From IMG/VR virus record IMGVR_UViG_3300015242_000032, positions 1 through 37,494 of that record: 37,494 nucleotides of DNA. One strand, written 5' to 3'. The notes beneath the pieces are model-generated. The model had not been told where the DNA came from and did not search any database. It saw only the letters and a program-made list of their open reading frames with translations. The stretch is from a virus. The position numbers and the translations under genes were made by a program. This document shows, piece by piece, positions 1-37,494 of the stretch. Each line of letters begins with the position of its first letter. The first letter of the stretch is position 1.

Positions 1-77
1 CGATCATATCCTGACGGAGCACAGCGACAATCTCACCATCCAGGCGCGCACTGGGACGTCCCTGATGTGCGACGACC
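1..77. repeat. Terminal direct repeat (left copy), sign of a circular molecule
   Basis: The first 77 bases are identical to the last 77 bases of the window. Exactly 77 bases of overlap is what a k=77 assembler leaves on a closed circle, so the unique length is 37,417 bp. A true terminal repeat of a linear virus is possible but less likely, because a gene reads straight through the join. Confidence 0.93.
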
Positions 78-205
78 GCTGCAACGAAGCGCAACGGCTA
101 TTTTTCAGCATGATGCTTGGAGCGCGCGTATCCATGCGCCGCCGTGCCTGGCAGCAAGGGCTGGTAATCGTAAAGCCTGGAAGGATTGTAGGCCCGGCGA
201 ATTGA
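1..205 (+). CDS. C2H2-type zinc-finger protein, C-terminal part (continues from 37251)
   Basis: This is the 3' part of a 123-aa protein that starts at 37251 and crosses the circular join; base 1 is the third base of a GCC codon. This part encodes ADHILTEHSDNLTIQ and ends in an Arg-rich tail and VGPAN, stop TGA at 203-205. The last base of the stop is the first base of the dispersed hairpin at 205-233. The zinc ligands are in the N-terminal part (CERC) and here (H..x5..H in ADHILTEH). Probably a small nucleic-acid-binding or adaptor protein; no named family recognised. Confidence 0.8.
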   Translation, partial: DHILTEHSDNLTIQARTGTSLMCDDRCNEAQRLFFSMMLGARVSMRRRAWQQGLVIVKPGRIVGPAN

Positions 206-233
206 CGGGTCTGGGCTCTACTTGGAGCTCAGC
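205..233 (+). repeat. Dispersed RNA hairpin, copy A
   Basis: Leader ACGGGT, stem CTGGGCTC, loop TACTTG, stem GAGCTCAG, then C. The fourth pair is G-U on the transcribed (+) strand. It directly follows the TGA stop of the zinc-finger gene and lies about 30 nt before the next start codon. One of eight copies in the genome. Confidence 0.85.
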
Positions 234-264
234 GAGAATATTAGGAAAGGCTGGCGTTTCAAAA

Positions 265-477
265 ATGATCATCTTCTGCATTGTTGCAGGCTGGATAGTA
301 TGCGGAGTCATTAGCGCTGGAATAGATCTTGCCGACTTCGAGGGAGACTATCCTCCACAAAGTTATCTTGAACACAGAAATAACTTAGGTTCGGCATACC
401 TATTTGGATGCGGTGGTCCTATCACAATGCTTTTGGGATTCTCCTGTCTGGATTTTGTAAGCACGGATGGCGGTTGA
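265..477 (+). CDS. Small membrane protein (70 aa)
   Basis: Starts MIIFCIVAGWIVCGVISAG, a hydrophobic N-terminal segment. A second apolar stretch (GPITMLLGFSCL) near the C-terminus suggests two membrane passes with an acidic loop (DLADFEGDY) between. An AGGAAAGG element lies upstream but about 14 nt away, so the start is plausible rather than firm. The stop overlaps the start of the ATPase gene by 11 bp, which suggests translational coupling. Function unknown; in this context it could be a virion membrane protein. Confidence 0.6.
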   Translation: MIIFCIVAGWIVCGVISAGIDLADFEGDYPPQSYLEHRNNLGSAYLFGCGGPITMLLGFSCLDFVSTDGG

Positions 478-2596
478 AATGATCTTACTTGGCTTTGAAA
501 TCGGCACCGGACGGCGCGTCGAGATTCCCGAGACGGGACATCTGGCATGGTTCGGGCAGACTCAGCTTTCTGGGAAAACGACGGCGCTCGAAGCCATCGC
601 CTTTCGCGGACACTTAAAAGCCGTGGCGTTCATCACCAAGCAGGGCGAAGGCGGTTTCCTTACCGGGCGAATGATCCAGCCGTATTTTTCGGAGCCCACC
701 AACGACGAAGAGCAACCGCTCTGGCGCTGGGTAAAGTCCATCCTGGAAGCCAGCCAAGGCAGGCGCCTAAATTTTGAAGAATCGTGGATAATTCGGTGCT
801 GTGAAGAACCGAAACAAGCTAAAACGCTCGCCGACGTGCACTCCAATATCAAGGCATTGATTGGCGGCGAAGGCGATTACATCGAAAAAGGCCGCGGTAA
901 AAAGAAAAAGAGAGAATGGAAGTATTCGCGGAAACCTGTCTCCGGCATCAACGCGGGCGTCTACACCAGCCTGAAAGCGTATTTCGATATCGTGATGCCG
1001 CAACTGGCGCGGCTGCCGTACACCAAGAAACTCGATCTAGGCCCCGGCCTAAACGTGATGAACCTGCAAGGCTATGCGATGGAGACGCAGGCACTTGTAA
1101 TCCGCTCCGTCATGGAGTGGGTCTACCAGCACGAAAAGAACGTGCGCGTGATCGTTCCCGAAGCCCAGGACTTCGTGCCGCAGGGAAAAAACTCCCCTGT
1201 AAAAATGGCCTGCGAGAATCTGGTGCGGAAAGCCGGCGCAAACAAGAATTTCATGTGGCTGGATTCGCAGGACATGGCCGCTGTCGATAAATTCGCGTTG
1301 CGCGCGTGCTCGATCGTGGGCATCGGCGTGCAAACCGAAGCCCATGAGATCGACCGCAGCCTGGCCACGATGTTTTCCCCGGCGCTCAAGCCGATCGACG
1401 TGGCGCGCCTGAAAATCGGGGAATTCTTCGTGCGCACGTCCGAGGCTCGCGTTTCAAAGGTGTACGTGCAGCCGGCATGGATGGATAGCGAGATCCACGC
1501 GCAAGCCATCGCCAAAGGACAGGAATCGGTAGCCGGAGCCCGCCAAATGCTGCGAGCGTTCAAGGATTCAAGGAAAGAAGTTCCCCCGCTGCCGCAATTG
1601 CAGCAACTTATGGTTCAGGAGATTCCAGATGGTGAAACGACAGAACAGAAACCCATCGAAGCTGATGAACAGTCTATTTTGCAAACATCCAGACCGGGAC
1701 ATACCGACGATTCGATGCGGGTATCCTCTGCCGTGCCCGTACCACACCGTGATCGTGGACCTGCAATCTCAGACAATTACGGAGCCAGTCGAATGCCAGA
1801 TGTCAGCGGTCACCCGGATACGGCTAAAGAAAATAACGAAAGCGCTGGTTCACGAATCAGAAGTCACGAGTCGCCAGTTACGTCCCCGGAGGACGAATCC
1901 ATGTGGAAAGAAAAATACGAAGCACTCGAAGCCGACCACAAGACGCTGATCGAAGCGCACGATTTCCTAGCCGCCGAAGTCCGCCGCCTGCAAGACGAAA
2001 CGCGAGCTCTAAACGCCGCATTGCTTGGCCAGGACGCCCTAACATCTTCGGCATACGAGTGTATCCGTGAATCGTCTGTGCCATGCGATGAAATTGCGCC
2101 GGACGGAGAACTGTGCGCGCTGGTTTTAGGGCACTCAGGAAAACACAGCAATGTTGGTCCTTTCCGTAACACGCGCTCAGTTCTCAAAACACCAGTCACC
2201 GACAACGGCAAGGATGTCTCGCTCATCCTTGATGAGGACTTACGGCTCGGAAGTATTTACAACTACGTGAAAGCCCGCGCCTCGAAAGACCCCGGCATCC
2301 TGGAACTCCTGACGCGCCAGCCGGAGCTCCGCGTGAAGGTCGAGCGCGTCACAATCCAGGCGCATAGCGATAAGCTGGACGGAAAGATCGCCCTGCTGAT
2401 CAAGGAAGGTTTCTTTGATAAGCCGCGCACTCGTATTGAAATAGGGACTGAGCTTAAACGCCGAGGGGCTCTTGCTCAGTCCACAAACATGAAGATTCTG
2501 TCGCCGTTTCTGGCAAAGCTGACGTCTCAAGGTTTCTTCACTGTCGAAAAAGACGGTCTGCAATCCGTGCCGGGAATGAAAGTGAGCATTGAGTGA
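467..2596 (+). CDS. HerA/FtsK-superfamily ATPase, candidate genome-packaging motor (709 aa)
   Basis: Residues 30-39 (GQTQLSGKTT) are a Walker A loop with K37. Residues 226-236 (VRVIVPEAQDF) fit a Walker B strand with catalytic E232, but Pro stands where Asp is usual. WLDSQDMAAVDK (about 255-266) resembles the sensor region of HerA-type ATPases. This family pumps or translocates DNA and packages genomes in tailless membrane-containing viruses. Unusually the protein has long additions: an acidic linker, a predicted coiled coil at about 475-525, a Cys/His cluster (CDE...LC..LVLGHSGKH), and a C-terminal winged-helix-like domain (about 620-705). Those could anchor the motor or bind a specific DNA or RNA site. 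Start at 467 has no clear Shine-Dalgarno and overlaps the upstream stop; an ATG at 479 is the alternative. A conjugation-like or partition ATPase cannot be excluded. Confidence 0.75.
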   Translation: MAVEMILLGFEIGTGRRVEIPETGHLAWFGQTQLSGKTTALEAIAFRGHLKAVAFITKQGEGGFLTGRMIQPYFSEPTNDEEQPLWRWVKSILEASQGRRLNFEESWIIRCCEEPKQAKTLADVHSNIKALIGGEGDYIEKGRGKKKKREWKYSRKPVSGINAGVYTSLKAYFDIVMPQLARLPYTKKLDLGPGLNVMNLQGYAMETQALVIRSVMEWVYQHEKNVRVIVPEAQDFVPQGKNSPVKMACENLVRKAGANKNFMWLDSQDMAAVDKFALRACSIVGIGVQTEAHEIDRSLATMFSPALKPIDVARLKIGEFFVRTSEARVSKVYVQPAWMDSEIHAQAIAKGQESVAGARQMLRAFKDSRKEVPPLPQLQQLMVQEIPDGETTEQKPIEADEQSILQTSRPGHTDDSMRVSSAVPVPHRDRGPAISDNYGASRMPDVSGHPDTAKENNESAGSRIRSHESPVTSPEDESMWKEKYEALEADHKTLIEAHDFLAAEVRRLQDETRALNAALLGQDALTSSAYECIRESSVPCDEIAPDGELCALVLGHSGKHSNVGPFRNTRSVLKTPVTDNGKDVSLILDEDLRLGSIYNYVKARASKDPGILELLTRQPELRVKVERVTIQAHSDKLDGKIALLIKEGFFDKPRTRIEIGTELKRRGALAQSTNMKILSPFLAKLTSQGFFTVEKDGLQSVPGMKVSIE

Positions 2597-2785
2597 TTTG
2601 CAACTTGTGGAGTGGTAAAGATGAATCGTGTCAGAGCGATTGGTAAGTCACTTTGACTATCCGTGGTGCCGATGATAGTTCTGCAACTGTAGGCATTCTA
2701 GGGCTCGCAGCCTAGTCTGAGACGGATACAGTGGAGCCGAGTGAGGAATCCGGCCATCTTTACCATTCCACAAGTTACAAATCAC
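2593..2785 (+). ncRNA. Structured RNA candidate closed by a 31-bp stem
   Basis: Left arm 2593-2623 and right arm 2755-2785 are inverted repeats matching at 29 of 31 positions (one G-U, one C-A). The 131 nt between them fold further: hairpin AGTCA/TGACT (2646-2658, loop CTT); stem ATCCGT/ACGGAT (2659-2664 with 2722-2727) enclosing GTGCC/GGCAT (2666-2670 with 2692-2696) capped by hairpin ATAGTT/AACTGT with loop CTGC; hairpin CTAGG/CCTAG (2698-2715); and GCCG/CGGC (2736-2754). The left arm overlaps the stop codon of the ATPase gene and the right arm ends 24 nt before the next start. No open frame of note is inside. A MITE-like insertion is the main alternative, but I see no target duplication. 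Confidence 0.6.
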
Positions 2786-2808
2786 GATTCACGAATTACG
2801 AGATTGAA

Positions 2809-2994
2809 ATGCCCGAACACTATACGCGCAACACGGAAACGGCGACGGCCTGGTGCAACAAATGCAACCGGATGACCGTCCACCGCATCGACGGCGGCCG
2901 CAAAGGCCCGTGCCTGGAACACGACACCCCGGTCAAAGAGAAAAAGCCGAAACGCCCGGCGGAATCGCAGAAAGGACTTTTCGACAAATCATGA
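2809..2994 (+). CDS. Small zinc-ribbon protein (61 aa)
   Basis: Starts MPEHYTRNTETATAW; residues WCNKCNRMTVHRIDGGRKG then PCLEH give a CxxC...H...CxxH metal site. A Lys/Arg-rich tail (KEKKPKRPAESQKG) follows. Small proteins with this pattern are common in phages, but I know no assigned role. The start is chosen inside a longer frame, because upstream codons run through the RNA stem at 2755-2785. The stop overlaps the next start in ATGA (2991-2994), showing tight coupling. Confidence 0.75.
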   Translation: MPEHYTRNTETATAWCNKCNRMTVHRIDGGRKGPCLEHDTPVKEKKPKRPAESQKGLFDKS

Positions 2995-3284
2995 ATCCCG
3001 AGCTCCCCATGCCGCGAACAAAACGAAAATCGTTCAGAGAGCGGCGCCTTAAAATGTTACAGGCATACATCGCGGAAGTTGGCAACGAACTGATCACGGA
3101 AATATCGAGAGCGCAAATTCGAGGGCTCCACGCCGCCGTTCGGGACGCTCTTCATTTCTACGATCGCGCAACGGGAACGAAGGCGGACAAGTCCGCCGAA
3201 GCTCCGAGCGGATACGGATGGGTTTCCTCGGAAGTCCTCCGTCTGGAAGAGATTCGCAATCTTGTGTGGAGAGGGATTGTATGA
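2991..3284 (+). CDS. Unknown small basic helical protein (97 aa)
   Basis: Begins MNPELPMPRTKRKSFRERR, strongly basic, then a helical stretch (LKMLQAYIAEVGNELITEIS) and an acidic tail ending LEEIRNLVWRGIV. ATGA overlaps at both ends (2991-2994 and 3281-3284) place it in a coupled run of five small genes. No family recognised. The basic N-terminus allows nucleic-acid binding, but that is inference. Confidence 0.65.
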   Translation: MNPELPMPRTKRKSFRERRLKMLQAYIAEVGNELITEISRAQIRGLHAAVRDALHFYDRATGTKADKSAEAPSGYGWVSSEVLRLEEIRNLVWRGIV

Positions 3285-3727
3285 GATCAATTTTATTTGT
3301 GGCGGTGTATGTGTTAGTAATCGCTGGAATAAGCGTCGATCTTGTCAGGCATATCGTAGAACGCAAATGTGCCAACCCTCAGGTTATCCTGAGTCACCAG
3401 CCGTGTTCGCCCGTATTGGGGGCGTCGTGTTGGGACGTTGTTTTCAGCATTACCGAAGATGGACGTTTAATCGAGTACGGACTCTCTGGTACCCTTAACC
3501 GAGGATCACTTGGAGACGCTCACTACGTTCGCATGTTGAAAATCAACGGATTCGATGTTTACCACACGATGTCCAATGGAGTTTCCGAAAAGCCGTACCT
3601 TGCGCCAGGCTGGACCGTTGCGAAGATTAACAATTGCATTATCGAAGTGTTGGAGATGGCAGGGTCTCCAAACACTTCTCCATCGAGTTTCACAAAATAT
3701 GCCTGCCAAGAGGAGATTTCCAAATGA
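3281..3727 (+). CDS. Membrane-anchored or exported protein of unknown function (148 aa)
   Basis: The N-terminus MRSILFVAVYVLVIAGISV is a hydrophobic anchor or signal segment, followed by a mostly polar domain with five Cys residues (KCANP, QPCSP, ASCWD, NNCII, YACQE), suggesting disulfides outside the cytoplasm. The ATG at 3281 overlaps the previous stop in ATGA, which is preferred over the upstream start at 3218. Its own stop overlaps the next ATG in the same way. No known family recognised. Confidence 0.65.
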   Translation: MRSILFVAVYVLVIAGISVDLVRHIVERKCANPQVILSHQPCSPVLGASCWDVVFSITEDGRLIEYGLSGTLNRGSLGDAHYVRMLKINGFDVYHTMSNGVSEKPYLAPGWTVAKINNCIIEVLEMAGSPNTSPSSFTKYACQEEISK

Positions 3728-4041
3728 AACCAATCCTAGCTGCATTTCTGTTTTTCCTTATCCCGCAATCCGAACCGATCACCGTTCCGAAAGTGGAACA
3801 CAAGACGGAGTCGTATACTTATACGACTGACACCCTTACCAGAACCTGCCCGGATGGATACGAAGGCCATTTCGTGGATCTCCAGATAGGTTTCGGCGAT
3901 GAATACTGGTTTTCTGGATACGGGCTAAGCTTGGGCGCTCAACAAGGCTACACGATATGTTTTAAGAAGGACTTCATGGATAAGGTTAGAAAAAATCCGG
4001 AAATGATCGCGAATCGCCCCGCTCTACCGAAAGGAATATAA
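3724..4041 (+). CDS. Secreted small Cys-containing protein (105 aa)
   Basis: MKPILAAFLFFLIPQSEP looks like a short signal peptide; the mature part holds two Cys (RTCPDGYEGHF and GYTICFKKD) in a small Tyr/Gly-rich domain. It follows the previous gene by an ATGA overlap at 3724-3727. The CPDGY pattern loosely recalls the CPAGYFHD segment of the protein at 31753, but relatedness is not shown. Function unknown. Confidence 0.6.
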   Translation: MKPILAAFLFFLIPQSEPITVPKVEHKTESYTYTTDTLTRTCPDGYEGHFVDLQIGFGDEYWFSGYGLSLGAQQGYTICFKKDFMDKVRKNPEMIANRPALPKGI

Positions 4042-4046
4042 CGACG

Positions 4047-4301
4047 ATGCTAGTTAAATGCGAATGCGGCGCCGAGAAGACGATTCATTGCCCGCCTGAA
4101 TTTTTAGAGACAATGACTTTCGCGTTTAGTCATGGGCATCCAAACCGTCCGCCTAGAAAAGTGAAATGTGTTTGTTCGTGCGGGGCTGAACGATGGGTAG
4201 GCCCAGGCGCGGCGGACGGAACCGCTGTATTCCAGCAAGGCATGGTTGATGGAGAATGGTTCCTACTGCACGCGCAATGCGGGAAGGAACTCCCCGCGTA
4301 G
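4047..4301 (+). CDS. Small double CxC/CxxC zinc-type protein (84 aa)
   Basis: Starts MLVKCECGAEKTIHCP and has a second metal-like cluster VKCVCSCGAERWVGPG, so it can be read as a zinc-ribbon with paired knuckles. An AAAGGAA element precedes the ATG by about 11 nt. It is the last gene of the tightly packed run that begins at 2809. Zinc-ribbon proteins of this size often bind nucleic acid or act as adaptors; the specific role here is unknown. Confidence 0.6.
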   Translation: MLVKCECGAEKTIHCPPEFLETMTFAFSHGHPNRPPRKVKCVCSCGAERWVGPGAADGTAVFQQGMVDGEWFLLHAQCGKELPA

Positions 4302-4327
4302 GCCATTCCCGGCAATTCCCTGCCCCT

Positions 4328-4344
4328 GGCAGAGAAACTCTGCC
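4328..4344 (+). other. Perfect 7-bp intergenic hairpin
   Basis: GGCAGAG-AAA-CTCTGCC lies in the 96-bp gap between the zinc-type gene and the methylase. There is no T-run after it, so it is not a standard terminator. It may stabilise an mRNA end. Confidence 0.45.
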
Positions 4345-4397
4345 GAGATGCTATGTCAAGACATCCAGACCCTAGAAAATGGCTCTAATCGGTCCTA

Positions 4398-5303
4398 ATG
4401 ACGCTTTTCAACAGAAGTCTGCGGCGACCAGCGCTTAGATATCACGGAGGAAAATTTCTGCTCGCTCCACGAATCATTGCGTTGTTCCCGGAGCACAGGA
4501 CGTACGTCGAACCGTTCGGTGGGGCTGCATCGGTTCTGCTCTGCAAACCGCGAAGCTACGCGGAAATCTATAACGATCGATGGGATGATGTGGTCAGAGT
4601 GTTTCGCGTGCTGAGGGATCCGGAGAAAGCGGCGGCGCTCGAGAAGCTACTCCGTCTTACTCCATTCGCCAGGACGGAATTCGAATCGGCGACTCGCGAC
4701 AATATCTCGCAACTTTCCGAACTCGAGATGGTCCGGCTTACGGTGTTCCGGTCTTTCGCCGGATTCGGTTCGGCATCGATAAATGGGAAGTACGCGACCG
4801 GCTTTCGATCTAACTCCAATCGCTCAGGAACCACGCCAGCGCAGGACTGGATGCATTTCCCGGACATGATCAGAGAATTCACAGATCGACTAGCTGGCGT
4901 CGTGATCGAGAATCGGGAAGGGATTGAGGTTATCGAGCAACATGACTGCGGCGATGCACTCCACTACGTCGATCCCCCATACCCGCACTCGACCAGAAAC
5001 ATGCAACGCGGCAACGCTGCCTATGCATGCGAGATGTCGGATGACGGGCATCGCCGGCTTGCGGAGATGCTTCACTCAGTGAAGGGACGCGTTCTGGTGT
5101 CCGGCTATCCCTGTGATCTCTATGATCGTGAACTCTTTCCGGACTGGATTCGCCTCACCATGGATTCTCTGGCGGACGGCGCTAGTCCTCGCACGGAGGT
5201 TCTCTGGGCGAACTATCAACCCAGATTGCACGAGCAGCTCGAACTGAAAATTAATTCACCAGAAAAATCCGCCGAAGCCGCGAGCGAAGGCGGTAAACTT
5301 TAG
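4398..5303 (+). CDS. DNA adenine-N6 methyltransferase, D12 (Dam) class (301 aa)
   Basis: The class motifs are in the right order: RYHGGK (14-19) at the N-terminus, VEPFGGAAS (37-45, AdoMet-binding motif I) and DPPY (192-195, catalytic motif IV). Length fits Dam-like enzymes. It transfers a methyl group from S-adenosylmethionine to adenine N6 in duplex DNA. No restriction endonuclease lies beside it, so it is an orphan methylase, as often carried by phages to evade host restriction or mark replication timing. The recognition site (perhaps GATC) cannot be read from the sequence. Start ATG 4398 has a weak ribosome site. Confidence 0.92.
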   Translation: MTLFNRSLRRPALRYHGGKFLLAPRIIALFPEHRTYVEPFGGAASVLLCKPRSYAEIYNDRWDDVVRVFRVLRDPEKAAALEKLLRLTPFARTEFESATRDNISQLSELEMVRLTVFRSFAGFGSASINGKYATGFRSNSNRSGTTPAQDWMHFPDMIREFTDRLAGVVIENREGIEVIEQHDCGDALHYVDPPYPHSTRNMQRGNAAYACEMSDDGHRRLAEMLHSVKGRVLVSGYPCDLYDRELFPDWIRLTMDSLADGASPRTEVLWANYQPRLHEQLELKINSPEKSAEAASEGGKL

Positions 5304-5330
5304 TACTGCCAGTTTGAATCCCTAGTACTA
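5301..5330. promoter_or_regulatory. Paired TAGTACT sites
   Basis: TAGTACT at 5301-5307 (overlapping the methylase stop) and the palindrome TAGTACTA at 5323-5330 are 22 bp apart, about two helical turns, just ahead of the small gene at 5366. The spacing fits a two-site operator, but nothing else supports it. Confidence 0.3.
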
Positions 5331-5365
5331 TTACTCCCGCCGTACCATCCCGGCATTCTTGCTGC

Positions 5366-5584
5366 ATGACAAGCCTGGCAGAACTACCCAACGTAATCGA
5401 ACGCAGACAAGATATAGATCGCCGCAAGGAACAAAAGGCGATCGACTTTGAGGACCGCCGCATTGCGGAATACCGCCGCGCGGCCGATCGCCACGAAGAA
5501 GCCGGCAACACCGCCACGGCCCGGATGTACCGCAACGACGCATACCGTCTGGAATGCGAACAGGAAGGCAAGCCGCTACTGTGA
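5366..5584 (+). CDS. Unknown small charged helical protein (72 aa)
   Basis: MTSLAELPNVIERRQDIDRR leads into an alternating Glu/Arg/Ala-rich sequence that would form one long helix, ending in a short polar tail. It has no clear Shine-Dalgarno. It is the last gene of the plus-strand unit and faces the end of the minus-strand unit 18 bp away. Function unknown. Confidence 0.5.
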   Translation: MTSLAELPNVIERRQDIDRRKEQKAIDFEDRRIAEYRRAADRHEEAGNTATARMYRNDAYRLECEQEGKPLL

Positions 5585-5602
5585 CGATTCCGATCAGAAG
5601 TT

Positions 5603-5842
5603 TCAAGCTGCTGGGAGTATGCCCATCACGCGCAAGTGTGCTTCGCAGGTAAGATTTATATCGTCAGCCGTATGATCTTCTCCTGGAAATGAGCAGCACA
5701 ACCTTCCGCCAAGCTGTTCTGTCCACGGAATCGTTGTCACTACGTCTTCACGTTTAGCAATGTGCTTACAAACAAACCACGATCTCTGCCGTCCATGAAT
5801 GTAACACTGGCAAAATCCGAGGATTCTTTTCCGTTGTGCCAT
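5603..5842 (-). CDS. Small Cys/His-rich protein (79 aa)
   Basis: Sequence has CQCYIHGRQRSWFVCKHI, then LCCSFPGEDHTAD and a final LTCEAHL. The series FVCKH...C...CeaH resembles small zinc-type domains common in bacteria and phages whose roles are mostly unassigned. Start is supported by GAGGAA 5-6 nt upstream. It is the last gene of the minus-strand unit, just after the tRNA in transcription order. Confidence 0.65.
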   Translation of the reverse strand: MAQRKRILGFCQCYIHGRQRSWFVCKHIAKREDVVTTIPWTEQLGGRLCCSFPGEDHTADDINLTCEAHLRVMGILPAA

Positions 5843-5859
5843 AAGTGTTCCTCACGTTT

Positions 5860-5933
5860 TGGTAGCGGGACCGGGAGTCGAACCCGGACCTGTGGAGTAT
5901 GAGCCCACCGGAGTACCATTTTCCTATCCCGCG
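5860..5933 (-). tRNA. tRNA-Met (CAU), initiator-like
   Basis: A 74-nt cloverleaf including an encoded CCA end. Acceptor CGCGGGA pairs with TCCCGCT at positions 2-7 only, leaving a C1-U72 mismatch. D-arm has GGA/TCC with A14 and GG at 18-19; anticodon stem GTGGG/TCCAC; loop CTCATAC with anticodon CAT (5899-5901); T-arm CCGGG/CCCGG with loop TTCGACT. An unpaired 1-72, a purine-11/pyrimidine-24 pair and GGG in the anticodon stem are features of bacterial initiator tRNA. It lies 6 bp after one small minus-strand gene and 17 bp before the next, so it is probably cut out of the late mRNA. Confidence 0.93.
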
Positions 5934-5939
5934 AAAGGT

Positions 5940-6110
5940 TTATCCTCGTTGCGCTTCTAGGTTCTGTTTTGTAATCAGATCGGCCTTATGCGCCGCCAGC
6001 GCGTCAATCGCCGCTTGGACAGCGGCAACGACATGGACGGGAAGTAGATACCTGAGCCTGCTCAAATATCCTTCGAGAAACGACAAACCGATGTCGATGA
6101 CTGTGATCAC
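5940..6110 (-). CDS. Small unknown protein with GTG start (56 aa)
   Basis: Reads VITVIDIGLSFLEGYLSRLR, then a helical Ala-rich part (VAAVQAAIDALAAHK) and ends EAQRG. The GTG shares one base with the TAG stop of the lipoprotein gene, and the stop lies 6 bp before the tRNA. It is easy to miss because of its size and GTG start. The regular amphipathic pattern and tight packing support it as coding. Function unknown. Confidence 0.55.
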   Translation of the reverse strand: MITVIDIGLSFLEGYLSRLRYLLPVHVVAAVQAAIDALAAHKADLITKQNLEAQRG

Positions 6111-6484
6111 TAGAGCACGCCTTTCAAATCCGTTTCGGATTGTTCATAGGATGCCAGGGCCGCATTCAGCTTGGCAATCACCTGGTCGTAAGCGGGCGTT
6201 CCCTTTGCTGGCGGATCGCACTTTCCTCCACCATTGAATGCCGGTCCCGCGCAATAAACCTCAACCGCGTCGATCAACAAATCTTTCGCGGCAATGGCCT
6301 TTGCCAAATCGGCGCATAAGACAGACCTATTTCCGAAACTAGGACATTCGGGATGCTGCGATTTGATCTTGTCCGTGAAGGCTTTCGCGGCAACGACCGT
6401 ATTGTAGGCCGTCCTTTCGACCTGCGGACACCCGGTAGAGCCCAGACTCACGAACAGCAAAGCCAGCACAGCAATTCGTTTCAT
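6110..6484 (-). CDS. Lipoprotein, candidate outer-membrane spanin (124 aa)
   Basis: MKRIAVLALLFVSLGSTGC is a lipoprotein signal with lipobox LGSTGC, so the mature protein would start at Cys. Further Cys at PECP, VLCAD, VYCAG and GKCDP suggest disulfides in the periplasm. AAGGAG lies at good distance before the ATG at 6484. It follows a small inner-membrane coiled-coil protein and an M15 peptidase, the order of endolysin, i-spanin and o-spanin genes in phage lysis cassettes. Spanins join the inner and outer membranes and disrupt the outer one. The role is inferred from layout; a virion lipoprotein is the alternative. The signal-peptide codons contain 13 nt identical to the dispersed hairpin. 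Confidence 0.6.
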   Translation of the reverse strand: MKRIAVLALLFVSLGSTGCPQVERTAYNTVVAAKAFTDKIKSQHPECPSFGNRSVLCADLAKAIAAKDLLIDAVEVYCAGPAFNGGGKCDPPAKGTPAYDQVIAKLNAALASYEQSETDLKGVL

Positions 6485-6510
6485 AGTTCTCCTTTTCGAT
6501 TTGTAGCGAT

Positions 6511-6861
6511 CTACTTCCCCGAAGCGGGAACCTCCGGAGTCTTCGGCAACTCTGGAGGTTCCCGGAACGCCAGCGTGTTCGGATCGACCTGCAAAGTTTC
6601 CGGCCATCCGTTTTCCTTTTCGATGGCTTTCACCTGATCGTTGAAATCCGTGACCGCCGACTGAAACCGCGACTGCGCGATCGCGGCCGTTTGCTGCGCG
6701 AGTTGCGCGTCTTTCTGTTTCACTTCCAGGCGCAGCTTTTGAATTTCCGTCATTTCGTACGATTTCTTCGTCTGCGCGAAAATCTTGACGATTCCGATGC
6801 AAAGCATGAATGTAATCACGACCGCGAGCACAAAGTACAAATCCGATTTCCGACGTTTCAT
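6511..6861 (-). CDS. Single-pass membrane protein with coiled coil, candidate inner-membrane spanin (116 aa)
   Basis: MKRRKSDLYFVLAVVITFML begins with a basic segment and one membrane helix (about 8-29). A helical Gln/Glu/Lys-rich region (IQKLRLEVKQKDAQLAQQ) follows, then a Pro-rich end (PPELPKTPEVPASGK). This matches the general build of an i-spanin. AGGGAGA precedes the ATG at 6861, and the lipoprotein gene follows 26 bp downstream. Sequence similarity to known spanins was not tested. Confidence 0.6.
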   Translation of the reverse strand: MKRRKSDLYFVLAVVITFMLCIGIVKIFAQTKKSYEMTEIQKLRLEVKQKDAQLAQQTAAIAQSRFQSAVTDFNDQVKAIEKENGWPETLQVDPNTLAFREPPELPKTPEVPASGK

Positions 6862-6904
6862 ATGTCTCCCTCTCCAGGTTGCGCCCGTTTGCGGCTTGGA
6901 AGTA

Positions 6905-7507
6905 TCACAGTATCGATCTAAATCTATTTCCATCAATGATGCAAAGTATTCGACGATCGGGACAGTCTCCAGAGTGATCAATGGTTACTTGGAACGGTTG
7001 CTGCTGGTAGATTAAGACTCCTTCGACTTCCGGAGAAAAGAACTTCCCTGGCGGTAGGATCTGATCCGCAGGAATAAAAGAGTGTCTTGTTTGGTTGCTG
7101 AATCTGTTTATAAGCGTTAATTTCTGGTCTAAAGACATCTTATCCCAATCTTCTGGTCTCGTCAGAATCATAGGATCGACCACGACAGAGAGCGGCGATT
7201 TCCAATAAATCCTTGCGCTAACAGAAAATTCAAGGGTAGATGTCCAATAGATGGCATCGTGGATAGGAACTAGATTTCCGTTGGATTCAAGAAAGGCACA
7301 TCTAATTCCCGTCACAAGAAATCTGTCAGGTGCTTCCAACACGTTTGGCAGAAACAAATTAGTGTCACGATACGTTTTACGCTGGCCGCTTTTCGAACTT
7401 ATTTGTCCGATCGGCGTAGAGAAAAGCGATAAACGTTCTTTTCCAAGAGGCTCAGAATCCATGAGAATGTTGGAAACTACATCCATGAGCCCATCAGCTA
7501 TCGGCAC
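6905..7507 (-). CDS. Capsid-type protein, paralogue of the candidate major capsid protein (200 aa)
   Basis: Three segments match the protein at 23011-23772 in order: LSLFSTP with TLFSVP; LEAPDRFLVTGI with LQAPERMLVRGI; and GVLIYQQQPFQVTID with GILIAQQQAFRVEID. Between them are beta-rich segments. The two are therefore probably one fold, used for two shell parts (for example main capsomer and vertex). GTG at 7507 is chosen because AAAGGGAG sits 6 nt before it; a GTG at 7528 would put that site inside the gene. Its place among lysis genes, 15 kb from its paralogue, is odd. Confidence 0.6.
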   Translation of the reverse strand: MPIADGLMDVVSNILMDSEPLGKERLSLFSTPIGQISSKSGQRKTYRDTNLFLPNVLEAPDRFLVTGIRCAFLESNGNLVPIHDAIYWTSTLEFSVSARIYWKSPLSVVVDPMILTRPEDWDKMSLDQKLTLINRFSNQTRHSFIPADQILPPGKFFSPEVEGVLIYQQQPFQVTIDHSGDCPDRRILCIIDGNRFRSIL

Positions 7508-7524
7508 GTGTTTTCTCCCTTTCC

Positions 7525-8004
7525 TCACGAACTAAATTCGTCAATCGCCAATTGGTCCCACACCGCCTGGACTCCACCGACGCGGCAAAGTTCCTGAATC
7601 TCCGGAGTCGGCTCCGTAGGAATTTCCGCGAGCTCTAGGTGCGGAAGATCGTGCCAGGATTTACCGTCGCGCAGGCCGTGCGCCGGAGCCAGAGCCACGA
7701 TTCGCTGCCAGGAAGGATGCGTAGCGTTCCAATCCGCGCGATTCAAGATGGGGTCTACGGGAGAAACGTCCACGGCGCACCCGATCACGTGATTTGATTG
7801 GAAACCTTTCGCGTGCGTCACTTTCGTGCCGGGGACCGTGCGCCCGATGGCGTAAAGGTTGTCCTGTTCCGCCGGGGTGCGCAACGCTGTGTCGATTTCG
7901 ATGATGATGCCTTCCGATTCCAGCGCGTCCACCAGATTGTTGATTCGCCGCGCAAGTTCCGGATGCACTTGCCGAAGCCGCTCGATCGAGAGATTGGAGA
8001 GCAT
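7525..8004 (-). CDS. M15-family peptidoglycan peptidase, candidate endolysin (159 aa)
   Basis: The family pattern is clear: FR-type segment LRTPAEQDNLYAIGRT, then SNHVIGCAVDV with zinc ligands H72 and D79, then SWHDLPHLE with the third ligand H122. Such enzymes (VanY/L-alanyl-D-glutamate peptidases) cut the peptide stems of peptidoglycan. No signal peptide or membrane segment is present, so a holin would be needed for release. A GAGGAT site lies 4-5 nt before the start. It is followed by the spanin-like pair after one capsid-type gene. Confidence 0.88.
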   Translation of the reverse strand: MLSNLSIERLRQVHPELARRINNLVDALESEGIIIEIDTALRTPAEQDNLYAIGRTVPGTKVTHAKGFQSNHVIGCAVDVSPVDPILNRADWNATHPSWQRIVALAPAHGLRDGKSWHDLPHLELAEIPTEPTPEIQELCRVGGVQAVWDQLAIDEFSS

Positions 8005-8006
8005 CG

Positions 8007-8189
8007 TTATCCTCGTAAACCGTAACTAGTGATTAGCGCTTCGTAATCTAAGTATGGGGCTTTGCCCATCTGCAAGATTCCTTCGGCGAAATGAAAATCG
8101 GCTCAACATTCGTTGCATCGAAAAAAGCGCAAATATCTGCGGGATGGTTCCGATTCCGCTAATCGAGCGCCACATCGAGGACAGTTCAT
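8007..8189 (-). pseudogene. Zinc-ribbon frame interrupted by one in-frame TGA
   Basis: From ATG 8189 the frame reads MNCPRCGARLAESEPSRRYL then RFFRCNEC, a complete CxxC...CxxC ribbon, then TGA at 8103-8105. The same frame continues open as ADFHFAEGILQMGKAPYLDY EALITSYGLRG to TAA at 8007, two bases before the next ATG. Either a TGG-to-TGA change has broken a 60-aa protein, the 28-aa ribbon is the product, or the TGA is read through. TGA is used as a normal stop elsewhere here. No good ribosome site precedes it. Confidence 0.4.
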
Positions 8190-8393
8190 AAGTCACTAAA
8201 TTATCTGGAAAACACGCGAAGGCCGGAACGGCGGTAAAAGCTATCTTGAACGGGACATCCCGCGCCAGGCCCACGGTCCCACGTACGGAACGCTCCTGCT
8301 TTTATCACATCGCGGCTGTAACGCAAAAGGAAATATTCGGTTCGGGCTTGGCTGAGCTCCAAGTAGAGCCCAGACCCGGTCCCCGGCTGAAGA
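8190..8393 (-). other. Gap of about 200 bp with no assignable gene
   Basis: Holds hairpin copy B at 8351-8380. Short frames occur on the minus strand, for example 8026-8274 beginning MGLARDVPFKIAFTAVPAFA, but none has a ribosome site and they overlap the zinc-ribbon frame. It may contain decayed coding sequence. Confidence 0.4.
8351..8380 (-). repeat. Dispersed RNA hairpin, copy B
   Basis: Read on the minus strand: ACCGGGT leader (one extra base), stem CTGGGCTC, loop TACTTG, stem GAGCTCAG. The fourth pair is G-U in the sense strand. It follows the transglycosylase stop by about 14 nt. Confidence 0.8.
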
Positions 8394-8948
8394 TTAGTCG
8401 AAACTGTCAACAAAGAGGAACCCTACGAATCCAATGGCGGCGAGCACCAGCCATCCCGTGAGCGATATTCCGGAGCCGCTTCCCGCCTGGACGGGCGTTC
8501 CGGGGATCGAAAAGCTGGCCGCGGGAGTCCCGGCGGAAACACTGTATTCCGTGGAGACATTCGCCAGAATCGACGCTACGTAGCTCTGCGTCTCGCTAGG
8601 CGCGTGGGAGAGCCAATTCGAGCCATAGTGCGCCACGGCAGCCGAAACGGCGTCAGGATGCCAATTGTAGGCCGCCAGAGCTTTTCCTACGTCCCCGGCG
8701 AACTCGGAAAGCAGTTGCGCCAGCAGCATCACCCCGCCCTGGATATTTTGTATTGGATCGTGGGGATCGACGCCCAGGCTGGCCGCCGTCGCGGGCATGA
8801 GCTGCATAATGCCGATCGCGCCGGCAGGACTCACGGCGGATTGGTTTAATCCGGATTCGTGCATCCCCACCTCGAGCGCCAGTCGCGGATCGACGCCGTA
8901 GGACGATGCCGTGTTGACGATCTGCGTCGAGATTTCCTGACTAGTCAT
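8394..8948 (-). CDS. Membrane-anchored lytic transglycosylase (SLT-like, 184 aa)
   Basis: The N-terminal domain has the SLT pattern: catalytic E31 in HESGLNQSAVSPAGA, GIMQLMPAT (46-54) and AYNW (93-96). It would cleave the glycan strands of peptidoglycan. A Gly/Ser linker leads to one membrane helix at the very C-terminus (GWLVLAAIGFVGFLFVDSFD), so the enzyme is tail-anchored with no signal peptide. Membrane-bound transglycosylases are virion parts in internal-membrane viruses such as PRD1 (P7), where they open the wall at entry. Start ATG 8948 overlaps the preceding stop by 8 bp. Confidence 0.88.
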   Translation of the reverse strand: MTSQEISTQIVNTASSYGVDPRLALEVGMHESGLNQSAVSPAGAIGIMQLMPATAASLGVDPHDPIQNIQGGVMLLAQLLSEFAGDVGKALAAYNWHPDAVSAAVAHYGSNWLSHAPSETQSYVASILANVSTEYSVSAGTPAASFSIPGTPVQAGSGSGISLTGWLVLAAIGFVGFLFVDSFD

Positions 8949-9216
8949 GGGAAGCCTGCCATGAAAACGAGCCGTGACATCCTGGCTGCGGACTAACTCG
9001 CATCATTTGCTCTACAGATAAATCAGGGCGCAATAGTTTAGCCAGGAATGGCGGCACCCAAATATATTCCATCCCGCACTGCGGACACCGTCCGGTGAAA
9101 TCCCCACGCCGCGCATAGTGCGGTTTCATTACGACGTATCGGCTGCAACACAGGAAAACAGGCGCTAGAGGATCGCTTGTTTGTACGATGCGAGGATCGC
9201 AGCTATGAGAAGTCAT
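8941..9216 (-). CDS. Zinc-ribbon-like protein (91 aa)
   Basis: Cys residues at SHSCDP, FLCCSR and GRCPQCGMEY form possible metal sites around a Trp/Pro segment (IWVPPFLAKLLRPD). The start overlaps the previous stop by 14 bp and the end overlaps the transglycosylase start by 8 bp, as expected in a dense operon. No named family. Confidence 0.6.
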   Translation of the reverse strand: MTSHSCDPRIVQTSDPLAPVFLCCSRYVVMKPHYARRGDFTGRCPQCGMEYIWVPPFLAKLLRPDLSVEQMMRVSPQPGCHGSFSWQASHD

Positions 9217-9580
9217 TGAAGTTTCGCGGATAGTTCTTCAATCTTCGTCTGCCTTCTGTGGTAACTCTCAGTTGTATATCGGCATTATCCATTTGGATTG
9301 TGTGAGGGAAAATTACTTCAATCATTCCTTCACGCCGCATTTTCTCTAAATTGACTAAATGTACGGTTTTTCCAACTAACACTTTCAAGGAAGGAAGATT
9401 GGTGTCTAACGTGCCGGTTTTTGGACTTGCCAGTCGAACGGCAAACAAAGCGTACGCCGTGTAATCAGACCGGTTGAAATCTGCAATGAACGATTCAAGC
9501 ATTTCATCGGTCAAACGAGAAAGAATGAGGTTCAAACTTCCCGAGCAATCAAGTACCCGGATTGCAGTGCATAGGTCCAT
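9203..9580 (-). CDS. Unknown protein with winged-helix-like features (125 aa)
   Basis: MDLCTAIRVLDCSGSLNLIL is followed by helices and a C-terminal part MRREGMIEVIFPHT...QLRVTTEGRRRLKNYP that resembles a winged helix ending in a beta hairpin (TTEGRRRL is typical of such folds). Start 9580 is chosen for GGAGGAAG 6 nt upstream and because it shares one base with the previous TGA. It could be a DNA-binding regulator within the late unit; inference only. Confidence 0.6.
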   Translation of the reverse strand: MDLCTAIRVLDCSGSLNLILSRLTDEMLESFIADFNRSDYTAYALFAVRLASPKTGTLDTNLPSLKVLVGKTVHLVNLEKMRREGMIEVIFPHTIQMDNADIQLRVTTEGRRRLKNYPRNFNDFS

Positions 9581-9789
9581 CAGTCTTCCTCCCACTCCGG
9601 AATTTCGTCCACTTCCTCGTCCCATTCGATCACGTTATCGTTGGCCATCGCGGGACCGAAGGATTTACACCCGGCGCTGTGTTCATCGCGGAGATTTTCG
9701 CACTCCTTAAGTGTCTCCCCGAAAAAGGTGTGACGTATGAGGATCGTGCCGTTTGATTCGCATGTATCAACGTGCAAGGCGATGGCCAT
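9580..9789 (-). CDS. Unknown small acidic protein (69 aa)
   Basis: MAIALHVDTCESNGTILIRH opens a beta-rich N-terminus. The C-terminus is strongly acidic (VIEWDEEVDEIPEWEED). AGAAGGAC precedes the ATG by 5 nt, and hairpin copy C lies 14 nt before the start. Function unknown. Confidence 0.6.
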   Translation of the reverse strand: MAIALHVDTCESNGTILIRHTFFGETLKECENLRDEHSAGCKSFGPAMANDNVIEWDEEVDEIPEWEED

Positions 9790-9803
9790 TAGTCCTTCTA
9801 TTC

Positions 9804-9832
9804 GCTGGACTCCAAGTAGAGCCCAGACCCGT
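9804..9832 (-). repeat. Dispersed RNA hairpin, copy C
   Basis: Sense strand: ACGGGT, stem CTGGGCTC, loop TACTTG, stem GAGTCCAG. The fifth pair is G-U, a different position from copies A and B. It sits between the TGA of one gene and the ribosome site of the next, in a 42-bp gap. Confidence 0.85.
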
Positions 9833-10053
9833 CAGAACTTATCCGGCTTCAGCCCGGCCGCCCATCCGATTCCCACGCGGTTTTTCGCTTCGCTTACGAT
9901 TGCGTCACGAATCCCTGACGGTAGATTCCCGATCGACCACGCGATACGAATGATTTTCTCCGGAGGCGTGGCTCTTGGATCGGGAGAATCGAGAATCATG
10001 CGAATCTCTTCCAGGGCAATCGCCAATTCTCTGCGGTAGTCGGGCGCGGGCAT
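9832..10053 (-). CDS. Unknown small helical protein (73 aa)
   Basis: MPAPDYRRELAIALEEIRMI begins a helical N-terminal half; the rest is mixed and ends AAGLKPDKF. The TGA stop runs directly into the hairpin leader. AAAGGATAG precedes the start by about 11 nt. No family recognised. Confidence 0.55.
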   Translation of the reverse strand: MPAPDYRRELAIALEEIRMILDSPDPRATPPEKIIRIAWSIGNLPSGIRDAIVSEAKNRVGIGWAAGLKPDKF

Positions 10054-10062
10054 GGGACGGTT

Positions 10063-10347
10063 CTATCCTTTCGGCGGCGCGCCGTCAACCTTTACGCTGG
10101 GAGACGGAGGGGCCGGAGGATCTTCCTGATTGAACGCGGCATTATAGGCTTTGACGGTGAGTTGCCGGATGTTCAGCGAGCCATAGTAGGCGACGATCAT
10201 CAGAAGAGTGTTGTACCGCTGCTGCGTGGCAGGTGAACAGTTTTTGAAAAACTCCCGCGGTGGCAGTACAAAATTCACGACGGACCAGAAAAATACCCAG
10301 TAAGCCAGCGCGTCCGTGATTTGGTGCAGCGTGATTGAGTGATTCAT
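10063..10347 (-). CDS. Two-pass membrane protein, holin candidate (94 aa)
   Basis: Hydrophobic segments ALAYWVFFWSVVNFVLPP (about 13-30) and TLLMIVAYYGSL (about 46-58) are followed by a Pro-rich polar tail (PPAPPSPSVKVDGAPPKG). AAAGGAT precedes the ATG at good distance. Size and layout suit a holin or an accessory membrane protein beside the gene at 10399; no sequence proof. Confidence 0.6.
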   Translation of the reverse strand: MNHSITLHQITDALAYWVFFWSVVNFVLPPREFFKNCSPATQQRYNTLLMIVAYYGSLNIRQLTVKAYNAAFNQEDPPAPPSPSVKVDGAPPKG

Positions 10348-10367
10348 GGAAATCCTTTCAGTTATAA

Positions 10368-10396
10368 GCTGGGCTGCAAGTACAGCCCAGACCCGT
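10368..10396 (-). repeat. Dispersed RNA hairpin, copy D (compensatory change)
   Basis: Sense strand: ACGGGT, stem CTGGGCTG, loop TACTTG, stem CAGCCCAG. The closing pair is G-C in place of C-G, so both arms have changed together. It lies 20 nt before the start of the two-pass membrane protein gene. Confidence 0.87.
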
Positions 10397-10398
10397 AG

Positions 10399-10638
10399 CT
10401 ACTTCGGAGGCTCGACGGTCTGCGCGAGTTGCTTGCGCTTTTCGTCGGTATCCGCCCAGAGAATCAAGAGAGCGATCATACGATAGTATTTTTTCCCCAG
10501 GCCGTTCAGGTCTCCGCGATTCTTTTCCAGGTCGCGCTGCTGGTTCGCGGACTTCACTCCGGCGGCGAAGATTACGGCCGCCCCGGCAGCCAGCGCGCCG
10601 CCCAGAGCGAAGATCACATTCATCACCGCCGGAGTCAT
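10399..10638 (-). CDS. Single-pass small membrane protein, holin-like (79 aa)
   Basis: MTPAVMNVIFALGGALAAGA carries one membrane helix (about 5-27); the rest is charged (NQQRDLEKNRGDLNGLGKK) and ends in a short second apolar stretch (MIALLILWAD). AAGGAC lies before the start, which shares a base with the previous TAA. With the gene at 10063 it could form a holin pair, or be a virion membrane protein. Confidence 0.6.
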   Translation of the reverse strand: MTPAVMNVIFALGGALAAGAAVIFAAGVKSANQQRDLEKNRGDLNGLGKKYYRMIALLILWADTDEKRKQLAQTVEPPK

Positions 10639-10901
10639 TATTTGTCCTTCGGTTTATCGCTATCGATGCAGGGAACATTCGCAAAACGGCTGAAACGATT
10701 TGTTTTCTCTTCGTAGAACCTTACGAGATCCTGATGCGTCCGCAACGCCAACCCTTCCCGCACGGCGTTCTGCATGTCGAAGATGCCTTCGATCAGCCTG
10801 CTGAAGTGCTCACAGCAAAAATGCGCCGGCCCCCAGAAGTGAGTTGCCGGAACATCGCACCGTTTTCCATCCGTGCCATTCGCGTCGCAACGGATTTCCA
10901 T
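10638..10901 (-). CDS. Small Cys/His zinc-type protein (87 aa)
   Basis: MEIRCDANGTDGKRCDVPAT then HFCCEHF gives a C..C..CC..H site as in small phage proteins thought to bind zinc. A helical region with Arg/Glu follows and the end is acidic/basic mixed. Function unknown. Start ATG 10901 has a weak purine-rich site upstream. Confidence 0.55.
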   Translation of the reverse strand: MEIRCDANGTDGKRCDVPATHFWGPAHFCCEHFSRLIEGIFDMQNAVREGLALRTHQDLVRFYEEKTNRFSRFANVPCIDSDKPKDK

Positions 10902-10944
10902 GTGCGGGCTCTTTCTTGTTGGTCACGAAGTGTCTCGCTTGCCG

Positions 10945-13900
10945 CTACTGTATCTGCACCCCTGGAGACACTGTGACGCCCGGAGTAATTGTAGTCCCCG
11001 TTCCCGGCAATCCCGGCGTAATGGAAAATGATGAAATAGGAGTATAGCTTCCGGCAACGTGACGCACTACGAAACTTAATATGTTGTTGGTGACGGTCGC
11101 GGGCAAAACGTAATCTATGGGGATTTGGTATCCGGGACTTACCCATAGATCAATGTTGGTCGTGTGAATGCCCTGAGATTCTACGCTCATCACCGTTCCT
11201 GCGGCATTCACCCGCTGCTGAAGGAATTTCCCCGTCACGGTATAGCCGCCGTTGGGAACGTAGATGTCAAATCGCGCGTCGCCACCGAAAAAATGATAGA
11301 AGGGCAGATTGTACAAAGTGATATCCGTGCCCACTGGAGTCCCGCCGAAACTGTTTCCGCTTGGAGCCCCGCCGTCATCACCTGTGAATGGGAACCAGGT
11401 GTTCCCGTGAGTGTCGGTATAGTTGGAGGCACACAAAGCAGAGCCGAGAAATCCTCCGCTTGTTTGGCAGCTATATACCCGGATCGGGGAAGGGAGAACG
11501 GTGAGCGTGAGAGTTGCCGCTATCGCTCCGTTAGCCTGGCTCGTGGCTGTGATCGTAGTCACGGTTGGAGATGCCACCGATCCCGGAGGCGTGTAGATTC
11601 CAGTCGCTCCTAACACTCCCACGGACGGGCTCATGCTCCACGTCAAGCCGGGGTTGCTCGTGCCGTTCACGTAGGCCACGATTTGCTGCGCGGGAGTGCC
11701 CGCCATGAAATAAAGCTGATCATCCCGCATGTTGACGGTGACGCCGATTAAAGCTACGTCCACGGTCGTGGTCACGCTGTCCGAGGTGCGTGTGAAAGTG
11801 ACTTTCTCGCGGTTGTTGGTCGTCAGGCCGGAAGTAGCGGATATTTCCAGGCCGGATTCATCCACAAATTCAAAATTCGATGGCGAGAGCGGTCCATTCG
11901 ATAGCTCGTTGAACGCGGAGACGTATGCTGCCGGCCATTTTGTGTGGTCTACGGTGATCTGCCATCCGGTTCCGCCGTCAGCGAGGATGATGCCGTAATT
12001 TTTGAGTTGAGTAAGCAGAATTTTAGCGATTGGTGAGAAACTGGAAATATCGAAGCTGGCTTTTAACCTTGCCCGCACGGCGAAGGGAACGGTTCCACCG
12101 TCCGTGGCGTAGGAAGTCCCAGGCCACACGAACGAACTCGCGCAGTAGCCTTGATTGAGCGTGAACCTCAATGCGTGATTGATGGAGCCGCTGTTTGCAA
12201 CCGCCTGTTCGAGTTCCTGTAAATGCAGCGAGAGCGGCATGATGTAGAGCCCCGCCGCGTCTGTGGCGTTGTCAGCGGGCAGCAGATACGTCGAGTTCGG
12301 ATAGGTAAGCCCACTAAGAGCCGTGCAGTTAGGAGTCCCTCCCGCGTAAGCGTTACATTGCGCAGGCGTCATAGGATCGAAAAACTCCGTGAAGATTCCA
12401 TTCCTGATGTCCACAAGATCAAGGTGCTGATCGCCGATGGTAGGAGTGGCGAGCATTTGCAGCCAGCCGCTTTCCACCTTGCCGGTTGGATACGTTGGAA
12501 ACTGAAACACTCCATTATTCTGCGGCGTGTAAAGGAAAGTTTGTGACTGGGTTGGAGTCGATCCGTCGGCAAAATTAAAGTTGAATGCAGGCAGATACGT
12601 AAGTGGAGTGGTTCCTGCCCCAGCGATCCACGAGATAAACACCGTTCCGCTCCCGGAACTGGCGTTTCCTGCCGCTTGGGCATAGGTAAAACACAGCCCG
12701 CTACATCCCCCTGGAACCGTGGTGATAGGAAACGTCCCATTGAATGAACTGTCCGTCACTCCCGCGATGACGACGCTTTCAGTGGCGAACCATGATGGGG
12801 GAGTGGCGGAAGTAATCGTAATGGTGACGACGTTTCCGGATCTGACAGCGGTGTTGATGGTGAAGGTAGATCCGTGAGTCGTGTCCGCCGTGAGGGAGTC
12901 TACGCGGCTATTGTAAACGTGATTGTTTGGCAGCAATTGAAATCCAGCGTAGGAATTATTAGCGGTGACCGAGGCCGGGGCCGTGTAGAGTCCCGTCGAG
13001 GAATTGATGCTCCCGGCACACGCTGCCGCGCCACCGGAAGAGTTTGTCCCGGCGCAGGTCCACGTTCCCGCTGAGTCTGCGGTAAACTGAATCGTGGTTC
13101 CCTGATTCGCCACCGGCAAAGCTGGAGTTACGATCGGATTCCCTCCCGTTGGAAACGTCACGGTGGTACTGGATGGCACGTCAGCGAGATACTCTACGAG
13201 TAAATGGGTAGCATCCGTTTTCACAGCTACGAAATCCACATTGATAGTCTTGGTCAGCCCTCCCACGGTCAGCCCATTTGAGGTAGCCGACCAATTTGAA
13301 ATCAGCCAGGCAGGGCTGTGCAAGATTCCGTTCGCGGAGATGCTGACGGTATCGGCGGTGCGGGCGAGTGACCAGTATCCATTCGCGGTGTCGAAGGTGC
13401 CCCCCGTAGCATTTGTCGGCGTCATCGTGGGAGGGGACCGATACTCAGACGCGTAGGTAGCAGCCACGGTGGTACTGGTGATGCCATTATCTCCAAGCCA
13501 TCCGACCGAGGTGAAGGTCACAGGGGAATTCGTGTTCATGGTGATGTTGGTGTTGGTGGAGTTGCAGGGGATTCGCAGTCCGCCTTGAAAATACATTGCC
13601 GTGCTCATGGTTTCGAGGGTGCAGCTATCCACGGGCTCGGCCTGGAAGAAATTCGCCTTTACGATGGCTGAACTGATCGTTTGCGATCCGCAACTATTCA
13701 CGGTTGGAGTGACGCAATTATAGATCGTTCCAGGAGCATCTTGTCCGGGATCGCCTTCCGGTCCGGTTTTGGCTCCAGCCGGGCTGACAAACGTGTTCGC
13801 TGGGAGAAACTGATTCGCTATCGAGCTATTTTTCACCACCGGCGAGTAAAGGATGTAATTTCCCGTGTTGTACAAAATGTTCCACGGAGAGGCCTCGAAA

Positions 13901-14589
13901 ACCTTAGCTCCGAAGGAATCAACATCTTCTCCTGAAATTTTGTACCAACTGATCTTATCGTAGAAACTGTGCGTGATGATATTCAGGGGACCGAGTCCAT
14001 CCGTGCCGTCGTAATTAAGGGTGGTCTTCGTGAAAACTTTACTTGCTCCAGTTCCAGTTCCGGCCCCTCCATGACGATAGAAAGTGTAGACTTTCGTCAT
14101 GGTGACGCAGCAGTCCTGGGGATTGCTGGCGTCTCCGAACGGATATATTTTCCCGGTCTGCGTGATGACCACGCGAACATTATTGTCTTCGGTGATGGTC
14201 GTCACCATCGGCCCTTCTTTGGTCTCTCCAATGCGCGTCCCTCCACCGTTATTGTTCAGGTGCCATTGATGCTCGAACATCCCGACGTTGTCCGCACCGA
14301 AGTCCCACTGTGCCGATGCGTCGTTTTTAAGATCCCAGTAGCCGAATAAACCAATACACTTCTGAAATGTTCTGGTAGACGCTCCCGTCTGACCAAAACA
14401 ATGTGCGTAGAGGGTAGGGCTACCGATGCCGTTCCCTAATTCAAACTTGGCGTATCCGGGAAATGAGAACGTATAGAAAGTGTGCCCGGCGGCATCGTTG
14501 GAGGTCGTGACGCCGGAAGAGGCGGGGACTTGGGCCGTGCAGATAGATGGGAACAGAAGGAATCCCAGTAATAGATAGAGCCTCTTCAT
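10945..14589 (-). CDS. Large secreted protein with Ig-like region, probably host-derived (1214 aa)
   Basis: MKRLYLLLGFLLFPSICTAQ is a signal peptide. Near residue 535 the pattern SSTGLYTAPASVT, repeated further on as GATGIYTPPGSVA, is that of Ig-like repeats in secreted bacterial proteins. At about 810-900 the segment LRFTLNQG...FVWPGTSYATD...RARLKASFDIS...YGIILADGGTGWQI resembles, from memory, a domain of secreted proteins of soil Acidobacteriota and Actinobacteria. The C-terminal part (YNLPFYHFFGGDARFDIYVP onward) looks like a sugar-binding beta-sandwich. Ser/Thr/Gly-rich throughout. It could be a receptor-binding or polysaccharide-binding virion protein, or a host gene carried along. Start directly abuts the previous TAA. 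Confidence 0.7.
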   Translation of the reverse strand: MKRLYLLLGFLLFPSICTAQVPASSGVTTSNDAAGHTFYTFSFPGYAKFELGNGIGSPTLYAHCFGQTGASTRTFQKCIGLFGYWDLKNDASAQWDFGADNVGMFEHQWHLNNNGGGTRIGETKEGPMVTTITEDNNVRVVITQTGKIYPFGDASNPQDCCVTMTKVYTFYRHGGAGTGTGASKVFTKTTLNYDGTDGLGPLNIITHSFYDKISWYKISGEDVDSFGAKVFEASPWNILYNTGNYILYSPVVKNSSIANQFLPANTFVSPAGAKTGPEGDPGQDAPGTIYNCVTPTVNSCGSQTISSAIVKANFFQAEPVDSCTLETMSTAMYFQGGLRIPCNSTNTNITMNTNSPVTFTSVGWLGDNGITSTTVAATYASEYRSPPTMTPTNATGGTFDTANGYWSLARTADTVSISANGILHSPAWLISNWSATSNGLTVGGLTKTINVDFVAVKTDATHLLVEYLADVPSSTTVTFPTGGNPIVTPALPVANQGTTIQFTADSAGTWTCAGTNSSGGAAACAGSINSSTGLYTAPASVTANNSYAGFQLLPNNHVYNSRVDSLTADTTHGSTFTINTAVRSGNVVTITITSATPPSWFATESVVIAGVTDSSFNGTFPITTVPGGCSGLCFTYAQAAGNASSGSGTVFISWIAGAGTTPLTYLPAFNFNFADGSTPTQSQTFLYTPQNNGVFQFPTYPTGKVESGWLQMLATPTIGDQHLDLVDIRNGIFTEFFDPMTPAQCNAYAGGTPNCTALSGLTYPNSTYLLPADNATDAAGLYIMPLSLHLQELEQAVANSGSINHALRFTLNQGYCASSFVWPGTSYATDGGTVPFAVRARLKASFDISSFSPIAKILLTQLKNYGIILADGGTGWQITVDHTKWPAAYVSAFNELSNGPLSPSNFEFVDESGLEISATSGLTTNNREKVTFTRTSDSVTTTVDVALIGVTVNMRDDQLYFMAGTPAQQIVAYVNGTSNPGLTWSMSPSVGVLGATGIYTPPGSVASPTVTTITATSQANGAIAATLTLTVLPSPIRVYSCQTSGGFLGSALCASNYTDTHGNTWFPFTGDDGGAPSGNSFGGTPVGTDITLYNLPFYHFFGGDARFDIYVPNGGYTVTGKFLQQRVNAAGTVMSVESQGIHTTNIDLWVSPGYQIPIDYVLPATVTNNILSFVVRHVAGSYTPISSFSITPGLPGTGTTITPGVTVSPGVQIQ

Positions 14590-17076
14590 TTAGTTTAACC
14601 TTGCCCGTAGCTGACGACCTGTGAATGAGTTGCTGCCGCTGGCCACGGAAAACGCCGCCGTGATCTGTAGAAATAACGGTCCCGTTGTGTCGATGGCTGA
14701 AGTTACGGCGGTGTTTGCGTCACCGAATACCTGCGATGCAACCGCCGCGGTTAGATCGACCGTTAAGTTGCCATGAGCCTCGAAAACGGAACTGGCCCCG
14801 CCTGTCTGAGTTGTCGAGAACAATTGCGCACTGAAGGCATTATTTGTTTGGCCTCCAGCGTTCGCGGTAGAGGTGAAGGTGGCAAGAGTTATCACTATGC
14901 CGCTGCCGCATCCTGAAACTGTGCAGAGTTTAGCCTTCACGGTTACAGTGGAGGTGTTTGCGGCGGTCGTCGTATAGACGCCAGCCGTCCATATATCCAA
15001 TGTGTGGCCAACGATGTTCAGCGAGTTCGACGGGATCGGGATAGCCTGAAGAAGCTGATCCGTCGCCACGTTCGCGTTCACCGTAACTGGGGTGACATTC
15101 GATTCTGCGCTCTCACCGCCGATATAAAATAGGCTCGTACCATCGTAGATGAACGGATAAACCCTGCAAACGCTCGCATCCAGGTGCGTTAAAGGCGGGT
15201 CTTTCATGTTCGTCGGCCAGACAAACGATCGTCCACCCGTCCCATCCTGGCAGAGTTCAAAAAACTCAGCCTGACTTTCCCTGAGATTGTTCAGAGTCGC
15301 TCCGGTGACATTGGCTGTGAGCGTATTGGAAAACACGTTTCCGGTCGATAGATTGAATGCCGGTGTCGCGGAGGAAGCTATCGTCTGCTTAGTGTTGTAA
15401 GCAAATCCTACGTTGGATTGAACGAATTGATTCGATGATTCCGTGGCAAGTCGTAAGCTATTTGCCGTCGCAGATAGGACAGCATCGCCACCTGGAACAG
15501 TCGTGAGGATTCTGCCATCCTTACGTAGCTGCAAAAGTGATACGTTATTCTTCTCAAAATTAAATACCACCGATCCACTGGCGGATGCCGTATCTGTGAC
15601 GTTGAGAACAAATCCCTGCCCGATCAGCCCAGCATTGTTCCATGTGGTTCTAAACTGAGCCATTGGCGTGGCAACCGTATTCGTGATCGAACCTTGTACT
15701 ATGTCAATCGGTGTGGCTGTGGAGTTCGTCGCCGTCGAAACGGTCACGACCGATTGATTCGCCAATCCGCTTGTCAGCGTGCCTCCTGTCGCGGCTGAAG
15801 TTTCTCCAAACGTGATGCTGTCCTGCGAATCTGTGGTCTGCGCCCAGTTCCACCTCTGAGGATTATTTCCGTTGGCGATGGTGTTCGATGCTACCGCCGC
15901 GGTTATGGCTGATAGAGCCGCGCCGCTTGTACAAGCCACCTCCACTATCATTCCCAATGTTCCTAAACTATTTACACAAAGCCCTCCCGCTGGCGCGGCT
16001 GACCACCAGGCTAGGGGAACTTCCGCTACACCGTTCACTCCGGTTACCAGCGAGTGAGTCGTAGTCGCTCGGATGAAACTCTGCCCCGCTGTGGGAGTGC
16101 CCGCTACGGCGCCCTCTGTGAAGGCGATGCATCCGGTAGCCGCGCCGCACGCCGTTGGACCTGTGCCGACGCTGAGGGAGTTCGTGCAGTTCAGGTTTCC
16201 GGTCAAAGTGAACGTGCAGCCGGTACTCCAAATCATCGGCGTGCCCGCGCCGCCTTGAGACACCAGGAAATTTCCTGTGCTGCCAGCCGTGATCGGATAG
16301 TCCCATTCTGCATCTGCCGGCATTACGCCCGGATTCTTCATGTTGAGCTTGTGCGCTACGGCGCTATCTGTGATTGAGTAAAATCCTGTTATGCCGGCCG
16401 AAATTAAACCAGCGGCAATCTCACCTTGCACGTCAATCAAAGGAGCCGATTGCGTGCCTGAATGCTGGATGATCGTGAGAGGGGTAACCCCATCCGCGCT
16501 TGCAGTGAATGATATCGCGCCTGTTCCCGCCGTTACGGCGCTGCCTGATACGTCGCCGATTACATTCGGAGCCGTGGCAAAAGTTAAGTGCGTGGCCGTG
16601 ACTGCGCCGGTAATTCCGGTAGGGCCGGCGCCGGAAAAATTCGTTAGATTTGGCGCGGCTGCCGTAAGCGTTACGCTGATATTCTGGCTCGCCCCGGAAA
16701 TCGTCATCGTTACGACAAAAGTTTGCGATCCGGTGCCCAGCGGCGGCGCGATCCCTCCAGGATTGGAATTTATGGTGATCTGCCATTGCGAGGCTGCCGG
16801 GGTGATGATGGCGTTGCTGCCGAACTGGGCCGTGAACGTGCCCGTGGAATCCAGCGTGGCCGGTCCCACGCGTCCAGAATAGGGCTGCCCACTGAGCCGC
16901 CATCCGCCAGACGATGCAGGCACGAGAATCGCGCTCATCGTGCCGCCGGCGTACGGAATGCCGTTCGCATCGGTGACCGTGCCCGTAACCGTAGTGAACT
17001 GAGCCCTCGAATCTTGGGCCGCAGAGATCCCACACAGGATCACTGCCATCAGGATCATCACTCTACGTTTTTTCAT
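14590..17076 (-). CDS. Secreted fibre-like protein with shared N-terminal domain (828 aa)
   Basis: Signal peptide MKKRRVMILMAVILCGISAA, then a domain of about 120 aa (VTGTVTDANGIPYAGGTMSA onward) of the carboxypeptidase-regulatory-like (CarboxypepD_reg) type, shared with the genes at 17101 and 18381. The middle is a repetitive Thr/Gly/Ala beta-type region. The C-terminal part contains FFELCQDGTGGRSFVWPTNM, a pattern I associate with phage tail-fibre and spike proteins. A common base domain with different ends is the usual layout of receptor-binding proteins. A signal peptide on a virion protein is unusual. GGGAGA lies about 10 nt before the ATG. Confidence 0.7.
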   Translation of the reverse strand: MKKRRVMILMAVILCGISAAQDSRAQFTTVTGTVTDANGIPYAGGTMSAILVPASSGGWRLSGQPYSGRVGPATLDSTGTFTAQFGSNAIITPAASQWQITINSNPGGIAPPLGTGSQTFVVTMTISGASQNISVTLTAAAPNLTNFSGAGPTGITGAVTATHLTFATAPNVIGDVSGSAVTAGTGAISFTASADGVTPLTIIQHSGTQSAPLIDVQGEIAAGLISAGITGFYSITDSAVAHKLNMKNPGVMPADAEWDYPITAGSTGNFLVSQGGAGTPMIWSTGCTFTLTGNLNCTNSLSVGTGPTACGAATGCIAFTEGAVAGTPTAGQSFIRATTTHSLVTGVNGVAEVPLAWWSAAPAGGLCVNSLGTLGMIVEVACTSGAALSAITAAVASNTIANGNNPQRWNWAQTTDSQDSITFGETSAATGGTLTSGLANQSVVTVSTATNSTATPIDIVQGSITNTVATPMAQFRTTWNNAGLIGQGFVLNVTDTASASGSVVFNFEKNNVSLLQLRKDGRILTTVPGGDAVLSATANSLRLATESSNQFVQSNVGFAYNTKQTIASSATPAFNLSTGNVFSNTLTANVTGATLNNLRESQAEFFELCQDGTGGRSFVWPTNMKDPPLTHLDASVCRVYPFIYDGTSLFYIGGESAESNVTPVTVNANVATDQLLQAIPIPSNSLNIVGHTLDIWTAGVYTTTAANTSTVTVKAKLCTVSGCGSGIVITLATFTSTANAGGQTNNAFSAQLFSTTQTGGASSVFEAHGNLTVDLTAAVASQVFGDANTAVTSAIDTTGPLFLQITAAFSVASGSNSFTGRQLRARLN

Positions 17077-17100
17077 GGTCCGCGTCTCCCGATCGGTCAG

Positions 17101-18372
17101 CTAGATTGCCTGCACTCTTGCAAAGATTTTGTATCTTGGTGAATTGGCCGTACTCGTTGAGTAGGTCAACGCCGTGCCTGTCACGAATCGAATGGGAAAA
17201 CTGAGCGTTTGTATCGTGCCCGTTACTGCGGCGTTCAAGGAAGCGCCGCTAGGCGCCTGCGCTCCCGTATCATCCGCATAACCAATACTTGTAGTGATCG
17301 TGGCAGTCGCCACACCCGTAGACACTTCCACGTAGATCGTCACAATATAAAATCCAGTGGCATAGGTGGACGCCATCAGCGTGACAGGGGCATAGTTTCC
17401 AGTTATTTCTACGGTGTGGTTGTCCGCTCCTACGGTCGAGGCGATTCCGTTTCCCCCTACAGGAAGTAAATTATTTCCATAGGTAAGAAGTTTGGCAGCG
17501 TTGATTTCAAATTGAATCCCTGTATTTACTCCCCCCGCGAAGGGTCTTGCAAACCAATAGGCCGGGTTATTATTTGAAGAATACTCCCAATTCCCCGCTC
17601 CCCAAATTATCAAATCTGTACCTATCCCCACTACGGTGTCCCCGTGAACATGATTCCCAAAATTGTTTGTGTATCTATCTCCGGACGCTAGATTCGTCCA
17701 TTTCTCCACTATGGCGTTGGATGCACCTATATTTGTCGTTGTGACCTGAATCAAAGGTCCAGTTTGAGTTCCCGAGTTGGGAAGTATGGTTAACGGGGTT
17801 GCGGTATCACTGCTCGCTGTAAGAGTGATCTCTCCCGTTCCTGCGGTAACCGAGCTTCCTAGAATGCCGGCCAACGCGCCAGCGAGGTTGTACTGCAATT
17901 GCGTCGGAGAGCCGCCCGCCGTCGTGCTGAAAAAGTTGGTCAGTTTCGGCGCCAGGGAGTTCAGCGTTACGCTGATATCTTGGCTCGCCCCGGAGATCGT
18001 CATCGTTACAACAAAAGCCTGAGACCCGGTACCAAACGGTGGCGGAATTCCTCCGGGATTGGAATTTATGGTGATCTGCCATTGCGAGGATGCCGGAGTG
18101 ATGAGGGCGTTGCTGCCGAAATTTACCTTAAACGTGCCTGTGGAATCCAGCGTAGCCGGTCCCACGCGTCCGGAATAGGGTTGCCCGTTGAGTTGCCATG
18201 CGCCAGACAATGCAGGCACAAGGATCGCGCTCATGATGCCGTAGGAGTACGGAATGCCGTTTGGATCGGTGACTGTGCCCGTAACGGTCGTGAACTGAGC
18301 CCTGGAATCCTGAGCCGCAAAGATCCCGCACAGGATCACCGCCATCAGGATCATCACTCTACGTTTTTTCAT
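17101..18372 (-). CDS. Secreted fibre-like protein, second paralogue (423 aa)
   Basis: The first 130 residues are nearly those of the 14590 protein (MKKRRVMILMAVILCGIFAA, then GTVTDPNGIPYSYGIMSAIL), showing a recent duplication. The C-terminal 290 residues are different, ending in a beta-rich domain (TYSTSTANSPRYKIFARVQA). Start 18372 is chosen by alignment with the paralogue; a longer frame to 18447 exists. Likely an alternative host-binding protein or part of the same fibre. Confidence 0.68.
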   Translation of the reverse strand: MKKRRVMILMAVILCGIFAAQDSRAQFTTVTGTVTDPNGIPYSYGIMSAILVPALSGAWQLNGQPYSGRVGPATLDSTGTFKVNFGSNALITPASSQWQITINSNPGGIPPPFGTGSQAFVVTMTISGASQDISVTLNSLAPKLTNFFSTTAGGSPTQLQYNLAGALAGILGSSVTAGTGEITLTASSDTATPLTILPNSGTQTGPLIQVTTTNIGASNAIVEKWTNLASGDRYTNNFGNHVHGDTVVGIGTDLIIWGAGNWEYSSNNNPAYWFARPFAGGVNTGIQFEINAAKLLTYGNNLLPVGGNGIASTVGADNHTVEITGNYAPVTLMASTYATGFYIVTIYVEVSTGVATATITTSIGYADDTGAQAPSGASLNAAVTGTIQTLSFPIRFVTGTALTYSTSTANSPRYKIFARVQAI

Positions 18373-18380
18373 GGCGAATC

Positions 18381-19544
18381 TCAAAAGCATTTCCAAATCG
18401 TGCCGTTGGAAAAGGCTATCGCAGCATTCGTGCTGCTGCCAACGCACGTCTGGCCTTCCGAAGCGACGGCCGTGGAATCGGAAAGAACGGCCGTCTGGCC
18501 TTTATTCCCGGAAGCCGCGGCGCCTAGCGATGCGAGCGTGACGGGAACGTACTTAAACGACGGAGAAAGAACCGTCCCGCCGAAGGAATTCGGCGCGGTT
18601 CCGGCCTCGAAAAGTCCATAGTTTAAGGAACTGCCAACTCCGGCTTGATCTGAAATGTAAATTCCATAGTTCGCTGTGGGCATCACTGCGCCGAAAGCAT
18701 TGCTGTAGATCAGCAAGCCGATCGTGTTCCCCACTAATCCGGCGCCCGTGGCATGAGCCTGAAAAGCCCCACCGATACAGAATGCAGTCGTGGCGGCCGC
18801 TCCGGGCTGGCACCAGGTGTCGCCTTCCAGCGCTTGCTGAATCGTAGTTAAGCCGCTGGCCGCGTTTCCCAGAGTTCTCGAGCTGAATCCTCCGATCACT
18901 TGGCCGGGAGTGTTCTGCTGGTCGATCACCCGCAGAGCCATAATCTGGTTCGGCTGGTTCAGTATTCCGAAGACAAACGGCGAATCGTTGAACGCGGACT
19001 GAATTACTGCCGCGTCGTAGCTGCCCCTCGGCGGGCCAACTAGAAATTGCTGCGTGATGGCGGCGATGCTGGCAGGCGACGTGAGCGTGAACAGCGACGT
19101 CCCGAGATTGAGATTCGTTAGCTTAGGAGCCGCAGCGTTCAACGTTGTGCTGATGTTCTGAGTTGCGCCGGAAATCGACATGGTCACGGTGAACGATTGG
19201 CCGCCGGTTCCCATCGGCATAGGAATTCCGCCGAGATTGGAATTCACCGTGATCTGCCATTGAGATCCGCCAGGCAGAATGATGGCGTTGCTGCCGAACT
19301 GCACCGTAAAGCTGCCCGTCGAATCGAGCGACGTCGTTCCGATGCGTCCGCCGTAGGAATTTCCGCTCAGTGTCCAATTTCCCGGAGACGCTGGCACGAG
19401 GACCGCGCTTACCGTTCCGCCGGCGTATGGAATGCCGTTCGGATCGACGACCGTTGCGGAGACGGCGGTAAACTGCGCGCGCGCCGTCTGCGTAAAAAGA
19501 AACGCCCCGGCAAGTACCAGGGCGACGTGAGTGATTTTCTTCAT
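18381..19544 (-). CDS. Secreted fibre-like protein, third paralogue (387 aa)
   Basis: MKKITHVALVLAGAFLFTQT is a signal peptide ending ARA-Q; the shared domain follows (VSATVVDPNGIPYAGGTVSA). The rest is unlike the other two and ends SSTNAAIAFSNGTIWKCF, a short C-terminal form seen in many phage fibre proteins. Start 19544 is preferred to 19550 because AAAGG lies 7 nt upstream. The stop is 8 bp before the next paralogue. Confidence 0.68.
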   Translation of the reverse strand: MKKITHVALVLAGAFLFTQTARAQFTAVSATVVDPNGIPYAGGTVSAVLVPASPGNWTLSGNSYGGRIGTTSLDSTGSFTVQFGSNAIILPGGSQWQITVNSNLGGIPMPMGTGGQSFTVTMSISGATQNISTTLNAAAPKLTNLNLGTSLFTLTSPASIAAITQQFLVGPPRGSYDAAVIQSAFNDSPFVFGILNQPNQIMALRVIDQQNTPGQVIGGFSSRTLGNAASGLTTIQQALEGDTWCQPGAAATTAFCIGGAFQAHATGAGLVGNTIGLLIYSNAFGAVMPTANYGIYISDQAGVGSSLNYGLFEAGTAPNSFGGTVLSPSFKYVPVTLASLGAAASGNKGQTAVLSDSTAVASEGQTCVGSSTNAAIAFSNGTIWKCF

Positions 19545-19567
19545 GGCCATCCTTTAGCCCGCTAGTT

Positions 19568-20872
19568 TCATTGGACGTCGTACCCGGTCAACGTCACGGA
19601 TTCAAATTCGTTCGTGAGAAGCGCGGAGAATTCGAGCGTCATCGCGGTAGCCGCCGTCCCGATCAAATTGAGACCGCAGAGGTTCACGTTTCCGTGATTC
19701 GTCGCCGTCGCTGCCGCTGTGATCTCCGTACTCCAAATGATTGTGCCTGCGCCTGTCGCTCCATCGCGCAGATTGATGGTGAGTTGCGTTGCCGCTGGCG
19801 CGGTCGACGCGCCCGCCGATATCGTCACGCAATCCGCCACGTGACGCACGCCTGCCGCGCCTAAAGCTTTGCTCGCCGTGGCTTGGTTGCTGACGGCTGG
19901 GCCGCTTACGACGCTCCATCGCGCGCCTTTTTCCGCAAGCGGCACGGCTTCATTGATTGCCGCTCCAATCGTCTGCGCGGATGAAGTGAGGCTAGTTGTC
20001 CCAGGAGGATCGAAAACGTAATCCAGCCTGAACGTGTTCGCCGAGGCTCCTCCGCTGGTGTAGCCGACTAAAACTTGCTGACAGGGTACATCCGGTACTT
20101 GAAAAATTTGAAGTTGAGTCGTATTGGCGACATTCCAGACCCAATTCGTATAAGAGGTTCCGTTCGCGCCGACATTGCATTGCGCATTAATCGTGGAATT
20201 CGCGATTCCTGCGGTTTGATAAGTGAAAATTATTTTCCCCAGAGAAGTACCGAAAGGTGGAGTGAAAAGTGCGGTAGCTACGGTCGTATTGCTTGGCGCA
20301 TTCTGGAATACGGCCTTGTCAACGGCGCCCGCCAGATACGATCCTGTGGAGATATTCGAGGTAGCAGCCGTTCCGGTGTAACTCAGGGTGAACGTCCCAG
20401 AGCTGCATGCGACCACTACATTGACAATCGGGAAATATCCCGTCCCTGCCACTGTGGAAGCGACTCCAACCTGGCCGCTGCTGAAAACGGTGTCGGAAAT
20501 CGGAAACACATTTCCGCTACTGTCCTTTCCCTGGATAACCATTGTGAGGCTGGTATTCGCGACGGATGGCACGATCGAGGCGTAGTGCTGCGGCTGATTC
20601 CGGTTGTTCACCGGAAAAGTTTGATTCGTTCCGGTGCAAGCGAGATTCGTCGCTAGAATTTGCTGCGTCGGCTGGATGATCACCGGCGTCTGCGCGGCCG
20701 CTGGACGGGCGGCGCATCCGCACATCACGAAGAGTACGGCGACCGCGGCGGTCAACTTCGCCAGACGTTTTCTCAGCGATGGCAAAAACTGTTTCGGCGT
20801 CTTGCGGTTCGCCAGAGCTTTGCGGAGCCCTTTGATTTGCTTGTCTTTCGGGATGTTGAGTTTTCTTGCCAT
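19568..20872 (-). CDS. Exported beta-rich protein with basic N-terminus (434 aa)
   Basis: The first 38 residues are basic (MARKLNIPKDKQIKGLRKAL), then LTAAVAVLFVMCGCAARPAA is a hydrophobic segment with possible lipobox (VMCGC) or signal cleavage (AAAQ). The rest is Ser/Thr/Ala/Gly-rich with paired Cys residues (LACTG, VVACSS, AQCNV, VPCQQ, ADCVT, NLCGL). It heads the run of fibre-like proteins and may be their base or another surface protein. GAGGGAAAA precedes the ATG. Confidence 0.65.
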   Translation of the reverse strand: MARKLNIPKDKQIKGLRKALANRKTPKQFLPSLRKRLAKLTAAVAVLFVMCGCAARPAAAQTPVIIQPTQQILATNLACTGTNQTFPVNNRNQPQHYASIVPSVANTSLTMVIQGKDSSGNVFPISDTVFSSGQVGVASTVAGTGYFPIVNVVVACSSGTFTLSYTGTAATSNISTGSYLAGAVDKAVFQNAPSNTTVATALFTPPFGTSLGKIIFTYQTAGIANSTINAQCNVGANGTSYTNWVWNVANTTQLQIFQVPDVPCQQVLVGYTSGGASANTFRLDYVFDPPGTTSLTSSAQTIGAAINEAVPLAEKGARWSVVSGPAVSNQATASKALGAAGVRHVADCVTISAGASTAPAATQLTINLRDGATGAGTIIWSTEITAAATATNHGNVNLCGLNLIGTAATAMTLEFSALLTNEFESVTLTGYDVQ

Positions 20873-20893
20873 TTTTCCCTCATCATCTGTTTA

Positions 20894-20921
20894 GCTGGGC
20901 TCCAAGTAGAGCCCAGCCCGT
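20894..20921 (-). repeat. Dispersed RNA hairpin, copy E
   Basis: Sense strand: ACGGG leader (one base shorter), perfect stem CTGGGCTC/GAGCCCAG with loop TACTTG. The leader overlaps the TGA stop of the gene at 20921, and the hairpin ends about 20 nt before the next ATG. Confidence 0.87.
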
Positions 20922-21631
20922 CACCACGCGACCGACTGATCCTGCGCCTCGAACTGATCGTCCCAGGTGCGCGGATAGAAATAGCCGCCCAGCAACGCGC
21001 CGACTTCCTCCCCGGCGACGGGCAATAGCACGTTCTTAAAAAGGAATGCGAGGACGTCGTTTTCGTAAATGCGGATGCCGGAAATTTTCGCGGGATTGTT
21101 GATCAGCCCGTACGATGCTTCGATATCTTGATAGTTGCGTTCCGCCATCGTGGCAGCCGCGCCCGTTGCTTGGTTACGAACGATCTGCCATATCGCATCC
21201 CCGGAGAAATCCGACCATGCGCCGCCCACGACGACGTTGGCGATTCTATTCAGCACGCCGTTTCTACCAGGCGGGCAGGTGATCGACACTACCGTGTGGA
21301 ATGCGCCATCCGCTGCCGGCATCGTGATCCCGCCGCCGAGATGAAACGATTCAGAGTCCGGAGGCTCGATCAGCCACGGCGCGGAAATTAGGCGCGTCGA
21401 ACGCTGCACCTGCTGCATGGTTTGCTGAAGCGCCGCGATCGTCAAAAGCAACGGATCGTCGGAAGCGTCAGGCTGTTCCGGTGGACGCAACAAAATATTG
21501 TGCGAGATGGAATGATCGGCAGCGCGCTTGTACGGCCATGTGGACGCGCGAATCGAGGACGATGAGGCGCCCGTAGCGTTTGGCTGGCCCGCAGCGGCGG
21601 ATGGGCTCGTATTGTTTTGATCGTAGGCCAT
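20921..21631 (-). CDS. Capsid-associated jelly-roll-like protein (236 aa)
   Basis: The first 60 residues are low-complexity and polar (MAYDQNNTSPSAAAGQPNAT), then SHNILLRPPEQPD and a helical segment with AALQQTMQQVQ. The C-terminal half is beta-rich (NRIANVVVGGAWSDFSGDAI ... VLAFLFKNVLLPVAG ... GGYFYPRTW), matching the general pattern of the neighbouring capsid-type proteins that end in a G-Y strand. It begins MAYD, near the MAYA start of the late membrane proteins. Start 21631 follows GGAGAG by about 10 nt. Spike or penton protein is a reasonable guess. Confidence 0.55.
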   Translation of the reverse strand: MAYDQNNTSPSAAAGQPNATGASSSSIRASTWPYKRAADHSISHNILLRPPEQPDASDDPLLLTIAALQQTMQQVQRSTRLISAPWLIEPPDSESFHLGGGITMPAADGAFHTVVSITCPPGRNGVLNRIANVVVGGAWSDFSGDAIWQIVRNQATGAAATMAERNYQDIEASYGLINNPAKISGIRIYENDVLAFLFKNVLLPVAGEEVGALLGGYFYPRTWDDQFEAQDQSVAW

Positions 21632-21633
21632 TT

Positions 21634-21795
21634 TTATTGCTCTCCACGCCACGTCATCCCGCTAAATTCTGGAGCGAAACAACTTTTCGCATACTTCCTT
21701 AAACTGCATCTTTTCGGAGCGTTCCACCAAATCCACAATCCGATAGGATTCAGAAAAAGCCACAGCCCGCGATACCATGGCAAACGAAAGTCCAT
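21634..21795 (-). CDS. Small membrane protein (53 aa)
   Basis: MDFRLPWYRGLWLFLNPIGL followed by WIWWNAPKRC gives one Trp-rich membrane segment, then a basic tail. GGAGAG lies just before the start, which shares one base with the TGA of the upstream gene (an ATG one codon earlier is also possible). The stop is 2 bp before the next ATG. Probably a virion or assembly membrane protein. Confidence 0.6.
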   Translation of the reverse strand: MDFRLPWYRGLWLFLNPIGLWIWWNAPKRCSLRKYAKSCFAPEFSGMTWRGEQ

Positions 21796-22295
21796 CATTC
21801 TCTCCACCAGCCGGAATAGCCGAACATGCACAGATTCACGATGTTCGCATTCGCGCCGTCGAGATTTTGAATCCTGCAATTCACCGGAGATCCCGCGGCG
21901 ATGAAGTGCGGCATCCGCAGCAAGCCAGGTTCCCGCGCGATCGGGCAGAAATTATCTCGGTTGACGGCGTACTTCGAATATTTGTACTGGCCCTGATCTT
22001 CGTAAATCTGGCAGCGAAACGATCCGCTGCCGCTGATTACCCTGCTGGCACGCGCCATGATCGCGACAATCCAGAAATCTTCCGTCACGGTGACGCGAGT
22101 GAGATCGGTTTGCCCAGGCGTCAGCGTAAGTTCCGGAAACTCGTACCAAAAGATATGGCCTTTTGCGAGCGAGAGCCTCACCCATTGCGGCGGCACCCAC
22201 GCCGACGACGCCAGTTTCCTACGATTCTGCCAGGCCCCCAATGTGGGAACCATGCGAGCGCCGGGTACATGTCCCTGTGTCCACGGATTGATCAT
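21795..22295 (-). CDS. Single jelly-roll-like capsid protein (166 aa)
   Basis: Beta-strand-rich; it shares a run of features with the protein at 22440: a TVTEDFWIVAIMA-type strand against IQIDSDADFQFLMLV; VNRDNF against VNIDNF; a Pro/Gly turn; and the ending CRIQNLDGANANIVNLCMFGY against IKCVNTSGGANNVQIDFWGY. The two look like paralogues with a small capsid beta-sandwich. No ribosome site is evident before ATG 22295. Minor capsid or vertex protein is inferred. Confidence 0.58.
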   Translation of the reverse strand: MINPWTQGHVPGARMVPTLGAWQNRRKLASSAWVPPQWVRLSLAKGHIFWYEFPELTLTPGQTDLTRVTVTEDFWIVAIMARASRVISGSGSFRCQIYEDQGQYKYSKYAVNRDNFCPIAREPGLLRMPHFIAAGSPVNCRIQNLDGANANIVNLCMFGYSGWWRE

Positions 22296-22439
22296 TTTCA
22301 GTCGCGCACTCTATGTGCGCGTTCCTTTCTGCTAAACTGTCCTCGCCGGGCACCTGGACGCGGGTGATAGATCAGTTGGTAGAACCCAACTTAAACAGCG
22401 ACCCATTGAATCGCTCCCGGCTAAAACTTCCAATCAAAA
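22296..22439 (-). other. 144-bp gap with two hairpins
   Basis: On the minus strand, AGCGA/TCGCT (loop of 9) and GTTGG/CCAAC (loop GTTCTA) form two stems. On the plus strand the same bases resemble a tRNA D-arm. No gene is visible. Confidence 0.45.
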
Positions 22440-22925
22440 CTAATTCTGGCTCGGCGCGGCACCCAACTGCACAGCCTGCGCGGCCGGGAACAGCTTGTAT
22501 CCCCAGAAATCGATCTGCACGTTGTTCGCGCCGCCACTGGTGTTCACGCACTTGATGCTGTAGACGCGTTTCTTCGGCATCAATTGCGGGATTAATCCCG
22601 CAGGGAACGGCAATTGCGCCGTGCCCAGGAAATTGTCGATGTTCACAGGCGCGCTCTGCCAGGCAAGCCCTCCGCTGCCGCCTTCGGTGACTTCCACCGT
22701 CACGGCGGCGTTGTCACGGCTGCCGACGAGCATCAGGAATTGGAAATCCGCGTCGCTATCGATCTGAATGGTCTGCGTGATCGTTGCGCTTCCGGCAAAG
22801 GCGAAGTTCGCGATGTAGTGAAAAAGCTTCGCGATAAACAGATGCCCGCCGAGTTCCTGGAGTTGCGGATCGTTCATCAACTGGTCGAGTTGATCTTGTG
22901 TCAGCGCGCTGCTTTGTGAACTCAT
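22440..22925 (-). CDS. Single jelly-roll-like capsid protein (161 aa)
   Basis: An N-terminal helical part (LTQDQLDQLMNDPQLQELGG then FIAKLFHYIANFAF) is followed by a beta domain ending KCVNTSGGANNVQIDFWGYK and a short tail. The beta domain parallels that of the gene at 21795. GAGAGG lies 5 nt before the ATG. A shell or vertex protein next to the candidate major capsid protein. Confidence 0.6.
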   Translation of the reverse strand: MSSQSSALTQDQLDQLMNDPQLQELGGHLFIAKLFHYIANFAFAGSATITQTIQIDSDADFQFLMLVGSRDNAAVTVEVTEGGSGGLAWQSAPVNIDNFLGTAQLPFPAGLIPQLMPKKRVYSIKCVNTSGGANNVQIDFWGYKLFPAAQAVQLGAAPSQN

Positions 22926-23010
22926 GTCATCCTCTCAACAAATTGCGCGCGGGACGCGGCGCCTTCGCTGCTTACGTCCCGCGATCGGTTTCCCACGCGC
23001 GGCTGTATTT

Positions 23011-23772
23011 CTACAGGACCGCGCGAGCCTTCTGTCCTTCCAGATAGACGAACGCGTTGATGCCGGTGCCAATGGGCACGGTACTGTTCGCGCTCGTGGT
23101 GAAGCCTGTAGCTTGCGCCCAGGCCGCTTGCGTCGGATCGATTTCCACTCGGAACGCCTGTTGCTGCGCGATCAGAATGCCGTCGATATTCGGGAACTGA
23201 TCGACTCCGGGAACGCCGTCGCATCCGGGATCGGTGAGTCTGAATCCCTGGTGCTCGGTCGGAATTCCGTTGCCAACCGTTCCGATGATCGTGGTCGCCG
23301 CGGTTGCTCCGAATTGCTGCGCCCACGTGCCGCCGCCCGCGGGAAGTTTCGCCAGCACGCCTACCACAAAGAACGACTTCGTAGAGATGAAGAAGTTCAC
23401 GATGGTCTGCGAGCCGAACTTATTCATGTCGCCCTGATGAATATCGTTCGAGGCGAACACGGTGATCCCGCGCACCAACATGCGCTCCGGTGCCTGGAGC
23501 TGGTTCGATTGCTGCATGCTGGTCATTTGCAGGGTTTTCGTGACCGTCGCGCCGCCGGTGATGGTGAATGGATTATTTTGCGGCACGGAGAACAGCGTTT
23601 GCTTCACAACCGCCGTTGAAACCGCCACACCGTAATAGTCCCATTCCGGTTGCACAACGAAATCGCCGAGCCCGGCCGCCAGCATGTTCCGCAAACGGAA
23701 CCGCGGACGCCCAATCTCGTGAGCCGAAATTTCCTGCAAATGCGAAAATCTTGCTGCATTGAGATGTTTCAT
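23011..23772 (-). CDS. Candidate major capsid protein (253 aa)
   Basis: A beta-rich protein of a size suited to a jelly-roll capsid protein (PM2 P2 is about 269 aa). Key segments: TLFSVPQNNPFTITGGATVT, LQAPERMLVRGITVFAS, FGSQTIVNFFISTKSFFVVG and GILIAQQQAFRVEIDPTQ. It is free of signal peptide and membrane helices, well expressed by layout (AAAGGAG ribosome site), and lies between other shell-like genes. The paralogue at 6905 supports a structural role. No sequence-level match to a named capsid family is claimed; structure prediction is needed. Confidence 0.5.
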   Translation of the reverse strand: MKHLNAARFSHLQEISAHEIGRPRFRLRNMLAAGLGDFVVQPEWDYYGVAVSTAVVKQTLFSVPQNNPFTITGGATVTKTLQMTSMQQSNQLQAPERMLVRGITVFASNDIHQGDMNKFGSQTIVNFFISTKSFFVVGVLAKLPAGGGTWAQQFGATAATTIIGTVGNGIPTEHQGFRLTDPGCDGVPGVDQFPNIDGILIAQQQAFRVEIDPTQAAWAQATGFTTSANSTVPIGTGINAFVYLEGQKARAVL

Positions 23773-23847
23773 TTTTCGGTGTCTCCTTTCCCCTGTCCCG
23801 TAGACAGGAACATTAGTCCGCCATAGTCGCCTTTTGGCGGCAGCGGG

Positions 23848-24339
23848 TTACGACACGTACTTGGAATACGACCCGCGACGGCCGCCGTACATGCCGAGCG
23901 AAGCCGCTGCCGCCGGATTCATTTTCCCGCCGGACGTTTTCGAAGCCGAAGCCGCGATCGCCGGCGCTTGCTGTTGATACGCCGGCGCCGGGATGGTGAA
24001 ATTCAACGGCCCGTACTGGCCCAGCGAAGCGGTGAGCAACGTCTTTCCGGTGACGATGGTGATCGCGCGGGAAACGGCTTGCACCGAACCGCCGACCAGA
24101 ACGCCTTCGGCAAGATCGTGGCTCATCTTTTTAATCAAATATGCGCCAACGAATGCGACGCCGAGGGCCATGCCTACGCCTCCCCAACCCACGGACAGCG
24201 AAGGGCTGATCATGTTCGGGATGGTTGCGGCACCCACTGCGCCGCCGAGAGCTCCCGCCACTTTCACGGCCAGCTTATTCATATCTCCGGCAGCAAACGG
24301 GTTTCGACGTCGATGATGGTGATGTCTGTGACGCGCCAT
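23848..24339 (-). CDS. Gly/Ala-rich membrane protein with His/Arg-rich start (163 aa)
   Basis: MARHRHHHHRRRNPFAAGDM is strongly basic, followed by Gly-rich apolar segments (VAGALGGAVGAATIP and GWGGVGMALGVAFVGAYLI) and a third region VLVGGSVQAVSRAITIV. The C-terminal tail is Ala/Gln-rich and ends GGRRGSYSKYVS. Start 24339 is fixed by AAGGAGGAAC just upstream; the longer frame to 24423 is rejected. In context a virion membrane protein, possibly with the basic end touching DNA. Confidence 0.65.
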   Translation of the reverse strand: MARHRHHHHRRRNPFAAGDMNKLAVKVAGALGGAVGAATIPNMISPSLSVGWGGVGMALGVAFVGAYLIKKMSHDLAEGVLVGGSVQAVSRAITIVTGKTLLTASLGQYGPLNFTIPAPAYQQQAPAIAASASKTSGGKMNPAAAASLGMYGGRRGSYSKYVS

Positions 24340-24424
24340 AGTTCCTCCTTCCCCGCCTGAGTTTTCGGTTCGAACGCGACGGCGGCGAGCGTCGTACGTC
24401 GGATTGACAAGGCGGACGTGCATG

Positions 24425-25102
24425 TCAGCCTTTCAAACTTAGGTCGTCCGAAATGTCGTACCGGCCACCCTTGAAAAAGCATTCGCCGGTATACGGATCG
24501 ACAAGCAAAGCCATCTTCGTCCCGTCAAAGCTGCTGAGCGACGAGATCGGCATCCTGTAGCTGCCGACCGAGCCCCACCGCGCGCTGCCGGTAGTGGTGA
24601 CGAGGATGATTTGCGAAATCGGATGAAACACTAGAAAATTTTGAAACTTTTCTGACGCGACTCGTTCCAGCAATTGCTTGCGCTTCGGCGCTTCGTATTC
24701 TTTTTCCCCTGGCGTGAGATGGCTTTGCCCATGCTGATCCACGCGATAGGGATTTTTCTCCGGGCGTTTTTGATCAGGTACGTCCGGCATCGCGGCCAAT
24801 CCACGGCGAATCGGCAGACGCGACACAATCAACAAATCGCCTTCCGGCAAAGATCGCGCGATCGCAGGACCAGCCTCCGGCCAGTACAAGCGGCGGCCAA
24901 CGCCGTCGGCGTCTTCCAGGTCCATGCGGCATCCCTGATCGGGCTCAAAATAAATCGTTTCCAGGACGCCAAAGACGTTGTAGCCGACTCCCGGACCAGC
25001 CATCATTCGTTCGCGCTTGATTTTTAGCGAGAAGTCGAGATCCTTCGCCGCGCCGATGACGATGTTGGCCTTTGAAATTCCGTGTTCAGTTCCCGCTAGC
25101 AT
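24425..25102 (-). CDS. Unknown protein of the structural block (225 aa)
   Basis: Begins MLAGTEHGISKANIVIGAAK; a charged central linker (RPEKNPYRVDQHGQ) divides two beta-rich parts. The last 70 residues (LVFHPISQIILVTTTG ... ALLVDPYTGECFFKGGRYDI) have the same sense as the end of the protein at 25437 (Tyr-Asp, then GG-x-Y near the C-terminus), so the two may be related. AAGGAA precedes the ATG. A minor virion protein is likely by position only. Confidence 0.55.
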   Translation of the reverse strand: MLAGTEHGISKANIVIGAAKDLDFSLKIKRERMMAGPGVGYNVFGVLETIYFEPDQGCRMDLEDADGVGRRLYWPEAGPAIARSLPEGDLLIVSRLPIRRGLAAMPDVPDQKRPEKNPYRVDQHGQSHLTPGEKEYEAPKRKQLLERVASEKFQNFLVFHPISQIILVTTTGSARWGSVGSYRMPISSLSSFDGTKMALLVDPYTGECFFKGGRYDISDDLSLKG

Positions 25103-25203
25103 AAAATTCCTTCCCGTGATAAGAACTTGACCGGGCCGATTCAGAGAGAATCTGACATCCGGTGTACGCGCGCTCAGTCCGGTATGAATCGGTCCCTCCG
25201 TGT
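25103..25203 (-). other. 101-bp gap
   Basis: No open frame or strong hairpin is visible between the two minus-strand genes; a promoter here cannot be excluded. Confidence 0.4.
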
Positions 25204-25437
25204 TTAGTTCCCGCTAGCATTTACGTCCTTCCCAACGCTGTTATTTACACGATGCGTAAGACCGTGCCCCTCGTACAGCGGGCAGTCTTTGTGCGTTTCC
25301 ATGTAATCTAAAAAAAACTTACGACCGTGTTCGGAATGCAACCAATAACAACCGAACTTAAATGTCCCCTTGATTCCGACCGCAATTCCGGCCAGAAAGG
25401 TAAAAATTGCCGCGACGATGATCGATTCGAGATTCAC
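25204..25437 (-). CDS. Small N-anchored membrane protein, GTG start (77 aa)
   Basis: VNLESIIVAAIFTFLAGIAV is a membrane helix right at the start, followed by a polar domain with two Cys (FGCYW, KDCPLY) and His residues. The GTG overlaps the preceding TAG by one base, so translation is coupled to the gene at 25437. Function unknown; a virion membrane protein would fit. Confidence 0.6.
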   Translation of the reverse strand: MNLESIIVAAIFTFLAGIAVGIKGTFKFGCYWLHSEHGRKFFLDYMETHKDCPLYEGHGLTHRVNNSVGKDVNASGN

Positions 25438-26183
25438 TAGTTGTCTATCCCTTCGATCTTCGCGACGTACTCGCCGCCGATCAGAAAGATTCTCGGCTGC
25501 GGACTTCGGCGGTCATACATCAGCCGGGGACGACGGCCGGTCCTGTCTCCGAATTTGTGTCCGTAGTCGGACGCGATCCCGTTGACGTGCATTTTCCGGG
25601 CGCGGTAGGCAATCAACATGCATTCGCCTAGGTCGATCATCTCTTTCGAGTTGTCCACGCTGAGTTGCGTCAATTGCCCGCGCGTGATTTTCTGATCGCC
25701 GCCGATAAAATAAATCTGCGTTCCCGTGGGATTCGCCGCCACCTGCACATCCTTGCCGACGAAATCCAGTTCTCCCCATTTCCATCCGCCTGTGCGCTTC
25801 ACCTCGAGCTGACACAGCACGCCGAGTTGCGCGAGAGTTGCCGGACGTGGTTCCGGCTCTTCGTAGGTGTCCACATTCGGGCACGGCTCGCCGCGAAAGT
25901 CTTCGCACAGTTCGGAAGCGCCTTGCAGCCCGTGACGTTGCGTTTTTTGTTCTTCGGATACCTCCGAAGGATTCGCCATCATCACCACGAGTTCCGCCGG
26001 ATTTTCCAGCCGACACGAATTCTCGTTCAGCGGATGCAGCACTTCCACCAAGCGCCCGGAACCTTTCACACGCGCGCCGCGTGGAAACGCGATGCGTACG
26101 CGGTGCCCCTTGCGCGTCACGGTGCGAACTTTTTCGCCGCCGTGCAGCGTGGAGAAGTGCTCGATTCTGAATCGTCCAGACAT
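25437..26183 (-). CDS. Unknown protein of the structural block (248 aa)
   Basis: MSGRFRIEHFSTLHGGEKVR then beta-type basic sequence, a Cys-containing middle (LCEDFRGEPCPNV) and a C-terminal domain ending IFLIGGEYVAKIEGIDN. The phrase RPRLMYDRRSPQPRIFLIGG reads like a small beta domain found in phage proteins of unknown role. The ATG follows the TAG of the upstream gene at once. Possibly related to the 24425 protein at its C-terminus. Confidence 0.55.
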   Translation of the reverse strand: MSGRFRIEHFSTLHGGEKVRTVTRKGHRVRIAFPRGARVKGSGRLVEVLHPLNENSCRLENPAELVVMMANPSEVSEEQKTQRHGLQGASELCEDFRGEPCPNVDTYEEPEPRPATLAQLGVLCQLEVKRTGGWKWGELDFVGKDVQVAANPTGTQIYFIGGDQKITRGQLTQLSVDNSKEMIDLGECMLIAYRARKMHVNGIASDYGHKFGDRTGRRPRLMYDRRSPQPRIFLIGGEYVAKIEGIDN

Positions 26184-26384
26184 CTATGCGCTTTTCGCTT
26201 TTTTCGTCGATGACACTTCGCTGGGATCAAATGCGACGACCAGCCCGTGCTTTTTGCTTTTCTTGTCGTAGATGCGAACGTCGATCTTGTGGGCCGGCTT
26301 TAGCTGGATGGATTCCACACGCCCGGAGACTTCGTTTTCGCCCTCCATCACCAGGACCGGATCGCCTACTTCGAATTCCTGCAT
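26184..26384 (-). CDS. Small SH3-like beta protein (66 aa)
   Basis: MQEFEVGDPVLVMEGENEVS then GRVESIQLKPAHKIDVRIYD has the pattern of a small SH3/KOW-like barrel (a G-D-P-V-L strand, then a modified-V strand), with a Lys-rich tail (KKSKKHGLV, TKKAKSA). GGGGAGGAAAT is one of the best ribosome sites in the window, suggesting high expression. Function unknown. Confidence 0.62.
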   Translation of the reverse strand: MQEFEVGDPVLVMEGENEVSGRVESIQLKPAHKIDVRIYDKKSKKHGLVVAFDPSEVSSTKKAKSA

Positions 26385-26396
26385 ATTTCCTCCCCT

Positions 26397-27206
26397 TTAG
26401 CGGCGTCTGCCGCCCATGTACGAATTCAGTAAAACAAAACCTGCAATCCCGAAGCCGATGTACAACGCGTTGCTTTCCAGCCATGCGACGATATCAGTCG
26501 TAGGGGTCGCGCCGGGCGCCGTCGATCTTGTTGGCGTCGATACAATCGATATATTCGAAGTCGTTACATTATTCCCAACGATTTGACGCAGAACTCCATC
26601 GCAAACGGATTTAGCATCGCTCAAGAAAGCGTTCCCAACTGTGTCTAAAATTGAAAATTGAAAGTGGATCGCTGAGCCTGTCCCAAATATTTTATTTAGA
26701 ACCGTTTCATCGTTGCTTGATTCCGCTACAGACATTCCGTGAGAGGCTAGAGCGGACGCGAATTGAGACATTGCTGAATCCGGAGAAACTGTCAAATCTC
26801 CTGGTCCACCAACGACAGTAGCCGTATACAGCAGCGTGCTGCCGCTCGGCACCTGAGCTGCCGGAGCCGGATTCGTCCCTCCGGTATACGTGACGATGGT
26901 TCCTTCTCCGGACTGAAGGCCTCCGTATCTTTCCAACAGCGTTGCAACGTCCGTGTCTCCGGCCATCAAAGTTTGAATATCGGTATCGGTTGCGCCGACC
27001 GCACTCAACGCGGCCAGAGTTCCGGAGTCGAGCCCCGCGGCGAGCGCCGCTTGCATTTGAGAATTAGAAACGGCGCCCAGGGAACGCGCACCGGGCGCGT
27101 AACCTAACGACCGCGCGCCTGCCGCGTAGCCTAGAGACCGGGCTCCAGGCGCATATCCCATGCCGGGAAGGATTTCCGCATCCGGAGGGCGATTCAGAAA
27201 TAACAT
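26397..27206 (-). CDS. Tail-anchored membrane protein with YAPGARSLG repeats (269 aa)
   Basis: The N-terminus holds three near-identical 9-residue repeats (YAPGARSLG, YAAGARSLG, YAPGARSLG) after MLFLNRPPDAEILPGMG. The middle contains alpha-helical and Thr/Ser-rich parts. The C-terminus is a membrane helix (ALYIGFGIAGFVLLNSYMG) ending GGRRR. GGAGG stands 9 nt before the ATG, which shares a base with the preceding TAA. The same C-terminal design occurs in the next two larger late proteins. Probably a virion membrane protein. Confidence 0.65.
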   Translation of the reverse strand: MLFLNRPPDAEILPGMGYAPGARSLGYAAGARSLGYAPGARSLGAVSNSQMQAALAAGLDSGTLAALSAVGATDTDIQTLMAGDTDVATLLERYGGLQSGEGTIVTYTGGTNPAPAAQVPSGSTLLYTATVVGGPGDLTVSPDSAMSQFASALASHGMSVAESSNDETVLNKIFGTGSAIHFQFSILDTVGNAFLSDAKSVCDGVLRQIVGNNVTTSNISIVSTPTRSTAPGATPTTDIVAWLESNALYIGFGIAGFVLLNSYMGGRRR

Positions 27207-27973
27207 TATCGCCGCCTCCGTTTTGGCCGTGACGAAACGTACGAAGTCACAATCGAACCGACCACGAAGAGCCCTGCCAGAACTCCCCAATTCGGCACGC
27301 CTGCAACGAACGTCTGATCCGTGAACCACGACGCGATACTGGAAACCGCGCCGGAAATATCCACGGCCGCAGGTTTTGCGATCAACTGGCCTTGATTCGC
27401 GAGCGCCTGGCCCTGCGCCGTCAGGTGTCCCGCGGCGTTCACCAATTGGCCGGACGCGCTGAGGATTTGCGCCGCGTTCGTCAGCACGCCGCTGAAGCTT
27501 TTGCCCGTCGTGGGATCGACGAGCCCCGAAACATTTTGCGCGGATTGCGTCTGCACGTTGCTCGTTGCCGAGCCGGTGGTCGCTTCCGTCACCGTTTGCG
27601 CAATGTGCATTGGCACCATCTGCCCAGTCTGAATATTTAAATATTGGTCCGCGCCTACAAGCTGGAATTCCGTTCCAATCGTCGGTGGATAAAACGAACT
27701 GAGCGGCGGCGTGACGATGTTCGGCAACGGCAAATCCGAAATGTAGGTCGGAGGCTCCATCGGCGGCGAGAAGGGTTCCGGTGGAATCAGATCGCCGGTA
27801 TCGGTGTACGTCGTGTCGAATTGCAGATCCATTGCACCGAGACTTTTTCTGACTGGGCTCCAAGTGGAGCCCAGACCCGAACCGCACTGGCATTCACGGC
27901 TTCCGCACGACGCACACCCGTGCAGCGAGAGCGTGAGGTTCGGCAACGGCGAATTTAGTTTCGCGTAAGCCAC
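27206..27973 (-). CDS. Tail-anchored membrane protein ending in RRRR (255 aa)
   Basis: GTG 27973 is chosen: it follows GGAGGG by 9 nt and gives VAYAKLNSPLPNLTLSLHGC, like the MAYA starts of two neighbours. The CASCGSRECQC cluster follows, then the hairpin copy F in frame (GSGLGSTWSP). The body is Pro-rich then helical Ala/Gln-rich, and the end is a membrane helix (WGVLAGLFVVGSIVTSYVS) with RPKRRRR. The alternative start is ATG 27832 (MDLQFD), 20 nt after the hairpin, but it has no ribosome site. Confidence 0.58.
   Translation of the reverse strand: MAYAKLNSPLPNLTLSLHGCASCGSRECQCGSGLGSTWSPVRKSLGAMDLQFDTTYTDTGDLIPPEPFSPPMEPPTYISDLPLPNIVTPPLSSFYPPTIGTEFQLVGADQYLNIQTGQMVPMHIAQTVTEATTGSATSNVQTQSAQNVSGLVDPTTGKSFSGVLTNAAQILSASGQLVNAAGHLTAQGQALANQGQLIAKPAAVDISGAVSSIASWFTDQTFVAGVPNWGVLAGLFVVGSIVTSYVSSRPKRRRR
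27852..27880 (-). repeat. Dispersed RNA hairpin, copy F (inside a coding frame)
   Basis: Sense strand leader TCGGGT, perfect stem CTGGGCTC ... GAGCCCAG (the loop reads CACTTG), ending CCCAGT. It reads as GLGSTWSP in the frame from GTG 27973, or lies 20 nt before ATG 27832. Confidence 0.82.
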
Positions 27974-28179
27974 TGAGGTAGGCCCTCCACGGCTGCAATA
28001 CACATCGGTTTCATTTCTTCTGACCAGCTAAAATGAGTCTTTCCATGCCTACGAGCGTGAGTCACGATAAACTTAGAGATATCTTTTCTTGCGATATCAG
28101 ATTGAAGATTAGAAACCTTCGCCTGCACGCCGCATTCATCGCAACGTACTTCAACCGGAATAGTTTTAACCCCGAACAT
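27955..28179 (-). CDS. Small CxxC zinc-type protein (74 aa)
   Basis: MFGVKTIPVEVRCDECGVQA contains one CxxC; the rest is basic with His (THARRHGKTHFSWS) and one more Cys (KPMCIAA). Start 28179 is chosen because the longer frame runs through the preceding gene. It overlaps the next gene by 19 bp. Function unknown. Confidence 0.55.
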   Translation of the reverse strand: MFGVKTIPVEVRCDECGVQAKVSNLQSDIARKDISKFIVTHARRHGKTHFSWSEEMKPMCIAAVEGLPQWLTRN

Positions 28180-28181
28180 AA

Positions 28182-28517
28182 TCAGCGCCGCCTCCGTCCG
28201 CCGAAGGCTTTCAGCAGCAAAAATCCGGCACCGATCGCAAAAATTGAATTCGGCATTCCGGGAACGAACGTGGAACCGCCGAGCCATGTAAGCGCCTGGT
28301 CCCAAAGGCTGGTGCCCGTTGGGACAGTGGCGGTGCTGATCGAAAATTGTCCTCCCGGCCCCATCGAAATACTGGTGAGTGGGGCGTCCCCTAAGCCTCT
28401 GAAGTTCGGGTGCAACCCAGCACTGCTACGCGTGGACATCGCAGCATAAGATCCGAGCCCCCTCAGACTCGGATGAAGCCCGGAAGTGTTTCGCGTGTTG
28501 TTTGACGCGTAAGCCAT
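28182..28517 (-). CDS. Tail-anchored membrane protein with duplicated GLHPSLRGLG motif (111 aa)
   Basis: MAYASNNTRNTSGLHPSLRG then a second copy, STRSSAGLHPNFRGLG, about 20 residues later. A Gly-rich stretch (SMGPGGQFSIS) leads to a Trp-containing part and a membrane helix (IFAIGAGFLLLKAFGG) with RRRR end. The ATG shares a base with the preceding TAA (TAATG). The repeated motif also occurs in the proteins at 28517 and, in part, 29443. Confidence 0.65.
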   Translation of the reverse strand: MAYASNNTRNTSGLHPSLRGLGSYAAMSTRSSAGLHPNFRGLGDAPLTSISMGPGGQFSISTATVPTGTSLWDQALTWLGGSTFVPGMPNSIFAIGAGFLLLKAFGGRRRR

Positions 28518-29443
28518 TATGCGAAACTCCAAACGAGAGCTGCTCCGCCGAGCAGCCATACCCACGCGGGAATCGGCGAACTTGGCGCTGAGGATTGACG
28601 CAGCGCATCGGCTTGCGAGAGCAAAGCGTTGGCTGTCGTGGTATCTCCCGACGCTTGTGCAGCGCTGGCTTGCTGTGTGAGTTGCGCGATCTGAGTTTGC
28701 GTCGCGGTGTTTTGCGCCGCCGTTGCGGACGCCGCGTTCTCGGCCATCGCCGCGTACCGCGCTTTCCAATAAATCACCATCGCTTTCAGGATCACGCCCA
28801 TTTCGCAGTTGCTATTGCAGAATGGATGCGTATTGATGGCCGCGCCGCCGTGCGCCTGAAACTGCGAATAAATTTCGTCGAGGCTGGCCGCGGCGTCGGA
28901 CGGAAGAGCCTGCCCGTTCTGCACGGCTTGCGTGATTACGCTGAACGCATTGTTGACGGCGGGAAGCGCGGCGCAGCCGAACGTCAAATCGCGCTTTACT
29001 GCTTGCGCGTGATGCTGAAAAATCGCGCTGATCAATCCGACGAGAGCGCCGACGCCTGCGATCATCCAACCAATGACGGGTACGGCCGTAGCGGGAATAA
29101 GATGCGCCATAGAAAGAATTCCGGTGGTCGCTGCGGTAGTCGATAGACCGATGCCGCTGGCCGTCGAAAGCAGATTCATCGGCGGCGCCGTTTGTCCGGC
29201 GCACTGCGCGGAATAGCTTCCGATGTTGAACTGCGCGGCCGCAATCTGCGATTCCGCGCTGCTGAGCCATGCCGGATTCTGAAAATCTTTTGGATTGAGG
29301 TTCAGTCCCGCGCTTTGCTGGATGGCTTGCTGCAAGGCGTCATGCGGAGTGATGGCCACGGAAGAATCTCCGAGGAATCCCATCCCTCTTAAACTGGGGT
29401 GAAGTCCGGAATTGTTTCGCGTGGATAGAGCGGCGTAGGCCAT
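28517..29443 (-). CDS. Membrane protein with GLHPSLRGMG N-terminus (308 aa)
   Basis: MAYAALSTRNNSGLHPSLRG then helical Ala/Gln-rich sequence; a hydrophobic region in the middle (IPATAVPVIGWMIAGVGALV and GLISAIF) could insert in a membrane; CNSNCEMG is a Cys pair. A long helical region (AQLTQQASAAQASGDTTTAN) precedes a last membrane helix (PAWVWLLGGAALVWSF). Start 29443 shares a base with the preceding TAA. Viral membrane or membrane-remodelling protein is the guess from context. Confidence 0.62.
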   Translation of the reverse strand: MAYAALSTRNNSGLHPSLRGMGFLGDSSVAITPHDALQQAIQQSAGLNLNPKDFQNPAWLSSAESQIAAAQFNIGSYSAQCAGQTAPPMNLLSTASGIGLSTTAATTGILSMAHLIPATAVPVIGWMIAGVGALVGLISAIFQHHAQAVKRDLTFGCAALPAVNNAFSVITQAVQNGQALPSDAAASLDEIYSQFQAHGGAAINTHPFCNSNCEMGVILKAMVIYWKARYAAMAENAASATAAQNTATQTQIAQLTQQASAAQASGDTTTANALLSQADALRQSSAPSSPIPAWVWLLGGAALVWSFA

Positions 29444-30264
29444 TACGATAGCGCCCACCAGAGAAGCCCCACGATTCCGAGTCCAATTAAAAGTTCTTTT
29501 TCCGTGGCAGAAGACATCAGCCCAGACTGCGGAGGCGAAACCATCATCGCGCCGCCCGGACCCATCGCCGGACCTACGACGTTCTGAACCTGCTGGCCGC
29601 TGACGGATCGCAGGATCACGCCCGCATCCTGAAAACCGATTTGTAAATCGCTCATCAGCCCGCCCAGGCCGCGCACGCCGACGCGGGACATTCCGGCCAT
29701 CGTTCCATCAGCGGGATAGTTTCCGTGCGATCCGTCTACCGTTGACCACCATTCGCGTTTGAAAAAATGTGCAGGAGCGGAACCGAATCCAGCGCCCGGG
29801 CGCGCGGCATCCAGCGGATACCAATTCCCGTCCTGCAACACTTCCACGTAGATGTGAGAAAAACTGTCAGGATGTTGGGGATCTGCGGCAATGGTAATAA
29901 ATCGAGTTTCGAAACCGATGGTTCCCAGTAGCGCCGGCAGCATGTTTGAATTGATGTCGTCGCAGTCTCCCGCCATCAAATCAAGTAATTCAGTAGTGGG
30001 GCGAACGGCTTCCTTCGTGACCGGATCGTTCACAAAATAAAAGTTTGCGAGAATCCAATTGTATATCGCGCGGATTTGTCCCCAGGAATCGTACGGTTTC
30101 ACCCCGGCGTTGCGCACGATGTCGATCGCCGTACGGTTGACGTAGGAATCTTTCCAGGCGTCATCAATCAGGCTGCGCAGTTTCCAAATCGTTTGCTCCG
30201 TGCCTGCATCGCCGCCAAGAAGCGGAACGGAATAAATTGCGCCGGTAGTCGCGTGAATTCCCAC
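29443..30264 (-). CDS. Membrane-anchored transglutaminase-like cysteine protease (273 aa)
   Basis: The catalytic triad of the transglutaminase-like fold is visible: C101 in MAGDCDDIN, H137 in FSHIYVEV, D152 in WYPLDAA. The C-terminal part contains MSRVGVRGLGG (close to the RGLG motif of its neighbours), a PPQ-rich link and a final membrane helix (LLIGLGIVGLLWWALS). It is the first gene of the late unit. It could process virion proteins or cut cell-wall peptides at entry. GTG start 30264 has no ribosome site, but no better start exists in frame. Confidence 0.8.
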   Translation of the reverse strand: MGIHATTGAIYSVPLLGGDAGTEQTIWKLRSLIDDAWKDSYVNRTAIDIVRNAGVKPYDSWGQIRAIYNWILANFYFVNDPVTKEAVRPTTELLDLMAGDCDDINSNMLPALLGTIGFETRFITIAADPQHPDSFSHIYVEVLQDGNWYPLDAARPGAGFGSAPAHFFKREWWSTVDGSHGNYPADGTMAGMSRVGVRGLGGLMSDLQIGFQDAGVILRSVSGQQVQNVVGPAMGPGGAMMVSPPQSGLMSSATEKELLIGLGIVGLLWWALS

Positions 30265-30307
30265 GAGGGCGAGGATGCCAGAAGAGTTTTCCGGGCGAAA
30301 CTACATC

Positions 30308-30363
30308 ATGGGTGTCACTACCCGTTATCACATCGGGCGTTACACCCCGGTGTATGGGTGACA
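30308..30363. promoter_or_regulatory. Divergent control region with operator-like repeats
   Basis: Direct repeats ATGGGTGTCA (30308-30317) and ATGGGTGACA (30354-30363) flank the inverted repeat TACACC-CC-GGTGTA (30341-30354). The second repeat overlaps the -35 box of the plus promoter. This lies between the divergent early and late units, where a switch is expected. Confidence 0.5.
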
Positions 30364-30386
30364 TCCGCTTTTCCCTGTGCTCTACT
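30358..30386 (+). promoter_or_regulatory. Sigma70-like promoter of the plus unit
   Basis: -35 GTGACA (30358-30363), 17-bp spacer, -10 TCTACT (30381-30386), 35 bp before the start codon at 30422. Confidence 0.45.
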
Positions 30387-30421
30387 AGGTACGCTTGGCA
30401 ATAGAAATGAGGGCTTTCTTT

Positions 30422-31714
30422 ATGACCACGATGACGCAACCAGCACCAGGAATCCGAATCAAGAAAACTACCTACACCGAAACCCTTCCCACCGATGAAC
30501 AAGTTGACGGCGCGCAGCCATCGCGCTTTTACGCAGATACTTGGGAAAATGTCGTCAATAAACTAACGCAGCCGCAATGGGCCGAGCATTTGGTCCGTGT
30601 GTACCGCGCAGGCGAAAAGTGGGAACAGGGCGCTGCGCCGGTGGATAACACTTTTAGTGGCCCATTCAACGAGGAAGATATTCGCAAGCGATTCGGCGGT
30701 GGGCGATTTTTACTTTGGATGCTGGGGCCGCCCAAGAAACATACGCTTGTAGCAAAATGGCAGGTAGAGCTCGAGGGAGTGCCGATTATCAACAGTATTC
30801 CGACCAATGGACACGGCCCGCAAGATGGCACCAATTCAGTAGCTCTGGAAGCCATGCGTATGTACGCCAATCCAGAATTCATGCGCATGCAAATGCAGAT
30901 GATGATGACGGCGGCGACCGAAGCCATGACCTTGATTAAGAGTCAGATTCCCCAGGCTCAAGACCCTCTCGCCACATTGCGCAACGCAAAAGAGATTCTA
31001 GGCGGCGGTTCGGCGGAACACGGCTTGCTGGATACTCTGCGCGTGTTGAAAGAGCTTGGGCTTGTGGGCTCGCCGGAGAAAAAAGGGATTGATGAAATTC
31101 TTTCCCTGATCACTACATTGAAAACTTCCGGGCTGATTACCAGCGGCGTGCCGAAGGCGGACCTGGCTTCCACGTTCGCATCGAATCTCCCGATGCTGGC
31201 CGACCGTCTGGTTACCGGCTTCCAGGAGAGTCGATTGAAAACGGAAGCGGAAGAGCGCGTACTGCGGATGCAGCGCGGAGAAATACACCCCGGCGATCCC
31301 AACGTCATCACCATGCCGGGGAACCAGCCTCCCCCTGCCGCGGCACCGGCGGCCGCAGCGCAGCAATCTCTCGACCCGCAGATGGTGCAGGCGATTTTGA
31401 TCCGCGATCGCGTCGAGCGACTCGTCGCGGGGATTCGCCAGCCGAATTCCACCGGCGAGGATATGTACGATTATCTCTTGAACGCGTGGCCAGAAGTTCT
31501 CGCGGAGCTTTCCAAATTCAGCAAGGAACAATTGCTGATCTTTTTCAAGTCTCGCGAAATGCAGATGCAGCAACTCGGTTGCGATCTGCTGGCCGAAGTG
31601 GGCGACGATCCGCGCCTGCCGAAGATGATCGAGGAATTTCTAAAAATCGCCAAAGAGAATCCCGCGACGTCCGAGCCCCCGGCATCCACGGTTGCAACCG
31701 CCGGAGCGATTTGA
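30422..31714 (+). CDS. Unknown 430-aa protein, first gene of the plus unit
   Basis: MTTMTQPAPGIRIKKTTYTE then an N-terminal domain with RFYADTWENVVNKLTQPQW and IRKRFGGGRFLLWMLGPP. Then come a Met-rich helical stretch (RMQMQMMMTAATEAM), a domain of helices, a Pro/Ala linker (QPPPAAAPAAAA) and a C-terminal helical domain (QMVQAILIRDRVERL...). The FGGGRF segment recalls unnamed phage proteins. Start 30422 follows GAGGG by 9 nt. It might bind DNA or be a scaffold, but no family is claimed. Confidence 0.6.
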   Translation: MTTMTQPAPGIRIKKTTYTETLPTDEQVDGAQPSRFYADTWENVVNKLTQPQWAEHLVRVYRAGEKWEQGAAPVDNTFSGPFNEEDIRKRFGGGRFLLWMLGPPKKHTLVAKWQVELEGVPIINSIPTNGHGPQDGTNSVALEAMRMYANPEFMRMQMQMMMTAATEAMTLIKSQIPQAQDPLATLRNAKEILGGGSAEHGLLDTLRVLKELGLVGSPEKKGIDEILSLITTLKTSGLITSGVPKADLASTFASNLPMLADRLVTGFQESRLKTEAEERVLRMQRGEIHPGDPNVITMPGNQPPPAAAPAAAAQQSLDPQMVQAILIRDRVERLVAGIRQPNSTGEDMYDYLLNAWPEVLAELSKFSKEQLLIFFKSREMQMQQLGCDLLAEVGDDPRLPKMIEEFLKIAKENPATSEPPASTVATAGAI

Positions 31715-31752
31715 GATGTAAGATCGACGCAACCTGCGAAAGAAAGGACGTG

Positions 31753-31920
31753 ATGCCCTACGATAAAAATGCACCTGAACCGATTTGGGATGGTAGGTCT
31801 TGGACTTGTCCTGCTGGTTATTTTCACGACGCCGACGATCATAAGAAATTCGTTTGGTGTTTTTCACTGGAAAAAGCCAGGAGTATTCTTTCCACCTACA
31901 CCTCAATCCGTTCAGAATAG
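31753..31920 (+). CDS. Small protein (55 aa), overlapped by another frame
   Basis: MPYDKNAPEPIWDGRSWTCP then AGYFHDADDHKKFVWCFS, with two Cys. AAAGGA lies 6 nt before the ATG, which is why it is preferred. A second frame, 31769-31978, begins MHLNRFGMVGLGLVLLVIFT and looks like a membrane protein; both cannot easily be real by chance, and one may be a shadow. Confidence 0.55.
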   Translation: MPYDKNAPEPIWDGRSWTCPAGYFHDADDHKKFVWCFSLEKARSILSTYTSIRSE

Positions 31921-32032
31921 CGAGGGTCGGGAGAGCCGGGTACCGACAGCCGCGAAACTAACTGGCGCTTTACTTTAATCTTTGATAGACTCCGCGCAGG
32001 GTGGGAAGGTAACGCCTCCAATAGTTCTGAGT

Positions 32033-32072
32033 ACGCCCCGCCATAGGTGGTTCGACCATCGCGGGGCGTTTT
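32033..32072 (+). terminator. Rho-independent terminator
   Basis: ACGCCCCGC (32033-32041) pairs with GCGGGGCGT (32061-32069), with an inner stem TGGT/ACCA, followed by TTTTCATTT. It ends the transcript that begins near 30387. Confidence 0.85.
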
Positions 32073-32100
32073 CATTTACCGCACATCCCTTACTTTTTCG

Positions 32101-32129
32101 TTGACACTCGCCGCGATTCCTCATACATT
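32101..32129 (+). promoter_or_regulatory. Strong sigma70-like promoter for the helicase
   Basis: Perfect -35 TTGACA (32101-32106), 17-bp spacer, -10 TACATT (32124-32129), placed between the terminator at 32033 and the helicase gene. Confidence 0.75.
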
Positions 32130-32172
32130 CCTTCCGCCACACGCAATCCGCCGGGGAAGCGGGCTCAACACC

Positions 32173-32247
32173 TTGCCAGGCATAGGGCTCGTTTCCCCGC
32201 TCTAATCTTCCTTTTCCCCCAACTGCGGAATGCCTGGCGCCTGGCAA
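32173..32247 (+). promoter_or_regulatory. Leader with two exclusive stems at the helicase start
   Basis: TTGCCAGGCAT (32173-32183) can pair with ATGCCTGGC (32230-32238) or, through TTGCCAGG, with CCTGGCAA (32240-32247), whose last base is the A of the start codon. No Shine-Dalgarno is present. Confidence 0.5.
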
Positions 32248-33689
32248 TGGCACAAAATAATTCACATCTCCCCGCCCTGCCGCAAAATATCGAAGCGGAA
32301 CGGTCTGTGCTTGGCGCGATTTTATTATCGAACGCCGCCTACGACATCGTGCGCGAGCGCGTGGATGCCGATGATTTTTTCCACAAGCCTCACGCGAAAA
32401 TGTTTCAGGCCATGCGCGCCATGCGCGAAGCCGATAAGGCTATCGACCTCGTAACCCTCAAGGATTTTCTGGAACTGCACCGCCAAATCGATAACGCCGG
32501 CGGCGTCGCCTACATTTCGCAGATGATCGACGGCGTGCCGAGCGTGACGAACGTGGCGCACTACGCAGACATCGTTCACGAAAAGGCCCGTCTGCGAACC
32601 ATCATCAAGACTCTGGAAGCCCTGCAAACGAAAGCCATCGAAGGTTCGTATTCCTCGGATGCCATCGCCGGGGACCTGGATAAACTCGGAAGAGAACAGG
32701 CCGCCATCGTCCACACCAACGGCAACGCGCACATCGGACACGACCTGATTGATTTTCTGAAAATAGATTTCCCGCAGCCCGAGCATCTGGTGGAAGGCAT
32801 GATTCCCAAAGGCGACAAAGTGATGATCGTCGCCATGCCGCACCGCATGAAAAGCTGGTTCACGACGGGGCTGGCGCTGGCGGCCACGCGCGCCGGCACG
32901 GTGCTTGGCAAGCTGGAAGTTCCCAAGCCGGTGCGCACCATCCTGGTGCAAATCGAGGATTCTCCCGGCGAAGTGCAAAAGCGTTTGCGCGCATTCCTCG
33001 CCACCGATCAATTCACGAATTGCGATCCCGCCAACCTGCGCATCATAGACCGCACGGAGTTTTCGGAATTCAGCGCCGAATGGTGCGAGCGTTTCGTGCG
33101 CCAGGCCGACGAATGGAAAGCGGACCTGATTATCTTCGACGTGTTGCGTAAATTCTTCGTGAACCACGGAGACATCAACAGTTCCACGGACACAGCCGTG
33201 TTTCTGGAAATTATCGACAAGATCCGCTACACCACGGGCGCCGCCGTGATGCTGGTGCATCACGAAAACCGCAAGGAAGCCGAACTCATGTGGGCGTCGG
33301 CGGGCTCCTACAATCTACCGGGCTGGGCGACGTCGGTCATCCAGTTCAAGAAAAAGACGGAAGAGAAGGGCGTAACGCGCGTGGAAATCGAAGTGGACAA
33401 TAAATTCGCGAATTCGCTCGAGCCGATGCGCATGGTCCTGGACTTCAGTTCGTCGAATCCCTTGCAACTCGAACTGCTGGAAGAGGGCACGGGATTCAGC
33501 GAAGCGATCGACGCGCTCGGCCCGTACTGGACGCTGCGCGACCTGATGGAAGTATTGCAGGCCACGCGCAGCAGCTCCAACCGCCGGCTGAAAAAGTGGA
33601 TTGAGATGGGTAAGGTCGAGAAACTCTCAGGCGGCAAAAAAGGCCGCGGCGGCCAGGCCACGTACCAGGAACTAAAGAGCACGCTCTAA
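32247..33689 (+). CDS. Replicative helicase: DnaB-type N-domain joined to a RepA/RecA-like ATPase (480 aa)
   Basis: Residues about 8-115 match the DnaB N-terminal domain (LPQNIEAERSVLGAILLSN, DDFF..PHAKMF). The ATPase core is of the RepA/AAA_25 sort: VAMPHRMKSWFTT (195-207) stands for Walker A with K202-S203 kept but Met where Gly is normal; ADLIIFD (292-298) is Walker B; VMLVHHENR (334-342) is the sensor strand. The C-terminal 55 residues look like a winged helix (DLMEVLQATRSSSNRRLKKW). It would unwind DNA 5'-3' at the fork or load at the adjacent origin. ATG 32247 has no ribosome site. Confidence 0.85.
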   Translation: MAQNNSHLPALPQNIEAERSVLGAILLSNAAYDIVRERVDADDFFHKPHAKMFQAMRAMREADKAIDLVTLKDFLELHRQIDNAGGVAYISQMIDGVPSVTNVAHYADIVHEKARLRTIIKTLEALQTKAIEGSYSSDAIAGDLDKLGREQAAIVHTNGNAHIGHDLIDFLKIDFPQPEHLVEGMIPKGDKVMIVAMPHRMKSWFTTGLALAATRAGTVLGKLEVPKPVRTILVQIEDSPGEVQKRLRAFLATDQFTNCDPANLRIIDRTEFSEFSAEWCERFVRQADEWKADLIIFDVLRKFFVNHGDINSSTDTAVFLEIIDKIRYTTGAAVMLVHHENRKEAELMWASAGSYNLPGWATSVIQFKKKTEEKGVTRVEIEVDNKFANSLEPMRMVLDFSSSNPLQLELLEEGTGFSEAIDALGPYWTLRDLMEVLQATRSSSNRRLKKWIEMGKVEKLSGGKKGRGGQATYQELKSTL

Positions 33690-33716
33690 TTTTTCATTCG
33701 CGATTCGCACGCCTCT

Positions 33717-33992
33717 AAATGTCCATGCCCTCTGCCTGACACCTACACTCCACTGTAACCTTTCTACCCTTCCTTCCTCGCGCGCGCGCGTAGAGGGGGT
33801 GGGGCGTGGACATTTGACACCTAATGCCAGTGAATACATACACTTAAAATGTCCAAAGGGGGGTGGACAGGTAGTGGACATTTAGAAGTGGTTTAGTATC
33901 TAAGCTATAGAGCCGAAACGACATTTTAAATGTCCACCCCCCTTTGGACATTTTAAACCGCTCGTTCTATTGCCTTTAAGTGTCAAATGTCC
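33717..33992. other. Probable replication origin: AAATGTCC iterons and 26-bp inverted repeat
   Basis: Seven good copies of AAATGTCC(A), in both orientations, lie at 33717, 33807, 33847, 33875, 33928, 33945 and 33985, plus a partial TGGACA at 33864. A perfect 26-bp inverted repeat has arms 33844-33869 and 33931-33956 with 61 bp between. GACATTTTAAATGTC (33920-33934) is a further near-palindrome. A (CG)6 run is at 33779-33790 and AT-rich sequence follows to 34100. No gene fits here. Its place after the helicase and before a small regulator suggests an origin or its control site. Confidence 0.65.
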
Positions 33993-34186
33993 GCCCTCTC
34001 CCCCTCTCGCAGGGGTGTTTTGGCAGGTATATAAAAATTACTCGCTTCACTTTTAGGTATGTGGAGTCTCTGGAGATATATAAATGGACTTTAAATCTTC
34101 TTCTTTTTTTTCAGATTCCCCTTGACATGTTTTACGAGTTGATATAAGTATACTGCGTTAGACGTTGTCGGTTACTTGGAGGCGCT
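33993..34186 (+). other. AT-rich spacer before the regulator gene
   Basis: Contains ATATATAAATGG and a T-run (34101-34111) and the promoter at 34122. No coding frame is supported. It could be the melting region of the origin. Confidence 0.4.
34122..34150 (+). promoter_or_regulatory. Promoter of the regulator gene
   Basis: -35 TTGACA (34122-34127). The -10 is less certain: TAAGTA at 17-bp spacing (34145-34150) or TATAAG at 15 bp (34143-34148). It lies 37-60 bp before the GTG start. Confidence 0.5.
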
Positions 34187-34369
34187 GTGCCGCAGCCGTC
34201 GAAGAAACAAAAACAGGAAGAGAATCGGGGAATGGTACCAGTCACGTTTAAGGCGTTGCCGTCTGAAATTATGAAGTGGAAAGAGTCCGCGAAATTGGAA
34301 TGCCGGACGCTGAGTAACTGGCTTCGGTTGCGTCTGACCAGCGCCGGGAACAGTGAAGAGAAGGCGTAA
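34187..34369 (+). CDS. Ribbon-helix-helix-like regulator (60 aa)
   Basis: MPQPSKKQKQEENRG is a basic tail; then MVPVTFKALPSEIMKWKES and CRTLSNWLRLRLTSA fit the strand-helix-helix pattern of CopG/Arc and MobC-type DNA-binding proteins (strand VTFKA, helix PSEIMKWKESA, helix TLSNWLRLRL). GTG start with GGAGG 3 nt upstream. Lying next to the probable origin, it may control copy number or early transcription. Confidence 0.62.
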   Translation: MPQPSKKQKQEENRGMVPVTFKALPSEIMKWKESAKLECRTLSNWLRLRLTSAGNSEEKA

Positions 34370-34383
34370 CAACGGTTTTATCT

Positions 34384-34587
34384 ATGGCGAAATACAAAAA
34401 ATCAAAGAAGGTGAACACCAAACATCTATGGGTGTTAGTTTGGCCATCTAGGAGGTTGTTAGGCTACTCTGATAACCATCCGTTGGCATTTTTCACTAAA
34501 CACGAGGCTTTGCGTTATAAGTTGACCATCAAGCAAGGTAACGTAAAAATAGTAAAATTTCAGGGAGTAGTTGTTGTTTCTAAATAA
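34384..34587 (+). CDS. Unknown small basic protein (67 aa)
   Basis: MAKYKKSKKVNTKHLWVLVW then a beta-rich basic sequence ending VKIVKFQGVVVVSK. The ribosome site is weak. It starts 14 bp after the regulator gene, so is probably cotranscribed. No family recognised. Confidence 0.5.
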   Translation: MAKYKKSKKVNTKHLWVLVWPSRRLLGYSDNHPLAFFTKHEALRYKLTIKQGNVKIVKFQGVVVVSK

Positions 34588-34622
34588 GACCCGCACTTGC
34601 AGCCTGGCACAAGGGAGGTTTT

Positions 34623-35099
34623 ATGCGAGCCCCGCAAAGTATTCGTTCACGATTCCAGAACTGGCTTTGGCGTCAATTCCTGCTATCTGCGCGCGCGATC
34701 GTGTGGGCCGCGGACGAATGGATTCACAGTCAAGAAGTGAAGCTACGAACTACGGGTCTGGGCTCTACTTTAAGCCCAGCGATAACGGGTCTGGGCTGTA
34801 CTTGCAGCCCAGCCATAAAGGAGAACGATGAAAGCTACGATCGAGAGTACGAACAAGCTGGTGATCGTGAACGGGCTGCAATTTCGCGTTTGGGAAGGCG
34901 TGAGCGAGAAAGGGACGAAGTTTGTGGCGCTGATGAACCGGATCATCAGTTCTATTCCGGACGACCACAAAGCGTTGGTTATCGAGACGATGGCCGAGCA
35001 CCGCAAACCCGATCCGACGACCGCCACCGCGCTCGAACAACTCGGCGTATAAAGATCACCGCCGCGGACTTTGACCGAAAATACGCTGGTGTGGCATGA
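34623..35099 (+). CDS. Frame with strong start that reads through two hairpins (158 aa)
   Basis: AGGGAGG stands 4 nt before ATG 34623. The first 43 residues (MRAPQSIRSRFQNWLWRQFL, then LSARAIVWAADEWIHS) form an amphipathic basic/apolar helix. The frame then passes through hairpin copies G and H in phase (TTGLGSTLSP, ITGLGCTCSP) and on, out of frame with the gene at 34828, to TGA 35099 that overlaps the next ATG in ATGA. The N-terminal part is probably real; the rest has shadow-like composition (many Arg/Asp/Gly). The true end may have been lost when hairpins arrived. Confidence 0.4.
   Translation: MRAPQSIRSRFQNWLWRQFLLSARAIVWAADEWIHSQEVKLRTTGLGSTLSPAITGLGCTCSPAIKENDESYDREYEQAGDRERAAISRLGRRERERDEVCGADEPDHQFYSGRPQSVGYRDDGRAPQTRSDDRHRARTTRRIKITAADFDRKYAGVA
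34752..34780 (+). repeat. Dispersed RNA hairpin, copy G
   Basis: ACGGGT, stem CTGGGCTC, loop TACTTT, stem AAGCCCAG; the closing pair is lost (C against A), leaving 7 pairs. First of a tandem pair, 4 nt before copy H. Confidence 0.82.
34785..34813 (+). repeat. Dispersed RNA hairpin, copy H (compensatory change)
   Basis: ACGGGT, stem CTGGGCTG, loop TACTTG, stem CAGCCCAG: the same C-G to G-C swap as copy D. Ends 14 nt before ATG 34828 and just before its AAAGGAG site. Confidence 0.87.
34828..35052 (+). CDS. Unknown small protein (74 aa)
   Basis: MKATIESTNKLVIVNGLQFR then VWEGVSEKGTKFVALMNRII; ends TATALEQLGV. AAAGGAGAACG before the ATG is a strong ribosome site, right after hairpin H. The N-terminal part looks like a small beta-hairpin plus helices. 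In the other frame just after its stop, KITAADFDRKYAGVA reads like a natural continuation, so a frameshift is possible. Function unknown. Confidence 0.65.
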   Translation: MKATIESTNKLVIVNGLQFRVWEGVSEKGTKFVALMNRIISSIPDDHKALVIETMAEHRKPDPTTATALEQLGV

Positions 35100-35299
35100 C
35101 GCACGCCGGCCGAAACCTGCTGTACCGCGTCGAGACGCGCTGCGCCGAGGAATACGGCCGCGCGCTCGCCCGCGTGGAGTTGGATAGCGTCAAGCCTGGA
35201 AATCCCTTCGAGTTCATCGCCTGGCATCACGCAATTTATATCGTGCATCGCCTGCGATGGGGACGTTTTGTCAATAAACCTTTAGGAGGCGGGGCTTAG
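35096..35299 (+). CDS. Unknown small protein (67 aa)
   Basis: MTHAGRNLLYRVETRCAEEY then mixed helix/strand ending FVNKPLGGGA. The start lies in an ATGA overlap with the frame above. Its last codons (GGA GGC GGG GCT) are already part of the first pentamer array. No family recognised. Confidence 0.5.
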   Translation: MTHAGRNLLYRVETRCAEEYGRALARVELDSVKPGNPFEFIAWHHAIYIVHRLRWGRFVNKPLGGGA

Positions 35300-35350
35300 C
35301 ATGGCTAGGCATGGTTAGGCGTGGCATGGCAGGGCAGGGCAGGGCGAGGA
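35286..35350 (+). repeat. Pentamer array 1, 13 units of NNGGC
   Basis: From 35286 the sequence divides into 5-base units with consensus NNGGC (GAGGC GGGGC TTAGC ATGGC and so on) in strict register up to 35350. It starts in the end of the gene at 35096 and stops 19 bp before the next ATG. Confidence 0.88.
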
Positions 35351-35369
35351 AAATTGAAAGGATCACCAC

Positions 35370-35897
35370 ATGAACAGAGGAATTGAGATCGAGATCACCG
35401 GAATCAGTCCCATTTTGATGCATGCTTTTCCGCTTGTGCCCGTCGAGGCGATTGACAAGAAAACACCAGAAGAGCAGGCGGAAATAGCCGCTTACCGCGA
35501 TCCCAACACACGTCAACTCTACATTCCAGCGCAAGCGATGCAACGAGCATTGGTACGCTCGGCCACGTTTTCCAAAGGCAAAGGCCGCGCCACGTTGCAG
35601 AAAATAGTTGCCGCCTGCGTCATGGTCGGCCCGGAACGCGCATCGCTCGGCGTTGAGGACTACGTGATTGATAAACGCGCCGTGGTCATTCCAGCCACGC
35701 AAGGACGCGTCGTGCGTTACAGGCCGCGGCTGGACGTGTGGAAGACTACTTTTAGCGTGGCTTACGATCCTGACCTGTTGACCGACGTGCAATTGCGCCG
35801 CGTCGTCGACGATGCAGGAAGCCGTGTCGGATTGCTGGATTATCGGCCTGAACGAAATGGCCCGTTCGGACGTTTTTTCGTTACTCGATGGAAGTAA
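35370..35897 (+). CDS. Conserved phage-type protein ending in a GPFGRF motif (175 aa)
   Basis: MNRGIEIEITGISPILMHAF, then RQLYIPAQAMQRALVRSA, SKGKGRATLQKIVAACVMVG and at the end VGLLDYRPERNGPFGRFFVT. From memory, this set of motifs belongs to a common family of phage proteins without an assigned role, often near replication or recombination genes. The opening TGISPILMH resembles the first strand of RAMP/Cas7-like folds, which is only a suggestion. AAAGGATC precedes the ATG. It is flanked on both sides by the pentamer arrays. Confidence 0.65.
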   Translation: MNRGIEIEITGISPILMHAFPLVPVEAIDKKTPEEQAEIAAYRDPNTRQLYIPAQAMQRALVRSATFSKGKGRATLQKIVAACVMVGPERASLGVEDYVIDKRAVVIPATQGRVVRYRPRLDVWKTTFSVAYDPDLLTDVQLRRVVDDAGSRVGLLDYRPERNGPFGRFFVTRWK

Positions 35898-35905
35898 TAG
35901 ATTTA

Positions 35906-36030
35906 AGGGCGTGGCATGGCAAGGTGAGGCCGGGTTAGGCGAGGCTAGGCATGGCGATGCGAGGTAGGGCACGGCAGGGCCTGGCGAGGCAGGCCATGGC
36001 GAGGTTAGGCAGTGTAGGGCAAGGCAGGGA
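35906..36030 (+). repeat. Pentamer array 2, 25 units of NNGGC
   Basis: Runs in strict 5-base register from AGGGC (35906) to AGGGA (36030). Most units fit NNGGC; variants are mainly NNGGT. The G-rich strand is the coding strand. It fills the gap between the GPFGRF-protein gene and the next gene at 36066. Confidence 0.9.
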
Positions 36031-36065
36031 TTTTCAATTACTCAACACTTAGGAGGCGGATTGCG

Positions 36066-36524
36066 ATGAAGATACAAAAGACCTGGCCGTTGGTGTGGTT
36101 TTTGTTGGGATTGATGACGGGGCTCGTTCCGGGGATTTACAAAGTCAAGCAATTGCAGGGCGATGTAAACGTGACCATCGAACAGACATCCCACGAACTT
36201 AGCGAGTTGCGGCAGTCGATCGCCAGAAAGACGGATCTGGCGGACAAGGAAACCGCGTTACGTGAAAATTCCGAAGAGCAATGCAGGGAATCTCTCGCCG
36301 GCGACGGCACGCAAACGATTTTGATCGACGTGAACCATCCCTACGGAAATTACTCGTCCTTCGCCCCGGCCGTGACGTTCCTCAGAGCGATTCCCGGCCC
36401 CGTATGGATCATTCCCCGGCGCGTCGTGCCGAGCACGCTGGACGGCACGCTCAACGGCGCGTATGCGTATCGTCATCAAGACGGCACGATGGACGGCTGG
36501 TTCAAGACTGGCGGAATACGGTGA
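36066..36524 (+). CDS. N-anchored membrane protein (152 aa)
   Basis: MKIQKTWPLVWFLLGLMTGL is a membrane anchor; a helical coiled region follows (VTIEQTSHELSELRQSIARK) with one Cys, then a globular part with IDVNHPYGNYSSFAP and WIIPRRVVPSTLDG. AGGAGG sits 8 nt before the ATG. No family recognised; the domain would face the periplasm. Confidence 0.62.
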   Translation: MKIQKTWPLVWFLLGLMTGLVPGIYKVKQLQGDVNVTIEQTSHELSELRQSIARKTDLADKETALRENSEEQCRESLAGDGTQTILIDVNHPYGNYSSFAPAVTFLRAIPGPVWIIPRRVVPSTLDGTLNGAYAYRHQDGTMDGWFKTGGIR

Positions 36525-36527
36525 TCC

Positions 36528-36665
36528 ATGACCAAAAATAGGGACGGTCTTCTACCTTATATTTTGACGGGAGTTGTGATGGCGTTTTTCTGGCTCGTCA
36601 TCTTTGGATTAGTTGGTCCGATTCTAGTGCATATTTGGAAGTGGATGGATCGGGTGTGGCCATGA
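36528..36665 (+). CDS. Very small membrane protein (45 aa)
   Basis: MTKNRDGLLPYILTGVVMAF then FWLVIFGLVGPILVHIW forms one long or two short membrane helices, ending DRVWP. The stop overlaps the next ATG in ATGA (36662-36665). Translation is probably coupled to the preceding gene, 3 bp away. Confidence 0.6.
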   Translation: MTKNRDGLLPYILTGVVMAFFWLVIFGLVGPILVHIWKWMDRVWP

Positions 36666-37120
36666 GCCAAAATAGTGATCAACAGTTGAGAAACAATGTG
36701 ACACGCTTAATATCAAGCGTCGGATTCTCACAAGGATCTGAGGATGAGCGATTAAAATTGCTCCTTGAATTCCTCTCCAAATCACGTTTGGCGATTGAAG
36801 CGGCTGCGATTGTGAGAGCTAAACAGGTCATCATTGACATCGAATCAACTGGGTGGACGGCCACTTATCATCAAATCAAAATGAGAATAGATAACCTTCT
36901 CACCCCCGAACACCAGGACGCACTGGCCGCCTACGTCCACGATCAAATTACGATACACGATGCTCTGAAATTACATTTTTCCAACCGAGAGATCATGTTC
37001 GCGCCGATGTGGAAATTAGTGAAAATCTGGCGCAAGAACGTGAAGAATAGCACACGTTTGGAAGATTGTGCTTTCTCGTACTGCGCCGATGAACTCGAAT
37101 CCGTACTGAAAGGTAAGTGA
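36662..37120 (+). CDS. Unknown helical protein (152 aa)
   Basis: MSQNSDQQLRNNVTRLISSV starts an all-helical protein with central segments EFLSKSRLAIEAAAIVRAK and DALAAYVHDQITIHDALKL, and a single Cys near the end. The ATGA overlap fixes the start. No membrane segment and no family recognised. Confidence 0.58.
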   Translation: MSQNSDQQLRNNVTRLISSVGFSQGSEDERLKLLLEFLSKSRLAIEAAAIVRAKQVIIDIESTGWTATYHQIKMRIDNLLTPEHQDALAAYVHDQITIHDALKLHFSNREIMFAPMWKLVKIWRKNVKNSTRLEDCAFSYCADELESVLKGK

Positions 37121-37123
37121 CCG

Positions 37124-37264
37124 ATGCAAGCGCCTATACGCTGCAAGAGATCGAAATGCACGTGCGTCTCGAATGAGAAGCCGCCATACCATCAGCGAGA
37201 GTGCCCGGTTTATGTGGCATGGCTCAAAACCAAGAAAGCGAGTGCTGAACATGAACTCCACTGA
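37124..37264 (+). CDS. Very small Cys/His protein (46 aa)
   Basis: MQAPIRCKRSKCTCVSNEKP then YHQRECPVYVAW has four Cys and two His, so may hold one zinc. AAAGG lies about 10 nt before the ATG. Its end overlaps the next gene by 14 bp. Too short to assign. Confidence 0.55.
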   Translation: MQAPIRCKRSKCTCVSNEKPPYHQRECPVYVAWLKTKKASAEHELH

Positions 37265-37494
37265 GCCCGTCTGGATTCGCGACGTGCTAGCCGCAGAGCT
37301 CGAAGTGTCCGACCAATCGAACGCCGTGCAAATCGTGGCGCAAATCTGCGAAGGCGAAAAATCCTACTGCGAGCGTTGCGGCGCGGATTTCGACATGTGG
37401 CCCACAAAAACGTGGGCCGATCATATCCTGACGGAGCACAGCGACAATCTCACCATCCAGGCGCGCACTGGGACGTCCCTGATGTGCGACGACC
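37251..37494 (+). CDS. C2H2-type zinc-finger protein, N-terminal part (continues at 1-205)
   Basis: MNSTEPVWIRDVLAAELEVS then AVQIVAQICEGEKSYCERCG. The finger is CxxC (CERC), then H-x5-H in WADHILTEH. The frame runs without a break over the circular join to TGA 203-205, giving 123 aa. This is independent evidence that the molecule is circular. Role unknown. Confidence 0.8.
   Translation, partial: MNSTEPVWIRDVLAAELEVSDQSNAVQIVAQICEGEKSYCERCGADFDMWPTKTWADHILTEHSDNLTIQARTGTSLMCDD
37418..37494. repeat. Terminal direct repeat (right copy)
   Basis: Exact copy of 1-77; see that entry. Confidence 0.93.

Follow-up and report, generated by a model that had tools for sequence, protein, structure and literature searches.

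Genome of a probable tailless virus of Acidobacteriota and its lineage, distantly related to Salisaeta icosahedral phage 1

What kind of virus is encoded by the 37,494-nt stretch analysed here (the window), which corresponds to one complete virus record, IMGVR_UViG_3300015242_000032? A sequence-only reading had proposed a tailless, membrane-containing virus of bacteria, representing a new lineage of about three times the usual genome size. The analyses below indicate that the window is very probably the complete circular dsDNA genome of a tailless Acidobacteriota virus, from a lineage distantly related to SSIP-1 (Salisaeta icosahedral phage 1), and that the main inference of that reading is probably right.

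Genome organization and search for tailed-phage genes

The circular ends proposed earlier were recovered as an exact terminal repeat. Contigs of related genomes likewise end in repeats (97-169 bp), at breakpoints other than that of the window, suggesting circular or permuted molecules. The window carries about 45-50 genes in two opposed blocks which, from their gene content, may be called early and late. The rightward block runs from 30395 through the origin to about 5600 and includes a DnaB-like helicase, a HerA-like ATPase and a Dam-type methyltransferase. The leftward block (about 30264 down to 6100) groups membrane-anchored proteins, a shell cluster, fibre-like proteins, a transglycosylase and an endolysin. 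Proteins are named below by their lowest coordinate.

1-77 = 37418-37494: exact 77-bp terminal repeat of the circular contig
467-2596, plus strand: HerA/FtsK-superfamily ATPase with C-terminal extension
4398-5303, plus strand: Dam-type adenine methyltransferase (Pfam MethyltransfD12, 5.6e-17)
7525-8004, minus strand: M15-type endolysin/peptidase (Pfam Peptidase_M15_4, 8.2e-8; PHROG endolysin, 5e-21)
9580-9789, minus strand: 69-aa protein, in 27 of 27 genomes tested
30395-31714, plus strand: 439-aa conserved protein, first of the opposite gene block, near-universal in related genomes
32247-33689, plus strand: DnaB-like replicative helicase (Pfam DnaB, 2.5e-30)

A tRNA-Met gene (CAT, 5860-5933) lies in the short gap separating both blocks. 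Runs of GGCNN pentamers flank gene 35370-35897 (span 35288-36029) and may be iterons or an origin; a 26-bp perfect inverted repeat with a 61-nt spacer (33844-33956) directly follows the helicase gene.

Profile libraries (PHROGs, Pfam, NCBIfam) recognise only DnaB, the SLT transglycosylase, the D12 methyltransferase, the M15 peptidase, besides a few uncharacterised families. Terminase, portal, HK97 capsid and tail genes found no match in these libraries, in agreement with the earlier remark that terminase, portal and tail genes were not seen. The all-gene PHROG overview (50 genes) gives the best 25 of 51 families; single-protein rescans covered most of the larger genes and not every small one. 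All "tail" labels obtained with PHROGs in single-protein scans came from the SLT domain of the transglycosylase. A run that recovered the phrog_2 terminase from 11 other contigs detected it in none of six relatives. Judged from gene content, the particle would almost certainly lack a tail.

The shell module and its kinship with SSIP-1

About 28 related IMG/VR contigs were retrieved with the ATPase and protein 23011 as queries; the majority are circular, with lengths of 32.5-38.8 kb. They belong to a group that had not been recognised before, with at least 30 genomes, most of them metagenomic, and with SSIP-1 as its sole known cultured relative. Protein 23011 shows 83-91% identity in the window's clade, compared with about 60% for the ATPase, and about 40% identity to a second clade; in a third clade (G070) the family is still clear (E 7.6e-67). 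The G070 capsid protein as sole query matched only itself. An alignment of the transglutaminase-like proteins that included SSIP-1 was too divergent for pattern search, and a narrower one used as pattern query retrieved no new genomes. According to iterative profiles, the near-universal families are 23011, 22440, 21795, 20921, 19568, 23848, 24425, 25437, 28517, the transglutaminase-like protein, 30395 and 9580, while the helicase family had no match in part of clade 2. Gene order is broadly kept (transglutaminase ... 25437, 24425, 23848, 23011, 22440, 21795, 20921, 19568).

6905-7528, minus strand: divergent 23011 paralogue, limited to a few genomes (an iterative profile search converges on the same family)
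20921-21652, minus strand: conserved shell-cluster protein with a core of about 158 aa
21795-22295, minus strand: predicted jelly-roll shell protein, probably a penton or minor capsid protein
22440-22925, minus strand: paralogue of 21795 (hhalign 100% with the 21795 family), weakly similar to SSIP-1 gp47
23011-23772, minus strand: probable major capsid protein, 253 residues, the most conserved protein of the lineage as judged from identity across clades
23848-24423, minus strand: small hydrophobic/basic conserved module protein
24425-25102, minus strand: conserved module protein
25437-26183, minus strand: conserved module protein

Five shell candidates had been put forward. Four of them (23011, 22440, 21795 and 20921) are kept in all or nearly all related genomes and would have capsid roles, whereas 6905 is a paralogue of 23011 and not an independent shell gene. 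Further divergent copies of 23011 are present in some genomes of clade 1 (G009 24358-24711, G010 28190-29149, G008 14702-15322).

The jelly-roll fold suggested for these candidates was recovered by structure prediction for 21795 and not for 23011. With 31 related sequences (22440 paralogues included), AF2 gave for 21795 a mostly beta model with pLDDT 74, exceeding 85 over much of the core. VIA-align ranks chain b of HHIV-2 (6h82) first among solved structures, with Z 9.2 and rmsd 4.0 over 116 residues (chain residues 39-173). The first 40 residues of the HHIV-2 penton protein are disordered (PMC6414509), and chain b, with its fitting residue range, is probably that protein. Enzymes with jelly-roll domains tie with HHIV-2 (PHM and the furin P domain score about equally), so that the match is not specific to viruses; an SPV1 chain reaches Z 7.3, IBDV VP2 is among the Foldseek matches, and a Foldseek search of BFVD returned only unnamed or unrelated-looking proteins. 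The model thus supports a predicted jelly roll in 21795, no specific virus family being indicated. For 23011, AF2 with 8 mostly similar sequences reached a pLDDT of 31 and the fold was not predicted.

SSIP-1 is described in the literature as a cultured tailless salt-lake phage with an internal membrane, T=49 geometry and a circular dsDNA of about 44 kb (PMC6260650, PMC5332951, PMC4958249, PMC6356626). Publications also place it among viruses whose capsids have two single-barrel proteins (PMC5332951, PMC4958249, PMC6356626) and state that its genome hardly resembles GenBank entries (PMC6356626). Among 50,697 INPHARED phage records, the sole match to the transglutaminase-like protein of the window is SSIP-1 gp34 (26% identity, E 6e-4), annotated as a structural protein. 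The match of the family profile to gp34 is much stronger (E 7.5e-23; 8.1e-25 with a deeper profile; hhalign 98.8% over 202 columns), and both proteins end in a membrane helix. The transglycosylase profile picks SSIP-1 gp54, which is transglycosylase-like with a hydrophobic C-terminus, and SSIP-1 has several tail-anchored proteins. Among its 57 proteins, the virion protein gp47 is matched by the profiles of 22440 (E 6.4e-5) and 21795 (E 3.5e-5), with hhalign at just 9-12%. Both genomes are circular dsDNA of similar size (32.5-38.8 kb in the window lineage).

Other features separate them. Protein 23011 has no sequence-level similarity to gp45 or gp46, which we take to be the SSIP-1 capsid pair; the kinship therefore concerns the SSIP-1 structural module and not a shared family. 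The predicted packaging ATPase of SSIP-1, gp40, and the HerA-like ATPase of the window are distinct P-loop proteins, the profile of the latter giving no significant match to gp40 (E 0.17), and SSIP-1 also has an integrase and a sigma factor. The genomes studied here are best called a new lineage related to SSIP-1. Their kind was already known, and they do not represent the first large tailless membrane virus. The sequence-only reading is probably right in proposing a lineage of this sort; its size is not new since SSIP-1, with 43.8 kb of circular dsDNA, is larger.

The vertical single beta-barrel viruses HHIV-2, HCIV-1 (Sphaerolipoviridae) and P23-77 resemble the lineage in having membrane-anchored proteins beneath the shell, in addition to the structural match between 21795 and the HHIV-2 protein. 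They differ by their genomes, linear and about 30 kb (Sphaerolipoviridae) or smaller, and by their two defined capsid proteins. No sequence relation to the window lineage was found.

Membrane-anchored proteins, spikes and the HerA-type ATPase

All six C-terminal membrane helices reported earlier were retrieved by hydropathy (best 15-residue values 1.6-2.6), and three of the six proteins carry an arginine run after the helix.

8394-8948, minus strand: lytic transglycosylase with C-terminal membrane helix (Pfam SLT, 6.8e-22), comparable to SSIP-1 gp54
26397-27215, minus strand: protein with C-terminal membrane helix and basic tail
27206-28003, minus strand: protein ending in a membrane helix and a basic tail; the actual start is probably near 27835
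28182-28769, minus strand: protein ending in a membrane helix and a basic tail; the actual start lies downstream
28517-29458, minus strand: conserved module protein with an internal hydrophobic segment and a C-terminal membrane helix
29443-30264, minus strand: transglutaminase-like protein with C-terminal membrane helix, homologue of the SSIP-1 virion protein gp34

The two wall enzymes named by the sequence-only reading were confirmed, the transglycosylase by its SLT domain and helix, the transglutaminase-like protein through its family: five of the six members scanned, a set that includes SSIP-1 gp34, match Transglut_core in Pfam (best 1.4e-15), the window's own protein having no Pfam match. 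A membrane helix terminates 12.5% of the genes in the lineage and 14.5% in SSIP-1, compared with 4.2% in only five unrelated control contigs, three of which (G034, G039, G047) have terminase matches. The excess of the lineage over the controls gives a Fisher p of 1.5e-4, computed on homologous and hence non-independent lineage genes. A 19-residue hydropathy window missed short tail anchors; the 15-residue window was used with a threshold set after seeing the sequences. The particle probably contains a membrane.

The leftward block also encodes a series of long, putatively exported proteins.

10945-14589, minus strand: fibre/spike-like protein with predicted Sec signal peptide
14590-17076, minus strand: fibre/spike-like protein with predicted signal peptide and a 300-nt repeated N-terminal domain
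17101-18447, minus strand: fibre/spike-like protein with predicted signal peptide and the same repeated domain
18381-19550, minus strand: fibre/spike-like protein with predicted signal peptide and the same repeated domain
19568-20872, minus strand: conserved protein adjoining the shell cluster; a Sec signal peptide (AxA^QF) is predicted in most of its family

The 300-nt repeat (16630-16929, 17926-18225 and 19104-19403; 68-83% identical) corresponds to the duplicated N-terminal domain of three successive fibre genes. By a simple rule, a Sec signal peptide is predicted in 21 of 32 members of the 19568 family, and the window's own copy fails the rule. For 19568, PHROGs also gave a transcription regulator (E 0.0017), a match discounted as it covers the basic N-terminus alone. 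The predicted signal peptides (AxA^QF) of the 19568 family and the long fibres might mean that receptor-binding spikes are exported, which is not normally expected of a virus assembling in the cytoplasm. Virions might then be completed at the cell envelope, with exported spikes added outside the cytoplasm, as in an enveloped or budding bacterial dsDNA virus instead of an internal-membrane particle released by lysis; we regard this as rather unlikely.

The HerA/FtsK ATPase noticed earlier is indeed present. It carries the Walker A motif GQTQLSGKTT, and its family profile reaches HerA 4d2i with E 5.9e-7; matches to DUF87/FtsK are weak, and the STIV2 packaging ATPase B204 appears at E 0.53 only. 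The gene accompanies 23011 in all related virus contigs except one, a fragment, and lies outside the shell block. The same family extends to over 60 further virus contigs and to about 20 contigs of MAGs spread over many phyla, and a large terminase was found in at least 11 of 44 ATPase-bearing contigs. When the genes of two of them, G034 and G047, are pooled, terminase, portal, head and tail proteins all appear, and in G047 the ATPase has a RecT-like gene as neighbour; these tailed phages share the ATPase family at about 40-45% identity and differ from the window by those very genes. The ATPase was not found near the provirus G331 described below. Its use as a diagnostic of tailless viruses does not hold, and the idea that its presence proves packaging was dropped, since the family occurs in terminase-bearing tailed phages and was not found in the surroundings of G331. 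Packaging, a role thus unproven, remains the simplest one because no terminase was found, and we consider it moderately likely; a function in replication or recombination is a serious alternative. Other conserved P-loop proteins were sought with a single pattern, which also misses the GQTQxSGKT form of the ATPase itself, and none was widespread.

A glycosyltransferase-like protein with a DSD motif (L027, G008 11734-12705) has homologues in nine other clade-1 genomes, and none was seen in the window. In G002 and G008 its C-terminal Cys/His stretch, LQPCxGxAPQDxxPCALxxGHxGxHSxVGP, resembles one inside the window's ATPase. A second clade-1 "ATPase" set proved to be this protein, drawn in by the shared short stretch.

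Hosts, proviruses and alternative readings

One member, G074, is circular (34.7 kb, 169-bp end repeat) and is an ATPase-bearing contig of the Terriglobia MAG SRVP_15. The shell module was also located inside two long Acidobacteriota contigs, G071 (336 kb) and G331 (150 kb), with cellular genes on the flanks by inspection; these copies are apparent proviruses and some members seem to be temperate. In G331, the HerA-type ATPase and the helicase were not found within the 58.7 kb examined. ParB-like genes adjoin two integrated members. A peptide-pattern search of GTDB contigs with 23011 retrieved no relatives, while whole-genome profile searches did: the 23011 profile matched 2 of 396 Acidobacteriota genomes. 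Of 398 genomes from the phylum to which G073 (a MAG labelled Steroidobacter) belongs, a single one matched, weakly and with part of the module (G699). This comparison makes Acidobacteriota the likely main hosts. A literature search, mostly without subscription journals, found no paper joining Acidobacteriota with single jelly-roll viruses.

The window and its distant relative G074 also share a 22-nt hairpin, (ACGGGT)CTGGGCT[C/G]TACTTG[G/C]AGCCCAG, with an 8-bp stem, a fixed TACTTG loop and a compensatory C-G/G-C exchange atop the stem. Both genomes contain eight copies.

211-232 (plus), 8352-8373 (minus), 9805-9826 (minus), 10369-10390 (minus), 20895-20916 (minus), 27853-27874 (minus), 34758-34779 (plus), 34791-34812 (plus): hairpin copies in the window

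On the gene map all copies are sense to the local genes, and most lie 9-48 nt upstream of a possible start codon. The hairpin matches no Rfam family and was not found in the sister genomes or in 395 other Acidobacteriota genomes; the G074 MAG holds two extra copies elsewhere. It looks like an intercistronic RNA control element common to two viruses with a shared host type.

The proposal of a tailless membrane virus thus draws on the lack of matches to hallmark genes, the predicted jelly roll of 21795 and the kinship to SSIP-1 through gp34; its membrane is deduced, and the fold of its main shell protein was not predicted. The window could instead belong to a tailed phage (Caudoviricetes) whose hallmark genes are too divergent to be recognised, the shell-like proteins being head decorations or fibres and the ATPase an accessory. 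Tailed phages do possess the same ATPase family, and long fibre-like proteins are present here. However, terminase, portal and head genes are readily found in those ATPase-bearing tailed phages and searches of the window turned up no hallmark gene, the shell module ties in with gp34, a virion protein of SSIP-1, and tail-anchored wall enzymes differ from tail-tip enzymes, so that this reading is distinctly unlikely. Still less credible, and highly improbable, is a plasmid-like element, or a satellite, that has retained a capsid module and depends on another virus. The ParB-like genes beside integrated members, and G331 with neither ATPase nor helicase in the stretch examined, would fit such an element, whereas the window encodes complete sets of replication, lysis, shell and fibre genes and a steady size is kept in many circular contigs.

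A last alternative bears on the shell only and is compatible with a tailless membrane virus. Protein 23011 could be one compact double jelly-roll capsid protein as in PRD1/PM2-like viruses. It is a single dominant and highly conserved protein of 253 residues, close in size to PM2 P2; 22440 and 21795 would then be penton and minor proteins, in keeping with a top VIA-align match that is probably a penton. Against this, the AF2 prediction of 23011 yielded no fold (pLDDT 31), and the nearest isolate, SSIP-1, is placed among two-single-barrel viruses in three publications (PMC5332951, PMC4958249, PMC6356626). This arrangement is possible and doubtful.

For the tailless membrane virus that we favour, the following cycle may be proposed. 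Once the DNA has entered the host, it would be replicated by products of the rightward block (helicase, methyltransferase, HerA ATPase). The leftward late genes would build the shell from 23011 and the jelly-roll proteins 22440 and 21795, one of them probably a vertex protein, over a membrane bearing the tail-anchored proteins. The transglycosylase and the transglutaminase-like protein, both membrane-anchored, may breach the cell wall or act in virion processing, either on entry or during maturation, and the HerA-type ATPase would most likely package the DNA. Some relatives would sit as integrated proviruses.

A HerA-type ATPase alone is a poor marker of tailless viruses. SSIP-1 is now tied to at least 30 genomes, and Acidobacteriota, a phylum abundant in soil, hold members in both circular and integrated form. 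Structural work can start from the defined shell module of the lineage, and its candidate proviruses could be induced.

Follow-up and report, generated by a model that had tools for sequence, protein, structure and literature searches.

The tRNA Gene and Its Surroundings

The window, the whole stretch of 37,494 bases analyzed here, is a complete virus record with a 77-nt direct end repeat, so the genome is probably a closed circle. A single tRNA gene is found in it by ARAGORN, tRNA-Met(cat) at 5860..5933 on the minus strand, and the Rfam RF00005 match to this gene (55.3 bits, E 2e-09) is the sole RNA-family match in the 37,494 bases. The gene, its parts, and the open reading frames that are needed below are as follows.

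5860..5933, minus strand: initiator-type tRNA gene, CAU anticodon, CCA encoded at 5860-5862 (ARAGORN, Rfam, covariance models)
5933..5933, minus strand: C1, unpaired, opposite U72 at 5864 (sequence reading; Table 2 of PMC5143459)
5892..5907 (approximate bounds), minus strand: core of the anticodon arm, with GGG at 29-31, loop CUCAUAC (CAU, C38), and U39 C40 C41 (sequence reading; bacterial comparison)
5940..6110, minus strand: 56-aa ORF that ends 6 nt before the tRNA, with no homologue in 22 relatives
5603..5842, minus strand: 79-aa ORF just past the tRNA, private to the window genome
467..2596, plus strand: HerA/FtsK-like ATPase, used to find relatives (sequence searches, structure model)

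The 56-aa ORF and the tRNA likely share a transcript. Neither of the two ORFs adjacent to the tRNA has a homologue in the 22 related records, which indicates that the tRNA lies within an insertion private to this genome, in a region that is variable. The preliminary description of the locus had placed the gene in a late operon, a location that is not borne out by its position at the downstream end of a minus-strand gene block, in a private stretch near which no promoter was found. A D12-class adenine methyltransferase gene (4398-5303, plus strand) lies beside this accessory region and, among the relatives, is shared only with G016 and G017.

Read 5' to 3', the tRNA is CGCGGGA UA GGAA AAUGGUA CUCC G GUGGG CUCAUAC UCCAC AGGU CCGGG UUCGACU CCCGG UCCCGCU A CCA; the gene is intact, and its structure is preserved despite many substitutions. 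At the acceptor end, C1·U72 is unpaired and is followed by G2:C71 and C3:G70, with A73 and CCA in the gene; according to PMC5143459, CCA is templated in initiator genes more often than in most tRNA classes. The D stem contains G11:C24, that is, purine 11 and pyrimidine 24, and a second mismatch, A13·C22. In the anticodon stem, G29:C41 and G30:C40 are followed by a G31·U39 wobble, and the partners of the GGG are therefore UCC, which is initiator-type, but if three strict G:C pairs are required, the third one fails. Position 38 is C, where every bacterial match listed has A38. The CAU anticodon, the non-pairing C1-U72, and the purine 11/pyrimidine 24 pair had been correctly described from the sequence, as had the presence of GGG in the anticodon stem, but the wobble in its third pair had been missed. 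The cloverleaf, at −25.1 kcal/mol, is close to the minimum of −25.2, and the sequence folds no better than its shuffles (z −0.22); unmodified folding alone does not single it out, and the case depends on the covariance models.

Assignment to the Initiator Class

The survey of Ardell and Hou (PMC5143459) covers 9,917 bacterial CAU tRNAs, comprising 4438 initiators, 2762 elongator Met, and 2717 Ile2. In it, C·U at 1:72 occurs in 626 of the initiators, G:C at 11:24 in 3 (the usual form being A:U), and GGG,UCC at 29-31,39-41 in 18, and each of these states occurs in 0/2762 elongator Met and 0/2717 Ile2 tRNAs. All three states of the window tRNA are thus exclusive to initiators in the survey (0/5479 others).

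Three covariance models were built with genes of E. coli and of genomes of one phylum, the initiator model from 19, the Met model from 6, and the Ile2 model from 10. The window tRNA scores 55.9 bits with the initiator model (R1), 42.7 with the Met model (R2), and 41.3 with the Ile2 model (R3), a margin of +13.2. With the same three models, a control initiator (L121) gave 98.6, 67.2, and 64.4 bits and a control Ile2 gene (L396) gave 57.5, 83.8, and 97.3 bits; the initiator margins of 60 non-CAU control tRNAs, drawn from 12 of 46 sources and with missing scores counted as absent for a few of them, ranged from −28.7 to +8.8, all below that of the window tRNA. The survey states together with a model margin above the controls make the initiator call firm, with a weaker G·U in place of G:C as the third pair of the GGG stem, and the window tRNA belongs to the initiator class rather than to elongator Met or Ile2, as the preliminary description had proposed. 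The tRNA has the determinants of formylation given in PMC7949028 and PMC9976931, except that G11:C24 replaces A11:U24.

The Virus and Its Relatives

A structure model of the first 400 residues of the ATPase, made with 18 sequences (mean pLDDT 70), has PDB matches to HerA hexamers (TM ~0.55, best E 7.1e-12), and its matches in a viral library include, among others, a Corticoviridae NTPase and an ATPase of virus PH1. The Corticoviridae and virus PH1 are tailless membrane viruses. No tail, portal, or terminase families were found among the subset of ORFs scanned against Pfam and PHROGs, and named phage records gave no tblastn match to the virus family. The window virus is possibly tailless, and its family may have no representative among named phage records. 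Most full-length genomes of the HerA-like ATPase virus family are 34-37 kb. The only genome match, at 35% identity, is a MAG labelled Proteobacteria. PDB profile searches with the ATPase and with the proteins at 23011-23772 and 20921-21652 gave nothing credible, and a capsid fold for the 23011-23772 protein was discarded at a structure prediction pLDDT of 31.

Searches with the ATPase retrieved 22 related virus records (G001-G011, G016-G026), of which 10 carry direct repeats of 99-127 nt at their ends and probably represent complete genomes. A wider gene set, which includes the 253-aa protein 23011-23772, is common to 14 relatives. With Rfam at E <= 10, no tRNA above cut-off was found in 21 of the 22, the exception being G020. 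Degenerate tRNAs in the relatives were considered and rejected, as the same search gave, apart from the G020 tRNA, only two 22-nt partial matches of 11.2 bits, one each in G018 and G019.

The G020 tRNA (CAU, 28257-28331, minus strand, locus L051:1498-1572) lies ~4.1 kb past the ATPase, as compared with 3.3 kb in the window, and is likewise on the minus strand, 6 nt after an ORF. It has A1:U72, U11:A24, A31·C39, and an unusual D-arm (A8, U14), shares 59% identity with the window tRNA, and is flanked by genes that are not homologous to the neighbours of the latter; judged by sequence, the two are probably not the same gene. Its initiator margin of +6.4 bits falls within the spread of the controls, 3 of the 60 having a larger margin, and A:U at 1:72 is found in 0/4438 bacterial initiators in PMC5143459. 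With respect to conservation of the 1:72 mismatch, G020 is the only relative with a CAU tRNA, and it is paired at this position, but in a gene that is probably a different one.

The relatives also bear on the earlier suggestion that an initiator would help late genes with poor ribosome sites. With starts chosen by one rule, identical for all genomes, the mean Shine-Dalgarno (SD) energy of 17 core genes is −5.75 in the window, and the means of ten relatives that lack the tRNA span −5.42 to −6.89 (p = 0.45, paired Wilcoxon test); the start codons, 11 ATG and 6 GTG, are inside the relatives' range. The sites are no weaker than in genomes that lack the tRNA, so that the late genes do not look adapted to an extra initiator, contrary to that suggestion.

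Several other features of the window were recorded. The minus-strand protein 6905-7528 has weak phmmer similarity (best E ~1e-7) to proteins homologous to 23011-23772, the best conserved of the late proteins, and may, from this similarity, be a second copy of that type. Three tandem proteins at 14590-19550 (minus strand) have apparent signal peptides, resemble one another in their N-terminal domain (300-nt repeats; identity to the first copy, 68-83%), and are perhaps virion fibres. Nested inverted repeats at 33796-34004, one of them a perfect 26/26 (33844-33869 / 33931-33956), lie just after a DnaB-like helicase gene and are origin-like, and a G-rich array with a period of ~10 nt (35276-36034) flanks the ORF at 35370-35897 on both sides. 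A dispersed 29-nt hairpin (ACGGGTCTGGGCTSTACTTGSAGCCCAGC) is present in 8 copies oriented with transcription, and changes in its stem are partly compensated.

205-233 (+), 8351-8378 (-), 9804-9832 (-), 10368-10396 (-), 20894-20916 (-), 27853-27879 (-), 34752-34780 (+), 34785-34813 (+): copies of the 29-nt hairpin

At least 3 copies are ~15-30 nt upstream of a start codon. The hairpin is absent from G001-G010 by regex and has two copies in the distant relative G011; it is possibly a 5'-leader RNA element or a promoter-linked repeat.

Comparison with Bacterial and Viral Initiator tRNAs

The window tRNA shares with bacterial tRNA-fMet the unpaired 1:72, G2:C71, C3:G70, R11:Y24, GGG at 29-31, CAU, A37, A73, and encoded CCA, but differs in the G11:C24 and GGG,UCC forms that are rare among initiators (3/4438 and 18/4438 in PMC5143459) and in C38, as well as in its D-loop of 7 nt, as compared with 9 in E. 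coli, and its variable loop of 4 nt. Bacterial pattern searches were made in 398 genomes of a single phylum, that of the MAG. A stricter first initiator pattern had matched 4 of 120 genomes, and the general pattern used instead matched 202 of the 398, with A38, C39, and A72 in all matches listed. GGG-stem initiators with a residue other than A at 38, or with U39, were each found in 0/398 genomes of this one phylum. When the anticodon loop was left free, 37 of 150 genomes matched, and the loop was CUCAUAA in all 62 matches listed. C·U at 1:72 and GGG,UCC occur elsewhere in bacteria, as PMC5143459 records, and the initiator of the MAG itself (L068, from G015) has U1·U72, indicating that U72 is not purely viral. 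Recent copying of a host tRNA was rejected on the basis of a BLAST search with the window tRNA that matched 9 of 60 genomes, mostly in the 3' half only, and of the viral source of its closest match among the tRNAs compared.

The nearest tRNA found is viral, at L212:530-603 on a virus contig, and is 83% identical, as compared with 69% for E. coli. It resembles the window tRNA in C1-U72, the GGG stem, a residue other than A at 38, and a short D-loop but differs in A11:U24, U38, and C39, and its contig stretch shares no detectable protein with the window. In virus contigs, searches with the general initiator pattern and with a non-A38 pattern each gave at least 120 matches; by locus numbers, 14 of the 120 general-pattern loci listed recur from the non-A38 scan and the other 106 are new. 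The comparison of the two scans included 206 of 234 viral and 39 of 40 bacterial CAU tRNAs, the bacterial ones being of the GGG-stem type only, with L068 left out. The matches of the two virus-contig scans are not all initiators: unpaired 1:72 and R11:Y24 occur together in 41/98 and 25/108 of them. An exact anticodon-arm pattern was dropped after matching 3 stretches of virus contigs, none with a tRNA.

Virus contigs were also searched by the initiator D-arm, which yielded 120 stretches with 109 distinct CAU tRNA sequences that were not chosen on the anticodon arm; from this set, as from that of the two scans, rows without the expected T-loop or with a duplicate sequence were dropped. Position 1:72 is unpaired in 86 of the 109 but is C·A in only 23, which indicates that the mismatch is for the most part preserved even as its letters change; selection to preserve it appears to act on viruses as a group. 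In the same sample, position 38 is changed in 8 tRNAs, 32 in 9, 33 in 6, 37 in 6, and 39 in 25. Position 38 is therefore no more variable than 32, 33, or 37, which speaks against it as a special target of nuclease escape; position 39 varies more than 38, but as part of a stem.

Initiator-type tRNAs are common in other phages. Of 50,697 phage records, 411 contain a match to E. coli tRNA-fMet, and in 304 the match spans 80% or more of that tRNA; the statement that phage tRNAs are usually elongators does not serve to mark this one as a rarity. Phage T5 carries a tRNA-fMet. Among 16 phage records examined, Mycobacterium phage Roots515, Pseudomonas phage pf16, and Prevotella phage Lak-B4 keep the GGG stem and an unpaired or apparently unpaired 1:72, while others have lost the GGG stem. 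These three share CAU and R11:Y24 with the window tRNA and have A and C (by eye), A1-A72, and U and U (by eye), respectively, at 1:72; the tRNA of Caulobacter phage CcrPW, a tRNA-fMet by its record note, also has CAU and R11:Y24 but differs in U1:A72 and UGG. All four phages have genomes of 156-551 kb and keep A38, whereas the window tRNA has C38 and is alone in a 37-kb genome. A full-text search of one literature collection found no paper on a phage-encoded initiator tRNA, so that such genes seem to be known from annotation and little discussed.

Discussion

We consider it likely that this is a true initiator tRNA gene whose product augments or substitutes for the initiator supply of the infected host. 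The analysis establishes the gene, its class, its rare variants, and its private position; from these, we infer that the tRNA would be expressed, charged, formylated, and used, and that the virus would benefit. Transcription would run from the minus strand, host RNase P would mature the product, whose CCA is already encoded, and the host methionyl-tRNA synthetase would charge it through the CAU anticodon; because 1:72 is unpaired and G2:C71, C3:G70, and R11:Y24 are present, it should be formylated by the host formyltransferase. IF2 would then deliver the formylated tRNA to the P site, the 1:72 mismatch would bar EF-Tu and hence elongation, and the viral tRNA would supplement or replace the host initiator pool in the infected cell. 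Several observations count against this explanation: with G31·U39, one of the three G:C pairs that serve in the P-site step is weaker; 21 of 22 relatives manage without a tRNA above cut-off, and 10 of the 22 records are probably complete; the fold does not surpass that of shuffled sequences; and no promoter was found nearby.

It is conceivable, though unlikely, that the tRNA is a nuclease-resistant replacement initiator, with C38 and U39 evading toxins of the VapC kind that cut tRNA-fMet between A38 and C39, so that viral translation continues. The enteric VapC cut site is A38/C39 (PMC4105405), where the window tRNA has C38 and U39, and GGG-stem variants of either kind are missing from all 398 bacterial genomes, 202 of which have the general pattern, while non-A38 forms number at least 120 in virus contigs. 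Changes in the anticodon loop of mycobacteriophage tRNAs are predicted in PMC10264068 to resist such enzymes, and the window tRNA resembles these in being altered at a known cut site but differs in that neither a matching nuclease nor an enrichment of changes at 38 is in evidence, this position being no hot spot in the D-arm sample (8/109). Moreover, the bacterial sample is one phylum, GGG with U39 occurs in 18/4438 bacterial initiators (PMC5143459), and phages are described in PMC10264068 as generally avoiding tRNA-fMet where VapC cuts it. We give still less weight to the proposal that an extra initiator boosts late viral mRNAs with weak ribosome sites or GTG starts, which is quite doubtful: the tRNA is at the end of a minus-strand block and under the chosen rule GTG is the start codon in 6 of 17 core genes, but SD strength and start codons do not differ from those of ten tRNA-less relatives (p = 0.45), which carry the same late genes. 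Nuclease escape and extra demand are both possible, and neither is favoured by the tests run.

A host tRNA gene acquired through recombination, or remaining as an attachment site, and of no benefit to the virus would agree with a lone tRNA in a private accessory stretch without homologues in relatives. However, the nearest tRNA found is viral and not bacterial, the structure is intact despite the many substitutions, and no integrase was found among the subset of ORFs scanned against Pfam or PHROGs, a result on which an attachment-site origin was rejected; such a passenger is rather improbable. An elongator tRNA-Met, or a dual role, might be entertained because initiator-derived phage tRNAs that have lost the GGG stem or are paired at 1:72 exist (e.g. 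Aeh1, Milchi) and because one poorly formylated tRNA can serve both roles, according to PMC7949028. It is highly improbable here, given three states found in no elongator Met or Ile2 tRNA in PMC5143459 and covariance scores that favour the initiator.

A broader proposal, which we advance with considerable reserve and regard as rather unlikely, is that viruses of many lineages maintain an initiator tRNA line of their own, relaxed relative to the bacterial form at 1:72, 38, and 39, so that the start of viral translation survives the cutting or disabling of the host initiator by defence toxins, the small HerA-ATPase virus being a stripped-down case with that tRNA alone. Explanations of phage tRNAs by codon usage do not extend to initiators, since each gene requires one start and no more. 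With a solitary initiator in a small genome, the purpose of phage tRNAs can for this reason be tested directly, as depletion of the host pool versus demand for starts. If the tRNA is functional, natural initiators tolerate C1·U72, G11:C24, G31·U39, and C38 combined, and this combination would be useful for testing which marks the ribosome needs.
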